Source of the DNA: Ilex aquifolium
Taxonomy: Eukaryota; Streptophyta; Magnoliopsida; Aquifoliales; Aquifoliaceae
Direction: 5' to 3'
NCBI GenBank assembly: GCA_951799425.1
Contig: OX637393.1
Coordinates: forward strand, 25,624,744 to 25,688,743
Length of the DNA: 64,000 nt
Each line of letters opens with the position of its first letter. Position 1 is the stretch's first letter. Below are positions 1-64,000 of this stretch, one piece after another. The translations under genes were made by a program, and so were the position numbers. The notes under the pieces were generated by a model. That model saw nothing but the letters and a program-made list of their open reading frames with translations. It was not told where the DNA came from and made no database searches.

Positions 1-129
1 TAAATCGGAGCAAAATTGAAGAAAAACTAGTGGGTAAAGTAGATTTGAAGAAATAAGGTAGTGGAGGTTGCTAGTTTTTCAAAAATCTGCTGCGAGGGAA
101 CTGGAAAATGGGTTGATTCGCAAATAGAC

Positions 130-181
130 TGCTTTTATAGGGAGCAGTACCATCTAGATGCCACCACCACCGTCCGGACGG
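130..181 (-). promoter_or_regulatory. Internal promoter of accessory gene: TATA box plus CCGTCCGGACGG palindrome
   Basis: On the minus strand a perfect 12-base palindrome CCGTCCGGACGG (170-181) lies about 30 bases upstream of CTATAAAAGC (133-140 region). The plus-strand sister copy has the same arrangement at 26332-26382, just before its accessory gene. Conservation in two diverged copies suggests a real promoter for the accessory protein; the transcription start is inferred only. Confidence 0.5.
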
Positions 182-444
182 TGCTGATCCACTGGTTTTT
201 GTGTAGGCTCCTCAGCTATTGACTTTTGATTTCCCCCTCTTTTCTAACTTTCTGTTACGAATCCTGCAGTTATAAAACTCGATTTAAATTCAAAAATTCC
301 CTCATTACTTACCTAATAAACATAAATCATTATAATACTAATAAAAATACAATCTTTTAAAATTAAACTCACCAATTGACATATCAAACTATATACATTA
401 TACAAAAAATCCTAAAACTGCAGATTCTTGATCATGGTTAGTTT

Positions 445-720
445 TTAATCAGAATCCTCTAAATTGAGAACATCAGTGAACTGATTAATTTCACGCCACA
501 CATATCTTGTGAGCAATGGGTTGGAATAAGATAATGTTTTGGGGTAATCCTTACTCTGCCCATACTTAATCCAGTTAAGACGTTCTAATGCACGACCTAA
601 AATTGGTTCGGAACATTGATTGAATTCTCTCATATGCATTAATCGACCACAGTTTACGTAACCACCAAGTCGATTTTCTTGTCAGCGTTTAGCGAATGAA
701 CTCTTTCCGTACAAAGGTTT
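445..720 (-). pseudogene. Short conserved coding segment downstream of pol
   Basis: A 64-residue open stretch (MHMREFNQ at its start, ending LNLEDSD) matches the plus-strand copy at 25833-26102 at about two residues in three, including a G-R-A-L-(E/D)-R motif and a region rich in Tyr and Ser. The plus-strand copy continues upstream with a C-x-x-C-like stretch (GGCVKCG). Similarity kept mainly at protein level in two diverged copies suggests it was once translated, perhaps as an exon or the tail of a longer product. I do not recognise a family. Confidence 0.4.
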
Positions 721-1172
721 TGCTTGACTACCGAAGATTTCTAGTTTTCTCACAACTTTTGCTTCTGCTATGATCAAAGAGTGTATGTCATTTGGAAAAG
801 TGTATAACACGCCCAAACTAAACCAAAAGAGTTTTTCATTTATTTTTTTGAAAAAAAAATTTAAAATTTACTGCAATTTATTTAAAAAGACTTACTAGAC
901 TCGCTATTCAATTCTTTAACGTCTGCCAGTTACAAAGATGATTATGGATTGTTCCCTCCCCCCAACCTAAATTTAACTTTGTCCTCAATGTATAACATCA
1001 TAAGACAAAATTTAAAGACAATTGCTACTAAGGTCTAGAAATAAAACAAATACATAGTGCAAAACCCTAATCTGCAAAACAATAATAAAACAGTTAGTAC
1101 TTACTATTTACAATCAAATACATATAATAACTTTTCAAAACACATAATATGGTTCCATTAACTAAATAGAAT

Positions 1173-1418
1173 CTACATTTTGAACAAATCCACATAATAT
1201 GGCTTAAGCCTTTGACCATTTATTTTAAAAATATTTCCACTTAATGGATTTTCAATTTCAACTGCTCTATGTTCATAAACTTGTTTAACAATGTATTGAC
1301 CTGTCCACCTACATCTTAACTTTTTAGGAAATAGGCAGAGCCTTGAATTGTATAATAGTACTTTTTGAAATGGTACAAAAGACTTTCGCATAATATTTTT
1401 ATCATGAAAAATCTTCAT
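1173..1418 (-). pseudogene. Integrase C-terminal tail, Athila-like (fragment)
   Basis: The frame encodes the C-terminal region of a Ty3/gypsy integrase: a K-I-H/F-H-D-K-x-I motif, then the GPF/Y-like module here read as W-T-G-Q-Y-I-V-K, then G-N-I-F-K-I-N-G-Q-R-L-K-P-Y. It aligns with the integrase tail at about 25180-25400. The catalytic core and zinc-binding part are missing because of the deletion that joins this segment to gag at about 1420-1450. It cannot be functional. Confidence 0.8.
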
Positions 1419-1451
1419 TATGGCCTTGGTAATTTTTGCATATTCATATAC

Positions 1452-2055
1452 TTAATTTCTCAAATGCATGATGTGGGGAAGCTTGATGAAGATCCTTAAA
1501 TCTCTCCCAACATTCATAAAAAAATTTCCCTCTTTCTCACAAAAATTCATGATTTGACGTCTCTGTACATTAGTGCGATGCACAAGAAAAAATTTCTTAG
1601 AAAATTTAGTTTGCAAGACTTGCCAACCTAGAATGGATTGAGCTTTCAAAGAATTTAGCCACTGTTTAGCTTTATACTTCAAAGAAAAAGGAAAAAATTT
1701 CAATCGGGACGTTTCAGAATTATCTTGTAATGCACCACATACTTCCTCAAATTCTTTTATATATAAATAAGAATTTTCAGACTCAAGACCATGGAACTGT
1801 GGTAAAAGCTATATTGTCTTTGCTTTGATATTAAAATTTTAAGCATTTTTGGGGAAAAAAACATGAGGGAACACTAGTGCGTGTAGGATGCAAAAATTCT
1901 CTCAATGATCTAGCATTCTGGACCATCTCTTTCTCTCTTTGATTATTATTAGTCATGCTTAACTCAAAAGATTCTGAAGATGCTTAAGAAAGTGAAGAAG
2001 ATGAAGATGAAGGACTAGACTCATTTACAGACCCTACCGATGACTTAATAGACAT
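1452..2055 (-). pseudogene. gag remnant, Athila-like
   Basis: Minus-strand gag starting at the ATG complementary to 2053-2055, with a Ser-rich N-terminus followed by a retrotransposon gag region (K-Q-W-L-N-S-L and W-x-x-L-x-x-K-F-x-x-K-F-F motifs, 1560-1700). It aligns with the plus-strand gag at 5910-6397. Stops interrupt the frame near 1840 and 1985, and the frame ends at the deletion junction near 1450. Gag would form the capsid of the virus-like particle; this copy is dead. Confidence 0.75.
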
Positions 2056-2167
2056 AAATAATAAAAATAAAACAAATAGTATATACACATATAATACAGA
2101 CTAGGCAACTTCCCTATTCTTTTTCAAACTACCGTAACTCCCTAGAAATGATGTCAAAAGCTTGACT

Positions 2168-3720
2168 TGATCTTAATTATACACCCAAGTATAAGTGGTC
2201 AAGTTGTAATATTACTCGGTTAAGTTCGAGGTTGAACCCACATGGAGCTATATCTGCTGGAACTTAAAATAGAAATGGTAATATTGTCATGAGTGTAGTG
2301 TGCTTATGATGTGAGCTTAGAGCTGAAAAATAAATACTTAAACTAAACTTTTGATTATAAAAACTAGAAAAAGACTACTCTTTAGTTCAGGAATCCAACA
2401 TGCATTCTATTGTTTGACTATGAAAATGCCACCTTACAGCAATTAACTCCCATGTTATTTGAAAGTTAATCGATAGGTTTGATGTATAGATTGAACCATA
2501 TCACAACAACTATTAGGCTAGCCGGAAGGTCTATGCACCGTACAATAACCAAATAACCCTGGTAAATGCGAAGGTGAACCATTCAAAAATTTTACTATAG
2601 TTATTCGATCAGCAGACCTATGATTCAATGAAGGCCGTGTTCCAGTTTATGCATTGAATCAAAAAGTATTTACAATGACAAGATTTCACCCGTCTATAAC
2701 CAATCTCCCGACTGTTACATAAATCTCAACTACGTGCATCATTGTATCATGCATGAAGTACGTAACAATATATAGATGAACCGGTATATTGCAATACGTT
2801 TAGCTCAGTATTCGCAACCATGAGCATATAGTAATACGATATCAAATGGAAATGAAAACCTTCCATCAATTAAGGGAGGTATAAACATTAAAGCATAGGT
2901 AAAACATCGGCATTTTCATAACACAAACAATATTACACATGTCTTCACCCTTTACTAAAGAGTATAAATGGACTACCTACACTTCATTGCTATAGACAAG
3001 CAAGAAGGGTAAGATAATCCCATTATAATACAATGCAAAATCAACGCAAGAAATCCTTTCCCGAGGAATAGTTGAAACACCCTCACTCTTATTACCGACT
3101 AGGGCAAAAAAGTGAGAGAGATTCAACTTTCCAAGTAAAAATGACATAAAAGAAATGTATAAAAAGAAAATTTATGGCTTAGAAGTGTTTAGGATAGGGC
3201 ATTCTTCTCTCTGTCTTTGGCTTTCTTCACTATGGAAGGCCCTCTTGCAAAATGAGCTAACCAAGCCTATTTATAGGCTCTGATGGAAGGTCTTAAGGCG
3301 GCAGACACCCAGGGCAACCAATCAGGGCCTCTTGTTGCATAAATGGACCAATAGAAGAAGAGGAATAGTTAAGGCGGTTTAGGCCACTGTTTGGACGCCA
3401 CCACCACCATTCGGACGGTGCTAAGTCTCTGGATTTTGTGCATGCAGCCTCCTTTATTGACTTGTTGACCTTGCTGGCGTTGAAATGGTGTTTTACCATC
3501 TGGATGGTGAATGTCCTTTGCTGAAATTACCCTTGCCTCCCTTATTTGTTCCTCTTTCGTGCTTTATCCCTCCAAATTCCCTTAATCGCGTACAAAACCC
3601 TACAAAATATACAATTCAAGCATTAACATTAATACAATTCAAATTAAACATTTTAATTCAATTAATGCACACTATTAATGCTAAACCCTAATTCAATACC
3701 GCATTTTCTATGGTTAATCA
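2168..3720 (-). repeat. LTR of the minus-strand Athila-like element
   Basis: A 1553-base LTR read on the minus strand, starting TGATTAACC at 3720 and ending AGATCA at 2168. Both ends match those of the plus-strand element at 4284/5801. It contains a minus-strand TATAAATAG (3267-3275), and its last ~120 bases are nearly the same as 5690-5801. It is the 5' LTR of the element. The primer binding site beyond it (about 2135-2163) is decayed: the GGGAG end is recognisable but the rest carries many transitions. Confidence 0.85.
3267..3275 (-). promoter_or_regulatory. LTR TATA box (minus strand)
   Basis: The complement reads TATAAATAG, at the same relative place as the TATA boxes at 4681 and 29843 in the sister LTRs. 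A degenerate form of the CCGTCCGGACGG palindrome lies upstream on the minus strand (3407-3420). Confidence 0.5.
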
Positions 3721-4278
3721 AAGACGGTTGTGAAATCGTGGAAATTGAGCTGTAAAAAAGAGAACATATAAGACAGGGACCGCTCAAGCTACCTTGCATT
3801 AAGTCAGCTACTAGGGTTTTAAAATCATATTTTGACGGCCTTTTCTTATTCTTAACACATATATATTCATCCCAGGCCTCTCAAAAACCAAACCCTTAGT
3901 CTCAAACAGTCTCAAAATTATACTGCACGTCCTCTAGGGTTGATACACTATCTTCATTCATGAGACCTAGAATTTTTAGAGAGTTTGTGAGTTAGCATCT
4001 CACAGAGAGAAAAGACCTAAGGTTGTAGAATCAAAAGTTTAGATCGAAGTTGATTTTATGGAGAACAACTAATTTCAAACATTGGAATTTAAAGGGAGAT
4101 ACAGAACTGAGTATGCTCTCAACCAGTTATGATATAGCGAAGAATAGACCACACATAGGTAAATCCATCAATCTATGTACATTTCACTAATCTTGGGTGG
4201 ACACAACTATTCGAGTACCCTGAGGTTTTGAATGATAACATGTGAGAGAGTTTTATACTCACATCCATCGTCCCCAAG
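3721..4278. other. Degraded DNA between two Athila-like elements (left flank of target)
   Basis: No intact gene. The stretch 4040-4278 read on the plus strand has coding-like pieces broken by stops. It is directly continuous with 30961 onward if the Athila-like element is removed, and that right flank holds a relic of the 'putative plant transposon protein' family. So this may be the N-terminal part of the same dead gene. This is inference from position; residue similarity on this side is weak. Confidence 0.3.
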
Positions 4279-4283
4279 ATTAT
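4279..4283. repeat. Target site duplication, left copy (attat)
   Basis: The five bases attat directly before the 5' LTR are repeated at 30961-30965 directly after the 3' LTR. Five-base duplications are usual for Ty3/gypsy integrases and fix both ends of the outer element. Confidence 0.9.
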
Positions 4284-5801
4284 TGATTAACCTTAAATAA
4301 TGCATAAACGAATTTGGTTTTAAAGTTAATTTTGTGAGTAAATTAGGTTAAAATTATTAAGTTATAAAGTATTAGGGTTAATGTGAAATTTGTATGTTTT
4401 GTAGGGTTTCAATTAGAAATATGGAAATATAGGAGGATCGAAGTGTAAAGGCTAAATGGAAAAGGGGAGGCAAGTGCCATTACCAAATCAGCATGTCAAG
4501 CAAGGAGGCTGCCAAGGCTGCAAAAACCAGAGAAATGCTACTGTCCAAATGATGGTGATGTCGAAAAAAGGTACTCCAACCACCTCAACTTTCTCTCCTC
4601 TCCCATTGGTCCAATATAGCAACAAAAGGATATGATTGGCCAGCCAGGGTGTCTACCGCCTTAAAGCCCTCTACCGATGCCTATAAATAGCCCTTCTCAG
4701 CTTATTTTTCAAGAGATTCCAGGAGAGTTCAGTCCAGGGCAAAAGAGAAGAAAGAGAGAAAGAAAAGAAGAGCGAATTCATGCCAGAATCACTTCCCAGT
4801 CGGAATTTTCTCTACTTCTACATTTCTATTTATCCTTTCTACTTGGAGGGTTGAACCTTTCTCACTTTTTGTGCCCTAGCTGGTAATAAGAGTGGAAGTA
4901 TTTCATCTATTCCTCGGGGAAGGACCTTTTTGTATTTTTTTTGGTTGTAATGGGATTATATTATTCCTTTTGCTCGTCTATAGCAATGAGGCGTGAGTAG
5001 TCCGTTTATACTCTTCGGTGAAAGGTGAATGCATGTGTAAATACTATTTACGTTATGAAAATACTGATGTTTTATTTATGCGTTAATGTTTATGTCTCCC
5101 TTAATTGATGGATGGTTATATTTATAATATGCTCATGGTTATGAACGCCGAGCAGAGCTTAATGCTATATACCATACTATCTATAATTATTACGCACTTC
5201 ATGCATGATACAGTGATATACGTAGTTGGGCTTTATGTAATAGTCGGGAGATTGGTTATAGATGGGTTAAATCTCGTCATAGTCAATGCTTTTGATTCAA
5301 TGCATAATCCGGAACTCTGTATTCATTGAATCATCAACCTGTTGATTGAATAACTTGAGTAAACCTTTTGAATGGTTCACCTTTTGGTTTACTAGGGTTA
5401 TTTGATTATTGCATGGTACATAGACCTTCTGGCTAATCTAAATAATTTTTGTGATATGGTTTGGTTATACATCAGACCTACCGATTAGCTTTCCAATAAA
5501 ATGGGGGTTAACTATTGTAAGATGACATTTTCATAAATAAACAGTATAAATCATGTTGGATCCTCGCACTGAAGAGTACCTTTTTATCATTGTTATTCAA
5601 AGTTTTAACTAAATATTTATTTGATAATTCTAAGCTCACACCACAACCTGTTTTGTTGCACATTACACACAGGACAATTTCATTGTTTCTATTTTGAATA
5701 CCAACAGTTAGTTTCCTGTGGGTTCAACCTCGGACTTAACCGAGAAATATTACAATTTGACCACTTATACTTGGGTGTATGACATAAATCCAGTCAGATC
5801 A
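4284..5801 (+). repeat. 5' LTR of the Athila-like element
   Basis: 1518 bases with TG...CA ends, collinear with the 3' LTR at 29444-30960. A TATA box TATAAATAG lies at 4681-4689. The promoter-proximal palindrome CCGTCCGGACGG seen in the 3' LTR is decayed here (about 4541-4553), all its CpG steps being lost. Confidence 0.92.
4681..4689 (+). promoter_or_regulatory. LTR TATA box
   Basis: TATAAATAG in the middle of the 5' LTR, matched at 29843 in the 3' LTR and on the minus strand at 3267. It would drive the genomic retrotransposon RNA. Confidence 0.55.
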
Positions 5802-5808
5802 AGCTTTT

Positions 5809-5826
5809 TGGTGCCGTTGTCGGGGA
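5809..5826 (+). promoter_or_regulatory. Primer binding site, tRNA-Asp type
   Basis: TGGTGCCGTTGTCGGGGA lies seven bases after the LTR end. It differs by two transitions from the complement of the 3' end of plant tRNA-Asp, the primer typical of Athila-branch elements. Both changes are C-to-T. Confidence 0.8.
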
Positions 5827-6392
5827 GTTACGGTGATTTCAAAACGAACAAGAAAGTTTTTTAGTTTGTATTATATGTATATGCACTGTTTGCTGTATTT
5901 TCATTATTTATGTTTGTTAAGTCATCAATAGGGTCTGTAAATCAATCTAGTCCTTCATCTTCGTCAACTTCATCATCACAAGCATCTTCCAACTCTTTTG
6001 AGTTAAGCATGGCTAATAATAATCTAAGGGAACAAGAGGTAGTACAGAATGTCCGACCTTTAAGAGAATACTTGCATCCCACATGCACTAGTGTTCTGTC
6101 ATGTTTTTCTTTTCCCACTAATACTCCAAATTTTAACATTAAGGCAGGGACAGTACAACTTTTACCACAGTTTCATGGTGTAGAGTTTGAAAACTCATAT
6201 TTACATATGAAAGAATTTGAGGAAGTATGTGGTGCATTGCAAGATAATTCTAAAATGGCCCAGTTGAAACTTTTTCATTTCTCTTTAAAGGAAAAGGATA
6301 AACAGTGGATAAATTCTTTAAAAGCTCAAGCTATTACGAGTTGGCAAGTATTGCAAATCGAATTTTTCAAAAAAAAAAATTTCCTATGCACC

Positions 6393-6397
6393 ACACT
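6393..6397. repeat. Target duplication of the nested 4-kb LTR, left copy (acact)
   Basis: acact precedes the insertion and recurs at 10404-10408 directly after it, restoring gag collinearity when removed. Confidence 0.9.
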
Positions 6398-7053
6398 TGT
6401 AACACCCCGCATTTTCGTTCATATAGATATATAAATATAGCAAATAATGGTTGTAAAGATGTGGATAGGGGTATTGAAGTGTGTTTGAACTTTGTAAATT
6501 TGAAAAGTAAAGATTTAAAATGTAAATGAAAATCATAGTTGAAATTTAGTTTTAGTGAGTGAAAATATAAAATGTTAGGTCCTATGATGAGCACATAATA
6601 TTGCATATTTGAAGGGCTCATTACATGCATTTTAACTCAACTTTTGCATATAAGTGCTTAGAAGTTAACCGTTTTGAACTATAATGTTGATATTTTGATG
6701 TTGCAACCTTTTATAGCTTAAATGTTTGATTTTAGGACATTGCAACCTTGATGGATGTGTGGTGAAGGCATGGACACAATACATGAAGAATTGGAGGCTT
6801 AAAAGTGAAGAAATCAAGAAGGCATTGGTGCTTGGGAACAAGGGCACCAGCTGCAGCAATAATTGGAAGCACTGCCTCGGAATTCCTCCATTTGGACCAT
6901 GATCTACTCAGAATTTGAAAAAGTTCAAAACATGAAAGTTGTAGATATGGGTGTCTTTTATTTTGTGTCACAGTTTCAGCCCAATCCAACGGTTGGATCA
7001 AACGTTATGCCGATTCTACCAAAACTGGTCCAGCAAAGCCAGATACCGCATTA

Positions 7054-7116
7054 CTACCGGTAGCCGATGGCTACTGGAGTCATGACTACCGGTAGTAACA
7101 CACGAGCTACCGGTAG
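7054..7116. repeat. Three CTACCGGTAG palindromes
   Basis: The ten-base palindrome CTACCGGTAG occurs at 7054, 7086 and 7107 inside the solo LTR. It is the first of two clusters of ACCGGT-centred repeats in this LTR. Confidence 0.6.
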
Positions 7117-8597
7117 CTGATTGCCCAGAAGTGCCCAGAATGACTTCTTTCTTGCTCCACTTGCTTGGGGGTCCCACCTACACTTCTCCCACGCCTATCC
7201 CAACATTTCCTTACACAACCACATCCCTCCTACACCCTATTGGAAGACTAAGGAGGCTTGGCATTGAATGAAGAGGAGAGAGAAGTGGGCTGCCATATGG
7301 GGTTGCAGGCTAGCCTGTCAAGACCCAATCAACTCAGCCCCCCTTTTGTGTAAGACCTACCACATGCTAGGGGGACCACCATGCACGAAATTGGAAGTCT
7401 TTCACACTCCATATACTTAGCATTCAACACACATTGAAGGGGGTTGGCTACCTAAGCTTAGGAGAGAGATAGAAAGCTCTAAGGAAGAAGATGAATAGGA
7501 ATTTTCGTTTTTTGCATTTCCTTTCCATTGCAAGTGCTGTAAGCTTTAAACTTCTTGTATTCCTTAATCCTTGCACTTTAATCTCATCTATTTCAAGTTT
7601 ATTGCAAGTTTAATCTTTCATTTTAGCTTTCACCATTGTTGCTTCCATGTTTTCTTCATTTCTTAGCTTAAAATGGGTATTGCATATTTTCCTTCATAGC
7701 TTTAGATTTCTTGCTTCTTGTTGTAAGTTTCATGCTTCATGCTTCATGTCTTCATTATATCCATTTACATTATTATGCTTGTCTTTCATTTTACCATGAG
7801 TAGTTAGATTTAAGTTGGTAAATCCAAGGGAAAATTTCTCTTGGGGATTCCATTTTAACTCATTCTCCTCCCTCCCTTAAGAGTCCAATGGTTCGGTTTG
7901 ACGGGGTTGAGAGTGGATGAATTGGTGCCTTTGATATTCCGTAGACTTGTCACGGTTTATTCTTAGATCATCACCAACCTCATCCCTAGCTTCCCCCGAA
8001 TCAATTGTTCATTCATGCTCTATCGGAGTTAAGGAGGGATTTGAGTTGAAATGGTAGTCCTATTGGAGTGACTTCCTTTGGATTAGCCAACATTGTTTTC
8101 TTGCATTTTCCATATATAAACACAACCACAAAACACAAATACAAGATTTTACACTTTCTTTTCACTTTTGCAAAATCACTTTCACAAAACTCCCTTTCCT
8201 TCCCTGAGGAGACGACCTTGGAATATTTTCCAAGTAAAACACACGACCACAAAAGACTCCTTTCGATTGGGGAGCATTTTTGTTCACCACACACGCATTC
8301 CATTTCATAACATTTTGTTCATTCCATTCATTTCCATCACCATTCCATTGTTGCCTAATCTTTTGCATCATTCTGAGTGAGAGTGACACTCACCCATTCC
8401 TATAAGCCATACACACATTTAGGGATTATGTTTAGAGGTTAGGAAACAACACCGCATTTTCAATCAATCATCCTATAACTTGTATTAGATAGGTTTGGTG
8501 TATAAATATGTGTTGGAGAGGTCTGTGATGGATTTGGTTAGTTTTGGAATGGATTGGAAATGGAAAACAAAAGAAATAGGCAAAACTGGGTAAATGG

Positions 8598-8722
8598 TCC
8601 GGTACTGGGTACCGGTACTGAATGGTACCGGTACTGAGTACCGGTACCCCGATTCCAGAAGGTTTCTTGTACCGGTACTGGGTACCGGTACTGAATGGTA
8701 CCGGTACTGAGTACCGGTACTA
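8598..8722. repeat. GTACCGGTAC-rich direct repeat upstream of the LTR promoter
   Basis: A block built of GGTACCGGTACTG units occurs twice with a 73-base offset (about 8601 and 8674), giving a dense run of GTACCGGTAC palindromes. It ends about 55 bases before the TATA box at 8776, a position expected of an enhancer. Confidence 0.75.
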
Positions 8723-8775
8723 CTGAAACCAGACTGTTTATTTTAAAGTCGCGAACAAGCCGATTTTTCCTCCAC

Positions 8776-8784
8776 TATAAATAC
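8776..8784 (+). promoter_or_regulatory. Candidate TATA box of the solo LTR
   Basis: TATAAATAC, followed about 75 bases later by GA-rich leader sequence. Assigned by motif and its place downstream of the palindrome cluster. Confidence 0.4.
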
Positions 8785-9322
8785 ATTTTTGTCACCTCCT
8801 TAGCCTTCATTACACCACTCCAAACCCTAGAAAACATAAGAGAGGAAGAGAGAAAGAGAGAAACACAAGATCAAGAGAAAACAAGAGATTGAAGGGTTGA
8901 CTCAAGATCAAAGCCCTAATTTTTCCAAGAACATTAAAGTAGGGGTTTTCTCTCACTCACTTACATTGAGGCTAGGGTATTTATATATGTATGTTTTTGC
9001 TATCAATGGTATATATATGCTATAGAATCATCATCTCTTAGGCTTTTTGCAAAGATTACATTGTTAGGGTTTAATACCCATTAAATCTCTTTTCTAGCTT
9101 TAAAACCCTAGTTTTTGGGAGAGTGATGTATTTCTTCTTAAATGCTTCTTTATTATGAACTTCGAAAACCGTAGTTGTTTGTGTTGGGTAGAAAAATGAT
9201 GTTATGGTGATCTCATGTATTTTCCTTGTTGGTTGGAGAATTGTTACATAATATATCTTGGGGATTTTGGAGAGATGCTTGTAAAATGATATAAATATTG
9301 GAATGGTATGCTTGGTTGGGTT

Positions 9323-9790
9323 GTTTGTGATGCCTTGAGGGTGAGAGGTTCCTTATAAGGATGCTCATGCCAAGAGAGGAGAGTATGTGATTTCCCTCAA
9401 GAGGTTCCTTATAAGGATGCTTGAGTTTGTGATGCCTTGAGGGTGAGAGGTTCCTTATAAGGATGCTCATGCCAAGAGAGGAGAGTATGTGATTTCCCTC
9501 AAGAGGTTCCTTATAAGGATGCTTGAGTTTGTGATGCCTTGAGGGTGAGAGGTTCCTTATAAGGATGCTCATGCCAAGAGAGGAGAGTATGTGATTTTCC
9601 TTAAGAGGTTCCTTATAAGGATGCTTAAGAAACTAATCCTTGAGGGTGAGAGGTTCCTTATAAGGATGCTCAGGCCAAAAGAGGACAGTATGTGATTTTC
9701 CTCAAGAGGTTCCTTATAAGGATGCTTGAGTAACCAAGCCTTGAGGGTGAGAGGTTCCTTATAAGGATGTTCATGCCAAAAGAGGACAAT
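9323..9790. repeat. 102-bp tandem repeat, about 4.5 copies
   Basis: Units start at 9323, 9425 and 9527 with an exact 102-base period, then decay at about 9629 and 9731. Each unit contains the string GAGGTTCCTTATAAGGATGC twice, with CCTTATAAGG as a palindrome. Because 102 is a multiple of three, an artificial repetitive reading frame appears on the minus strand; it is not a gene. Confidence 0.9.
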
Positions 9791-10403
9791 ATTATATAAT
9801 GTGTGGGAAATGGTTTATATTTTGAAAATGGATGTTTATTAAAATGGGTTATTATTGTTCATTTCTAGTACTATTGCTATCTAAACTTGAGATCCTTGTT
9901 GAAATGTCACTGCCTTATTTCAAATTATGTATCTATGTTATGTTAAAAATGAGACCGGCCATTTTAAATACGTTTCTAAACCTTGTTTGGGTTTGAGAGA
10001 ATTTTTCTACAGAGTTTCGTGCTCACCCCCTACCGCTAACATTTTTCAGATTACCCTCTCGAGGAAGAGCTGGGAGTTGAGGAGCCCGCACACTGGGAGA
10101 CTCCGATAGACGGGAGCGTGGATCCCGAGGTGGACGCCTAGAGCGACACTTCCTTTTGTTCTAGACTAGGATATTCATTTTGAACCTTGTAAAGTCTAGT
10201 TTTATTTTGTTATTTCCGCTGCGCTACATTAGTTAATTTTTGAGATGTAAATGCCATGGTTGGGCATATTCTTTTGGATAATGATGTAAATATTTTATGG
10301 ATGATGAATGAAGTTTAATTTATTTATGGATGATATTAGTGCTCTCATGATGTAAATGGTTTTAGTATGTAATGCCGTCTAGGGTGTGTTTTGGGGTGTT
10401 ACA

Positions 10404-10408
10404 ACACT
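10404..10408. repeat. Target duplication of the nested 4-kb LTR, right copy (acact)
   Basis: Matches 6393-6397. Confidence 0.9.
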
Positions 10409-11579
10409 AAAGCATTGAGACGTCAAATCATGAATTTTTGTGTGAAGGAAGGAGAAAATTTTTTGTCAGTGTTGGGAGAGATTTAAGGATCTGCTCCAAA
10501 CTTTCCCTCATCATGCATTTGAAATTTGGACTTTAGTTGGTTTCTTCTATGATGCCCTCCCATCTGTACTACGTCAGTTTGTTGAAAAGATGGCCTAGGG
10601 GGAATTCATGGCTAAGAGTCCCGATAAGGCATTTGTATTTTTTGATACCATTTATGAGAGTTCCCAAATGTGGGACTCGACCTCACCAAATATTGTTGAA
10701 ACTAAGTCATCTTCATCCAAAGGAGGGAAATAAGTGTTAAAAGAGGATGATGACCTAAGGGTTAGGATGGCTACTTTGTCCCGAAAGCTTATAGCCCTAG
10801 AAATGAAAAAAATCAAGGAAGTTTCGGTAGTGTCTCCCACTGAGCAATCATGTGAAATTTGTGCATTGTCAGGACATCCCACGGGGGAATGTCCCACCAT
10901 TCCAACATTCAAAGAGGTCTTGATGGAACAAACTAAGGCCATTTCAAATTTTAACAAGCCTTATTCCAATCCTTATTTTGACACCTATAACCCAGGGTGG
11001 CGGAATCACCCAAATTTTAGTTGGAAAAACACACAGCCTGTGAGTCAGTCACCAGGTCAACCTTCCACCTTCGTCACAACCCCAAATTCAGCAATCATAT
11101 CAGCCTTATCAACCCCCACATAAGAGGAGTTTAGAGGATACCATGAATCAGTTCATTCAGAGTCAAATGAGTTTCAATACTCAACCCACTCATGTATTTA
11201 ATGATTTCAAAGCTCACACTTCACAAAATATTGAGGATATTAAGAATCATTTAGCCAAATTGACCCAGTCTTTGAGCACAACGGAGAAGGGAAAATTCCC
11301 ATCTCAACCTAAACTTCCATAAGGTCAAAACCAGGTTGATGTTATGTCTTCCGAGCAATCCCATAGCCAAGTCCAAGCAATCACCACACTGAGAAGTGGT
11401 TAGGTGATTAATAAGACTATTAAAGCAAAACTCTAGAGCCCATAGCTGAGTCAATCCCAGTGAATGAACCAATTGAGTTTGAACCTGTGATTGAAAAGGA
11501 AATAGAGTTGCCAAATGAAAAAGAAAAATAAAGTCATGTTCCTTTACCCTTTCCTCAAAGAGTCAAGAATCCTCAAACA

Positions 11580-12532
11580 TTGAACAATCATGCTGAAATC
11601 TTTGAGTTATTTGTGCAAGTAAAGATTAACATCCCCCTGTTGGATGCAATCAAACAAGTCTCATCCTATGCCAAGTTTCTAAAAGACCTTTGTACAGTGA
11701 AAAGAAGGATCAATGTACAAAAAAGAATATTTTTAACTGAACAGGCTAGTGCTATCATTCAGCACAAGGCTCCTCTCAAGTACAAAGATCCTGGGAGTCC
11801 TACAGTTTCATGCATAATCGAAAACTTTCGGATTAAGTAAGCCTTGCTTGATCTTGGAGTCAGTGTTAATTTACTTTCATATTCTGTCTATGAACAGTTA
11901 GGGTTGGGTGAGTTAAAATCCATCAATGTCACATTGCAACTGGCAGATCATTCGGTGAAAATTCCATGTGAAATTGTGAAGGATGTACTTGTTCAAGTTA
12001 ATAAGTTTTATTTTTCAGTAAATTTTATTATCTTGGATACACAACCAGTTTTGCATGTCTCTACACAATTTCCTGTCATTTTAGGTCGACCATTCCTAGC
12101 TACATCAAATGCATTGATTAATTGTAGAAATGGAATCATGAAACTTTCAGTTGGGAACATGACTTTGGAATTGAATGTGTTTGACATTGCAAAAACAACC
12201 CACAGAGGAAGAAGAACTGCATGAAGTAAATTGCATTGTCCTTAACTCAAAACCTGTTTGAAAATGCATGTACAAGGAAAGAGTCACATGCATTAGAGTT
12301 TGTACAAAATGATGAGTCTGTAGATATGTCAATCATTGAAACATGGAGTCCTAGATTTGAAGAATTATTGCCTTCTGAACCTAAGTCTGTAGAGCCCAGT
12401 GTTAGAGTTATCAAACCAGAGTTAAAACCTCTCCCAACTGACTTGAAATATGTCTTATTGGGGGAGGATGGAACTCATCTAGTGATAATATCTACAAAGA
12501 TGTCAGAAGTCCAAGAAAAGAAATTGATATAA
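11580..12532 (+). pseudogene. Aspartic protease region, Athila-like
   Basis: The frame at 11580-11838 leads into 11844-12224, which has the retropepsin active-site box read here as L-D-L-G-V-S-V-N-L-L, followed by the typical A-D-H-S-V-K-I-P-C and I-L-G-R-P-F-L-A-T strings of Ty3/gypsy proteases. It would cleave the Gag-Pol polyprotein. The small residue usual after D-x-G is changed to Val, and a stop (TAA, 11838-11840) separates the halves. A linker to reverse transcriptase follows to 12532. Dead copy. Confidence 0.8.
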
Positions 12533-13330
12533 GTCATAAAAAATCATCGAAATGCTATCAGTTGGACAATAGCAGGTATAAAGGGTATAAGTCTTGTTCT
12601 TTGTACTCATTGTATATACTTAGAGGAAGATTCCAAACCATCCCGACAGCCACAAAGAAGGTTGACCCACATTTGAGTTTGGGCTGAAGCACTTAAACTA
12701 TTAGACGCAGATATTATATATCTTATATCTGATAGTATATGGGTCAGCCCAACACAGGTAGTGCCTAAAAATTCTGGTGTCACGATCATGAAAAACCAAG
12801 AAAATGAATTAGTCCCTATGCATACAATCACTGGTTGGCATATGTGTATTGACTATCGAAAGTTGAATTCTCTCACCAGAAAAGATCATTTTTTCCTACA
12901 TTTCCTAGATCAAATCTTAGAAAGAATAACCGGACATGCATATTATTATTTTTTGGATGGATATTTCGGCTATAACCAGATTGAAATAGCAAGTGATGAT
13001 CAAGAAAAAACCACTTTTACATGCCCCTTTGACACTTTTCAGCGTTGTATGTTAAGCATTTTTAGTGATATGGTGGAGCAATTTTTGGAAGTCTTTATAG
13101 ATTCTTTTCGGTATATGGTAATTCATTTGAATTATGTGTAGAGAATCTTGAAAAATTTCTTACTCAATGTAAGGAAACAAATCTTATTTTGAATTGGAAA
13201 AAGTGTCATTTCATGGTCACACAAGGTATTGTTTGAGGACATGTAGTTTCTGCGGAGGGAATTGAAGTTGATAAGTCCAAAATCAATTTAATAGTCAATC
13301 TCCCTCCACCTAAGACTATAAAGAATGTTC
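12533..13330 (+). pseudogene. Reverse transcriptase, N-terminal part (cut by chromovirus insertion)
   Basis: The frame 12761-13138 shows C-I-D-Y-R-K-L-N, the F-L-D-G-Y-x-G-Y-N-Q-I box and the F-T-C-P-F-x-T-F string of Ty3/gypsy reverse transcriptases. About 15 residues after that string, including the usual F-G-L-x-N-A-P box, are missing. The catalytic Asp pair is also altered (I-D-S-F). A stop follows at 13139 and the thumb-side region continues out of frame to 13330, where the Tekay-like element begins. The gene continues at 23525. Confidence 0.8.
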
Positions 13331-13335
13331 GATCC
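13331..13335. repeat. Target duplication of the Tekay-like element, left copy (gatcc)
   Basis: gatcc is repeated at 23520-23524, fixing the ends of the chromovirus. Confidence 0.92.
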
Positions 13336-13726
13336 TGTAAAACACGGGTAAATTTGAACTTTTTTCTTAAAAAGGGCAAAACGGTAATTTGCCACTATAA
13401 TAAGTATTTAAAATACTCATGTTTCTAGAGTTCGGATGACACAACGGACTTCGCCATTTGATTCGTATCGCGAAATCTAGTTACCCTGTCAAATTTCATT
13501 GAAATCCGATATAGTTGGATTTTGCACGTATTTCGAGGCGACTGGGTGGCGGTTGACCTCATAAAGGTCCCCACAAATAAATTTTATAAAATTTCCTTAT
13601 AATTGAATTAAAGTTCAAATAAAATTAATTTGAACTTAAACCGGGATCAAATTAATCATTTCGGGGCAGAAACGAACCCGAGAAAGAGGGGGGCGTGTGG
13701 CGCGATCTGAGCCAAGCCTTGGAAAT

Positions 13727-13735
13727 TATAAATAG
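13727..13735 (+). promoter_or_regulatory. TATA box of the Tekay-like 5' LTR
   Basis: TATAAATAG, conserved at about 21336 in the 3' LTR. It lies about 390 bases into the LTR. Confidence 0.55.
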
Positions 13736-15420
13736 GGTTAAAAATCATATGTTTGGCACAAAATATCTCTGATTTCTGCTGGTTTTAACGTGTGGGAGAA
13801 AGAGGGAGAGAAAGAAAGAAATCCAATTTTCTTTCGGCGATTCTCGGAATTCCGTCGGTCGGAATTCGTCGAGCCAAGAGTTAAAGTTCATCTCCTCGAT
13901 GAGGGCTACGCATATGTACCAAAAAGAACTGATTTCACCGAAGATCTAAAGAAATGAATTTGGAGAAATCAAAGTTTTAGGCTTGGGAAGTGTTCTTGAA
14001 GCTTCATTCGGGTGATTTACGCACCAAGAGGTAGGGTTCCCTCCTACTTTGGTTTATTTACATCCTATGGTGTCCATAGGAAATGGATGGGCTGTTTTGA
14101 GTGTTTTAACATTTACCTATTAGAGTTGGTTTAATGGAAATGGGTAGGCTCAATTCTAGTGTGAATTGGTAGTTAGAAATTGCTAGTTTGTGATTTCTAT
14201 GATGTTTTGATAATTGGGTATGTAAAAATCATATATTCTGATTTTTTTAGAGTTATGTGATAAATTTAGGTATGTTATGTGATTACATGATTTGGTGCCT
14301 TGAAGGTGTTTGATAAAATGCCTATATGAAATAAAGTGTGTTAATTGCATGAGATTTGTTATAACATGCTTGAATGGTGTGGTAAAGAGAAATCATATGC
14401 TTAAGATATGAATTACAATGGGAAATGAAATGTTGATATGTGCTTATGATATGTTGACATTGTGACAAGGTTTGGTAGTTACATGCATAAGATATAAATT
14501 GCCATAGAACATGTGGACATGTGGTTAAATTGCTCATTTGACATTAATGCATATTGGGCATGACATTGACATCACATTCATGGGCATAAGTCATGAGTGT
14601 GGGTGTGAGGGTGCATGGTTTAATCAAACACCATACTTGGTGGTTGATGGTGGGCTCGGGAAAGTTGGGTTGAAGATCCGACTGAGTCGCACGGTTGCAT
14701 GCATGGAAAAACTTGTATCGGGTAAAGCAAAAAGGGCTAGAAGATCCCTCGGGTGCAAGACCCGATTATTGGTTTATTCACTTCCGTCGGTGCAAGTCCA
14801 AAAAAGTGAATTAGGCGTACGGAGCCGGCGGTGCAATTCCAAAATCCGTTGCCCAACAAAGACACAAGATTTTGTTTTATAAACATACTCGTGGATGTGT
14901 AACGTCCAACAATGCTTGATTTTATAAACGCATGACTTTTATTTCAAACAAGCATTGGATGTTTTTCATCAATGATGAATGTTTTACACACATGCATTGC
15001 ATTTGTGTTGTGGGAGCCGGTGAGGGCTCGGGTCAAAGTGCATGAATGAGTGTCATCTCATATCATGGCATGGCATGGTAGAATTTCAACCTTGAATCAC
15101 ATATTCATGTTTGAAATGGATAAATGTTGATGAAAGTGGCATGTAAATATTGCATATGCATCTAGGATGGGGAGTAGCCTCTGTATGAGGTACTCTATTG
15201 AGCGTTGCTCACCCTATACGGGAAAACATTTCAGGTGCGGGTTTTATGCCGACGGACGGCACTCACTCGGGCACTTGAGGAGGAAGAAAAGCCGATTTGT
15301 GGCTTTCAATCCACTTTTTGTGTAAAACTAGACTTGTAATTAAATTTTGGCATGCAATGTACGTAAAAAGGTTGGAACTTAAACTTATATTAACTATGTT
15401 TGATGCATAGGTGTGATGTC

Positions 15421-15610
15421 TTTATAGGTCACACTTTTACAGGCCATGTTACACTTTTACCGGCCATGTTACACTTTTACATGGTCATGTTACACTTTTA
15501 CAGGCCATGTTACACCTTTACCGGCCATGTTACACTTTTACATGGTAATGTTACACTTTTACAGGTCATATTACACTTTTACATGGCAATGTTACACTAT
15601 CACAATTCAA
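15421..15610 (+). repeat. ~20-bp tandem repeat near the 3' end of the LTR
   Basis: About nine imperfect copies of a TGTTACACTTTTACAGGCCA-type unit, with variants that alternate ACAGGCC, ACCGGCC and ACATGG. The same array is present in the 3' LTR at 23031-23220. Confidence 0.9.
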
Positions 15611-15912
15611 TGTCACACTTTATACATCAACATAGGAACCCCAGTTTTAGGGGCATCAAAAGTATGGATAAATGGATCCGGTGTGGTCATTATTTTATTT
15701 TGGACATCGGATGGGTCATGTGAATGTATATTGCACAGGGTGCGTTTTGGGTAGAGCTTCCCGTACAAAGGAGACTCTGCCCGAATTTTTGTTAAATTAA
15801 GGACCCCGGTAAATGGGGCATAACGGCGTGATATCGAGTTCCTCGGTATCCACGGGTATTCCGCGGGTTGATGGATAATCAATGGACCCCCGAATTTTGG
15901 GGCGTCACAGCT

Positions 15913-15924
15913 TGGTATCAGAGG
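15913..15924 (+). promoter_or_regulatory. Primer binding site, tRNA-iMet type
   Basis: TGGTATCAGAGG begins three bases after the LTR and matches the complement of the initiator tRNA-Met 3' end, the usual primer of plant chromoviruses. Confidence 0.85.
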
Positions 15925-16240
15925 TTAGGTATACGATTACCTAGGGCTTGATGGGCATGGGTCTAGACCATTGCATTCATTGTGCATTTCATGTTATGTG
16001 CTCTAATATGCTACATGCTTATATGCATGAGAAAATGTGTATGTAAATGGACACACTAGGGTTAGAGAACTTAACCTTGGGAGTGGGAAACGAAATGAAC
16101 GGGATAGTTCGGAGTGTAGATGTCTATTAGTGGTTGGCACATGCACTACTAGTTAGACAAGGAGAGAAATCTCAAAGTTTAAACTTGATCCCCATTTTTG
16201 GGATAGTATGTAAGACTCTATTGTTATCTGACATATGTAG

Positions 16241-17188
16241 ATGGCTAATCGAGGAAGAGGACGCCGAGGCGGTGGGCGGAACAACAACCAACCACCACCG
16301 GCCTTTGACCAACAAGCCTTCATAGAGGCTATTGGTACTGCGACTGCTACCATTGCACAGGCGAGTGCTACGGCTACCACCATTGCACAGGCTAGTGCAA
16401 CTGTGAGCCAAGGAGGGCCAAGTAACCTCCAGAGGTTCAAGGCACACCATCCTCCAACCTTCATGGGAGGAGGGGACCCGATGGTAACTGATCATTGGTT
16501 CCGACAAGTCGGCAAGATCTTGGAGGCTATGGAGATCACCTCTGATGCCACTAGGATAAAGCTAGCTGCATTCCAGCTAGAGGGCGAATCCCAAGTGTGG
16601 TGGGATTGGGTCAAAGCCTCAAGGAACTTGGAGGCAACGACTTGGGAAGAGTTCCGTGAGCTCTTCATGGGCAAATACTTCCCGGCGTCTGCCCGGCATG
16701 CAAAAGCTCAGGAGTTCCTAGACCTGAAGTAAGGGACGATGACGGTGCTCGAATACGTGGCTAAGTTCACTGAATTAGCCCGTTTCGCCGATGAGTATGT
16801 GGCCACAGACATGGCCAAAGTGAGGAAGTTTGAGGATGGCCTAAAATTGTCCATCCGAGGAAAAATTGTAGGTCTTCTCCTGCAAGACTTGGACTTGATG
16901 GTCGAGACTGCTACGGCCATTGAGAGGGAGGTAGACGACGCGCGGAACATCCGGGGGGCGGGTGTTAAAGATAAGAGGAAGGAGAGCCAACATTTTCCTT
17001 CTAGCTCAGGGAAGAAGCAGAGGACTTCTACTCCGCAAGGGTTTCAGGGACAGGGCCGCGACTATCAAGGCCAAGGCCAGGGTCAATCATCCAAAGGTGG
17101 GAGACACTTCAGGGCTCCTAGCCAGCCAGGGCAGAGAGCATGTTTCTATTGCCACCAGCCTGGACACATGAAACTGGATTGCCCTTAG
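16241..17188 (+). pseudogene. gag of the Tekay-like element
   Basis: The ATG at 16241 opens a frame with an Arg/Gly-rich N-terminus, then the retrotransposon gag domain (about 16430-16900: F-K-A-H-H-P-P-T-F, W-F-R-Q-V, W-W-D-W-V, F-R-E-L-F-M-G-K-Y-F-P) and, after a Gln/Gly-rich linker, a CCHC zinc knuckle (C-F-Y-C-H-Q-P-G-H-M-K-L-D-C, about 17140-17185). A TAA stop at 16730-16732 splits the gag domain and a TAG stop follows the knuckle at 17187-17189. Gag forms the particle and packages RNA. Confidence 0.9.
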
Positions 17189-17189
17189 A

Positions 17190-17749
17190 GGCAGGGATCC
17201 CAGAGTTATGGGACACCCCAATCCCAGTCATCAGTGGGACGTTCGCAGACTCAGTTTGTTCCTCCCTACCACACCATGGGTAAGGGGAACCAGCACCAGT
17301 CCCAGGGTGCTGCACAGGCCCCTACTACTTCACAATCAGGCCAGATGGGCCAGGGTATGGGTCGAGGTCGAGGACAAGGCTTTCAAGCCAGGACTTCAGG
17401 GACCCAGGGGCGTGTCTATGCCATCACACCTCAGACTGAGCCTGCAGATCAGTCGGTTATCCAGGGTACATTTCTACTCTCTCGCTTATGGGCAAGGGTA
17501 TTATTTGACTCTGGTGCATCTCATTCTTTTATTGCTGCATCATGTGTTAGAGATTTGGGCTTAGAGGTTGAAACCTTGGAAGAGCCATTGCATGTGAGTT
17601 CTCCCCTAGGAGCTAGGGTGAGCGTTGATCAGATATGTCGGGGTTGTGAGTTAGAGATCTCGGGGATTCTACTCACCGTGGACCTTAGGGTCATGGACAT
17701 GTCGGAGTTTGATGTCATCCTTGGGATGGACTGGTTGACGGCACACTGA
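17190..17749 (+). pseudogene. Aspartic protease of the Tekay-like element
   Basis: After a Gln/Gly-rich spacer, the retropepsin box L-F-D-S-G-A-S-H-S-F (about 17505-17535) is intact, followed by V-I-L-G-M-D-W-L (17713-17740). The frame ends in a TGA at 17747-17749 that interrupts the polyprotein before reverse transcriptase. The domain itself appears complete. Confidence 0.88.
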
Positions 17750-18860
17750 GTCGTCATTGATTGTGATCGTAAGAGGGTCACTGCCTACACACCAGACGGT
17801 ATTTGTTTTATGTTTCAGGGGGATAAGCATGATGCTTTACCCCAAGCCGTGTACGACTCTAGATGGCACGGGCAGTTGATGGGTTGGCTAGCAAGCCTTA
17901 CCTTGGAGGACGAGGCGAGACAGGAGTTGGGTCTACCTCGGGTGGTTTGTAAGTATGAGGATGTTTTTTCGGATGAACTACCGGGATTACCTCCACATAG
18001 GGATGTAGACTTTACCATTGAGTTGCATCCCGGTACATCGCCCATTTCTATGACTCCACATAGGATGGCACCTGCTGAGTTACAAGAGCTCAAGGTCCAA
18101 TTACAGGAATTGTTGGACAAGGGTTTTATTAGACCGAGCACTTCACCCTGGGGCGCTCCGGTGTTGTTTGCCAAGAAGAAGGACAAGACCCTTCGGCTAT
18201 GCATAGACTATCGGCAGTTGAATAGGGTTACTATCAAGAATAGATACCCTTTGCCGCGGATTGATGATTTGTTTGATCAACTGAGAGGGGCGCAAGGTCT
18301 ACTCCAAGATAGATCTCCGCACCGGTTACCATCAGTTGAGGGTTAAGGAGGCGGATATTCCTAAGACGGCGTTTAGGACGCGATATGGGCATTTCGAGTT
18401 CACAGTGATGCCATTTGGGTTAACGAATGCCCCGGCGGCATTCATGGATCTCATGCACAGGGTGTTCCAACCCTACCTAGATCAGTTCGTCGTGGTCTTT
18501 GTTGACGACATCTTGATCTACTCCAAGTCTGAGGAAGAGCATGAGGGTCACTTGAGGATTGTTCTCTAGGCCTTGAGAGACCATCAGTTGTATGCCAAAT
18601 TCAGTAAGTGTGAATTTTGGCTTACTGAGGTGAAATTCTTGGGGCATGTGGTGTCGGCTTCAGGTGTATCCGTGGACCCGGAGAAGGTTGAGGCAGTTAT
18701 GAGTTGGGAGAGACCGAGTCAGTCTTCGAGATACGCAATTTCTTGGATTGGCAGGGTATTATAGGAGGTTCATTGAGGACTTCTCCCGACTAGCCGCACC
18801 TATGACGAGATTGACCCGGAAGGAGGTCAAGTTTGAGTGAAATGACTCGTGTGAGAAGGC
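17750..18860 (+). pseudogene. Reverse transcriptase of the Tekay-like element
   Basis: 17810-18346 contains the N-terminal part ([32 protein letters not shown]). A one-base shift near 18288 moves the frame. 18336-18569 then contains [11 protein letters not shown] and the catalytic F-V-D-D-I-L-I-Y box. A TAG at 18568-18570, another shift near 18725-18755 and a TGA at 18838-18840 follow. It would copy the RNA into DNA. The catalytic Asp pair is still present. Confidence 0.9.
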
Positions 18861-19290
18861 ATTCCAGGAGTTGAAGAGAAGGCTTACTTCAGCTCCTATC
18901 TTGATAGTCCCAGAAAGGGGACAGAGGTACACAGTGTATTGTGATGCCTCTAAGGACAGACTTGGATATGTTTTGATGCAGTCCGGGAGGGTAGTGACTT
19001 ATGGTTCTCGGCAGTTAAAGAATCACGAGCAGAATTACCCCACACATGACATGAAGTTGGTGGCCATTGTCTTTGCCTTGAAGGCTTGGCGCCACTATCT
19101 GTATGGTGAGCAGTTCGAGGTGTTTTTGGACCACAAAAGTCTGAAGTACATCTTTACACAGCGGGACCTCAACATGAGGCAACGCAGGTGGATGGAGTAT
19201 CTGGAAGACTATGACTTCACTTTGCATTACCATCCCGGTAAGGCAAATGTGGTGGCTGATGCACTCAGCCGGAAGTCACGGGGAGTGTTG
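18861..19290 (+). pseudogene. RNase H domain of the Tekay-like element
   Basis: The frame from 18871 starts with the tether region (L-K-R-R-L-T-S-A-P-I-L) and the RNase H-like domain: Y-C-D-A-S-K-D-R-L-G-Y-V-L-M, then N-Y-P-T-H-D-M-K-L-V-A-I-V-F-A-L, D-H-K-S-L-K-Y, and G-K-A-N-V-V-A-D-A-L-S-R. The acidic residue normally in the tyrosine-rich N-Y-x-x-x-x-x-E string is changed to D-M-K, but the first and last catalytic Asp remain. It degrades the RNA strand of the hybrid. Confidence 0.88.
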
Positions 19291-20718
19291 GCTAGTGTGG
19301 CTTCCCGGGAGTGGCGGATGCTTGAGACTGTGGGACAGTTCGGGCTATACTACAGGGGTCAGGCTCAGGGTACTTTGGAGAGTTTAGTGGCTACACCTTC
19401 CCTACTGAGCAGAGTGATCGAGTCTCAAGGACAGGACACGGAGATATTGTCCACCAGGGACCGGGTACGGTCGGGTACAGGTGACGAAGACTGGGCCATT
19501 CACACGGATGGTAGTCTTCGGTATAGGGGAAGGGTTGTGGTTCCCCAGTCGGTGGATCTGAGAGAGGAGATCCTCAGGGAGTTCCATTACTCCCGTTTTG
19601 CTGTGCATCCAGGTGGCACGAAGATGTACCATGATCTTCGTCGCCAGTATTACTGGAGCGGTATGAAGGGACATGTTGGAGATTTTGTCAGACGATGTCT
19701 CACGTGTCAATAGGTCAAGGCTGAGCACCAGAGACCAGCTGGATTACTCCAGCCTTTGGAGGTAGCTGAGTGGAAGTGGGAACATGTCACGATGGATTTT
19801 GTGACCCACTTGTCACGAACATCGCGAGGGCATGATGCGGTGTGGGTGATAGTGGACCGGCTTACCAAGTCGGCACACTTTTTGGCGGTGCGGATGACCT
19901 TCACATTGGAGGAATTCTGCAGGTTGTATATACGGGAGATTATCCGGTTGCATGGGGTGCCCGTATCTATAGTATCGGATCGGGATCCCAGGTTTACGGA
20001 TCATTTTTTGGAGAGTTTCCAGCGAGCCATGGGGACACAGTTGATGATGAGCACTGATTTTCATCCCCAGACGGACGGTCAGTCGGAGAGGACCATCCAG
20101 ACATTAGAGGACATGCTACGAGCATGCGTCCTAGATCTCAAGGGTAGTTGGGAAGAACATTTACCCTTAGTGGAGTTCGCCTACAACAACAGTTATCAGG
20201 CGAGCATACAGATGGCACCCTATGAGGCACTATATGGGAGGCCTTGTCGATCTCCGATTTGTTGGACGGAAGTAGGAGAGAGACCTTCTACGGGTCCGAA
20301 TTTGGTTAGGGACACCTCGGAGAAGGTGGACTTGATACGGAAGCGTCTTCTCACGGCTCAGAGCCAACAGAAGAGCTACGTCAACAGACGGCGGCGACCT
20401 CTAGAGTTTGAGGTGGGGGATCATGTTTTCTTGAAGGTGATGCCTAAAAGAGGAGTGGTTAGGTTCGGCAAGCGGGGAAAGCTGTCGCCGAGGTATATTG
20501 GGCCCTTCGAGGTACTCAAGAGGGTAGGTACAATTGTTTACCGGTTGGCGTTACCGCCAAATCTATCGGGTGTTCACGCAGTATTCCATGTCTCCATGAT
20601 CCGGAAATACACCCCAGATCCGACTCATGTGGTGGATTGGGGCGAGCTTGTTGTTGATGCGGATGGGACCTTCGAGGAGGGACCGGTGCGTATCATGGAT
20701 AGCCAGGATCATGTTTTG
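19291..20718 (+). pseudogene. Integrase of the Tekay-like element
   Basis: The frame continuing to 19713 has the zinc-binding H-x-x-x-x-H ... C-L-T-C module, broken by TAG (19711-19713) directly after it. 19756-20721 then has the catalytic core with the three acidic residues in D-F-V-T, S-D-R-D-P-R-F-T and T-D-G-Q-S-E-R contexts, and the GPF/Y module (Y-I-G-P-F-E-V-L, about 20495-20520). It would insert the DNA copy with a 5-base stagger, matching the gatcc duplication. Confidence 0.9.
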
Positions 20719-20850
20719 TGAGGTAAGACTGTGAGGCTAGTGAAGGTGATGTGGCGGCACCGAGGAGTGGAGGAGGCGACGTGGGAGCGTGAGGACACTA
20801 TACGTACCAATTATCCTTTCTTATTTGAGGATGGAGGTACTTTCTTATAG
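20719..20850 (+). pseudogene. Chromodomain at the integrase C-terminus
   Basis: After a TGA at 20719-20721 the frame continues with L-V-K-V-M-W-R-H and E-E-A-T-W-E-R-E-D, then F-L-F-E-D-G, and ends at the TAG at 20848-20850. The W-x-x-x-x-x-E-E-A-T-W-E pattern is the chromodomain of Tekay/Del-type chromoviruses, thought to steer integration to marked chromatin. In this copy it is cut off from integrase by the stop. Confidence 0.8.
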
Positions 20851-20934
20851 CCATTTAATATTAAATGACTGTTGCATATGCATGTGATTGTATGTGTATG
20901 TATGTGTAAATTTCGGGGACGAAATTCTTTTAAT

Positions 20935-20944
20935 GGGGGAAGAA
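20935..20944 (+). promoter_or_regulatory. Polypurine tract
   Basis: GGGGGAAGAA directly before the 3' LTR, the expected primer for plus-strand DNA synthesis. Confidence 0.85.
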
Positions 20945-23519
20945 TGTAAAACCCGGGTAAATTTGAACTTTTTTTCTGAAAAAGGGCAAAACGGTAATTT
21001 GCCACTATAATGCGTATTTAAAATACTCATGTTTCTAGAGTTCGGATGACACAACGGACTTCGCCATTTGATTCGTATCGCGAAATCTAGTTACCCTGTC
21101 AAATTTCATTGAAATCCGATATAGTTGGATTTTGCACGTATTTCGAGGCGACTGGGTGGCGGTTGACCTCACAAAGGTCCCCACAAATAAATTTTATAAA
21201 ATTTCCTTATAATTGAATTAAAGTTCAAATAAAATTAATTTGAACTTAAACCGGAATCAAATTAATCGTTTCGGGGCAGAAACGAACCCGAGAAAGAGGG
21301 GGGCGTGTGGCGCGATCTGAGCCAAGCCTTGGAAATTATAAATAGGGATAAAAATCATATGTTTGGCACAAAATATCTCTGATTTCTGCTGGTTTTAACG
21401 TGTGGGAGAAAGAGGGAGAGAAAGAAAGAAATCCAACTTTCTTTCGGCGATTCTCGGAGTTCCGTCGGTCGGAATTCGTCGAGCCAAGAGTTAAAGTTCA
21501 TCTCCTCGACGAGGGCTACGCATACGTACCAAAAAGAACTGATTTCACCGAAGATCCAAAGAAAGGAATTTGGAGAAATCAAAGTTTTGAGCTTGGGAAG
21601 TGTTCTTGAAGCTTCATTCGGGTGATTTACGCACCAAGAGGTAGGGTTCCCTCCTACTTTGGTTTATTTACATCCTATGGTGTCCATAGGAAATGGATGG
21701 GCTGTTTTGAGTGTTTTAACATTTACCTATTAGAGTTGGTTTAATGGAAATGGGTAGGCTCAATTCTAGTGTGAATTGGTAGTTAGAAATTGCTAGTTTG
21801 TGATTTCTATGATGTTTTGATAATTGGGTATGTAAAAATCATATATTCTGATTTTTTTAGAGTTATGTGATAAATTTAGGTATGTTATGTGATTACATGA
21901 TTTGGTGCCTTGAAGGTGTTTGATAAAATGCCTATATGAAATAAAGTGTGTTAATTGCATGAGATTTGTGATAACATGCTTGAATGATGTGGTAAAGAGA
22001 AATCATATGCTTAAGATATGAATTACAATGGGAAATGAAATGTTGATATGTGCTTATGATATGTTGACATTGTGACAAGGTTTGGTAGTTATATGCATAA
22101 GATATAAATTGTCATAGAACATGTGGACATGTGGTTAAATTGCTCATTTGACATTAATGCATATTGGGCATGACATTGACATCACATTCATGGGCATAAG
22201 TCATGAGTGTGGGTGTGAGGGTGCATGGTTTAATCAAACACCATACTTGGTGGTTGATGGTGGGCTCGGGAAAGTTGGGTTGAAGATCCGACTGAGTCGC
22301 ATAGTTGCATGCATGGAAAAACTTGTATCGGGTAAAGCAAAAAGGGCTAGAAGATCCCTCGGGTGCAAGACCCGATTATTGGTTTATTCACTTCCGTCGA
22401 TGCAAGTCCAAAAAAGTGAATTAGGCGTACGGAGCCGGCGGTGCAATTCCAAAATCCGTTGCCCAACAAAGACACAAGATTTTGTTTTATAAACATACTC
22501 GTGGATGTGTAACGTCCAACAATGCTTGATTTTATAATCGCATGACTTTTATTTCAAACAAGCATTGGATGTTTTTCATCAATGATGAATGTTTTACACA
22601 CATGCATTGCATTTGTGTTGTGGGAGCCGGTGAGGGCTCGGGTCAAAGTGCATGAATGAGTGTCATCTCATATCATGGCATGGCATGGTAGAATTTCAAT
22701 CTTGAATCACATATTCATGTTTGAAATGGATAAATGTTGATGAAAGTGGCATGTAAATATTGCATATGCATCTAGGATGGGGAGTAGCCTCTGTAGGAGA
22801 TACTCTATTGAGCGTTGCTCACCCTATACGGGAAAACATTTCAGGTGCGGGTTTTATGCCGATGGACGGCACTCACTCGGGCACTTGAGGAGGAAGAAAA
22901 GCCGATTTGTGGCTTTCAATCCACTTTTTGTGTAAAACTAGACTTGTAATTAAATTTTGGCATGCAATGTACGTAAAAAGGTTGGAACTTAAACTTATAT
23001 TAACTATGTTTGATGCATAGGTGTGATGTCTTTATAGGTCACACTTTTACAGGTCATGTTACACTTTTACCGGCCATGTTACACTTTTACATGGTCATGT
23101 TACACTTTTACAGGCCATGTTACACCTTTACCGGCCATGTTATACTTTTACATGGTAATGTTACACTTGTACAGGCCATGTTACACTTTTATATGGCAAT
23201 GTTACACTATTACAATTCAATGTCACACTTTATACATCAACATAGGAACCCCAGTTTTAGGGGCATCAAAAGTATGGATAAATGGATCCGGTGTGGTCAT
23301 TATTTTATTTTGGACCTCGGATGGGTCATGTGAATGTATATTGCACAGTTTGCGTTTTGGGTAGAGCTTCCCGTACAAAGGAGACTCTGCCCGAATTTTT
23401 GTTAAATTAAGGACCCCGGTAAATGGGGCATAACGGCGTGATATCGAGTTCCTCGGTATCCACGGGTATTCCGCGGGTTGATGGATAATCAATGGACCCC
23501 CGGATTTTGGGGCGTCACA
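20945..23519 (+). repeat. 3' LTR of the Tekay-like element
   Basis: 2575 bases, collinear with 13336-15909 and about 98% alike by eye. The tandem array of TGTTACACTTTTAC units lies at 23031-23220. Confidence 0.95.
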
Positions 23520-23524
23520 GATCC
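23520..23524. repeat. Target duplication of the Tekay-like element, right copy (gatcc)
   Basis: Matches 13331-13335. Confidence 0.92.
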
Positions 23525-24075
23525 TTTCTAGGTCATGCAGGATTCTATAGAAGATTCATTAAAGATTTCAGTTTGATGTCCAGACCTATGTGTAGTCTTT
23601 TATGTCATGATGTACCATTTGATTAGAATAATGCATGTCAAATACATTTGATAGACTTAAAAGCATGCTTATTTATGTACCAATTATGTAACCTCCTGAC
23701 TGGTCTTTACTTTTTGAATTAATGTGTGATGCTAGTGACTATTTAGTAGGAGCTGTTTTAGTCCAGAGAAAAGATAAAAACCCTATGTGATTTATTATGC
23801 ATGCAAAAATTTGAATGATGCACAGATGAACTACTCTAACATAGAAAAAGAATTACTTGCTATTTTATTTTCTTTAGATAAATTTCGCTCATATTTGGTT
23901 GGATCTTCAATTGTTGTGTTTACTGATCATGCAGCCTTGAAGTATTTGCTTACTAAGAAGGATGCTAAACCACGACTCCTAAGATGGATATTGTTACTTC
24001 AAGAATACGATCTTATCATCAAAGACAAGAAAGGAGTTTAAAATGTAGTAGCTGATCATTTATCAAGGCAAAATT
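23525..24075 (+). pseudogene. Reverse transcriptase end and RNase H, Athila-like (second half)
   Basis: After the chromovirus the outer element resumes with F-L-G-H-A-G-F-Y-R-R-F-I-K-D-F (23527-23572), the connector of Ty3/gypsy reverse transcriptase. RNase H follows: C-D-A-S-D-Y at about 23725, the Y-S-x-I-E-K-E-L-L-A-I box at 23830-23865, F-T-D-H-A-A-L-K-Y at 23920-23945, and A-D-H-L-S-R at about 24050-24068. Shifts near 23700 and 23785 and a stop at 24039-24041 break it. Confidence 0.85.
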
Positions 24076-24083
24076 ACGGTATA

Positions 24084-25472
24084 ATGGAAGAATCAATACC
24101 AATCAAAGAATCATTTCCAGATGAGCAGCTATTTGCAGTAATAGAAGTACCATGGTATGTAGATATAGCCAATTATTTAGCCACATGTACTATTTATTTT
24201 CATTATACCTGGACCAACATAAAGAAATTTTTGAAACAGGTACGCAATTTCTTTTGGGAAGATCCCTATGTGTTTAAGTACTGTAAATATCAAATAATAA
24301 GACGTTGTGTACCCAATCATGAAATTGGTCAGGTCATTTCATTTTGTCATTCTGAAGCATGTGGGGGGTATTTTTCTTCAAAGAAAACAGCTGCTAAAAT
24401 TTTGCAGTGTGGATTTTATTGGCCCATTCTTTTTAAAGATGTACATGTCTTTTGTCTAAATTGCGACAGATGTCAAAGAATGGGGAATAATTCAAAAAAA
24501 AAATGATGCCTCTAAACCCCATTTTGATCATTGAAATTTTCATTTGTTGGGGCATCGACTTCATGAGACGATTTCTCCCATCATTTGGACATCTGTACAT
24601 TTTGGTTGTCTTTGATTATGTTTCCAAATGAGTAGAGGCAATTCCTTGTCAAAACAATGATCACTATAAGGTGATCAGATTTTTAAAAGAAAATATTCTG
24701 TCAAGATTTGGAATTCCTCGAGCCATTATAAGTGATGGGAGAACACATTTTTGTAATAAAGTTTTTGAAAACCTAATGAAATTTTTTTTCATTTCTCATA
24801 AAATATATGCCCTTTATCATCCCCAGTCCCCAGACAAGTGGACAAACTGAATTGGCCAATATGGAGATAAAATATATTTTAGAAAAAACTGTAAATCGAG
24901 ACTACAAAGATTGGTCTTTGAGACTGACTGATGCGTTTTGGGCTTATCGAACTACATACAAAACTATTTTGGGAATATCTCCTTATCGGCTAGTTTACGG
25001 TAAACCATGTCACTTGCTTATAGAATTAGAACATCGAGCATACTGGGCAATCAAAATGATGAACTTTGATATGAACAAAGCAAATGAATCCCGCAAACTT
25101 CAGATTAACGAATTGGAAGAACTGAGAAATGAAGCATATGAAAATGCAAAGATTGTCAAGTCCAGACTAAAAAAAATTCATGATAAGAATATTATGCGGA
25201 AGTCCTTTATGCCTTCTCAAAAAGTCCTGTTATATAATTCAAGGCTCCGCCTATTTCTTGGAAAGTTAAGATCAAGATGGACAGGCCCCTACATTGTTAA
25301 ACAAGTTTTTGAACATGAGACAATTGAAGTTGAGAAACCATTAACTGGAAATATTTTAAAAGTGAATGGTCAAAGGCATAAGCCATATCATGATGGATTT
25401 ATTCAAAATGTGAATTCCATTCAGTTAATGGAACCAGTATATGTGCCTTCAAAAGTCTTTATAAGTGTTTGA
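24084..25472 (+). pseudogene. Integrase of the Athila-like element
   Basis: 24084-24506 holds the linker and the zinc-binding module (H-S-E-A-C-G-G-Y-F ... C-L-N-C-D-R-C-Q). The core region around 24530-24800 is out of frame and includes W-G-I-D-F-M-R and the second Asp box I-S-D-G-R-T-H-F. 24807-25472 has the third acidic region as T-S-G-Q-T-E-L-A-N and the GPF/Y-like module W-T-G-P-Y-I-V-K (about 25275). At least two frameshifts and one stop make it dead. Confidence 0.85.
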
Positions 25473-25832
25473 TTGTAAATAGTAGTACTAACTGTTTGTT
25501 GTTTATTTTACAAATTAGTGTTTGGCACTATGGTTTTGTCTCGCCTCCAGATCTTATTAGTAGTTTTCTATAATTTTACGTCATAATGTTATACATTGGG
25601 GACAATGTTAAATTTAGGTTAGGGGAAGAGAACAATTCATATTCGTCTTTGTGACTGGCAGACGTTAAAGAACCGGATAGTGAGTCTTTTTCAAAAAATT
25701 TCAAAATTTTTCAAAAATAGATGAAAAACTTTTTTGGTTTAGTTTAGGTATGTTACGTACTTTTCCAAAAGATATACATTCTTTGATCAGGTTGTTAGAA
25801 AATTAGAAATTTTTTACAGTAAACCAAAACCT
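25473..25832. other. Non-coding spacer downstream of pol, Athila-like element
   Basis: AT-rich sequence with no reading frame, matched on the minus strand by about 760-1170 in the other copy. Confidence 0.6.
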
Positions 25833-26102
25833 TTGTGCGAAAAAAGTTCATTTGCCAAAAGCCGACGAGCAAATCGACTCGGTGGTTGTGTAAAGTGTGG
25901 TCGTTTAATGCATATGAGAGAATATAATCAATATGCTAAACCAATTTCAGGTCGAGCATTAGATCGCCCTGACTGGATTAAGTTTGGGCAGAGTAAGGAT
26001 TACCCTGATACGTCATCTTATTCCAGTCCCATGCTTGCAAGATATGTGCGACAGGAGATTAATCGGTTCACTAATGTTCTTGATTTAGAAGATTTCAATT
26101 AA
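25833..26102 (+). pseudogene. Short conserved coding segment downstream of pol
   Basis: An 89-residue open stretch with a C-x-x-C-like G-G-C-V-K-C-G string near its start and a C-terminal half matching the minus-strand copy at 445-639. Its role is unknown. It lies between pol and the internal promoter at 26332, and may be an exon or a short separate product. See the sister entry for the comparison. Confidence 0.4.
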
Positions 26103-26331
26103 AAATTAAAATGATCAAAGATGTATAATTTTGGGATTTGTATGAATATATAAAACTATAGGATTAATTAGTGTAATAAGTTAGGATTTAAGTTATTAAA
26201 TAGTTAAATGTGTAAAAGTTTGAATTTAAACCAATTTTCTGTAACTACAAGCTGGAAAACCGAAGCTAGAAATAGGGAGAATATCAAGGACCAGCAGCCT
26301 ACAGGCCCAAGGGGATTCTAGAGGATCAGCA

Positions 26332-26382
26332 CCATTTGGACGGTGCTAATAGCGTCCGGACGGTACTGGCCAGTATAAAAGC
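26332..26382 (+). promoter_or_regulatory. Internal promoter: two CCGTCCGGACGG-type palindromes plus TATA box
   Basis: Degenerate palindromes at 26332-26343 and 26352-26363 are followed by TATAAAAGC at 26374. The accessory gene starts about 215 bases downstream, after a leader with a possible intron. The minus-strand copy has the same module at 130-181 and related words occur in the LTRs. Confidence 0.55.
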
Positions 26383-26592
26383 TCTTGTTCGCACAGAAAC
26401 CAGTCCAGCAGTTCTCACGCAGCAGAATTTCAAAAAACAGCAGAACCCTTCATCTTCACTCTTCAGATTCACTTCACCCATCAGTTTTTCTTGAGTTCTA
26501 ATCCGATTAAACACTTACCCATAAACTTTTACAGGTATTTCACCAATTAAAAATCTTTGAAACATTTTATTCATCAAGAAACTCAAGAATCC

Positions 26593-27720
26593 ATGGATCC
26601 AAGAGCAAGAACAAGAGCTTCGTCAAGCCGAGCAAGGCGAAGAGCCTCTTCACCACCTGAAGCAGCCCCGTGGCAGCAAGAACAACCTCAGGGTTAGAAT
26701 GTATTCGACGCTACTATGTTTGAAAATATTGATCAGCAGGTTTGGTATGACAATTATCTTTATTCTAAGTCTATTATTGCTGAGAGACCTGTTATATATG
26801 AAGATTTTGAACAAATAGGGGTTATGCAAAATTTAGCGACATTAGGTTGGCTTAACTATGTGAAATTGGTAAGTCTTGCATATGAATGCTTAGTCCATGA
26901 ATTTTATAGTAATGCAAAAGAAATCGGACCAAGATAGTTTTGTGTCTACGTTAGGGGAGTTGTGTTTCAAGTTACACCGACTACTATTGCAAATTTTTTG
27001 AATCCGATCCCAAGATATCAGCACCCACAGTATCCCTATACCGCATTACCTAATAGGACAATCATTGGGATTAAGTTGACTGGGAATCCGGAGTATGTTT
27101 GGGGTAGGCCGAATAAGTACATAAAGCAAGGGGACTTAACCGATAAATCCAGAATCTTGAATTTGATAAATGTGAACAATCTGTTGCCTCAGTCCTAGAA
27201 AAACCAAATTTACACTAAGAGAGCCTATTTTCTGTATGCCTTCGGAATGGGACACACTATTGATTTGTCAACATTGATAATAGACCAAATGATGGTGATT
27301 ATTAAGGTTAAGAAGCCCTCACTCCCATTTGGTGTGTTAGTATCTGAGTTATGCAAGGAGAAATGAGTCATTGTAGATCCCACATGGCGAAAGGAGCCAA
27401 CAATGGAGCATTTGGCACCATTGGACAAAACCTCGTTGAGAAAGAGCCATGGAGATCAGTCAGAAGAGTAGCAAGAAGCACCACCAAAACCACAAGCATA
27501 TCCATTCCCAGGAGGTACAGAGTTTCGGCCACCAAAGGAGCCTCAGCAACAAGAAGAGCAGCCTTATATTCTAGTTGATGACAAGATTGACCGCCAAATT
27601 CTATTAGGGTTAGAGACTAGCATCACCCAGTTGGATCAAAGGATGGCTAGTTATGAGGAAAATCAGAATGAGATCCTAAGGCTATTTCAAGGACAGTATG
27701 GTGGAGGCCCTTTAGCTTAG
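26593..27720 (+). pseudogene. Accessory protein of the Athila-like element ('putative plant transposon protein' family)
   Basis: The ATG at 26593 opens an Arg/Ser-rich N-terminus. The body (26716-27450) follows the pattern of the plant family I know as Transposase_32 / putative plant transposon protein (PF20167): a domain with V-x-E-F-Y-x-N-A, V-R-G-V-x-F-x-V-T-P-T-T-I-x-x-F-L, then A-F-G-M-G-H and L-P-F-G-V-L-V-S-E-L-C. The C-terminus (27600-27700) is a predicted coiled coil (heptad-like L-x-x-R-M-x-x-Y-E-E). In-frame stops occur at 26696, 26935, 27196, 27364 and 27468. The intact gene at 60702-61796 is of the same family. Biochemical function is unknown. Confidence 0.7.
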
Positions 27721-29431
27721 TGACTAGAGTTTTCTGGAAGTTCTATGCTCTTGCTACTTTTACCAAACTTTTTACTTATGCACTTTATTTCAATTTTATG
27801 TTTTGAATAGTTGTTTCAATTTGATTTTAAGTAATTTCCTTAATTAATGATCTTGCTTAAATTTTGTTGTGATTAGGATACTTATTTCATGTGATTCACG
27901 ATGAAAATTAGGTTATCATTCTTATGTTTTGCAAGTATAGCCCTAACCCGATTGCGCGGAATTTTCATACATTAATTGTGCACTGTCTTAATATTTTCAT
28001 AAGAACTCAGCATTTTGAGCACGTAAAAATTTCTTATTTTGAAAACCTTATGAAATACTACAATCCTTTATTAAGCTTACATATATAGTGGAGATGTAAA
28101 CCTTATGCAGATTTCGAGCCAATCCTCTTTGGAGAGATTTTTTACATTTACTCAAGTAAAATTTTTTGATTCAGCGGTAATACTTCTTTGAATAATCTTA
28201 TTAACTTTGTTTTGGTTAGCACTCATTGAATAACGTGGTTAACATTTTTCCTTAAATTCTTAATTGAAAATTATGCAGGTGTATGATTTCTGGAAAATGA
28301 TCTTAGGTCATTTGTGATTTTGCTTTGAGTCTCAGCCATTTCTTTTGCAAAACTATATCCCTAGTAAGCCGTGATTGAGACTAAATGAAATTTCTTTTCT
28401 TAAACCCATCAGTTAACCAAGCCACGAAAAAAATATATTTGACTAACCCTTGCTATCTAATTTTCTTGCACCCTCTCCTAAAGAAAGTATTAAACGAAAA
28501 GGGAGAAATGAGAAAATGGTGACTAAAGTTCAAGGAAGAATGGAAAAGAAAGAAGCTGTAAAAGAAAGCAAGAAAAAGAAACAACAAAGAAAGAAATTAG
28601 CAAAGACATAGCAAAAATGGGATTGAAAATGGAGAACAATGTGTAAAAGTTTTGGAAAAATAGGGAAAATGTGTCCTACACTAACCAAAGAAGGATAGTT
28701 TTTTGAATACCTTTGACGTCGTTTCTTAAACCCAATACCCTTAGCCACGTTATAACCCTAATAAAGTCTTTTTGGATTCCAGAAGTCATGCATATGTATT
28801 ATTTCCGCCTATTCATTAGAATAGGGAGAGTGTTGATAATGTTGTATAATATAGTGTTGATATTCTTTCATGAGATTATGCCAAATTCCAATTTTATTCA
28901 AATAACTTTCTTTTGGTATATTACATGTGCTATTACTTTGCCTTGATAACAATATTCTCCTCACATGTAATTTTTGAGTGATAGTCACTAAAACTTTAGT
29001 GTATTCTTTGCTAAGTGATTTCCAAGAAAGAATTGACGTTGAGGCTAATTCTTGTACATCAAAGTGAAGGGTGGTGATATTTCTTAAGTGATTTTTGAAA
29101 TAAAGGAATCCTTGCACACTCACACGAGTTTTTCTAAAAATATAAGGAATAGTGTTACAACTAATGTGTTACTTTTACAGTAATCAGGGAAGGGAAGTAT
29201 CTTGACAATAAAGAGGAATGGTGATTTAATTTTATCTGTGAGAAATGTGAATTATGGAATCCTAACCTTTGAAGTTTGTAGGTAGCTTCACTAGAAACCT
29301 TCACGAGACAAAACTCGTCCACCAGGGATCACCTAGGGGTTTAATGGCTTATTGCATATGCTAAATGCAATCGTGGAATCTATGAAAATGATTTTATTTA
29401 GTTTATTTATTACTGGGGACTAGTAATGATT
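27721..29431. other. Long 3' non-coding region of the Athila-like element
   Basis: About 1.7 kb without a credible reading frame on either strand. It includes a purine-rich stretch at 28490-28690. Long non-coding 3' parts are common in Athila-branch elements. Confidence 0.6.
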
Positions 29432-29443
29432 GGTTGGGGAGGG
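29432..29443 (+). promoter_or_regulatory. Polypurine tract of the Athila-like element
   Basis: GGTTGGGGAGGG directly before the 3' LTR, interrupted by two T bases. Confidence 0.65.
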
Positions 29444-30960
29444 TGATTAACCCTAAATAATGCATAAACGAATTAGGTTTTAAAGTTAATTGTGTACGTA
29501 AATTAGGTTAAAATTATTAAGTTATAAAGTATTAGGGTTAATGTGGAATTTGTATGTATTGTAGGGTTTCAAGTAGAAATACGGAAATAAAGGAGGATCG
29601 AAGTGTAAAGGCTAAATGAAAAAGGGGAGGCAAGTGCAATTATCAAATCATCAAGTCAAGCAAGGAGGCTGCCAAGGCTGCAAAAACCAGAGAAATGCTA
29701 CCGTCCGGACAGTGGTGATGGCGTCCAGACGCTGCTCCAACCGCCTCAACTCTCTCTCCTCTTCCATTGGTCCAATTTAACAACAAAAGGATGTGATTGG
29801 ACAATCAAGGTGTCTGCCACCTTAATGCTCTCTACCGATGCCTATAAATAGCCCTTCTCAGCTTATTTTTCAGGAGATTCCAGGAGAGTTCAGTCTAGGG
29901 CAAGAGAGAAGAAAGGGAGAAAGAAAAGAAGAGCGAAGCCATGCCAGAATCACTTCCCAACAAGAATTTTCTCTACTTCTACATTTTTGTTTATCCTTTC
30001 TACTTGGAGGGTTGAACCTCTCTCACTTTTGTGCCCTAACTGGTAATAAGAGTGGCAGTGTTTCAGCTATTCCTCAGGGAATGACCTTTTTGTATTTTGT
30101 TTTCGGTTGTAATGGGATTATATCATTCCTTTTCCTCATCTATAGCAATGAGGCGTGAGTAGTCCACTTATACTCTTTGGTGAAGGGTGAATGCATGTAT
30201 AATACTGTTTACGTTATGGAAATGTCAATTTTATTTATGCGTTAATGTTTATATCTCCCTTACTTGATTGATGGTTATATTTATAATATGTTCATGGTTA
30301 TGAACACTGAGCAGAGCTTAATGCTATATATCATACTATCTATAATTATTACACACTTCATGCATGATACAGTGATGTACGTAGTTGGACTTTATGAAAT
30401 AGTCGGGAGATTGGTTATAGACGGGTTAAATATCGCCATAGTCAATGCTTTTAATTCAATGCATAATTCGAAACTCCGTCTTCATTGAATCATCAACCTG
30501 CCGATTGAATAGCTTGAGTAAACCTTTTGAATGGTTCACCTTCTGGTTTACTAGGGTTACTTGATTGTTGCATGGTACATAGACCTTCCGGCTAACCTAA
30601 TCAATTGCTGTGATATGGTTTGGTTATACATCAGACCTACCAGTTAGCTTTTTAGTAAAATGGAGATTAATTGTTGTAAGATGGCTTTTTCACAAATAAA
30701 CAATATAAAGCATGTTGGATCCTCGCACTGAAGAGTACCTTTTTATCATTATTATTCAAATTTTTAGTTAAATATTTATTTGATAATCCTAAGCTCACAC
30801 CACAAGATGTTTTGTTGCACATTACACACATGACAATTTCATTGTTTCTGTTTTGAATACCAATAGTTAGATCCTTGTGGGTTCGACCTCGGACTTAACC
30901 GAGAAATATTGCAATTTGACCACTTATACTTGGGTGTATGACATAAATCCGGTCAGATCA
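29444..30960 (+). repeat. 3' LTR of the Athila-like element
   Basis: 1517 bases. It keeps a nearly complete CCGTCCGGAC palindrome half at 29701-29710 and a second GCGTCCAGACGC word at 29721-29732, upstream of the TATAAATAG at 29843. Confidence 0.92.
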
Positions 30961-30965
30961 ATTAT
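30961..30965. repeat. Target site duplication, right copy (attat)
   Basis: Matches 4279-4283. Confidence 0.9.
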
Positions 30966-31620
30966 CACTTGGTAACCTATGTTTGAGGGGTTGAGCTCGT
31001 ATTTTCTATCAAGCACATAGCTACCACTCTTGGCTTGCCTAGGGTAGAGAATGATGCCCCCAGTGGAAGGGCGATTGAGGATTTGCCTCCTCTCCATGTT
31101 ATGGCTGTAGAACTATATGGTGTAGACTATCTTGAGAATTGGGCTTTGAACTTTTACTAGAGAAATCTAACCTCAAAATATAGGATGTTTAATCTCATAG
31201 CCAACTAAAACATAGAACCAAAATCCCACATTTTAGACTTCCCAGTTTAGAGAGAACATCTACTATATGCTATAGGAACAGGGTTATATCTTGATTTTCC
31301 TACAATGATATTTGGGTTTATTTTGTGAGACTGGTTAGAAGGGAGAGTATCAGATGGTCTGCCTTTTGGATCATTAATAACTCAAATTTGCAAGGGTAGA
31401 GGATTTGTTATCCTACCAAGGGATCAATTGCATTACTCTATGAGGCATTTGAACAAGAGTTCTATGAAGCTGAGCAAGGCCTAGTCTAACTATGTTGTGA
31501 TAGTTGAAGAGAGAGGAAAATTTGTAGGAGATCCACCAGTTCATCCTAAGACTAGTACGTCTAGGCCACCATGACGACGATGTGAGCCAAATTCAGACAT
31601 TCTTGTTGCTCAGTTAGTAT
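30966..31620 (+). pseudogene. Relic of a 'putative plant transposon protein' gene (target of the Athila-like insertion)
   Basis: Plus-strand translation around 31080-31560 gives pieces such as L-L-Y-A-I-G-T-G and L-P-F-G-S-L-I-T-Q-I-C-K, broken by stops. These correspond to the A-F-G-M-G-H and L-P-F-G-V-L-V-S-E-L-C strings in the accessory gene at 26593-27720. It is therefore a third, older member of that family. The Athila-like element inserted at its 5' side (duplication attat). The parent element of this relic is not identified. Confidence 0.5.
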
Positions 31621-34600
31621 CTGTTAGATCACATTTATAATTGGCTAATTTTGTGGATTCCGTTATAAATCTCAACCTTTACATGGTCATGATGTTATCA
31701 ACTTCAAGATCTAAAAGCATCACTGAATGGAGGAGATCAAGTGTCAAAGCAACATCATTCAACATTTGTATGCACCTTCATGCTTAGGACAAAGTAATGA
31801 CCTAGACATCTAAGATGAATCCTTAGTTATTTTCAACTTAGGTTGATTAGGATGAAAATGGAATTGGAAGTAATTCGAATATGACTCCTAGATGATTTTA
31901 AAAGAAAAAAATTATAAATTTTGAAAACATAGATTGAGTCATAATTGGACCCCTCTTTGACCAACACCCTTTAGTGCTCAAGAGGGCTACTTTTTGCTTG
32001 GCTTTTTGCTTAAAAATTGATAGGGACCGAGCTATATTCACCAGCCTTGGCTAGGTCGGTCTCTTGATGAATTATAGAATTAGATGGAAAAAGGCCATGG
32101 AAGGCAAAATAGAGCTTGCTCAAGCAATCCTTTATGTTCATGATTGCTTGAGGCCTAAATGAACCGTGTGCCAGAGATTTCAAATGAAGTTATGCAAGCT
32201 ATCGGAGAGGGACTTTTGGTGGAGAGATCTACAAAGGAAAGGAACATCTAATCATGGTATTGGTTGAGGTATCAGACTTGAGTACTTGTAGATTGACTTG
32301 GCGAGTAGTAAATTAGGTTTTGGTGAACCCCAAGTGGCTCCCCGCGATTTTTCCCGAGGAGTGAGATTGAGCGTTTGTGTGATTTAATTGAAAATTAATT
32401 AACACTACTCTTCATGGGTTTATGGGTTTGTGGTGATTAAAGGGGTTCGCACTATTCTTTGTTCTATTCGAGTGAGAAGAGGTAATTGTTGCCAAATTAG
32501 GTTTTAATCGGTAATCAATTGAGCTAAAATTTAAAAACCTATTCACCTACCCTCCCCCTCTCTAGGTAGTTTGTGCGCTCTACGTGTATAACCGTTAGGG
32601 AAAATCCGCAACATTTCTCCCCCTCTTGGATCAGCATCTTCTTCAAGCCAACAATTATGAGCCTTAGACTTAGTTACGTCCAAGACGGGGGGTCAAAAGA
32701 GAAGAAAAAGGAGGAGGGGTTGTTGGGCAACAACTCAAGATGGCATGTGAGAGTGTGTTGGGAGCTCTATTGGCGATGTGGTTAATGGCTATGTAATCCT
32801 ATCTTCAAGATCTTTCCAACTATAGATGGATTGTCAAAATCCGACATCGTTTGTATATTATACCAATTTTTAACGAAACTAAAATTATTAATATGTTTAA
32901 ATCGGTCACTAAGACTTATTTTTGAATCTCCACTAAAAATTTCCATTGTTTAATTTTTTGAAACTTGTAGACTTCTAGGTCACGACTGTGGTAGAAAATT
33001 TAGTTATGCAATGGGCTTGGATTTTCAACTCAATTTCATATACAATTCTATTTTATAAAGTGATTTATACATGTTCTTGACTAACGTGATTGGGTGTGAG
33101 CACTATTGTTTGAATCCGGATCCGTGAGAGCTCTCTGGATTGATGACCGAGCTATATTTTGTGATACTGATTACTCGAATCAATTTGTCAAAAGTATTGT
33201 GAGCAAGATTGAGCGGCAAAGGGCCCATGAGCAAGCTATTGAAACTGTGGAGGGTTTGACTAAGTCTCATCTATTCTGGTGGTGCTTTTAGGCATCGGTA
33301 CCGAGATTCCCCCTAAAAGGTTAATTCGATTGATCTTGATGATTAGGTCCCTTGTGTGGTCGCATAGGTTTTGTTCTCCTCGTGTGGCACAACCATGGGT
33401 ACCTGGTCGATACAGTTTGATTTTCGATACTGGTTTCTTCAAGATATTTATGAACTCTGGATAACTATATGGTTGTACATTTGTTTTGATACTAAAATGT
33501 TTTGCCATCCTCTATATATCTCTAAAAGCATGTTTAAATCCCAATCACTATGAAATGCTATGCCACTTTCAAACCATGCATATTCATAGAATCTGGTTAA
33601 TCTATTGAGCATGTGGGCACTCATCCGACAAAATTTATTCTCTTTTTTGGTGGTATGGTGCAGTATGTGGAAAACACCTATTACAAGGGGTCAGGGCTTG
33701 AGCTAAGCATGTTTCATTTGTTTAGATTTGCTAGACACAACACTGTTTATATTGTTATCGTATAACATTTTGTGAAACCCTCACTGATAAAATTTTTGTT
33801 TCACTTTCTTATGGGATGTAATCCTTAAGTTTATAACTTCGAATTAATGTAATAGAGCCATGACTGGGAAAGTGACAAGTTTGCACTTGAAACATCAATA
33901 ACATGCTCGGGGGATCCGAGGCGTTATAATTAAACAATCATTTGATAGGTAAAAGTTCAAGGGAATTGAAATGTCCTAAGATCTGCTCATGGAGTTGAAA
34001 GAAACTATTAAAGATCACAAATGTGGTAAGGCATCTTTTGAACCATATTATTGTGATGGGGAAGTATACAATTATGTTATCACAATTGTCATCTATAAGG
34101 TAAATTTAGCAATTAGAATTCCATATGCAATCCTGAATCATACACTATGTATTGCTTAATTGGTCTGATCGATTGTGTATGATTTATGAGTGCGTAAGGA
34201 GGTTTAAGTTGAATCTATCCTTAAGAATGGTAAGTGTTGGCCTATTGTTACCCTAGAGGAATTAAGGGATTAAGGCTACCATGCCTTTTTATCTACCTAA
34301 AAACACAAAGAAGGGTTTGACTAAATCGATAGCTTCTTCTAATGGTGTATTTTCTACAACATCTGCATGGGAAACTATAAAAAATCATTATCTTGAGGCT
34401 ATTTTGGTCTCAATTACTGTGGTTTAAAAAAGTTATTCCAAGCTGGCCCTTGATCTTACGGTTGACCATTGAAGAAAGCTAAATAGACATAATTTCAACT
34501 TTAAGAGTAGTTTAAACAATAATGCTACGCTGATCAAATTTTGGGACCAAATTTAGAGCCCAAATAACATGTGTCCTTCGCATAAATCAATCAAAGTTGC

Positions 34601-34857
34601 TTTGTGTTACTATTGGTCATTTCTAGAGATTAGGACATTTACGTTTACTTCTTTGAATATGAATTATTGTCTAAGTCTCTTCCACTTGGATGTGGTTCGA
34701 TGACTTACATTAGAACTTTAATTTTACTTATATGCACCTGACCATCACCAACTCCAAGGTAGAGTCAAACTCGTTTCTTGGGTTCTAGTAGCCTTACGTG
34801 ACTCCACAACGTTAGTGATTTGTGAATTTAACCTTAGGATGTATATCCTCTTATCTT
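31621..34857. other. Degraded intergenic DNA
   Basis: No intact reading frame and no clear RNA gene. The C-rich string at 32545-32570 (CCTACCCTCCCCCTCTCTAGG) resembles one common in plant Ty1/copia LTRs, and 32870-33926 ends in GGGGGATCCGAGGCGTTATAA, which looks like a decayed Ty3/gypsy LTR end. Both are motif impressions only. Short open stretches at 33106-33553 show no family I recognise. Confidence 0.35.
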
Positions 34858-34940
34858 TCAAGAAAAGAAAAGAGAAAAGAGAAAGGAAAAAAAAGAAAAG
34901 AAGACAAAAGAGAAAAGAAAACATAAAAAAAAAAAATATG
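34858..34940 (+). repeat. Purine (GA/A) tract
   Basis: About 80 bases almost wholly A and G, ending in a run of A. Low-complexity; no product. Confidence 0.85.
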
Positions 34941-35430
34941 ACAAAATAAGTTGCTTGTGTGAATTAGGTTTAAAAACCCCAATGAAAATTGAAGTTAAAG
35001 GCATACGAAAGTAATTAGTGTTGACCAAAATAGACTTTGTCCCACTTTTGTAGACAGGACACCAACAAAGACAAAATAGGATATAAAACTGACAGAGAAT
35101 GTTTGAAAAAGAAAAAGTTTAATTATATACACACACATACTAGTTCAAAAAAAGTACATACAAATCAGTCGATCTTACTTCTTTATGTGACAAGATGTTT
35201 AGGAATTGAAGTAGAAATTTATTAAATCTTTAAGGAGCCGACTACGGTACAGCCATTTGACTTTTCGGTATGGTACCGAAATCCAATGTGCACTGTAGAT
35301 CTGTCTAACAAGAAAACTGAGCCGTTGATTTTATTTTTCAAAAGAGTTACCGGTTACCGGTTGGATACCGGTTGCTAGACATGTCAGATAGTACATATGA
35401 GGACTAGGAGATTGTGTAACGTAATGAAGG

Positions 35431-36349
35431 AAGGAATATTTACAATTTGAATGGATTGTATACCAAATTTTTGGGTATATTTACAACTTCAATGGAAATA
35501 TTTACAACTTTCATGGATTATGTACCACTTTTATGGGAATATGTACAACTTTAATGGATCAATTACCACTTCAATGGATCATTTACCACTTTTATAGAAA
35601 AATTTACAACTTCAATGGATCGTTTACGACAGTAATGAATTTTTTACGATATATAATACTCCATGATCGATCATTAAATATGATAGATCGATCATAGTTT
35701 AACGTAATATATGAGTAACCCAAGAAGATATACAACTTCAATGGATGATTTTACCACTTTTAAAGCAATATTTACAACTTTCATGGATTATTGACCACTT
35801 TTAATGGAATATTTACAAATTTAATGGATCAATACCACTTTTATGGGAATATTTACAACTTCAATTGATCCTTTACTACTTTTATAGTAATATTTACAAC
35901 TTCAATGGATATTTTACCACTTCAATGGATCATTTACCACTTTTATAGGAAATTTCCAACTTCAATGGACCGTTTACAACAGTAATGGATTTTTTACGAT
36001 ATTTAATACTGCATGATCGATCATTAAATATGATCGATCGATCATATTTTTAACGTAATATATGAGTAACCGAAGAAGATATACAACTTCAATGGATCAT
36101 TTTACCACTTTTAAAGAAATATTTACAACTTTCATCGATTATTGACCACTTTTAATGGAATATTTACAAATTTAATGGATCAATACCACTTTTATGTGAA
36201 TATTTACAACTTCAATAGATGATTTACTACTTTTATAGTAATATTTACAACTTCAATGGATAATTTAACACTTCAATGTATCATTTACCACATTTATAGG
36301 AAAATTTCCAACTTGAATGGCTCATTTACCACTTTTATGGGAATATTTA
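35431..36349 (+). repeat. Left outer array: TTTACAACTTCAATGG units in a 350-bp higher-order repeat
   Basis: Short units of about 35 bases (ATATTTACAACTTCAATGG / ATTTACCACTTTTATGG) are organised in two copies of a 350-base block starting at 35641 and 35991, each containing TTTTTTACGAT and a TGATCGATCA pair. Only the left side is visible for this array. Confidence 0.85.
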
Positions 36350-37640
36350 CAACTAATAGAGGGGGAAGCATTTACTAAACGAATGATATTTTTTTACAAT
36401 TTTTAATGGTCCATGATCGATCATATTATATGTTCGATCGATCATGGGACTCAGGTGTGTTCGTAAGTAATGGATATCCAATAATATATACAACTTTAAT
36501 GGATCATTTACCATTTTTATGGGAATATTTACAAGTAATGGGGGGAAGCATTTACTAAAGGAATGGTATTTTTTTACGATTTTTGATGGGCCATGATCGA
36601 TCATGGCAGTGATGTGTGTTCGTAAGTAATGGATATCCAATAATATATACAACTTTAATGGATCATTTACCATTTTTATGGGAATATTTACAACTAATGG
36701 GGGAACCATTTACTAAATGAATGGTATTTTTTTACCATTGTTGATGGTCCATGATCGATCAGATTAAATGCTCGATCGATCATGGAAGTCATGTGTGTTC
36801 GTAAGTAATGGATATCCAATAATATATACAACTTTAATGGATCATTTACCATTTTATGGGAATATTTACAACTAATAGGGAAAGCATTTACTAAAGGAAT
36901 GGTATTTTTTTTACAAGTTTTAATGGTCCATGATCGATCAGATTACATGTTCGATTGATCATGGAAGTCATGTGTGTTCGTAAGTAATGGATATCCAATA
37001 ATATATACAACTTTAATGGATCATTTACCACTTTTATGGGAATATTTACAACTAAGAGGGGAATCATTTACTAAAGGAATGGTATTTTTTTTACAAGTTT
37101 TAATGGTCCATGATCGATCAGATTACATGTTCGATTGATCATGGAAGTCATGTGTGTTCGTAAGTAATGGATATCCAATAATATATACAACTTTAATGGA
37201 TCATTACCATTTTTATGGGAATATTTACAACTAATTGGGGAAACATTTAGTAAAGGAATGGTATTTTTTTTACAAGTTTTAATGGTCCAAGATCGATCAG
37301 ATTAAATGATCGATCAATCATGGAAGTCATGTGTGTTCGTAAGTAATGGATATCCAATAATATATACAACTTTAATGGATCATTTACCATATTTATGGGA
37401 ATATTTACAACTTATGGGGGAAGCATTTACTAAAGGAATGGTATTTTTTTACAAGTTTTAATGGTCCATGATCGATCATATTAAATGTTCGATCGATCAT
37501 GGAAGTCATGGGTGTTCGTAAGTAATGGATATCCAATAATATATACAACTTTAATGGATCATTTAACACTTTTATGGGAATATTTACAACTAATGGGGGA
37601 ACCATTTACTAAAGGAATGGTATTTTTGTACGTTTTTTGA
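36350..37640 (+). repeat. Left ~180-bp tandem array (TIR, left arm)
   Basis: The string GGATATCCAATAATATATAC occurs at 36472, 36631, 36810, 36989, 37169, 37348 and 37527, giving periods of 159 then 179-180. Each unit has a pair of GATCGATC palindromes (or near versions) about 25 bases apart. The same unit lies inverted at 63101-64000. Reading frames seen on the minus strand here are artefacts of the repeat. Confidence 0.92.
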
Positions 37641-37902
37641 TGGTCCATGATCGATCAATTTATATGTTAGATCGATCAATATACTTTCTGTGAAGGAGCA
37701 AAAGCGATTTACATGAATTAGATCGATCAAACATAAAGTATAATCGATCCGAATGTCACAGTTGTTTCAATCAGAGATTAAAAGTATTGTGGCAGTCTGA
37801 TCGATCGTATAAAAAAATGATTGATCAAATATGTACAAAACTCGAATTTGATCCATCACAGAATACTTATAAAAATCTATCATATTATGAAAACGATCGA
37901 TC
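37641..37902 (+). repeat. Inner unique part of the left terminal inverted repeat
   Basis: This segment (ACTTTCTGTGAAGGAGCAAA at 37683, then CACAGTTGTTTCAATCAGAG at 37757) is the reverse complement of about 62830-63070. It ends at 37902, after which the two sides differ. Confidence 0.85.
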
Positions 37903-37960
37903 AGAAAGCCACAGTACTTTAAAAACTCTGATTGAAACAACTGTGACAATATGATCGATC
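37751..37960. repeat. Local inverted repeat (hairpin-forming)
   Basis: The arm TGTCACAGTTGTTTCAATCAGAG (37754-37776) and following bases recur inverted at about 37903-37950 (CTCTGATTGAAACAACTGTG). The arms are about 50 bases with a spacer of about 100 bases. The right side of the element has only one copy of this arm (62921-62970). Confidence 0.7.
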
Positions 37961-38431
37961 ATTATTTATTTGTGATCGATCTATTTCATGTAATTAAAAT
38001 TTTTAATTAATTCATGTAAATTAATTTAATTAAAATATTAAATTTAATATAAACTACAATTTGATCGATCATATATTTATTAGATCGATCTATTATTGTA
38101 ATGGATTATTCGATCACTGAATAATGATCGATCGTGTACATATGAACAAGTTAACGATCGATCAAATTGTAGTGATCGATCAGTTACATAGATCTAAATT
38201 GGTCAAATTCTGAAAGTTAGTGATCGATCACTTAGTTATTCGATCTATCATTAACCTTTTGCCACTTCATGATCGATCAGTTATTTTGCGATAGATCAAT
38301 GTAGAGGTGTTGTAGCAGAAGAATGGTGTTTCAGTCCCCTCATATTAGCGGGTTAAATGTGGTAGGCTGAAACTATTCGATCGATCGTATATTAGTTTGA
38401 TCGATCGGAAGTTAATTTTTTTCCAAGGCTG
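37961..38431. repeat. GATCGATC-rich region between array and first gene
   Basis: AT-rich DNA with about eleven GATCGATC words not arranged in a regular array, ending about 750 bases before the first recognised exon. It may be promoter or binding-site sequence for the flanking gene. Confidence 0.65.
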
Positions 38432-38443
38432 AACGACGTCGTT
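38432..38443. promoter_or_regulatory. AACGACGTCGTT palindrome upstream of the HMG-Ulp1 gene
   Basis: A perfect 12-base palindrome with a GACGTC core, the kind of site bound by plant bZIP factors. It lies just inside the GATCGATC-rich region and upstream of the leader. Regulatory role is inferred. Confidence 0.35.
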
Positions 38444-39195
38444 TAGTGTTTATTTACATACCAACCAATCAGGTTGTGACAACTAGCTACAGCAGTTCCC
38501 TCCTACTTCCTTCATAATCCCGCCAAAAACCACTACCCAGCTCCCTCCATCCTCTAAACATTGAGCTCACTGGTCTCCTCTTTCTATGTTCCAAAAAATC
38601 ACCACTCCCCTATTCATCCGACTCCATCTTCTTTGTTCCGAATTCTGTGCCTCCCTCTGCATCACAAGTTTTTTATTCCTTGCAATATGGGTTTGAGGTC
38701 ATAAGTATCCCCTTTCAGTATTTCAAAAAAGGTTTGTATTGGTCTACGTAGAAGTGTGTACACTACTCCTCATTTGTCTTAGTTTCGGCTTGTTGTGATT
38801 AACGACCAGGAGGAGATACATAATAAGGTATCATGAAATTATTAGTGAATATATGAAATGTTATTTTTTATAAATGGTATGTTTTCAGTGTTTGACATCT
38901 CTGTGTGTGTTATAATTGGAAACATTTACGTACTGGTAATGATGTTATAGTTGTGAATGAATGTGTTGGTGAGTGAGTGTGTTTTAGAAGGATATCTGAC
39001 TGGTTTAGAGAAGTGTATGTGTAGCATATACTTATTTATATGACCTATATACCATGTGTTATTTGCAGGGTAGTAGCAAGGCAATAGACTTGGGAAGTCC
39101 AATTTGGCGATTTTTGTAATGAAGATATGATTATATAGTTGAAAATATTTCAGAATCATCACATTTCAGACTTCATATTATGGTACATATTCCAG

Positions 39196-42100
39196 GGGGA
39201 AGAAGAGGTCACAGGAGTCAAAGGCCGAAGGCTTGAAAGCACAACGTCCACCCACTGCATGGCTATTTTTCTAGTATGAAACATTTGTGAATTGTAGTGT
39301 AAAATTATTTTGTGGTTAATGTATATTTGATAATGTACGTATTTGTTGTACTTCCATTACAGTAAGGAACAAATGCAGAATATCAAAGGAAACGCTGATC
39401 AAAAAGTGACACGCGAGGTATAATTTTTGTTACAACGAGCGAGTATTGGTTGGAATAGTGAAATTAATAATGTCTTCCAATTGAACTTGTATTCATAAGG
39501 TGATTAAACAACTGGGTGACCAATAGAGGAAGATGGCAGATTGTGAGAAAGAGAAATACAAAGAAATGTCTATACATGCGAAGAGTGAATATGATCGTGT
39601 GAAAGATAATTCGGGGAAAATAACAGAACGGGTAATTATATAATTTCGATGCTAATTTTCACAATCCATTGTTTACATTTACTGCACCTCTCCAACTGAC
39701 ATTTATGTCTATGTTTTGACAAATAATCAAAGGGGACGCTTGGTACAAGGTGTTCGCCTGGGAAAATTGTAAAAATGATACAACTTTTATGTGATGAGCA
39801 GAAAGCTGCAATAAAAGAACTTGGTTTTGGAGGGATGTTGAGCCTCAAATGTGGGGAACTGAAGCGGGGTTTATGTGCATGGTTGATTGAAAGGTTTGAC
39901 ACTGTGTCATTGACATTAAATGTGTACGGTGAAGCTATTCAGTTATCAACCATGGATGTTGAATGTGTCATGGGTTTGAGAAACGAAGGCTTGGACGTGG
40001 AGACTACTGGGCCCAGTGAAAGGATTAATGGCATTTGGAATTCATTATTCAATGGCGTTAAGGATATCCCGTTGAGACATGTGAGTGAGAGACTTTGTGT
40101 ACTTAAAGTGGCTTCGGATGAGTTTAGGATAAATTTTGTGCTATTTCTTATTGGACATCTTTTATACCCAACCATGCGTACTTCAATTAGCAGCGGGTAT
40201 CTTCACAGTGTTGTAGACGTTCCTTCTATAGGAAAGAGAAATTGGGCAAAATTTGTATTTGATGGTATGGTTGAAGGGGTACGAAAATATCAAACTCGTC
40301 ATCATAAAAATGTTAGTGGATGTTTACTTGTTCTTATGGTAAGGTATCATTTTTTTTGTTTAGTAATTTTATGTTGTGCTTGTTTCACACAACTTTTACT
40401 GAATGACCTCGTTTATTTTTTTAATGTAGATAGTATATCTAGAGCGGTTCACACCCAAAGCGGTGTTTGTTAAACAACCGCCATGTAGGAGCATCCCTCG
40501 AATTGCTGCATGGGGGGATGAGGAAATTAAGAAACATGTAAGAATGTTGAAGAAGTCCAAACGACTAGCATGTCAAGAAGTTACTTGCAAAGTTTTGGAC
40601 GACACCATGAATAAACCCCAACCAGTCGCTACAGTCAGCCTTAGTAAACGATCCACCCATGAAGTGAAGCAACCTATTTTGACATCAGATGAAAAACCAC
40701 CGGTACGTATATACCATGATACTGAAATCACATTGATTTATAAAAAGTTTAGGACACGTGATTAATTGTGTAAATGTGTAGGAATGGGAGGCCAGAATGG
40801 TTAAGATGGAGAATGCGATTGTTAACCTTACTGGCATGGTGGGGTCAATGGTTAACATGATGCAAATGTTCATGGGTGGATCGTTTCCTAAACCATCAAA
40901 TTACCAAGACATAGAGAATGCTGCTGCTGTCGGAGAAGTTGATGAGAAAAAAAATAAAATTGACTTGAATGAAGGTGTAAATGCCAATTCCCGGAATGAA
41001 GTGGATGTGGACTACCGGATTTGGACACCCATTGCCGCTATCCACACCCCACCACCAAAACCATTCCAGGAGGCACGGCGACGGCCAGTGAATACTGACA
41101 ATGACGGTTACGAACATAATGACGTTGGTGACCTGCAAGAGGCTTCTTACTCATGCACACAAACATCGTTCCCACCAATGCAGCTAAGAAGAGATTCTAA
41201 ACGGAGGCCAAGCAAATATGTGATGTCACCATATGAACAACCAAAGGTATAACATACATCAAACTTACTGTATTAATTAAGTACCTTATACGTTATCCTG
41301 ACTTATATTTTACTCCCTTTAACCACAGAATCGTTGGGTGAAGAAGGATGATAACAAAGAGGGCAAGGGGGAGGTGAATAATCCCCCTGATCACATTCAA
41401 GAAATGGACAATTCCATTCATAAACAAATAATGCCCAAGGTTCTGACAGCAGTTATTATTATTATCCAAGGTTTTGTATATCTTTATGTTCAAATTATCT
41501 GTCCACAGGGCGGTTACAACATGAATTGTTATGACAACAAGGCATCGATCGATGTGTACAAGACTCCGCTCAAATCTGCTAACAAACTGAAAGTGTCTTG
41601 TACAAGTGCATCAGTTGCTGAAATTCATAAGGTATGTTTTTGTACATTGTTGATTACGTGACAAACTTGAATGGTAGTTTAATAACACATATTGGGGAAA
41701 CAGATTTCAGAATCTACGTTGGGTATTCCACAGCACGTTGAGGAATATGCAAATGTAGACATACTGTATCCTGAAGATAAGCAATTGATTCTGAATTACA
41801 TATTTGACAAGAATCTTGACATGAGGTATCTTTATTTTTTAATGTACCAATTGATACAATTTAAAAAATTATTTACTATGTGAGCGAAAGTATTTGTATG
41901 CTTACCGGATTTTTGTGTAATATTAAATTTTTTTATTTCAAACAGAGAGGATTTAATTAGGTTTGAACATGACCATGCTGGACGCCACTGTCTCATGACA
42001 CTATTACCAAAGCAGTGGTTACTTGATTCGGTTGGAAAATTAGGAACAATCTTTTATTAACTTTTTAAAGATTTATCCATATGTCGGTACCATAACTTAA

Positions 42101-43122
42101 ACCACTGCCAATTTACTTTTTTATTTTTCCAAGGACTGTCACAGGTTGTGGATTTGGCGCACAATTTGTTATCTAATGAAGATAAGACTAATCCACAAAC
42201 TGGGTTAGAGAGGTGGTATCTACCCACGTGGTTCTCGGTAATAAACTTGTGTTTATTTGTAGGACCTAATTATTTTATTTTTTAAAAAAAATAATACATA
42301 CAATATGTTGATTATAAATTTGTTTGTTGTATTTAGCAACAGGCACTGGCTTGTGCTGGAACGGCTGACAGTGCAAGTAAAAAAGGTTTTCTTCAATCCT
42401 TGTGTGCTGCGAATGGGAAGTACATAAAAGATTTTACATACTGTGACAAGGTCTGTATTGACCATATAATTAATCCTTTTGATTTCAAAAGTTTAACATT
42501 ACTTACATTGATTCACGCTTATTAACAACGTATTGCTGTGTAAACAAATTTAGATATACATCCCGATCAACGAGAACAACTCCCATTGGTATCTATGCGT
42601 CATTGACGTAACTGAACAGAAAGCTCTTTTGTTGGACCCGCTTCCTGGTGACGATATTTCAACTCGGCTGAATGTTGTGCATAATGTGGTCTTTGAATTA
42701 GATGATGTCCTTGAAGCTACACAGCATAAGTACCAACCTTATTTGGGAACATTCACTTTGTCCGCACCGTCTTGGGCCCCACGTCAGGGGAATGCATATG
42801 ATTGTGGAATGTTTGTTGTGAAGATGATCCTGGCTCCAGTGCTTTGTCCAGGCTTTAGCATTAAGGTGAAATATATAACATAGGCAACCTACGACATGTC
42901 GGGATCTGTGATCTATAATTTGTTTATATCCCTCTTGTAATCGAATTTTGTTAACAAGGTGGTATCATGTTGTCGCAGGAAGATTCGAATGAAATGCGGA
43001 TGAACTTTGCGTTTTCATTAGCTACTCACCCTGACAACAAAGTTCGCAACAAACTCATACATAAGGCGCGAGAACGAGGGATAGAAACGGGGAAATGTAG
43101 AAGTATATTAGCAGGAATGTGA
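39196..43122 (+). CDS. HMG-box / plant-mobile-like / Ulp1-type protease (C48), one in-frame stop
   Basis: Inferred exons: 39196-39273, 39363-39417, 39500-39631, 39733-40338, 40430-40702, 40782-41246, 41329-41439, 41509-41631, 41704-41825, 41946-42030, 42145-42237, 42337-42450, 42554-42865, 42979-43122. All junctions are GT-AG and phases agree. The first three encode an HMG box (R-P-P-T-A-W-L-F-F start; E-K-E-K-Y end). A TAG at 39524-39526 replaces its conserved Trp. The 606-base exon encodes a helical domain like the plant-mobile or DUF1985 domain next to Ulp1 proteases. A helical Met-rich linker follows. The last exons form the C48 domain with His (42584), Asp (42635), Gln (about 42785) and Cys (42803). 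Ulp1 enzymes cleave SUMO-like tails. The first exon is unresolved; an alternative start at ATG 39533 would skip the stop and lose the box. Confidence 0.8.
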
Positions 43123-43641
43123 GAATGAGTTCGGTATGTATATAGTGGAATACAATGTGGTTTGTTAGACGGGATGTATACATTGGAATACAAAGTTGCC
43201 TGATAGCTGGAATGTGCTTTGATAGGCATGATATATTTATTGGAATACAATGTTTATTGGTGAATGAAATCTGCTTATGTAGTCGGTATTTATATATTTG
43301 AATACAATGTGTACAGTTTTAAGGAAGAAGAGGTTCTCACTATTTTCTTGCTCTTATTTTTTGATCTTCTTTCGTTACTTGCCATTTTATTTGGTTGTTG
43401 AGAAACCAAAGGAAAATGAAAGGAAAAGAGAAAAGAAAGGGAATATGCCTCCAGTTACTTGTGATCCTTTGGTTTTTCAAGTTAATTGAAAAACAAGTCC
43501 AATTCCTGGGTCTAATACCGTTGTCTGATTTCATTTCCTCTGGTTGTAGTTACATGTATTGACATCCAAACGGGTTAGGTGAAATTTGGTATTGCAATAA
43601 CCTTGGGTGTTGTCTGTTCATTGGGTCTGGTGTTTCCTGAA
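43123..43641. other. 3' flank of the HMG-Ulp1 gene
   Basis: Non-coding. Four loose copies of a TATAT...TTGGAATACAATGT motif at 43140-43310 form a degenerate repeat that may include the 3' untranslated region and polyadenylation site. Confidence 0.4.
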
Positions 43642-43715
43642 CATAAACCAAAACAAGTCTTATGTCCCAATCATTTGGGGTCGGCTATATGAGTCCGTTT
43701 TTTGCCATTCATGTC
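43642..43715. mobile_element. Short SINE- or RTE-tail-like insertion with 13-bp target duplication
   Basis: A 74-base insert containing TTTGGGGTCGGCTATATGAG, a string I know from the 3' parts of plant Au-type SINEs and related RTE tails. It is flanked by GGTGTTTCCTGAA at 43629-43641 and 43716-43728. The duplication supports retroposition of a truncated copy. Confidence 0.55.
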
Positions 43716-43825
43716 GGTGTTTCCTGAAGATCATAAATACTATTATTGAACTTTAGTCGTGTGGCTATGATTTGGCAAGTGAAAAGAATATACACTTTGA
43801 TATTCAGGTTTGAATTTCTTTGCTG

Positions 43826-44012
43826 GGTTAAGACGTATCAATCTTGAAGGGCTGCGATGGAGAGTGTTCGATGGCAAAGGCCAGGTTAGACTGCACCATT
43901 CCTTTTCCCCAGCTCCGACCAAAACTATCCACGCCCACATAATTTGCCTTAACAGCACTATTGTTGTACACCAACAAAGTGGTAAGATTACCATCCGGAT
44001 AATTAGGAATGC
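43826..44012 (-). pseudogene. Unrecognised coding-like fragment
   Basis: On the minus strand an open stretch of about 60 residues (C-I-P-N-Y-P-D-G-N-L, then L-L-V-Y-N-N-S-A-V-K and A-F-A-I-E-H-S-P) has a composition like a real protein. It ends in a stop at 43834-43836. It directly abuts a poly-T tract (44017-44032) that ends a LINE-type insertion. I do not recognise a family. It could be another captured host exon. Confidence 0.3.
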
Positions 44013-44512
44013 AATCTTTTTTTTTTTTTTTTTTGTAAAAGAGGAATTTAATTCCAAAATTGAAGAATTTACAAGAAACAACCACCAAATTTGTTCTAAA
44101 GTATGAAAGTTGGCTTTAACCCTTAAATGGGTTAAAACAATCTTAACTAAAATTTGTTTGAAACTTGAAGCAAAATCAAATTCTGCCTACAACATTAAAG
44201 TCCTAGCTATAAACCGAAAACCAACCCTTGAAAGGCAGCATGGGACATTGGGAAGCTGAGCTACGAGAATTGATAGGCAGATCAGAGCTCTTGGCTTGAC
44301 TGAATTTGAGCTGAAGGAGCAGTCCATAGTATCTGCTGAGGAAGAAGAATTCCTGAAACAGCCGAAAAGTCTTGGATAAAACCAACCCTTGGTATCTTCT
44401 TGGACATCCAACAGACAGCCTGCCATTAAGGCAGACATCCTCTCTTGCAGCACATTCCTTGAACTGGGGAAGATAGAAGATCCATTTCAATAATCGAAGT
44501 ACAATTCTCAGT

Positions 44513-44520
44513 ATAAAAGA
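44513..44520 (+). promoter_or_regulatory. Candidate TATA box upstream of small Lys-rich frame
   Basis: TATAAAAG 48 bases before the ATG at 44561. A weaker TATAAAGA (46320) precedes the sister frame at 46426. Confidence 0.3.
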
Positions 44521-44560
44521 GAACCAAACCTCTTCAATCCAATTCACTCCATCCTTCACC

Positions 44561-44827
44561 ATGAAACGAAAAGCAGAATACCCACTGGACAAGGGCCGTA
44601 GAGCAAAGTTCCCAAAAAAATTCATGAATGAGGTACCAGAAAGAAATCTGATATATCATCGTCGAGTACAATACTCAAGAGAAGAATTCAGCGAACAGGC
44701 AGCTGACCACGTTTCAGCATTTTTAAAAAAGCTTCTAAAGTCACAGGAAGATGACATTCCACCACCAGGAAAGGCAGGCAATGCAGTAGTAAAAGAACCC
44801 CAAGGAGGCCCATCCACCAGTCAGTAG
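44561..44827 (+). CDS. Small Lys-rich hypothetical protein 1 (88 aa)
   Basis: An 88-residue hydrophilic frame starting M-K-R-K-A-E, rich in Lys, Arg and Pro, with clusters (G-R-R-A-K, P-K-K-F) that could serve as nuclear signals. The frame at 46426-46713 is its homologue: both start M-K-R-x-A-E-x-P, share (E)-E/N-V-P-E and an A-A-(D/E)-x-(V/I) helix, and differ mostly at third codon positions at the 5' end. Both lie antisense within LINE-type 3' regions at comparable places. No family recognised. Confidence 0.3.
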   Translation: MKRKAEYPLDKGRRAKFPKKFMNEVPERNLIYHRRVQYSREEFSEQAADHVSAFLKKLLKSQEDDIPPPGKAGNAVVKEPQGGPSTSQ

Positions 44828-45345
44828 ATCAGATCTTCACATCTTCCTTAAACCATCCTTCTCCACAACACATACCCACAGAAACCTCCAGAACCAGATA
44901 AGAAGCAATGAACACCATACAGAACTCCAAATTCCAGTTAGAATAACTGTACTTTGTCTTTTGAATGGATTTAAGACACTTCTCCATGCATTTGATATAA
45001 AGTGTTGTGTTATTCTGTATACCTCCATGGAGTTAATGAAATTCAAATCACAGCCCTTTGATTTTCACACTTGTATGCAATAGCTATCCAATCCCCTGTT
45101 TTTGGTCAGAAACCATCATCCTTCATCCTGCTGTAACAAAGTTCGAACAGACAAAGGCAAAATATCAGCTATAGACAAAACAGTGTATCTTCCAGTTTCT
45201 ACTGCATAAGATGCCAAGTCAGCAATGCCATTTGCGTTCCTGTATATATGTTTTATCTGTACACTAGAAATAACCCGTGCCTGAAGACAAAGTGTAACTA
45301 AAAAATTTAGAATATTAAATTTTAACGCAAAATAATCAAGCACTG

Positions 45346-45605
45346 AACTCGAATACGTACTTATATGAAAGCCTAAACTCGTCCTATATCACGTGTCTAA
45401 AGTCACTATAAACACGAAATAATCAAACCACACTCAAACAATTTCGGAATTAGCATCCAACGAAAAACCTTAGACACAGCGGTTTGTGCAACTAATCTAA
45501 GGGCAGTAGCTGGTAGTCCTTCATTCTCTCTCTTGTCTGAGTGCCAGTTCCACACAATTATACTAACTTAATAAGGAAGAAACCCAATATGGTAGTGAAA
45601 TATAT
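45346..45605. other. Non-coding spacer
   Basis: No supported feature between the two LINE fragments. Confidence 0.5.
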
Positions 45606-48140
45606 TTTTTTTTTTTTTAATTAAAACCCATTGTGGGTTATAGTATAGAAAAAACACCAAGATTACAAGAAGCAAAAGGCAGAGCCTAAACAAAAGAAAG
45701 GGGCAAGAAGCCAAAGTTGGTTTTAACCCTTCAATAAGAAAAAGGAAACAAAATCTTTGAATGGTCAGATGAAAGGCGCCAAGTGAGCTGAAAAGTCAGC
45801 TGGAAAACCAATAAAACCAGCTGAGAGTCCAGCTGAGGGCATGATCAGAAGAAACTGGATCCAAGAGAAAGCCAAGAAACCAGCTGGGAGCTTCAAAAAA
45901 GGCGTAGATGCTTGGTCAAAATGGAACAAGATTCCAAAAAAATGCCCAAGCCGTAGGAAAGCACTGAGCTGAGGGCGAGCTGTGAGAGTCTCCATGCTGT
46001 AGTGAGCTGCGAGCAAGGCAGTAAAGGAGGAAAAAATGAGCCTCCTTTAAGACAAGGATCCAGGGAATCCAAAAGCCAAATCAGAAGGAGAACCCAAGAC
46101 TGAGCGGGGAGCTGGGAGAGTCATCCATCTAAAGTGTGCTGTGCTCAGGGCAGTTAAGGGGAACAAAGAGCCTCCATAATAAATAGGAAAATGCAAAGCA
46201 GAGGTGCACTAAACTGCCATCAGAACCGAGTGACATGTACCGAAGACAAAAGGGCATATGCATCTGGAGCATTAAAGAGATGCACTGTACAGAGTCCAAG
46301 GGCAATGCATCCAGCAGGTATAAAGATCCAACGACTGAGACAGAAGAAAAACTTGTAAGCTGGTCCAGAAAATCTGAACCTCTGCAAATCATAAAACGAA
46401 ACTTCAAACATCTCCCAAATCCTAAATGAAGCGTACAGCAGAGCAGCCAGAGAAAGGCGATCAACTTCCCGTAAAAATTCCCAAAACATGTCCAGAGGAG
46501 GTTCCAGAAAAAGGTCAGGAAAATCAAGAGATCCCAGTAGATGAGAAGACCAGTGGCAACGAGATATGGAGAATAGCAGCAGAGCTTATAGGTCGTCTAT
46601 ACATTGAGGACCCAATGGATATTGAGAAGGAGGGATATCAACTGCGGAAGCCACTCCCAAGAGGTGCATCAAGAACAGAGCATCCGAAGAGTCCCTTGAG
46701 CAAAGAACAGTAGAAAACCAGGAGACCACACACTGCACACAACCACAGTCAGACGAATCCCCCAAAGGAAGACCACAAAATTAAAATGAAGCTCCTCTTT
46801 CCCAAACAAACTCCAAATGAAAATCTGTAGAAATGAGATGATATCCCTGAAGAGGGGTAGAATGTGAAAACTTGAAAATATAAAGGAATATGAATTTTGG
46901 ATGGATGAATCTGTGTTTTTTCCTTGTGCTTGAAACATAAAGAATGATCTGAATAAACGATACTGCCCAGAACACCAAGCAGCAAATGCACCATTACTCC
47001 AATCTTGTTATTACCCAAAAGATGAGCATGGACACACCTCTGATTAAAAGCATGACTAAGATAGAGGCCTTTGAAGCATCTGCATATTATCAAGAATCTA
47101 CAAAACGCATCATCAACAAATCCAATGATCTCCCTTTCTTTGTTCTTGTCTCACTCTTTGAATGATGGAATGTGAAAGGCAACATGGGTCTCGCAGAAAG
47201 ATGAACGAGAAAGGAACTTGAGGAAGTCTCCAAAAGGGGAAGGACCGAAGACAGCCTTGTTTCAGCTATGATTTACAGGAAACTTATAATAATAGGAGAA
47301 GGGGGGGGGAGTAGAAAATAACAGAATGAACGTCAATGCCCTCAATTTGAATGTTAACTTTTTCTCCCCCTTTCACAGTGAACTCAGAAGCTGGTTTTGG
47401 TAGTCCATTTTGTAAATCAATGGCCTGATTCAGTCGACCATACTGAACTGGAACATCCTATGGCCTAATAAACTTGATCAAAGAACCAAACCCACTTTAA
47501 ATAAAGGACCTAGAATAGTAAAATGTGAAGATGATCAATAATTAGAGAAAACAGGATACAGGAAATAGGCGAACAGAAGAACAAAACCCCAAATAATCAT
47601 AAGAGCATTTAACAAATGAAAAGTAAACAATCCTAGAATGGAAAATTGAACAGAACGCAAAACGCTTTTTCTATAAACAGAAAACACTGATACAACCCAA
47701 CAGAAAATGCATTAAAGATGATCTATCACGAGCAAAATAGGAGCAAATCAAAGGGTGAACATAAAAAAACCTTTAAATCAAATAAAATTGTGCAAAAAAT
47801 GAGCCAAGGTACTTTCTTAGCAACGGTAGGCGAGAGGTGAATAAATTGTCGAAAGCCCATCCAGATATGGGGGATGCACTCTGCATTCATCTTAGTACCT
47901 TGCCCATAAAAATTAGCAGCAGCAACAGCAGATTGCTATGTGAAACAAACTCAGAATAAGTTGTCCATTGAACATCAAAATGACACAATAAATCTGCCAA
48001 TGCATTGGCCTCTATATACACATGCCTAAACTCATACTGCATACCTCCAAGCATCCCCCATATCTGTTGATGTAATCAGGTGTGTCAAAGCTTGCTATAG
48101 CAGGTTTCAGGCTCTATTTGGAGATCATATACACTTTACC
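45606..48140 (-). mobile_element. L1-type LINE 3' fragment (minus strand), second copy
   Basis: A poly-T tract at 45608-45621 marks the poly-A end. The bases beyond it (A-rich, then TACAAGAAGCAAAAGG, 45664-45680) resemble the 60135-60160 copy. At 47900-48060 the minus strand encodes an RNase H end (F-R-H-V-Y-I-E-A-N-A-L-A-D-L-L-C-H-F). The 2.2-kb stretch between has no long minus-strand frame but includes the plus-strand frame at 46426. The 5' boundary is uncertain. Confidence 0.55.
46426..46713 (+). CDS. Small Lys-rich hypothetical protein 2 (95 aa)
   Basis: A 95-residue hydrophilic frame, homologous to the one at 44561-44827 (see there). It starts M-K-R-T-A-E, has P-V-K-I-P-K and E-E-V-P-E-K-G-Q, and an amphipathic stretch R-I-A-A-E-L-I-G-R-L. 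Acidic and basic residues alternate. No known domain recognised. Translation is unproven. Confidence 0.3.
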   Translation: MKRTAEQPEKGDQLPVKIPKTCPEEVPEKGQENQEIPVDEKTSGNEIWRIAAELIGRLYIEDPMDIEKEGYQLRKPLPRGASRTEHPKSPLSKEQ

Positions 48141-48582
48141 AAACTCCCTCTGGTGGTATAATTGGTAGGCCACATCATTAAAACTGCTACCTTATGTCTT
48201 TTTGCCCTGTAAACAACCAACACAAAAAAAACACATCAGGACCACTGCTACCCAGGGACAGCAACCATGTCACCAGACATACTATAGCTGATTATTGATC
48301 ATCAAAACAAACAATCATATGAGCACGATCTCAAACTCTTAAACATTTTCCCTACTGCATCACCACAGGTAGTATATTTGATTTGATATAAATGCATATG
48401 CCTACATACAGATCCACCGTTACAAATTCAATTCAATATTGATTAAAATGTTCAGAACTGTATATTCATCGGTCTAAAACTGTAACTGTACATATGAAAG
48501 AAAACAAATCATGTAATCAGTTTGTCCACCACCAGCAGATACACGGTGTCTTCCTCGATTCTCCAATGAAACAATACACACG
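48141..48582. other. 3' flank of the second Ulp1 gene
   Basis: Non-coding, without a supported feature; probably contains the 3' untranslated region of the minus-strand gene that ends at 48583. Confidence 0.4.
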
Positions 48583-51500
48583 TCAAGGTGTGTGTAGTGT
48601 CATATGTATGATCCTATCTCTGACAGTGTTCTCGTCAGCGGTGACCAAGTTAATAGCGATTTCCGTTCGAATGTCTTTACTCCTACCCTGCATTTAACAT
48701 ATTCAAACCATTAAACATAACACTTGAAGTTTTTTTTTTTTTTTTTATTTGTACGGATACAGATATGCGGCAATGTCATCACGGAAGATTTATTGTTATT
48801 CACCTTTACTGTAAAACCTTGCCCCAAATGTGCTGATTGCATCATCTTCACAACGAAAATTCCGCAATCATTTCCATTGTCTTGTACGGGCATCCATGCT
48901 GGTTTCACAACCTGGAACGTGCGCAAATTGTGTTTAAAATCGGCCGCCCTACTTGCAAGAATGTCGTCCAACACCTCAATCTACAAAAAACAAGTTTGGA
49001 ATATAATTGGCCAAATTAAAAAAATTTGTTGACAAGTATCATATACTAAATGAAAACATTAAGTATCTTACAACTCTATTCGCATTTGTGCGGCGAACAT
49101 TGTTTCTTTTTGGATTTGGCAGAGGGTCGAGTATGAATGTTTGTTTCTCCTCTATATCCACAAAAAGTAGATACCAATGTGATTTTTCATCGTTCATTGG
49201 GATATAAATCTACATACAGACAAACAATTATTCATAATATACACTAACTTACAAACAATTAGAACACGAATTAAAGCAGTATAGACTACCTTTGTAGTTG
49301 ATGAAAAATCAGGAAGTTGAAGGCGACTAAACTTCTTTTTTTTCTTAGTTACCCTTGCACCTTCACTGCGGGTGCGGCGGCGTGACGTTGGTTGTTCATC
49401 CATTCCCATGGCTTGTTGCTGCATACAGTCACAAGCTTACACACATTAATTTGTTTGTCACATGACCCGAACTGTGTATTGCATAATGCAACTAAAAATT
49501 GTGCATAACTGATGACAACATATACTTACAGAGAAGACTGTAGGTAAGTACCATCGTCCCCTTTGCGGAGCGATGCAGGCACACATATCAATTACCTAAT
49601 AACATTGTTTACACGATATTTTAGTTTCATTATCATAACGTAACAACAATAACAGTGAAGAAATTAACTTTCACGAACAATTCCACTAAGCCATTTGTTC
49701 GGGGCAAGGGTCTGTAACACCTCCCTCGTTCCTGCATCATGGTCACCAACTGATACCATTCGCTCACTACACGTAAACAAAACCAATTAAGTTTATGCAC
49801 AGGTGGTGTATTGGAAAACGATCAAACTAGCACCCGTTTCAAATAATGCCATGGACAAACATAAAAAGTACAACAGCACATACTCAGATGGCAAGTGTTT
49901 GTCAAATATGTAAAGGTAGATTGCGCGTTCGACATCATCATCGATATGGGTTATTCTTGGGAACACCACATCTGCCATCTACAAAGCAAATTAGCGTATA
50001 ATTCATTCAGCTTCACACTCACCTGAAAATACATGTTGAATTTTTAATAAACCATATCAATATAGCATACTTCATTTGGTTGGTCTCCCTCTACAGCATC
50101 TGCATCATCCAAATCAACCTAAAATATAAAGTTCGCAATTGTCAGTTCACGTCAACAAGTAAGCAGTAATGGATGTCGTTAAACAATGAACAACACATTT
50201 TAAGGTTGCACCAGTACAACGGATTTAATACACACCTTTGTCAGATCAATTTCATCTTCTTCTTTATTTCCCCCCATTTCATGTCTGACATCCTTCGCAT
50301 TCCCCGAGTTATCAAGAAATTTTGACATCAGCTGTCCTATATCACCCAGTCGTTTATCCATCACAGACAAAGTAGTTGTGCAGTTTGATGCAAAAATATC
50401 AAACTTTTTTTCCATGCGCTCTGCAAGAACCTCAAGTCTACCAACTCTTATCCGCAAATCCTAAAAAAAACATACGTAATAATTCACAGTACAGTCAAAG
50501 ATTTGCAGATCAATATTATGTTTATTATGAAAATTTATAGATTAGACATGGTATATGTACATACGTCAGCAACTGCTTGCTGGGATGCAGTACCAAGTGC
50601 ATCATCAATGATCTCCTCCTCCACAAAAACATCCAACTACAACAAGTAAAACGAATGTAATGACATGCTTGTCAAATACTATTTAAGACTATACCATACA
50701 ACAGTGCTTTTTGGGGAAAAATTGTCTTGTATGGAGAAAATTTATACCTCCTCCAGATGGAACCCGCCACAAGTGAAGATATCATTCATTCTTTTATTGA
50801 CCTCGCTGTCACCCCACTCTACAATCCGGGGTACCTCACGAAAAACCATAGGAATGATGGTTTGCCCTCTCGGTGTAACTCGTTCAAGATAAAAGACCTG
50901 CATACAAAAGAAACTGAAGACAATAAAACACTATTTACCATTGGTATACAACATACACATTAACAAACACGTCCTGTATAAGTGCTTTACCATCAGAACA
51001 ACAAGACAACCACCCAGTGATCCCCGCCCGGATGCTTGAAATTTTGTAATGCCTTCAAGGACTTCATCAAATACGAACTTGCACCAATTTGTATGTCGTA
51101 ATGAAGGCACATCAACAACAGTGTGTAATGAAGCAACACTTAGCGTTAGTCTCATTGTTGGACGAAGCATACAAGCAATAATATATAAAACAGACAGCCT
51201 TATAAAATCGTCAGAGGCATCTGTGATTGAACTAAGGCGCTCCGACAAATGTTTCACAGATACCTCCGGTTGTCCGTTAAATATAGACGTACAAAGGTCC
51301 TGAATCCTGTCCTTTGTACCCGTGGTGACCACATTTGTCCCAGAAAATTGCAAACCTAGTATGTAGGTTACATCTTGTGGGCTGAACTTCGCCCATTTGC
51401 CATACAAATTGAAAGCACAACGCTGGGGATCAAATCGTCCAGCCAACCATGCACACAAATCATGCCTGATATAAGTGCATGCTATGTTCAGCAATCCTCC

Positions 51501-51803
51501 CAAGCCAATTTCGATGATGGCTTGTTTTTGTGCGGCATTTATATTTGATGCGAATTTTTTGAGTCTTTTTGGTGAACATCTGGTCCCCACATAATGCTGT
51601 ACACATTAAGTAATTGAACAATTAATACGGAACGGCACATGTGAAGTTGAATAAACTAATGATGCATATGCTTAATTTTCTCCATAACTAAATGTAACGA
51701 TGTATAACATACTTCTACATCTGTATGGCCTAAACTATCCGCACGTCGTCTTCTTTGTCTCTTCCCGGACGTGGAGGTATCAACCACTTGTTTTTTCTTT
51801 GGC
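48583..51803 (-). CDS. Plant-mobile-like / Ulp1-type protease (C48), paralogue 2
   Basis: Inferred minus-strand exons, 5' to 3': 51803-51713, 51596-50991, 50897-50748, 50636-50565, 50460-50236, 50118-50071, 49978-49884, 49766-49679, 49595-49530, 49418-49290, 49209-49072, 48980-48804, 48687-48583 (TGA). Phases agree; the start exon is not found. The first exon is Lys/Arg-rich (P-K-K-K-Q, G-K-R-Q-R-R-R), a likely nuclear signal. The 606-base exon equals in length the one at 39733-40338 and both contain G-T-R-C-S-P and G-G-L/M-L. A coiled-coil exon follows. The C48 domain has His (49177-49179), Asp (49126-49128), Gln and Cys (48864-48866). No stops occur in about 660 codons, suggesting selection or youth. 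Transcription converges with the first Ulp1 gene. Confidence 0.82.
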
Positions 51804-53218
51804 CTGGTGCAATTTTTTTGTCATATAATAAGAATACTGAAAAATACCATTAACAAATATTCTAAGCCCAATCAAATGTGTTTTACATTGTGTTTGATGC
51901 AGAGTTAATTACAGCTGTTTAACAACAATCTGGCTAATAATACGAATCACCGGTACCTACAAAACACCAAATATTTGATTAGATTTGATTATAAAAGTCA
52001 TTTGGGCTATGTGGAGCATGGAGGGAATCATGACAGTTGTTAATCTTGTTTTTCATTTGCTACTTTCGCTTAGTGATGGCATATCCATGAACTTCAAAAT
52101 AATGATGTCAGACCAATCTAAACTTCTAGAGCTTCAAAACTCTTTGACCTTCTTTTGTTAAGGTATTAATTTGGTTGAAATAAAATTAAGATGACCATTA
52201 TCATGTGTGTTTGACGTTTACCAAATGGAATAATGACTCACATCCTTCAACCGACAATACAAAGGAAAAAAATATATTATTAGCCAATTTCCTGTTAAAG
52301 CAATATGCACTCGTATTCATATAAAATTATTTGAACCAACACACAATTATACGAATAGATATACACAACACAAGGAATTGTGAACACCTTACAAGTATTT
52401 CGATTCCATATCTTGCTTCTCCCCATTGTGCACAGATGTACAGGATGAAAACATTAAAAAGATCCAATATAATATTCATACTTTTAGAAAACTGATTTCA
52501 TTTCCCATAGATGAATTTTTCAGATGAAGAAGTACTTTCTGAAAATAATTTTGGGCTGCTTATTCACCTAATATCTAAGTCTGGTTTCTCATAAGATATG
52601 AAATTTTTATTAATAGGAAGAGAAGTAAAACAATGGCGGACAATGAATCAAACTTTTTAACAATAAAGAATAAATAAAACAGTTACAATATTCATCACTG
52701 AAGTCACTGCAAAGCAACATTCCTGCACCGTCTACACAAAAGGGCAGACTAAACAGAAGAAACAAAAGACCCTGTTGAGCACTGTATTTTTTATTTTTCA
52801 CAATGAACATATTGCAACAGAGGAAGAACTTAATGGTTACTGCACATAGGAAGATTAGATTGAAGGACTCTGAATAAAAATCACCAATAAAGTTTAAAGT
52901 TGTGCTCATTTGGAAAAGAACAATGACATAAGCACATCACCTCTGATGTAACGATTTCGAAAATAAACCTTAATAACTGTTTGACAAGATTTAGGAATTC
53001 TGTACACCTAACGAATTATGCTATTTGGATTCCTGGAAAGGAAAAAAAACAATGTATAATAAATAAAAAAGAAACTACCAATATGGAAAATACACTGATC
53101 CCATTAAAGAATTCAATTTCAAGTCAACATCTATCATTACCATCTTCCCTAAGAATCCGTCACAACAAACCAACTCTAAGATTGTGTTAGAAATGTAGCA
53201 ATGAGAAGGAAACTCTGC
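51804..53218. other. 5' flank and spacer of the second Ulp1 gene
   Basis: AT-rich, with no reading frame I trust. The start exon of the minus-strand Ulp1 gene and its promoter should be here. I looked for a second HMG box and did not see one. Confidence 0.4.
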
Positions 53219-53352
53219 TTAGTCTTTATCGGGTAGGAAGTCGGGTAGGAATACCACACCTGTCGGGTAGGGTAGGCCAAGAAAAAATTCTTCCGCAAAG
53301 TATCGGGTAGGAAGACGGAAGAGCATATTTCCTACCCGTAGGGTAGGGTGAA
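53219..53352. repeat. TCGGGTAGG short dispersed repeat
   Basis: The word (T)CGGGTAGG occurs four times (about 53229, 53241, 53266, 53303), with an inverted CCTACCCG at 53332-53339. It may be the end of a small transposon; unresolved. Confidence 0.5.
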
Positions 53353-53575
53353 CACCTCTACTCATGATCATATAAATACATTGATTTCCAGGTCACAGAT
53401 AAAAAAGTAGAATAATTCTAGAGACATAACAAGGAGAAGCATAAAACAAAACATGACCCACAAGAAATCCATTGATAAGATAGAACAAAGAATAACAATG
53501 AAACCAGAACAAACAAAGACCACATAAGTCCTATACCAACAATGAAAAAACTAAGTGAAAAATAAGAGACCTTAC

Positions 53576-53914
53576 CTTCCAAGCCAGAGAAAATCCCAGA
53601 TGATTTGCGAGAGAACTGCCCAATACCCAACACGCTAAACAAAGCAAAGCGGCCAAAGAACCAGCTTTCTTATCCAAAAAGACATAGAACAAAGCATAGG
53701 TCAGAGCAAATAAAAACCCGAAATTCAGAACCAAACCATGAGTGTACAAGAACCCAATTTGAGAGAGATTGAAAAATGGAGGCAGGACATAGAAAAGAAC
53801 AATAAAGGTAAAGAAAATTGGCCACACAAACAACATATGAATCAAAACATTCACTGGGTTGGTGTGGTATGCCCCGTAGAAGGCAAATTGCTTCTCAAGA
53901 TCAAACAATCTTGT
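53576..53914 (-). pseudogene. Captured first exon of a DUF962/Mpo1-like membrane protein gene
   Basis: On the minus strand about 110 residues follow the N-terminal half of the eukaryotic DUF962 family (yeast Mpo1, plant ER proteins): F-D-L-E-K-Q-F-A-F-Y-G-A-Y-H, N-P-V-N-V-L-I-H, then three to four hydrophobic membrane segments. The His in F-Y-x-x-Y-H is part of the metal site of this dioxygenase family. The exon ends at a good donor (GGAAG/GTAAGG at 53576). No initiator ATG precedes it (TAG at 53915-53917), and no later exons are seen downstream. This suits a gene fragment picked up by the element. Confidence 0.75.
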
Positions 53915-54280
53915 CTAGAGTTTCATATTTGAGTTTTATACATGACTGGGCATCAACCGCAAACAAGAGGAAATTATAGTAATAGAAGCTAGTGCAGTCG
54001 TTAATGCAATTCTACTGGTCGTATGCTAACCACATGTAGGATTTGAGAAAATGTCTAGAGGAAACTATAAAAAAAGGGACAGAATTTCCCAAGATCAATT
54101 AGGCATTAAAACACTTGAAAAAAAGGGAAAGAATATACTTGGCGGAAAACAACAAAGTGAACATTCATTGAGCATTAAAACACTTGAAAATAGGAAAATA
54201 ATATACTTGGAGGCAAGCACAAAAGCCGTAAGATAAAGCAGGTTACCATATAATCCATACAAGCTCAAATGGGCTGAAAT

Positions 54281-54440
54281 GGGGCATGAATCCATACAAT
54301 CCATAGAACCCATACAAGCTCAAATCCATCCATACAAGCTAAAGCAGATAAAGATGGGGCATGAATCCATACAATCCATAGAATCCATACAAGCTCAAAT
54401 CCATCCATACAAGCTAAAGCAGATAAAGATGGGGCATGAA
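54281..54440. repeat. 75-bp tandem repeat, about 2.2 copies
   Basis: GGGGCATGAA occurs at 54281, 54356 and 54431, each followed by repeats of CCATACAAGCT. The period is 75 bases, a multiple of three, so open frames on both strands here are artefacts. Confidence 0.9.
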
Positions 54441-56492
54441 ATTGCAATAGCTTTGTCTTTAGTTAATCGTAGAGCTTGGAAATGGGCTGAATAATATCCT
54501 CAAATGACTTTCCCACATAGAAACAACAAGAAGTACAACAAAGTCCCAAACAAATAACCAGTGCAGCCGTATGCAAGAGAACCAAGCAACCAAAGCAGAA
54601 AAATATCCTTTCCACTCAACCTAGCACCGACTCATGTTTCACAGGTTTCTTTTGTAATGGATTTATAATCTTTTGTTATCCTTTCCACTCCTTGCTTTTT
54701 ATAGGCTGATTTATAACCCTCACCAACAAGATGGCCCAGTAATTCGTCCACTCTATGATTCATCTAAGAGTCCTGTTGAGGACATGTGCTTCCCATTGGC
54801 TACAAGAGGGACCCGACAGAGTGGAATTGGGGGAAGCACTTTCGAAAAATAAATGCAAGAGAGATTGAGAAGTGAAAACAGTGGAATTGTGAATGGAAGG
54901 AGGCTGAATCGAGTGCATATCTAATTGAGGCAATTCATCAAACATATTGTGAACAATTAAAAGAAACTCATCTCAAAAAATTTCAAGAAGTCAATCTGTT
55001 CACAGAAAGCAAGAGAAGAGAAAACATATATTGGAGGAAGGAAGACATACCTGAAGGAGGAAGGAAGACCGTTCACAGTGCAGAAATGGAGTAGAACTGG
55101 ATAAATGGAGGAAGACAGGCTGAGCGGGAGACAGACTGGCGAGTAACTGGCCCTCACCAGATCTGGCGAGCAATTTAGCTTCCTAGATTTTGGCGAGTGC
55201 ACTGGCGAGGGCGTTGGAGCAGCAAAATATGAAATTTGCTCGCCAAAATGGGTAAAAGGTATGCACTAGCGAGGGCGATGGAGATGCTCTAAGAGAAAGA
55301 GAGAGAGAAAATAAGGCAAAATAATGGGAGGTTAACGATTGGGGGATTTGGGCGGGCAAATGGGCGGTTAATTTTTTTGTTTTCAATTTCAATTTTGAAT
55401 ATGACATTAATTTTTCATATTCTGTTTTTTAAAATTTCATACATGGGGTTAAAAATCGAGCAATGGGATAAAAAAAAAATTATAATTTAAAAATAAAAAA
55501 TTTTTTTTACTATATTCCAACTAACATAACATGTAATATAATGCATCCAAAAAAAATTATAATTTGAATTTAATTTATCATAGTAATTGAGTATAATAGT
55601 AAAAAAAAATTGGAAGCAGAGAAAAATTTTTTTTACAATTTTTCACAATCCAATCCAATCCAATGGGTACAATCCCCGTATCTAATTTGGTAACGGAATT
55701 ACAATGATGTGCAACACATGTACGACACGATTAAACGACAAAAAGCATAAAAAATTAAATACCTTTTCGTATGATAGCAGTTCTCATTCGTGTGATAAAC
55801 GGGTAACCCGTCATACACGTTTATTAATTAATATATTTTCAGGTGATTCCTGTCAACCCTTTTAATACTCGTCTATCAATTTAATAGCATTACTACAAAA
55901 TATCATAATAATACCTATACAAATTTTATCCATAAATTTTATTTTTTAAATGTGAAAAAAAATAAATATATATTGTATTTAGGTACACCCATAGGATTTA
56001 CAAATGTTCTGTGTATATTTGAACTCAATTGTAGTAAAAGGCTTACAGTTTGTATGAAAAGTCATGCAATCTTAATTGTAATTTATTATTATATAACATT
56101 AACACCTTCCAGCCAGAGACAAGACTCCCATTTACTCATCCTCAACCACCAGTAATTACCATTTGGCTTGGCAAAAGGTATTGTAATACCCGTGAACCAA
56201 CTCCATCAAAACAACCTTCCTTCAATATCTACATCTGTTAAGGGGGAGGAAGAGACGAAATCAAACAGGTATGTCATCCAACCCAAATTATTATGAATGT
56301 ATTTTTTTTTTAATACATAAGAATAATGTTTGATTTTGTGTTCCTTACTATGATTCAATTATTTTCATAAATATATGTCAACACTGCATTTTTTTTCATT
56401 TACTTTTCCAACAATTATTTATTTTTGGAACTGTATTTGTATAATAATAATAATAAATACAAAAAATTGCCATTTTAGGTTTGCAGCATAAA
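54441..56492. other. Spacer upstream of the FAR1/MULE transposase
   Basis: Contains a cluster of TGGCGAG words with GGAGATGCTCTAAG at 55279-55292, a string often seen at ends of small plant DNA transposons (low confidence), an AT-rich stretch (55400-55640), and an inverted GGGTAACCCG pair near 55800. The leader of the transposase gene probably has an intron ending at the TTTTAG at 56473-56478. A promoter was not pinned down. Confidence 0.4.
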
Positions 56493-58862
56493 ATGGCTCG
56501 TACTAGCTTAGAAAAGGGAAAACATGTCGTTATAGACTTGAATGAAACACCTGATGGTAGTGAAATATATGAGTTTGACACATGTAATGGTGAATATGGG
56601 CATCGTCACGGGAAATCACATTCGGCCATGGCACAACCCCTTGAACTGGAAAAATCTTTACAAGACTTATCGGCTGAGGAAGTCTGTCAGATGAAGTTTA
56701 ACTCGGAAGATGAAGCAGGAAAATTTTATAACACATACGCTAAGTTTGTAGGTTTCAGCGTCAGGAAAGATGACTTAAAATATGACAAAAATCACGTCCC
56801 GGTGTCAAGGAAGTGGGTATGTTCGCGACAAGGGTTTCGAGCTGCAAAATACTTGGACCGTGATGACAGGGCACGGGAACCAAGGGGAATAACGCGAGTT
56901 GGTTGTTTGGCGGGATTTCGCGTTAAGTATGACAGAAAGACTGAAACTTGGGTAGTAAAGGAGTTCGTGAATGATCATAATCATCCGTTGGTTCCACCGA
57001 CTGGAGTGCCGTTCCTTCGGTCCCACCGCCGCGTGAAAAGCCCAGACATAGAGCAAGCAACATCACTTCGCAGTGTTGGAAAACGCACTGCTCAAATACG
57101 AGATTTTATGTTGTATCAAGCTGGAGGGTACCAAAATGTTGGTTTTACGCGAAAGGATTTGTACAACGCAGTTGCAAGCCAAAGAAGAGAGGAAATGAGC
57201 GATGGGGATGCTGAAGGTGCACTAGCATACTTGACGGCGAAACAGGAGTTAGACCCATTATTTTACTTCAGGTACAGCGTTGAAGATGATAATTCATTGA
57301 ATTGCCTCTTTTGGGCGGATTCAACTTCCCGTCTAGACTATTCATGTTTCGGTGATGTTTTGGTATTCGATACAACATACCGCACCAATGCGTACAAAAA
57401 ACCATTTGTCATACTTGCAGGTGTAAACAACCACAATGCTACTTGCATTTTTGGATGTGCATTGCTTTCAAATGAGACAGTGGACACTTATGTGTGGGTG
57501 TTGGAGACATTTCTGGATGCAATGGATAATCAAACGTCTATATCAGTTGTCACCGATGGGGACAAGGCCATGGCCGCCGCAATCGAAACAACTTTTCCAG
57601 ATGCAAAGCACAGACTATGCAGCTGGCATTTGGAGAGAAATGCGCTTCAAAATATTCATGCTGAAAATTTCCTTCGCGAGTTCAAGAACTGTATGTGCTG
57701 CCGATGTACACCTGAGGAATTTGACGTTATGTGGGAATCAATGGTACATTCATTTGGCCTAGAGGATAACAACTGGATAGCAGAAGTGTACACAAAGCGT
57801 TGTAAATGGGCTGAAGCATTCTTGCGGGGTCATTTCTTTGGCGGCATCAAAAGCACGCAACGCTCAGAAAGCTTGAATGGTTACTTGAATCGTTTCTTGA
57901 AAACAAGGCTACGTTTGTATGAATTTGTTAGACAGTATGATAGGGGTGTATCAAGAATCAGAGAGACCGAAGCCTATGACACCCATTTTTCTGAGAACAG
58001 TACACCAGTGTTGACCACTGCCCTTCGCTGCTTAGAGGAGCAGGCTGCATCGCTGTATACCAGGTCAATTTTTTTTAAAGTGCGGGATCAGATAAAGGCC
58101 GAAGGACTCTTCTTCGTGGTCCAAAAAATACAGCACAGTAGTCATTGCAGTTATTATCTGTCAAAATACACAAAACCAACATCCAGTTGGAATGTGATTT
58201 ATGATTATCAGAATCACACCATCCAATGCAATTGCCTGAAATTAGAATCTGTTGGAATTCCTTGCTCACACATCATTACAGTTTTGAAAACTGAACACAT
58301 AACAGCGTTCCCTCCTAGTACTATTGTAAAGCGATGGACAATTACTGCAAAATCAGCTTTCCCACCGACCTTTGTGCCTCAAACATCAAGAACCATTTCA
58401 ATTTCTTGCCGATATGCTGGATTAATGTCAATGTGTAGCCGGATGTGTTACTACGCATCCCATTTGCATGAGGACACACAGGAGCTTCAAACAACGATAA
58501 CTGCAGTAACCACCCGCATGAAACAACGTCACGACACACGGGATGCAAGACAGTTGTCATCGTCACATCAAGATTATAATGAGAATGTGTCGAACATTAA
58601 ATTTGGTGTCGTCGATCCCAAGACAGTCACAACTAAAGGGAATCCGGGCCGTGTAAGGAAGAACCTACCAATAACTCCGCGACGATGTAGTAAATGTCGT
58701 GGCACTGGACATACTATTCGTAAGTGTCCGCAGCTTACGTGCAATGCGGATGACCCACATGATGACATGCCCTTCTCACAACCTGGTGGCTCCCAACAGC
58801 CCATGGCATCAACTCAAGAAGACATCCATTGGAATCCAACTTACAATTACAATGTCCTCTGA
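56493..58862 (+). CDS. FAR1-related Mutator-like transposase, intact (789 aa)
   Basis: One uninterrupted frame from the ATG at 56493 (M-A-R-T-S-L-E-K-G-K). Domains: FAR1-type WRKY/GCM-like zinc finger at about residues 79-165 (F-Y-N-T-Y-A, two Cys, then D-H-N-H); MULE DDE transposase at about 285-460 with Asp in V-F-D-T-T-Y-R, Asp in V-T-D-G-D-K-A and Glu in R-S-E-S-L-N-G-Y; SWIM zinc finger at about 578-592 (C-N-C-x7-P-C-S-H); CCHC-like knuckle at about 731-745 (C-S-K-C-R-G-T-G-H-T-I-R-K-C). This is the layout of FAR1/FRS proteins and their parent MULE transposases. It would bind the element ends and excise or copy the element. It could also be a domesticated regulator, but its place inside inverted arrays favours transposase. 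Confidence 0.92.
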   Translation: MARTSLEKGKHVVIDLNETPDGSEIYEFDTCNGEYGHRHGKSHSAMAQPLELEKSLQDLSAEEVCQMKFNSEDEAGKFYNTYAKFVGFSVRKDDLKYDKNHVPVSRKWVCSRQGFRAAKYLDRDDRAREPRGITRVGCLAGFRVKYDRKTETWVVKEFVNDHNHPLVPPTGVPFLRSHRRVKSPDIEQATSLRSVGKRTAQIRDFMLYQAGGYQNVGFTRKDLYNAVASQRREEMSDGDAEGALAYLTAKQELDPLFYFRYSVEDDNSLNCLFWADSTSRLDYSCFGDVLVFDTTYRTNAYKKPFVILAGVNNHNATCIFGCALLSNETVDTYVWVLETFLDAMDNQTSISVVTDGDKAMAAAIETTFPDAKHRLCSWHLERNALQNIHAENFLREFKNCMCCRCTPEEFDVMWESMVHSFGLEDNNWIAEVYTKRCKWAEAFLRGHFFGGIKSTQRSESLNGYLNRFLKTRLRLYEFVRQYDRGVSRIRETEAYDTHFSENSTPVLTTALRCLEEQAASLYTRSIFFKVRDQIKAEGLFFVVQKIQHSSHCSYYLSKYTKPTSSWNVIYDYQNHTIQCNCLKLESVGIPCSHIITVLKTEHITAFPPSTIVKRWTITAKSAFPPTFVPQTSRTISISCRYAGLMSMCSRMCYYASHLHEDTQELQTTITAVTTRMKQRHDTRDARQLSSSHQDYNENVSNIKFGVVDPKTVTTKGNPGRVRKNLPITPRRCSKCRGTGHTIRKCPQLTCNADDPHDDMPFSQPGGSQQPMASTQEDIHWNPTYNYNVL

Positions 58863-59049
58863 TATAAGGTTTCATACATTATCACCTTTTACTTACTTTG
58901 GGAAATTCTGTACATACCAACAAGGTTTTGATTTCCATTTGTTAATTTTTTAAACATCAATTTATATACTGCATTTTTGCAGATATATGTGCATTATGCA
59001 AAGGTTACGAAACTTGTTTTCGCATATTGTTTGAGTGGTTGCAGGTCTG
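58863..59049. other. 3' flank of transposase gene
   Basis: No feature supported; likely 3' untranslated region. Confidence 0.4.
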
Positions 59050-59822
59050 AAATTTAATGTGCTTCATTGATTTTGGTGAATGCTGTTCTGGGTATTTTTT
59101 ACTGTCCTTGGACATGTTTGAGCTATTTGAGACAGATCAGTGGCTTCTTGAGGGGTCTGGCTTATATATTGGTGCATTTTTTTCGTGACGCAAATGCTGT
59201 GGCTTATAGTCTTCATGGGCATGCAGTAAAGAGTAGGAATTCGGTTTATTTTCCAATGGGTTTGACATTGCCTTGTGATGTTACATTGGATCTGTCATCT
59301 GATCAACAGAGTCTACCTGTGTTGCAAAAAAGAAAGAGTGTGGTCTTCGATGATAAGGGGTAATAAGATCTGCTGATGGGGAGCTTTTTGTCTTGAATGA
59401 TTAAGTGTTGATTTGTTTGAAACAAGGGAAAAATTTAAAAAGCCTCGTGATGTTACATTGGATCTGTCATCTGATCAACAGAGTCTCCCTGTGTTGCAAA
59501 AAAGAAAGAGTCTGGTCTTCGATGATAAGGGGTAATAAGTTCTGCTGATGGGGAGCTTTTTGTCTTGAATGATTAAGTGTTGATTTGTTTGAAACAAGGG
59601 AAAAATATAAAAAGCTCTTTATTGTTGATACGTGCTTATTGATTTGGACTGTGCTGGGGAGTTTTGCTGAAACTTTAGACTTTGCTGTTGTGTATTTTTG
59701 GCTTTCCATTGTTAGTTTTGGCTTATATTGCTTCTGTGTGGGCGTCTGTGCCTTTTCCTTTGTTTCTTGTAAATATTTTTGCATTATGAATAAATATAAT
59801 TCCCTTTTGATAAAAAAAAAAA
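59050..59822 (+). mobile_element. L1-type LINE 3' end (plus strand)
   Basis: 59067-59345 encodes the end of a LINE RNase H domain (V-H-F-F-R-D-A-N-A-V-A-Y-S-L), with the usual Asp of A-D replaced by Tyr. The rest is a 3' region that ends in a poly-A run at 59809-59823 after a TGAATAAATATAATTCCC string typical of plant LINE tails. It lies just downstream of the transposase gene, in the same orientation. Confidence 0.65.
59277..59620 (+). repeat. 172-bp direct duplication inside the LINE tail
   Basis: GATGTTACATTGGATCTGTC begins at 59277 and again at 59449, and the following sequence to about 59610 repeats with few changes. Confidence 0.9.
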
Positions 59823-60097
59823 AAGATCCCTGCTTTTGATTCATTTGTGCACGGGCAGTAGAGTAATACTTCTGTAAACATTTTTTAGGTGAGCACGACT
59901 ACATGTGATTGTCTCATTCCCTTCAGTTATTTGCTACACACTATTCCACGGTTTCATATTTTGTGCACTGAATACTTTTTGCACTGTTTAACGTGTACAC
60001 ATATGTCCACTGAAATATTGTGGGACAATCACCCTATTGCTCTACGGCAGCTGACGCCACAATGCATCTTTCTTAAAGTTGCATGCAAGGTTCAACT

Positions 60098-60560
60098 TCT
60101 TTTTTTTTTTTTAAATAGTGTAACTATTATTGATCGAATAAGTAAATTACAAGAAGCAAAGAACAAACAGTTCCTACAAATTTAAAAAAATGGCTTTAAT
60201 CCTTCAACAATATTAAAACCATTGTAAGCTACAAAATTGTGTCTTCTGATCTTCACTCCAGCTCCTGAACTTCCACACAACTCCTCATGCAGAATCCCCA
60301 GATCAGAAACAAACCAGTACAGCACCCATGCAGTCCCACCTACTTTGCTATGTACCCAAACTAAGCTTCTGCACCTTTGTTCACAGCCCATGTCACAGCA
60401 GACCAGCAGTCTATAAGAATATCATACAGCTACTGAAACAAAGCAATACAGCAAACCAGTCCACCAGCCAAGCATAAAGACCAACTGCCCAGACATAAAA
60501 GTTGCCCAGCTCATGCCAAAAGTTGGCTTTAATCCTTCAACAGCAAAAGAGGCCAAAATA
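60098..60560 (-). mobile_element. LINE-type or retroposon 3' tails (minus strand), probably two
   Basis: A poly-T run at 60100-60111 is followed by TACAAGAAGCAAAG and by GGCTTTAATCCTTCAAC at 60191-60207. A second GTTGGCTTTAATCCTTCAAC is at 60522-60541. Related strings follow the poly-T runs at 44017 and 45608, so these belong to the same family of 3' ends. Confidence 0.5.
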
Positions 60561-60701
60561 TCAGCTACAACATGTCAACATTTCTAACAACAACCCAATA
60601 TATTTAACAACCATCCACCCAACATCTACAACAACCTTTTCCAAAATGCCAAATATTACTATAAAACAAAAGATTCACCAAAACCCCCCAAAACCAACGT
60701 G

Positions 60702-61796
60702 TCATTTGTTGATATACTCTTTAAAGTCCTTATAAAAACAATCTAATTTTGACTCCAGACGTTGTAACGACCCCTTCGTTTCATCCTCGAACTTTTCAAA
60801 TCGGGCCTCCAACTTTTCAACCATTTGCTGAAGTGTTTGTTGCACCTCAGTAGTACCAACATCAGAACCACCTTGACTAGGCCCAGCTTGACTGCCCACA
60901 ACCTCAGACACCGCACGTGGCTGCTTCACACGCTTCCCCCTTTTCCCTTTACCCAAAATCGCTCCCACACTTTTATTAAGTGTACCAATACCCATTGAAT
61001 TCATGGGGTACATAAAACTGTCATTATGCGTAAATTCAACCCCATTATGCTTCAAAATCTTGGTAATTAATATTGCAAATGGAAGACATGGCCTGCAATC
61101 CTCGACGGTAGATGATTCGCGAACATGGTTGAATATGTAAAGGGGTAGATCAATAATAACCCGCTTATCACCAATAGCATGTAATAGTTGGGCCGTATCG
61201 TATCCAATCTCAGCAGTATGCCCCCTTGGATGAATATTACAAGCAACAATTCGGTTTATCATCCTAAACGTTAGATTAAGGTCAATGTGAGCAATTTTGC
61301 TTTTCTCATTCACCCAATTGACACTCCCAATACAAATATGTCGAATAACCGTCGACATTTCAGGAACTTGCTCCTTACTTGAGTATGGAAAGACAATGGA
61401 ATTCTCAGGAATGACTGGTCTATCAATTTTTATTATTTTTGAGATAACATCAGGCGAAACAGTTATGGCTTTCTTCCTAACCATTGTCTTAAATGTCAGC
61501 TCATTCTCTTTGTAGTCATGAATATTTGCATAAAAATACCTAACAAGATCAACAAATGCTTTATTTTGCACATTCACTTCAAACAAAGGATCCCATTTTC
61601 GTGCCCGAAGTATTTCTGGGCAATCCACACTTCCTATTAGCTCATCAAGGTGAACACCACGCTCAAGTATAAAAGGACGTTTAACAATTAATGTATCATA
61701 CCTCTTCTTCGCATCATTATCCACAAACTGTTTCGCATTGCCAGCACTGCCCCCCGTAGCCACCTTCTTCCGTTTCTTCGTCTCTCCACCCGACAT
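60702..61796 (-). CDS. 'Putative plant transposon protein' family gene, intact (364 aa)
   Basis: The ATG complementary to 61794-61796 starts a Lys-rich N-terminus (M-S-G-G-E-T-K-K-R-K-K). The central domain follows the plant family I know as PF20167: L-V-R-Y-F-Y-A-N-I, then V-R-K-K-A-I-T-V-S-P-D-V-I, and L-P-F-A-I-L-I-T-K-I-L near residue 260. The C-terminus (last ~50 residues) is a strong coiled coil (heptads with L, M, F at a/d positions), preceded by a basic patch G-K-R-G-K-R-V-K. No stops interrupt it. A related but broken gene lies in the Athila-like element at 26593-27720. Function is unknown; the coiled coil suggests self-assembly, the basic ends suggest nucleic-acid binding. Confidence 0.75.
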   Translation of the reverse strand: MSGGETKKRKKVATGGSAGNAKQFVDNDAKKRYDTLIVKRPFILERGVHLDELIGSVDCPEILRARKWDPLFEVNVQNKAFVDLVRYFYANIHDYKENELTFKTMVRKKAITVSPDVISKIIKIDRPVIPENSIVFPYSSKEQVPEMSTVIRHICIGSVNWVNEKSKIAHIDLNLTFRMINRIVACNIHPRGHTAEIGYDTAQLLHAIGDKRVIIDLPLYIFNHVRESSTVEDCRPCLPFAILITKILKHNGVEFTHNDSFMYPMNSMGIGTLNKSVGAILGKGKRGKRVKQPRAVSEVVGSQAGPSQGGSDVGTTEVQQTLQQMVEKLEARFEKFEDETKGSLQRLESKLDCFYKDFKEYINK

Positions 61797-62229
61797 CAGC
61801 AAAGCTCCAAAGGGATTCACAACGAACAATGCAACATTCACAATGGCAGATTCACAATGGAAGATTCAAAACGAACAATGGAAGATTCACAATGGAAGTA
61901 GTGTGTGTAGGCATCGCATTTCTGTACCCAATCTCATGAAAGGTATTTCGGGTGGTTTGCGATTTTGGGTTTATGGAATTCGGAGATTTTGATTGGGTTT
62001 TGTAGGATTTGGAATTGATTTTTCAGTATTTGGAATGCATTTGGAATGGGTTTTTCTTGGTGTACAGGATTTCGAAGGGATTTTTGAATGGCTTCGGTTG
62101 GCGCGAGTTGATTAGGGCTTTATTTCCTACGATTTGGGGATTTATTTGTGGATACTGCGAGTTAATTTACTACAATACCCCCATTACAACGCTTCAATCA
62201 ATTCCTCTTTGAGGGCATTTACGTAAATA
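61797..62229. other. 5' flank of the transposon-protein gene
   Basis: Short imperfect repeats of (A)CAATGGAAGATTCA at 61840-61900 lie just upstream of the start. Otherwise no feature. Confidence 0.4.
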
Positions 62230-62836
62230 CATAATACCTGATCGGTCATATTTACTTTCGATCGATCAAAATTCCACTTCCCCATTCAACTTCTACCTCA
62301 ATAACGCAATGATCGCTCAGGCATCCCTTGTATGATCGATCAGATGTCCCCAGTCAATATGAATTCTGATCTGTAACATTTTGATCAATCAATATAAATA
62401 TTTGATCGATCATATATCACAGTATTAAGATCTGCAACCAACTGATCGATCAAATACATATATCTGATCGATCAGATGTCCCCAGTTCTTCAGAGTTCTT
62501 ATCTTTAACAACTGCAACTATTTGATCGATCATAATAAATATATGATCGATCAGATGTCCCCAGTACTTCTGAGTTATGGTCTGTAACAGTTTGATCGAT
62601 CTATATAAATATTTGATCGATCATATATCACAGTATTAAGATCTGCAACCAACTGATCGATCAAATACATATATATGATCGATCAGATGTCCCCAGTTCT
62701 TCAGAGTTCTTATCTTCAACAACTGCAACTATTTGATCGATCATAATAAATATATGATCGATCAGATGTCCCCAGTACTTATGAGTTATGGTCTGTAACA
62801 GTTTGATCGATCTATATAAATATTTGATCGATCGTT
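62230..62836. repeat. Right-side 211-bp higher-order array of GATCGATC monomers
   Basis: CAGATGTCCCCAGTTCTTCAGAG starts at 62473 and 62684, a 211-base period made of three related monomers of about 79, 70 and 62 bases. Each monomer carries one or two GATCGATC palindromes. About 2.5 copies are present. The left side has no equivalent array. Confidence 0.85.
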
Positions 62837-63100
62837 TTCAAAAAATGATAGATCAAATAAGTATTCTGTGTGATGGATCAAATTCGAGTTTTGTGCATAT
62901 TTGATCAATCATTTTTTTATACGATCGATCAGACCGCCACAGTACTTTTAATCTCTGATTGAAACAACTGTGACATTATGATCGATCAGACTTTATGTTT
63001 GATCGATCTAATTCATGTAAATCGATTTTGCTCCTTCACAGAAAGTATATTGATCGATCGAACATATAATATGATCGATCAGGGACCATCAAAAATTGTA
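62837..63100 (-). repeat. Inner unique part of the right terminal inverted repeat
   Basis: Reverse complement of about 37641-37900, including the CTCTGATTGAAACAACTGTG and CTCCTTCACAGAAAGTATAT strings. Confidence 0.85.
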
Positions 63101-64000
63101 AAAAAATACCATTCCTTTAGTAAATGCTTCCCCCCATTAGTTGTAAATATTCCCATAAAGGTGGTAAACGATCCATTAAAGTTGTATATATTATTGGATA
63201 TACATTACTTACGAACACCCATGAGTGCCATGATCGATCGAACATCTTATGTGATCGATCATGGATCATTATAACTTGTAAAAAAATACCATTCCTTTAG
63301 TAAATGCTTCCCCCATTAGTTGTAAATATTCCCATAAAAGTGGTAAATGATCAATTAAAGTTGTATATATTATTGGATATGCATTAGTTACGAACACACA
63401 TGAGTGCCATGATCGATCGAACATCTTATATGATCGATCATGGACCATGCAAACTTGTAAAAAAATACCATTCCTTTAGTAAATGCTTCCCCCCATTAGT
63501 TGTAAATATTCCCATAAAAGTGGTAAACGATCCATTAAAGTTGTATATATTATTGGATATCCATTACTTACGAACACCCATGAGTGCCATGATCGATCGA
63601 ACATCTTATGTGATCGATCATGGATCATTATAACTCGTAAAAAAATACCATTCCTTTAGTAAATGCTTCCCCCATTAGTTGTAAATATTCTCATAAAAGT
63701 GGTAAATGATCAATTAAAGTTGTATATATTATTGGATATCCATTAGTTACGAACACACATAAGTGCCATGATCGATCGAACATCTTATTTGATCGATCAT
63801 GGACCATGAAAACTGGTAAAAAAATACCATTCCTTTAGTAAATGCTTCTCCCCATTAGTTGTAAATATTCCCATAAAAGTGGTAAACGATCCATTAAAGT
63901 TGTATATATTATTGGATATCCATTAGTTACGAACACACATGAGTGCCATGATCGATCGAACATCTTATGTGATCGATCATGGATCATTATAACTCGTAAA
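63101..64000 (-). repeat. Right ~180-bp tandem array (TIR, right arm), open at window end
   Basis: TATTATTGGATAT recurs every 180 bases (63190, 63370, 63550, 63729, 63909). It is the inverted counterpart of 36350-37640, with paired GATCGATC words in every unit. The array runs off the window. Confidence 0.92.

Follow-up and report, generated by a model that had tools for sequence, protein, structure and literature searches.

We infer that two inverted arms and the genes between them form one Mutator-like element (MULE) of at least 28.5 kb in the window (the whole stretch of 64,000 nucleotides analysed). This length is a lower bound; the outer right end, and with it any target duplication, falls outside the window, and a right arm mirroring the left would bring the element to about 30 kb. 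On balance, we favor the reading that this is a single giant FAR1-type MULE and that its array ends, composed of paired GATCGATC octamers, are predicted landing pads for its own DUF1985-like/Ulp1 proteins. The GATCGATC octamer and its 21-bp pairing are new in this analysis; the earlier note had named neither the octamer nor the HMG box or the Mpo1-like fragment listed below. The features are listed below, with the basis of each in parentheses.

35240..35432, no strand: putative outermost left end (proposed in the earlier note, read in the sequence)
35433..36354, +: outer left array, 20/41-bp subunits in a 351-bp higher-order unit, 5 GATCGATC (TRF, octamer positions)
36361..37678, +: left 179-bp tandem array, 7 units, mostly paired octamers (inverted-repeat search, TRF)
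37680..37902, +: left-arm unique inner segment, inverted copy at 62837-63050 (inverted-repeat search, alignment)
37903..38460, no strand: left subterminal region, 11 more octamers (octamer positions)
39196..43122, +: UlpA, HMG box + DUF1985-like + Ulp1 (C48), 14-exon model (own model, Pfam)
48714..51605, -: UlpB, second DUF1985-like/Ulp1 gene, exons located (Pfam, tblastn)
53573..53908, -: host-gene fragment, Mpo1-like (2-hydroxy-palmitic acid dioxygenase-like), partial exon (Pfam, relatives)
56493..58862, +: FAR1-type MULE transposase, uninterrupted 789-aa ORF (Pfam, relatives)
60702..61841, -: Transposase_32 ('putative plant transposon protein') ORF (Pfam 1.2e-25)
62331..62833, +: right subterminal 211-bp tandem array, 2.4 copies, octamer-rich (TRF, octamer positions)
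62837..63050, -: right-arm unique inner segment (inverted-repeat search, alignment)
63051..64000, -: right 180-bp tandem array, 359-bp dimer structure, ends with the window (TRF, unit comparison)

Inverted arms and the GATCGATC octamer

The spans 36361-37902 and 62837-64000 each hold a 179/180-bp array and a common unique inner segment, one span being inverted relative to the other. The earlier note had described this arrangement for a unit of ~180 bases, and an inverted-repeat search, TRF and an alignment at 88.9% confirmed it. The 25 longest of 69 inverted-repeat pairs in 30-64 kb all join 36.35-37.86 kb to 62.87-64.00 kb and are 88-94% complementary. By TRF, the left array has a period of 179 (6.1 copies, 36595-37678) and the right array a period of 180 (5.3 copies, 63051-64000); the label 'satellite-like', given to them earlier, is apt for such ~180-bp tandem arrays. 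The best single arm alignment pairs 36731-37981 with the reverse complement of 62735-64000 (88.9%, 1,271 columns) and stops on one side at the window edge (64000). The inverted arms measure at least 1.2 kb. Divergence between the arms is about 9%. The length and identity of the arrays exclude chance, and long inverted ends made of tandem repeats are characteristic of foldback-type elements. A right-hand counterpart of the outer left array (35433..36354) would fall past 64000. The array had no match in plasmid records, viral contigs or prokaryote genome contigs, collections in which plant DNA is not expected, and this result carries no information on copy number.

The inverted-repeat pair that crosses the junction of array and unique segment (37595-37860 / 62869-63134) is 94% complementary. 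The tandem unit gives way to the common unique segment within left unit 7 and, likewise, within right unit 5. These two units are 92% alike, and the former resembles the other ten at 86-91%. Because these two units enter one unique segment, the junction is identical in both arms. Just inside it, arm similarity drops to motif level, which argues against two independent, oppositely oriented copies, as these would be expected to be alike further inward. A direct copy of 62950-63029, 85% alike, is present at 37923-38002.

The palindromic octamer GATCGATC occurs 62 times in the 64 kb, against 0.46 expected, and all 62 copies are confined to two end regions (32 at 35665-38399 and 30 at 62260-63971). 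It is absent from 38400 to 62259, and none lies within the spans of three ORFs or the UlpA model. Its settings are the 351-, 179- and 211-bp units as well as non-tandem stretches. GATCGATC is a short motif repeated in non-coding tandem repeats, as is typical of VANDAL and Kaonashi (KI) MULEs. From the presumed left end it reaches about 3 kb inward, into stretches without inverted repeats.

Twenty-four GATCGATC pairs have 8-18 bp in between, as against 0 in 100 shuffles, which excludes chance for the octamer pairs; 18 of the 24 have an identical 21-bp spacing. When one unit was kept per tandem family, 6 of 19 gaps were 20-22 bp (0.73 expected), a result equalled in 9 of 200,000 random placements. 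Within the left inner stretch taken by itself, gaps of 20-22 bp are only moderately unusual, arising in 1.2% of random placements. The repeat contexts that hold GATCGATC may share descent. A spacing of 21 bp corresponds to two helical turns. Degenerate octamers and CpG observed/expected ratios gave no sign in the sequence of protection of the octamer CpGs: the end regions hold 13 degenerate octamers, ten of which are altered at the central CG (five of these ten by C-to-T or G-to-A), and the ratios with octamers masked are 0.73 and 0.55 in the arms versus 0.57 and 0.55 elsewhere.

Transposase and other genes between the arms

The region between the arms spans about 25 kb. A MULE transposase, two Ulp1 genes and a transposon-protein gene, all placed here by the earlier note, were found by Pfam and tblastn, the Pfam matches of UlpB being below cut-off. 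Pfam locates MULE, FAR1 and SWIM domains at 56481-58862. The MULE match (1.6e-26, 93 bits versus a cut-off of 27.6) identifies the transposase domain of a MULE, and FAR1 (7e-22) and SWIM (3.5e-4) were detected in the same ORF. An alignment of 13 relatives, picked from 120 listed, shows no change at the acidic residues D293, D355 and E459, which we presume to form the catalytic triad. Comparison of the transposase with solved structures gave no match.

Genes of these types are also found together elsewhere, in line with a single element. Of the 120 transposase relatives listed, 10 are gene models with an Ulp1 domain, all from Citrus sinensis, on contigs that share a single length and so perhaps from one locus; Pfam detected no HMG box in these Citrus models. 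Three others carry Transposase_32, all from Rhododendron, two of them at neighbouring loci. The Rhododendron models have transposase and Transposase_32 on one strand, unlike the arrangement here, and share only 22-26% identity. In the window, the Transposase_32 ORF reads inward from the right arm, on the strand opposite to the transposase.

The UlpA model, with splice sites picked by eye as GT-AG, matches HMG_box_2 (1.7e-10) and Peptidase_C48 (9.6e-20, at 42554-42880) in Pfam. It contains one in-frame stop at 39524, and no start codon was found in model building; this copy of the element may therefore depend on UlpB or on other copies. The part after the stop has no relative at E 1e-10 among 5,257 candidates. 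In pairwise BLAST, UlpA shares 34% identity over 127 residues with Citrus model P0014, and 29-32% with several Citrus models in the Ulp1 region. A predicted fold of the DUF1985-like exon was discarded (two-sequence alignment, mean pLDDT 33.8).

UlpB is convergent with UlpA. With UlpA as the tblastn query, UlpB matches at 36% over 51590-50685 (E 7e-53), 51% at 49218-49114 and 41% at 48971-48789. Its Peptidase_C48 match at 48714-48980 (8.6e-4) is below the Pfam cut-off, at 19.6 versus 20.7 bits. The DUF1985 matches are likewise below cut-off, at 7.4e-4 for UlpA and 3e-4 for UlpB (19.9 and 21.2 versus 35.1 bits). Seven ORFs scanned in the roughly 5 kb at 43.2-48.4 kb had no Pfam match at E <=0.1 (0.01 for one). 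The Mpo1-like fragment corresponds to residues 6-121 of a 203-aa relative, without the start, and the remainder of the gene was looked for and not found. As a single copy, it fits a captured gene (Pack-MULE) and left-over host DNA alike.

Proposed mechanism and alternative explanations

VANC proteins are described as DUF1985 proteins that bind a short motif enriched in non-coding tandem repeats and cause hypomethylation (PMC5735166), and the Ulp1-carrying VANC genes, called KIU, reportedly act on motifs of their own (PMC13317346). By analogy with these Arabidopsis proteins, which recognise tandemly repeated motifs and lift silencing, we propose that the arrays are landing pads for the element's own Ulp1-fused proteins, where binding and demethylation would take place. 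The arms would be the terminal inverted repeats (TIRs) of a single element, which the transposase would cut and paste after bringing the ends together; UlpA/UlpB-type proteins would bind the GATCGATC octamers and protect the arms from silencing, in the way reported for VANC and KIU at their own motifs in Arabidopsis. We put forward more tentatively, as a possibility only, that this is a self-shielding FAR1-type MULE of ~30 kb. Its TIRs would be the anti-silencing target and its 21-bp-phased GATCGATC pairs an address code recognised by proteins that it encodes, of HMG-box-DUF1985-Ulp1 type, with one array acting as both transposition end and landing pad.

It is possible, if doubtful, that the arrays are binding sites of the transposase only, with the FAR1 domain reading the octamer pairs and the Ulp1 genes doing otherwise. 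The transposase ORF is uninterrupted and has a DNA-binding FAR1 domain (7e-22), and for foldback elements it has been suggested that tandem binding sites within TIRs make transposition more efficient (PMC4079207). However, the octamers extend ~3 kb inward, beyond the inverted repeats, and a regulatory target fits this at least equally well. A nest or composite, in which at least two MULEs, or two oppositely oriented fragments of one family, enclose host DNA and have common ends, is rather unlikely. It would account for an interior of ~25 kb that holds an Mpo1-like host fragment, a diverged pair of Ulp1 genes and a segment of ~5 kb (43.2-48.4 kb) whose scanned ORFs lack Pfam matches, and the ~9% arm divergence is more than an element that moved recently would be expected to show between its ends. 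By the positions of GATCGATC, however, there is no internal arm of the array kind between 38400 and 62259, and nested terminal inverted repeats were not detected around the transposase (best score 14.0; 20 shuffles, mean 13.9, maximum 16.5) or UlpB (15.0; 20 shuffles, mean 14.1, maximum 16.0). Such a search could overlook ends as short and degenerate as those of CitMule. The earlier note had allowed for one element or a small nest sharing ends; the inverted arms, the transposase ORF and the lack of internal arms or nested TIRs in these searches point to the former, which we adopt as the probable reading.

That a dispersed satellite flanks the transposon genes by accident is improbable. Tandem units of ~180 bp are satellite-like, and TIR repeats of a Drosophila virilis foldback element gave rise to satellite arrays (PMC4079207), but inverted placement with an identical junction on both sides is unexpected for chance satellite insertion, as are octamer-rich, non-tandem subterminal regions inside each arm. 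Similarly improbable is a reading in which the FAR1/MULE ORF represents a host FRS gene that arose by domestication and the arms come from an element without transposase. Domestication would fit the annotation of many listed relatives as 'FAR1-RELATED SEQUENCE 5-like', whereas citrus CitMule elements with 9-bp target duplications encode the same domain set (PMC4334395) and D293, D355 and E459 are invariant in the aligned relatives. A CACTA element was rejected: three terminus patterns had no match on either strand of the window, and no CACTA transposase family was among the Pfam matches of 20 stretches scanned within it.

Comparison with known elements

VANDAL and KI MULEs with VANC or KIU, from Arabidopsis and other eudicots, likewise have a transposase beside DUF1985-type genes (Ulp1-fused in KIU) and a short motif concentrated in non-coding tandem repeats. 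They are described as non-TIR or with degenerate TIRs, the latter for VANC-carrying VANDALs (PMC10398659), in contrast to the long inverted arms and FAR1-type transposase here (PMC5735166, PMC10398659, PMC13317346). With arms at 88.9% over 1,271 columns, the element is set apart from the VANDALs proper and likened to them in its proposed mode of action only. The HMG box of UlpA has no counterpart in the accounts of VANC and KIU consulted in these three sources. Foldback-type MULEs, namely FARE of Arabidopsis and Tm1 of root-knot nematodes, share a MULE-type transposase and composite tandem-repeat TIRs (PMC3169594). The Tm1 repeats are ~14 bp and its transposase-coding product ~2.3 kb, compared with units of 179/180 bp and at least 28.5 kb here (PMC3169594).

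CitMule/Jittery-type MULEs, including grapevine Jitvine, also encode a FAR1 + MULE + SWIM transposase of ~800 aa, and some grapevine Jittery-like families have Ulp1 sequences too, as here. CitMule is 6.8-6.9 kb without long TIRs, unlike this element (PMC4334395); Jitvine-1 and Jitvine-2 are given as 11.9 and 14.4 kb, with no TIR length stated alongside (PMC2528002). MULEs with array ends are known and MULEs carrying VANC are known; both together, at this size, is new.

In one published view, loss of long TIRs helps VANC-type MULEs escape RNA-directed methylation (PMC10398659). Kilobase inverted arms, one palindromic motif and Ulp1-fused DUF1985-like genes in one element would provide a direct test of this view, with two outcomes if our reading holds: either the motif arrays more than offset what long TIRs cost, or the arms undergo silencing. 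The element offers a concrete motif and spacing for such testing. The Tetris foldback element of Drosophila virilis also has TIRs with tandem repeats (~220 bp, AT-rich, ~94% alike) and is, unlike the element here, apparently non-autonomous (PMC4079207). Its TIR repeats can expand into satellite arrays (PMC4079207), and the arms described here may mark a possible path from transposon ends to satellite-like arrays.

Repeat arms and their shared octamer

Tandem Repeats Finder (TRF) delineated two tandem-repeat arrays of opposite orientation, both in the right half of the window. The left array has a 179-bp unit; just outside it lies a related array, in which 20/41-bp subunits build a 351-bp higher-order unit. 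On the right, 180-bp units are arranged as 359-bp dimers, and the array continues past the window end. These arrays form the arms of a putative Mutator-like element (MULE), with the following features:

about 36361-37902, left arm
37680-37902, unique segment on the inner side of the left array
39196-43122, UlpA gene model, 14 exons
56493-58862, transposase open reading frame
62837-63050, unique segment, inverted
62837-64000, right arm, cut by the window end

Among 69 inverted pairs detected in 30-64 kb, the 25 longest all connect the two arms (88-94% identity). The longest alignment covers 1,271 columns at 88.9%, and the transition from array to unique segment is common to both arms, which upholds the earlier note's claim of inverted arrays sharing a unit and an inner segment. 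Inward of the unique segment, the arms are alike at the motif level only. Across 12 units, mean identity is 92.6% for pairs from the left arm, 93.3% for pairs from the right and 91.1% between arms; thus, arm-to-arm divergence barely exceeds unit-to-unit divergence.

From first-order composition, 0.46 copies of the palindromic octamer GATCGATC would be expected in the 64 kb; 62 are present, 32 of them at 35665-38399, 30 at 62260-63971 and none in the remaining window. Its contexts are the 351-, 179- and 211-bp units, the unique segment and subterminal DNA that is not tandemly repeated. Pairs 8-18 bp apart number 24 (none in 100 shuffles), and 18 of these are separated by 13 bp, or 21 bp start to start. 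After each tandem family was cut to one unit, gaps of 20-22 bp made up 6 of the remaining 19 (random mean 0.73), a count reached by random placement in 9 of 200,000 trials; the left inner stretch by itself gave 1.2% for this spacing. Because the regions were picked by us and the repeat contexts may be related by descent, the spacing figure is suggestive and not a strict probability. A 21-bp palindrome spacing would place two sites on the same helix face, as for a dimeric or cooperative binder.

Genes between the arms

The transposase (789 aa from the first ATG) carries FAR1, MULE and SWIM domains by Pfam. It has 525 relatives at E 1e-20 or better (7,989 proteins scored), 120 of which were listed; the closest match listed has 63% identity, the second, a Rhododendron protein, 49%, and the named relatives noticed among the matches listed are from flowering plants, on which ground we treat the window as plant DNA.

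A DUF1985-like part and an Ulp1 part are joined in two convergent genes on opposite strands, UlpA and UlpB, which share 44% identity across the DUF1985-like exon. The DUF1985 matches are weak and under the Pfam cut-off (7.4e-4 and 3e-4). In the UlpA model, the first part has HMG box matches over the cut-offs (1.7e-10 and 7.7e-10) and the end a Peptidase_C48 match (9.6e-20). We set its exon edges so as to obtain an open frame and GT-AG introns, and these features are therefore not independent support; a single in-frame stop interrupts the model at 39524, and it lacks a start codon. A Transposase_32 gene (1.2e-25) is directed inward from the right arm. An Mpo1-like host-gene fragment without a start has about 72% identity to eudicot proteins and corresponds to residues 6-121 of a 203-aa relative; tblastn with full-length relatives as queries found no convincing remainder of this gene in the window. 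About 5 kb of the putative element (43150-48400) contains no recognised gene, and none of the ORFs scanned there had a Pfam match. Two ORFs, at 44477 and 46426, have in common a peptide starting MKR(K/T)AE, and a 172-bp tandem duplication lies at 59270-59615 (copies 97% identical).

Of the transposase relatives listed (120), 10 annotated proteins carry an Ulp1 domain and three carry Transposase_32. All 10 of the former are Citrus sinensis models on contigs that share a single length, so one locus may account for all of them as isoforms. Of the latter, one is from R. molle and the other two are adjoining loci of Rhododendron simsii. The N-terminus of Citrus protein P0014 shares 39% identity with UlpA over 88 residues, and Transposase_32 identity between the window gene and the Rhododendron models is low (22-26%). 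The fused models are probably adjoining genes merged by annotation, and we use them solely to indicate that such genes lie side by side in other plants.

Extent of the proposed element and a possible role for the octamer

The main rival to a single element is a composite. We favour arms and interior belonging to one element because the arms share a junction, no further arm or octamer occurs at 38400-62259, and no nested termini were detectable around the transposase or UlpB. As the right arm leaves the window, the element would be 28.5 kb or longer (35433-64000), and about 30 kb if its right arm is a mirror image of the left; the outer right end and the target duplication would lie past position 64000. 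The published MULEs compared are smaller: CitMule at 6.8-6.9 kb (PMC4334395), Jitvine families at 11.9-14.4 kb (PMC2528002) and Pack-MULEs of one study at up to 7 kb (PMC6431247). No size record is claimed. MULEs with array ends (FARE, Tm1; PMC3169594) and with Ulp1 (Arabidopsis, melon, rice, grapevine; PMC2528002) are known, and satellites have arisen from foldback terminal inverted repeats (TIRs) (PMC4079207). In the open-licence literature, we found no description of an element that unites TIRs made of kilobase repeat arrays with VANC/KIU-like genes and a FAR1-type transposase, nor a single paper covering HMG-box, Ulp1, Mutator and transposon.

VANC, a DUF1985 anti-silencing protein of Arabidopsis VANDAL elements, binds a motif of nine bases, enriched in tandem repeats of non-coding DNA, and causes sequence-specific methylation loss (PMC5735166); KIU genes, VANC genes that carry Ulp1, reportedly act on motifs in the elements to which they belong (PMC13317346). 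DUF1985-like/Ulp1 genes together with a motif packed into non-coding repeats fit this scheme. Counting against it are the weakness of the DUF1985 matches, the interrupted UlpA copy and the lack of any sign in the sequence of CpG protection at the octamer: among 13 degenerate octamers the central CG is altered in 10 (C-to-T or G-to-A in five), and with octamers masked the CpG level of the arms is close to that of the remaining window. Alternatively, the transposase itself could read the octamer sites.

Other repeats in the window

Two 2.6-kb direct repeats with 98.4% identity and ORFs in between (13336-23520) are probably a young LTR retrotransposon; they hold a 20-bp tandem unit somewhat resembling that of the left MULE array. 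Dispersed repeats in both orientations (73-91% identity) lie at 1593-3468, 4488-6375 and 29648-30961, and also at 3-1462 and 25123-26508. Palindromic tandem repeats at 8593-8745 are rich in GGTACCGG; TACCGG is also abundant at 35260-35380, where the element is proposed to have its left end. TRF further identified a tandem repeat of 4.6 copies of a 102-bp unit at 9323-9792.
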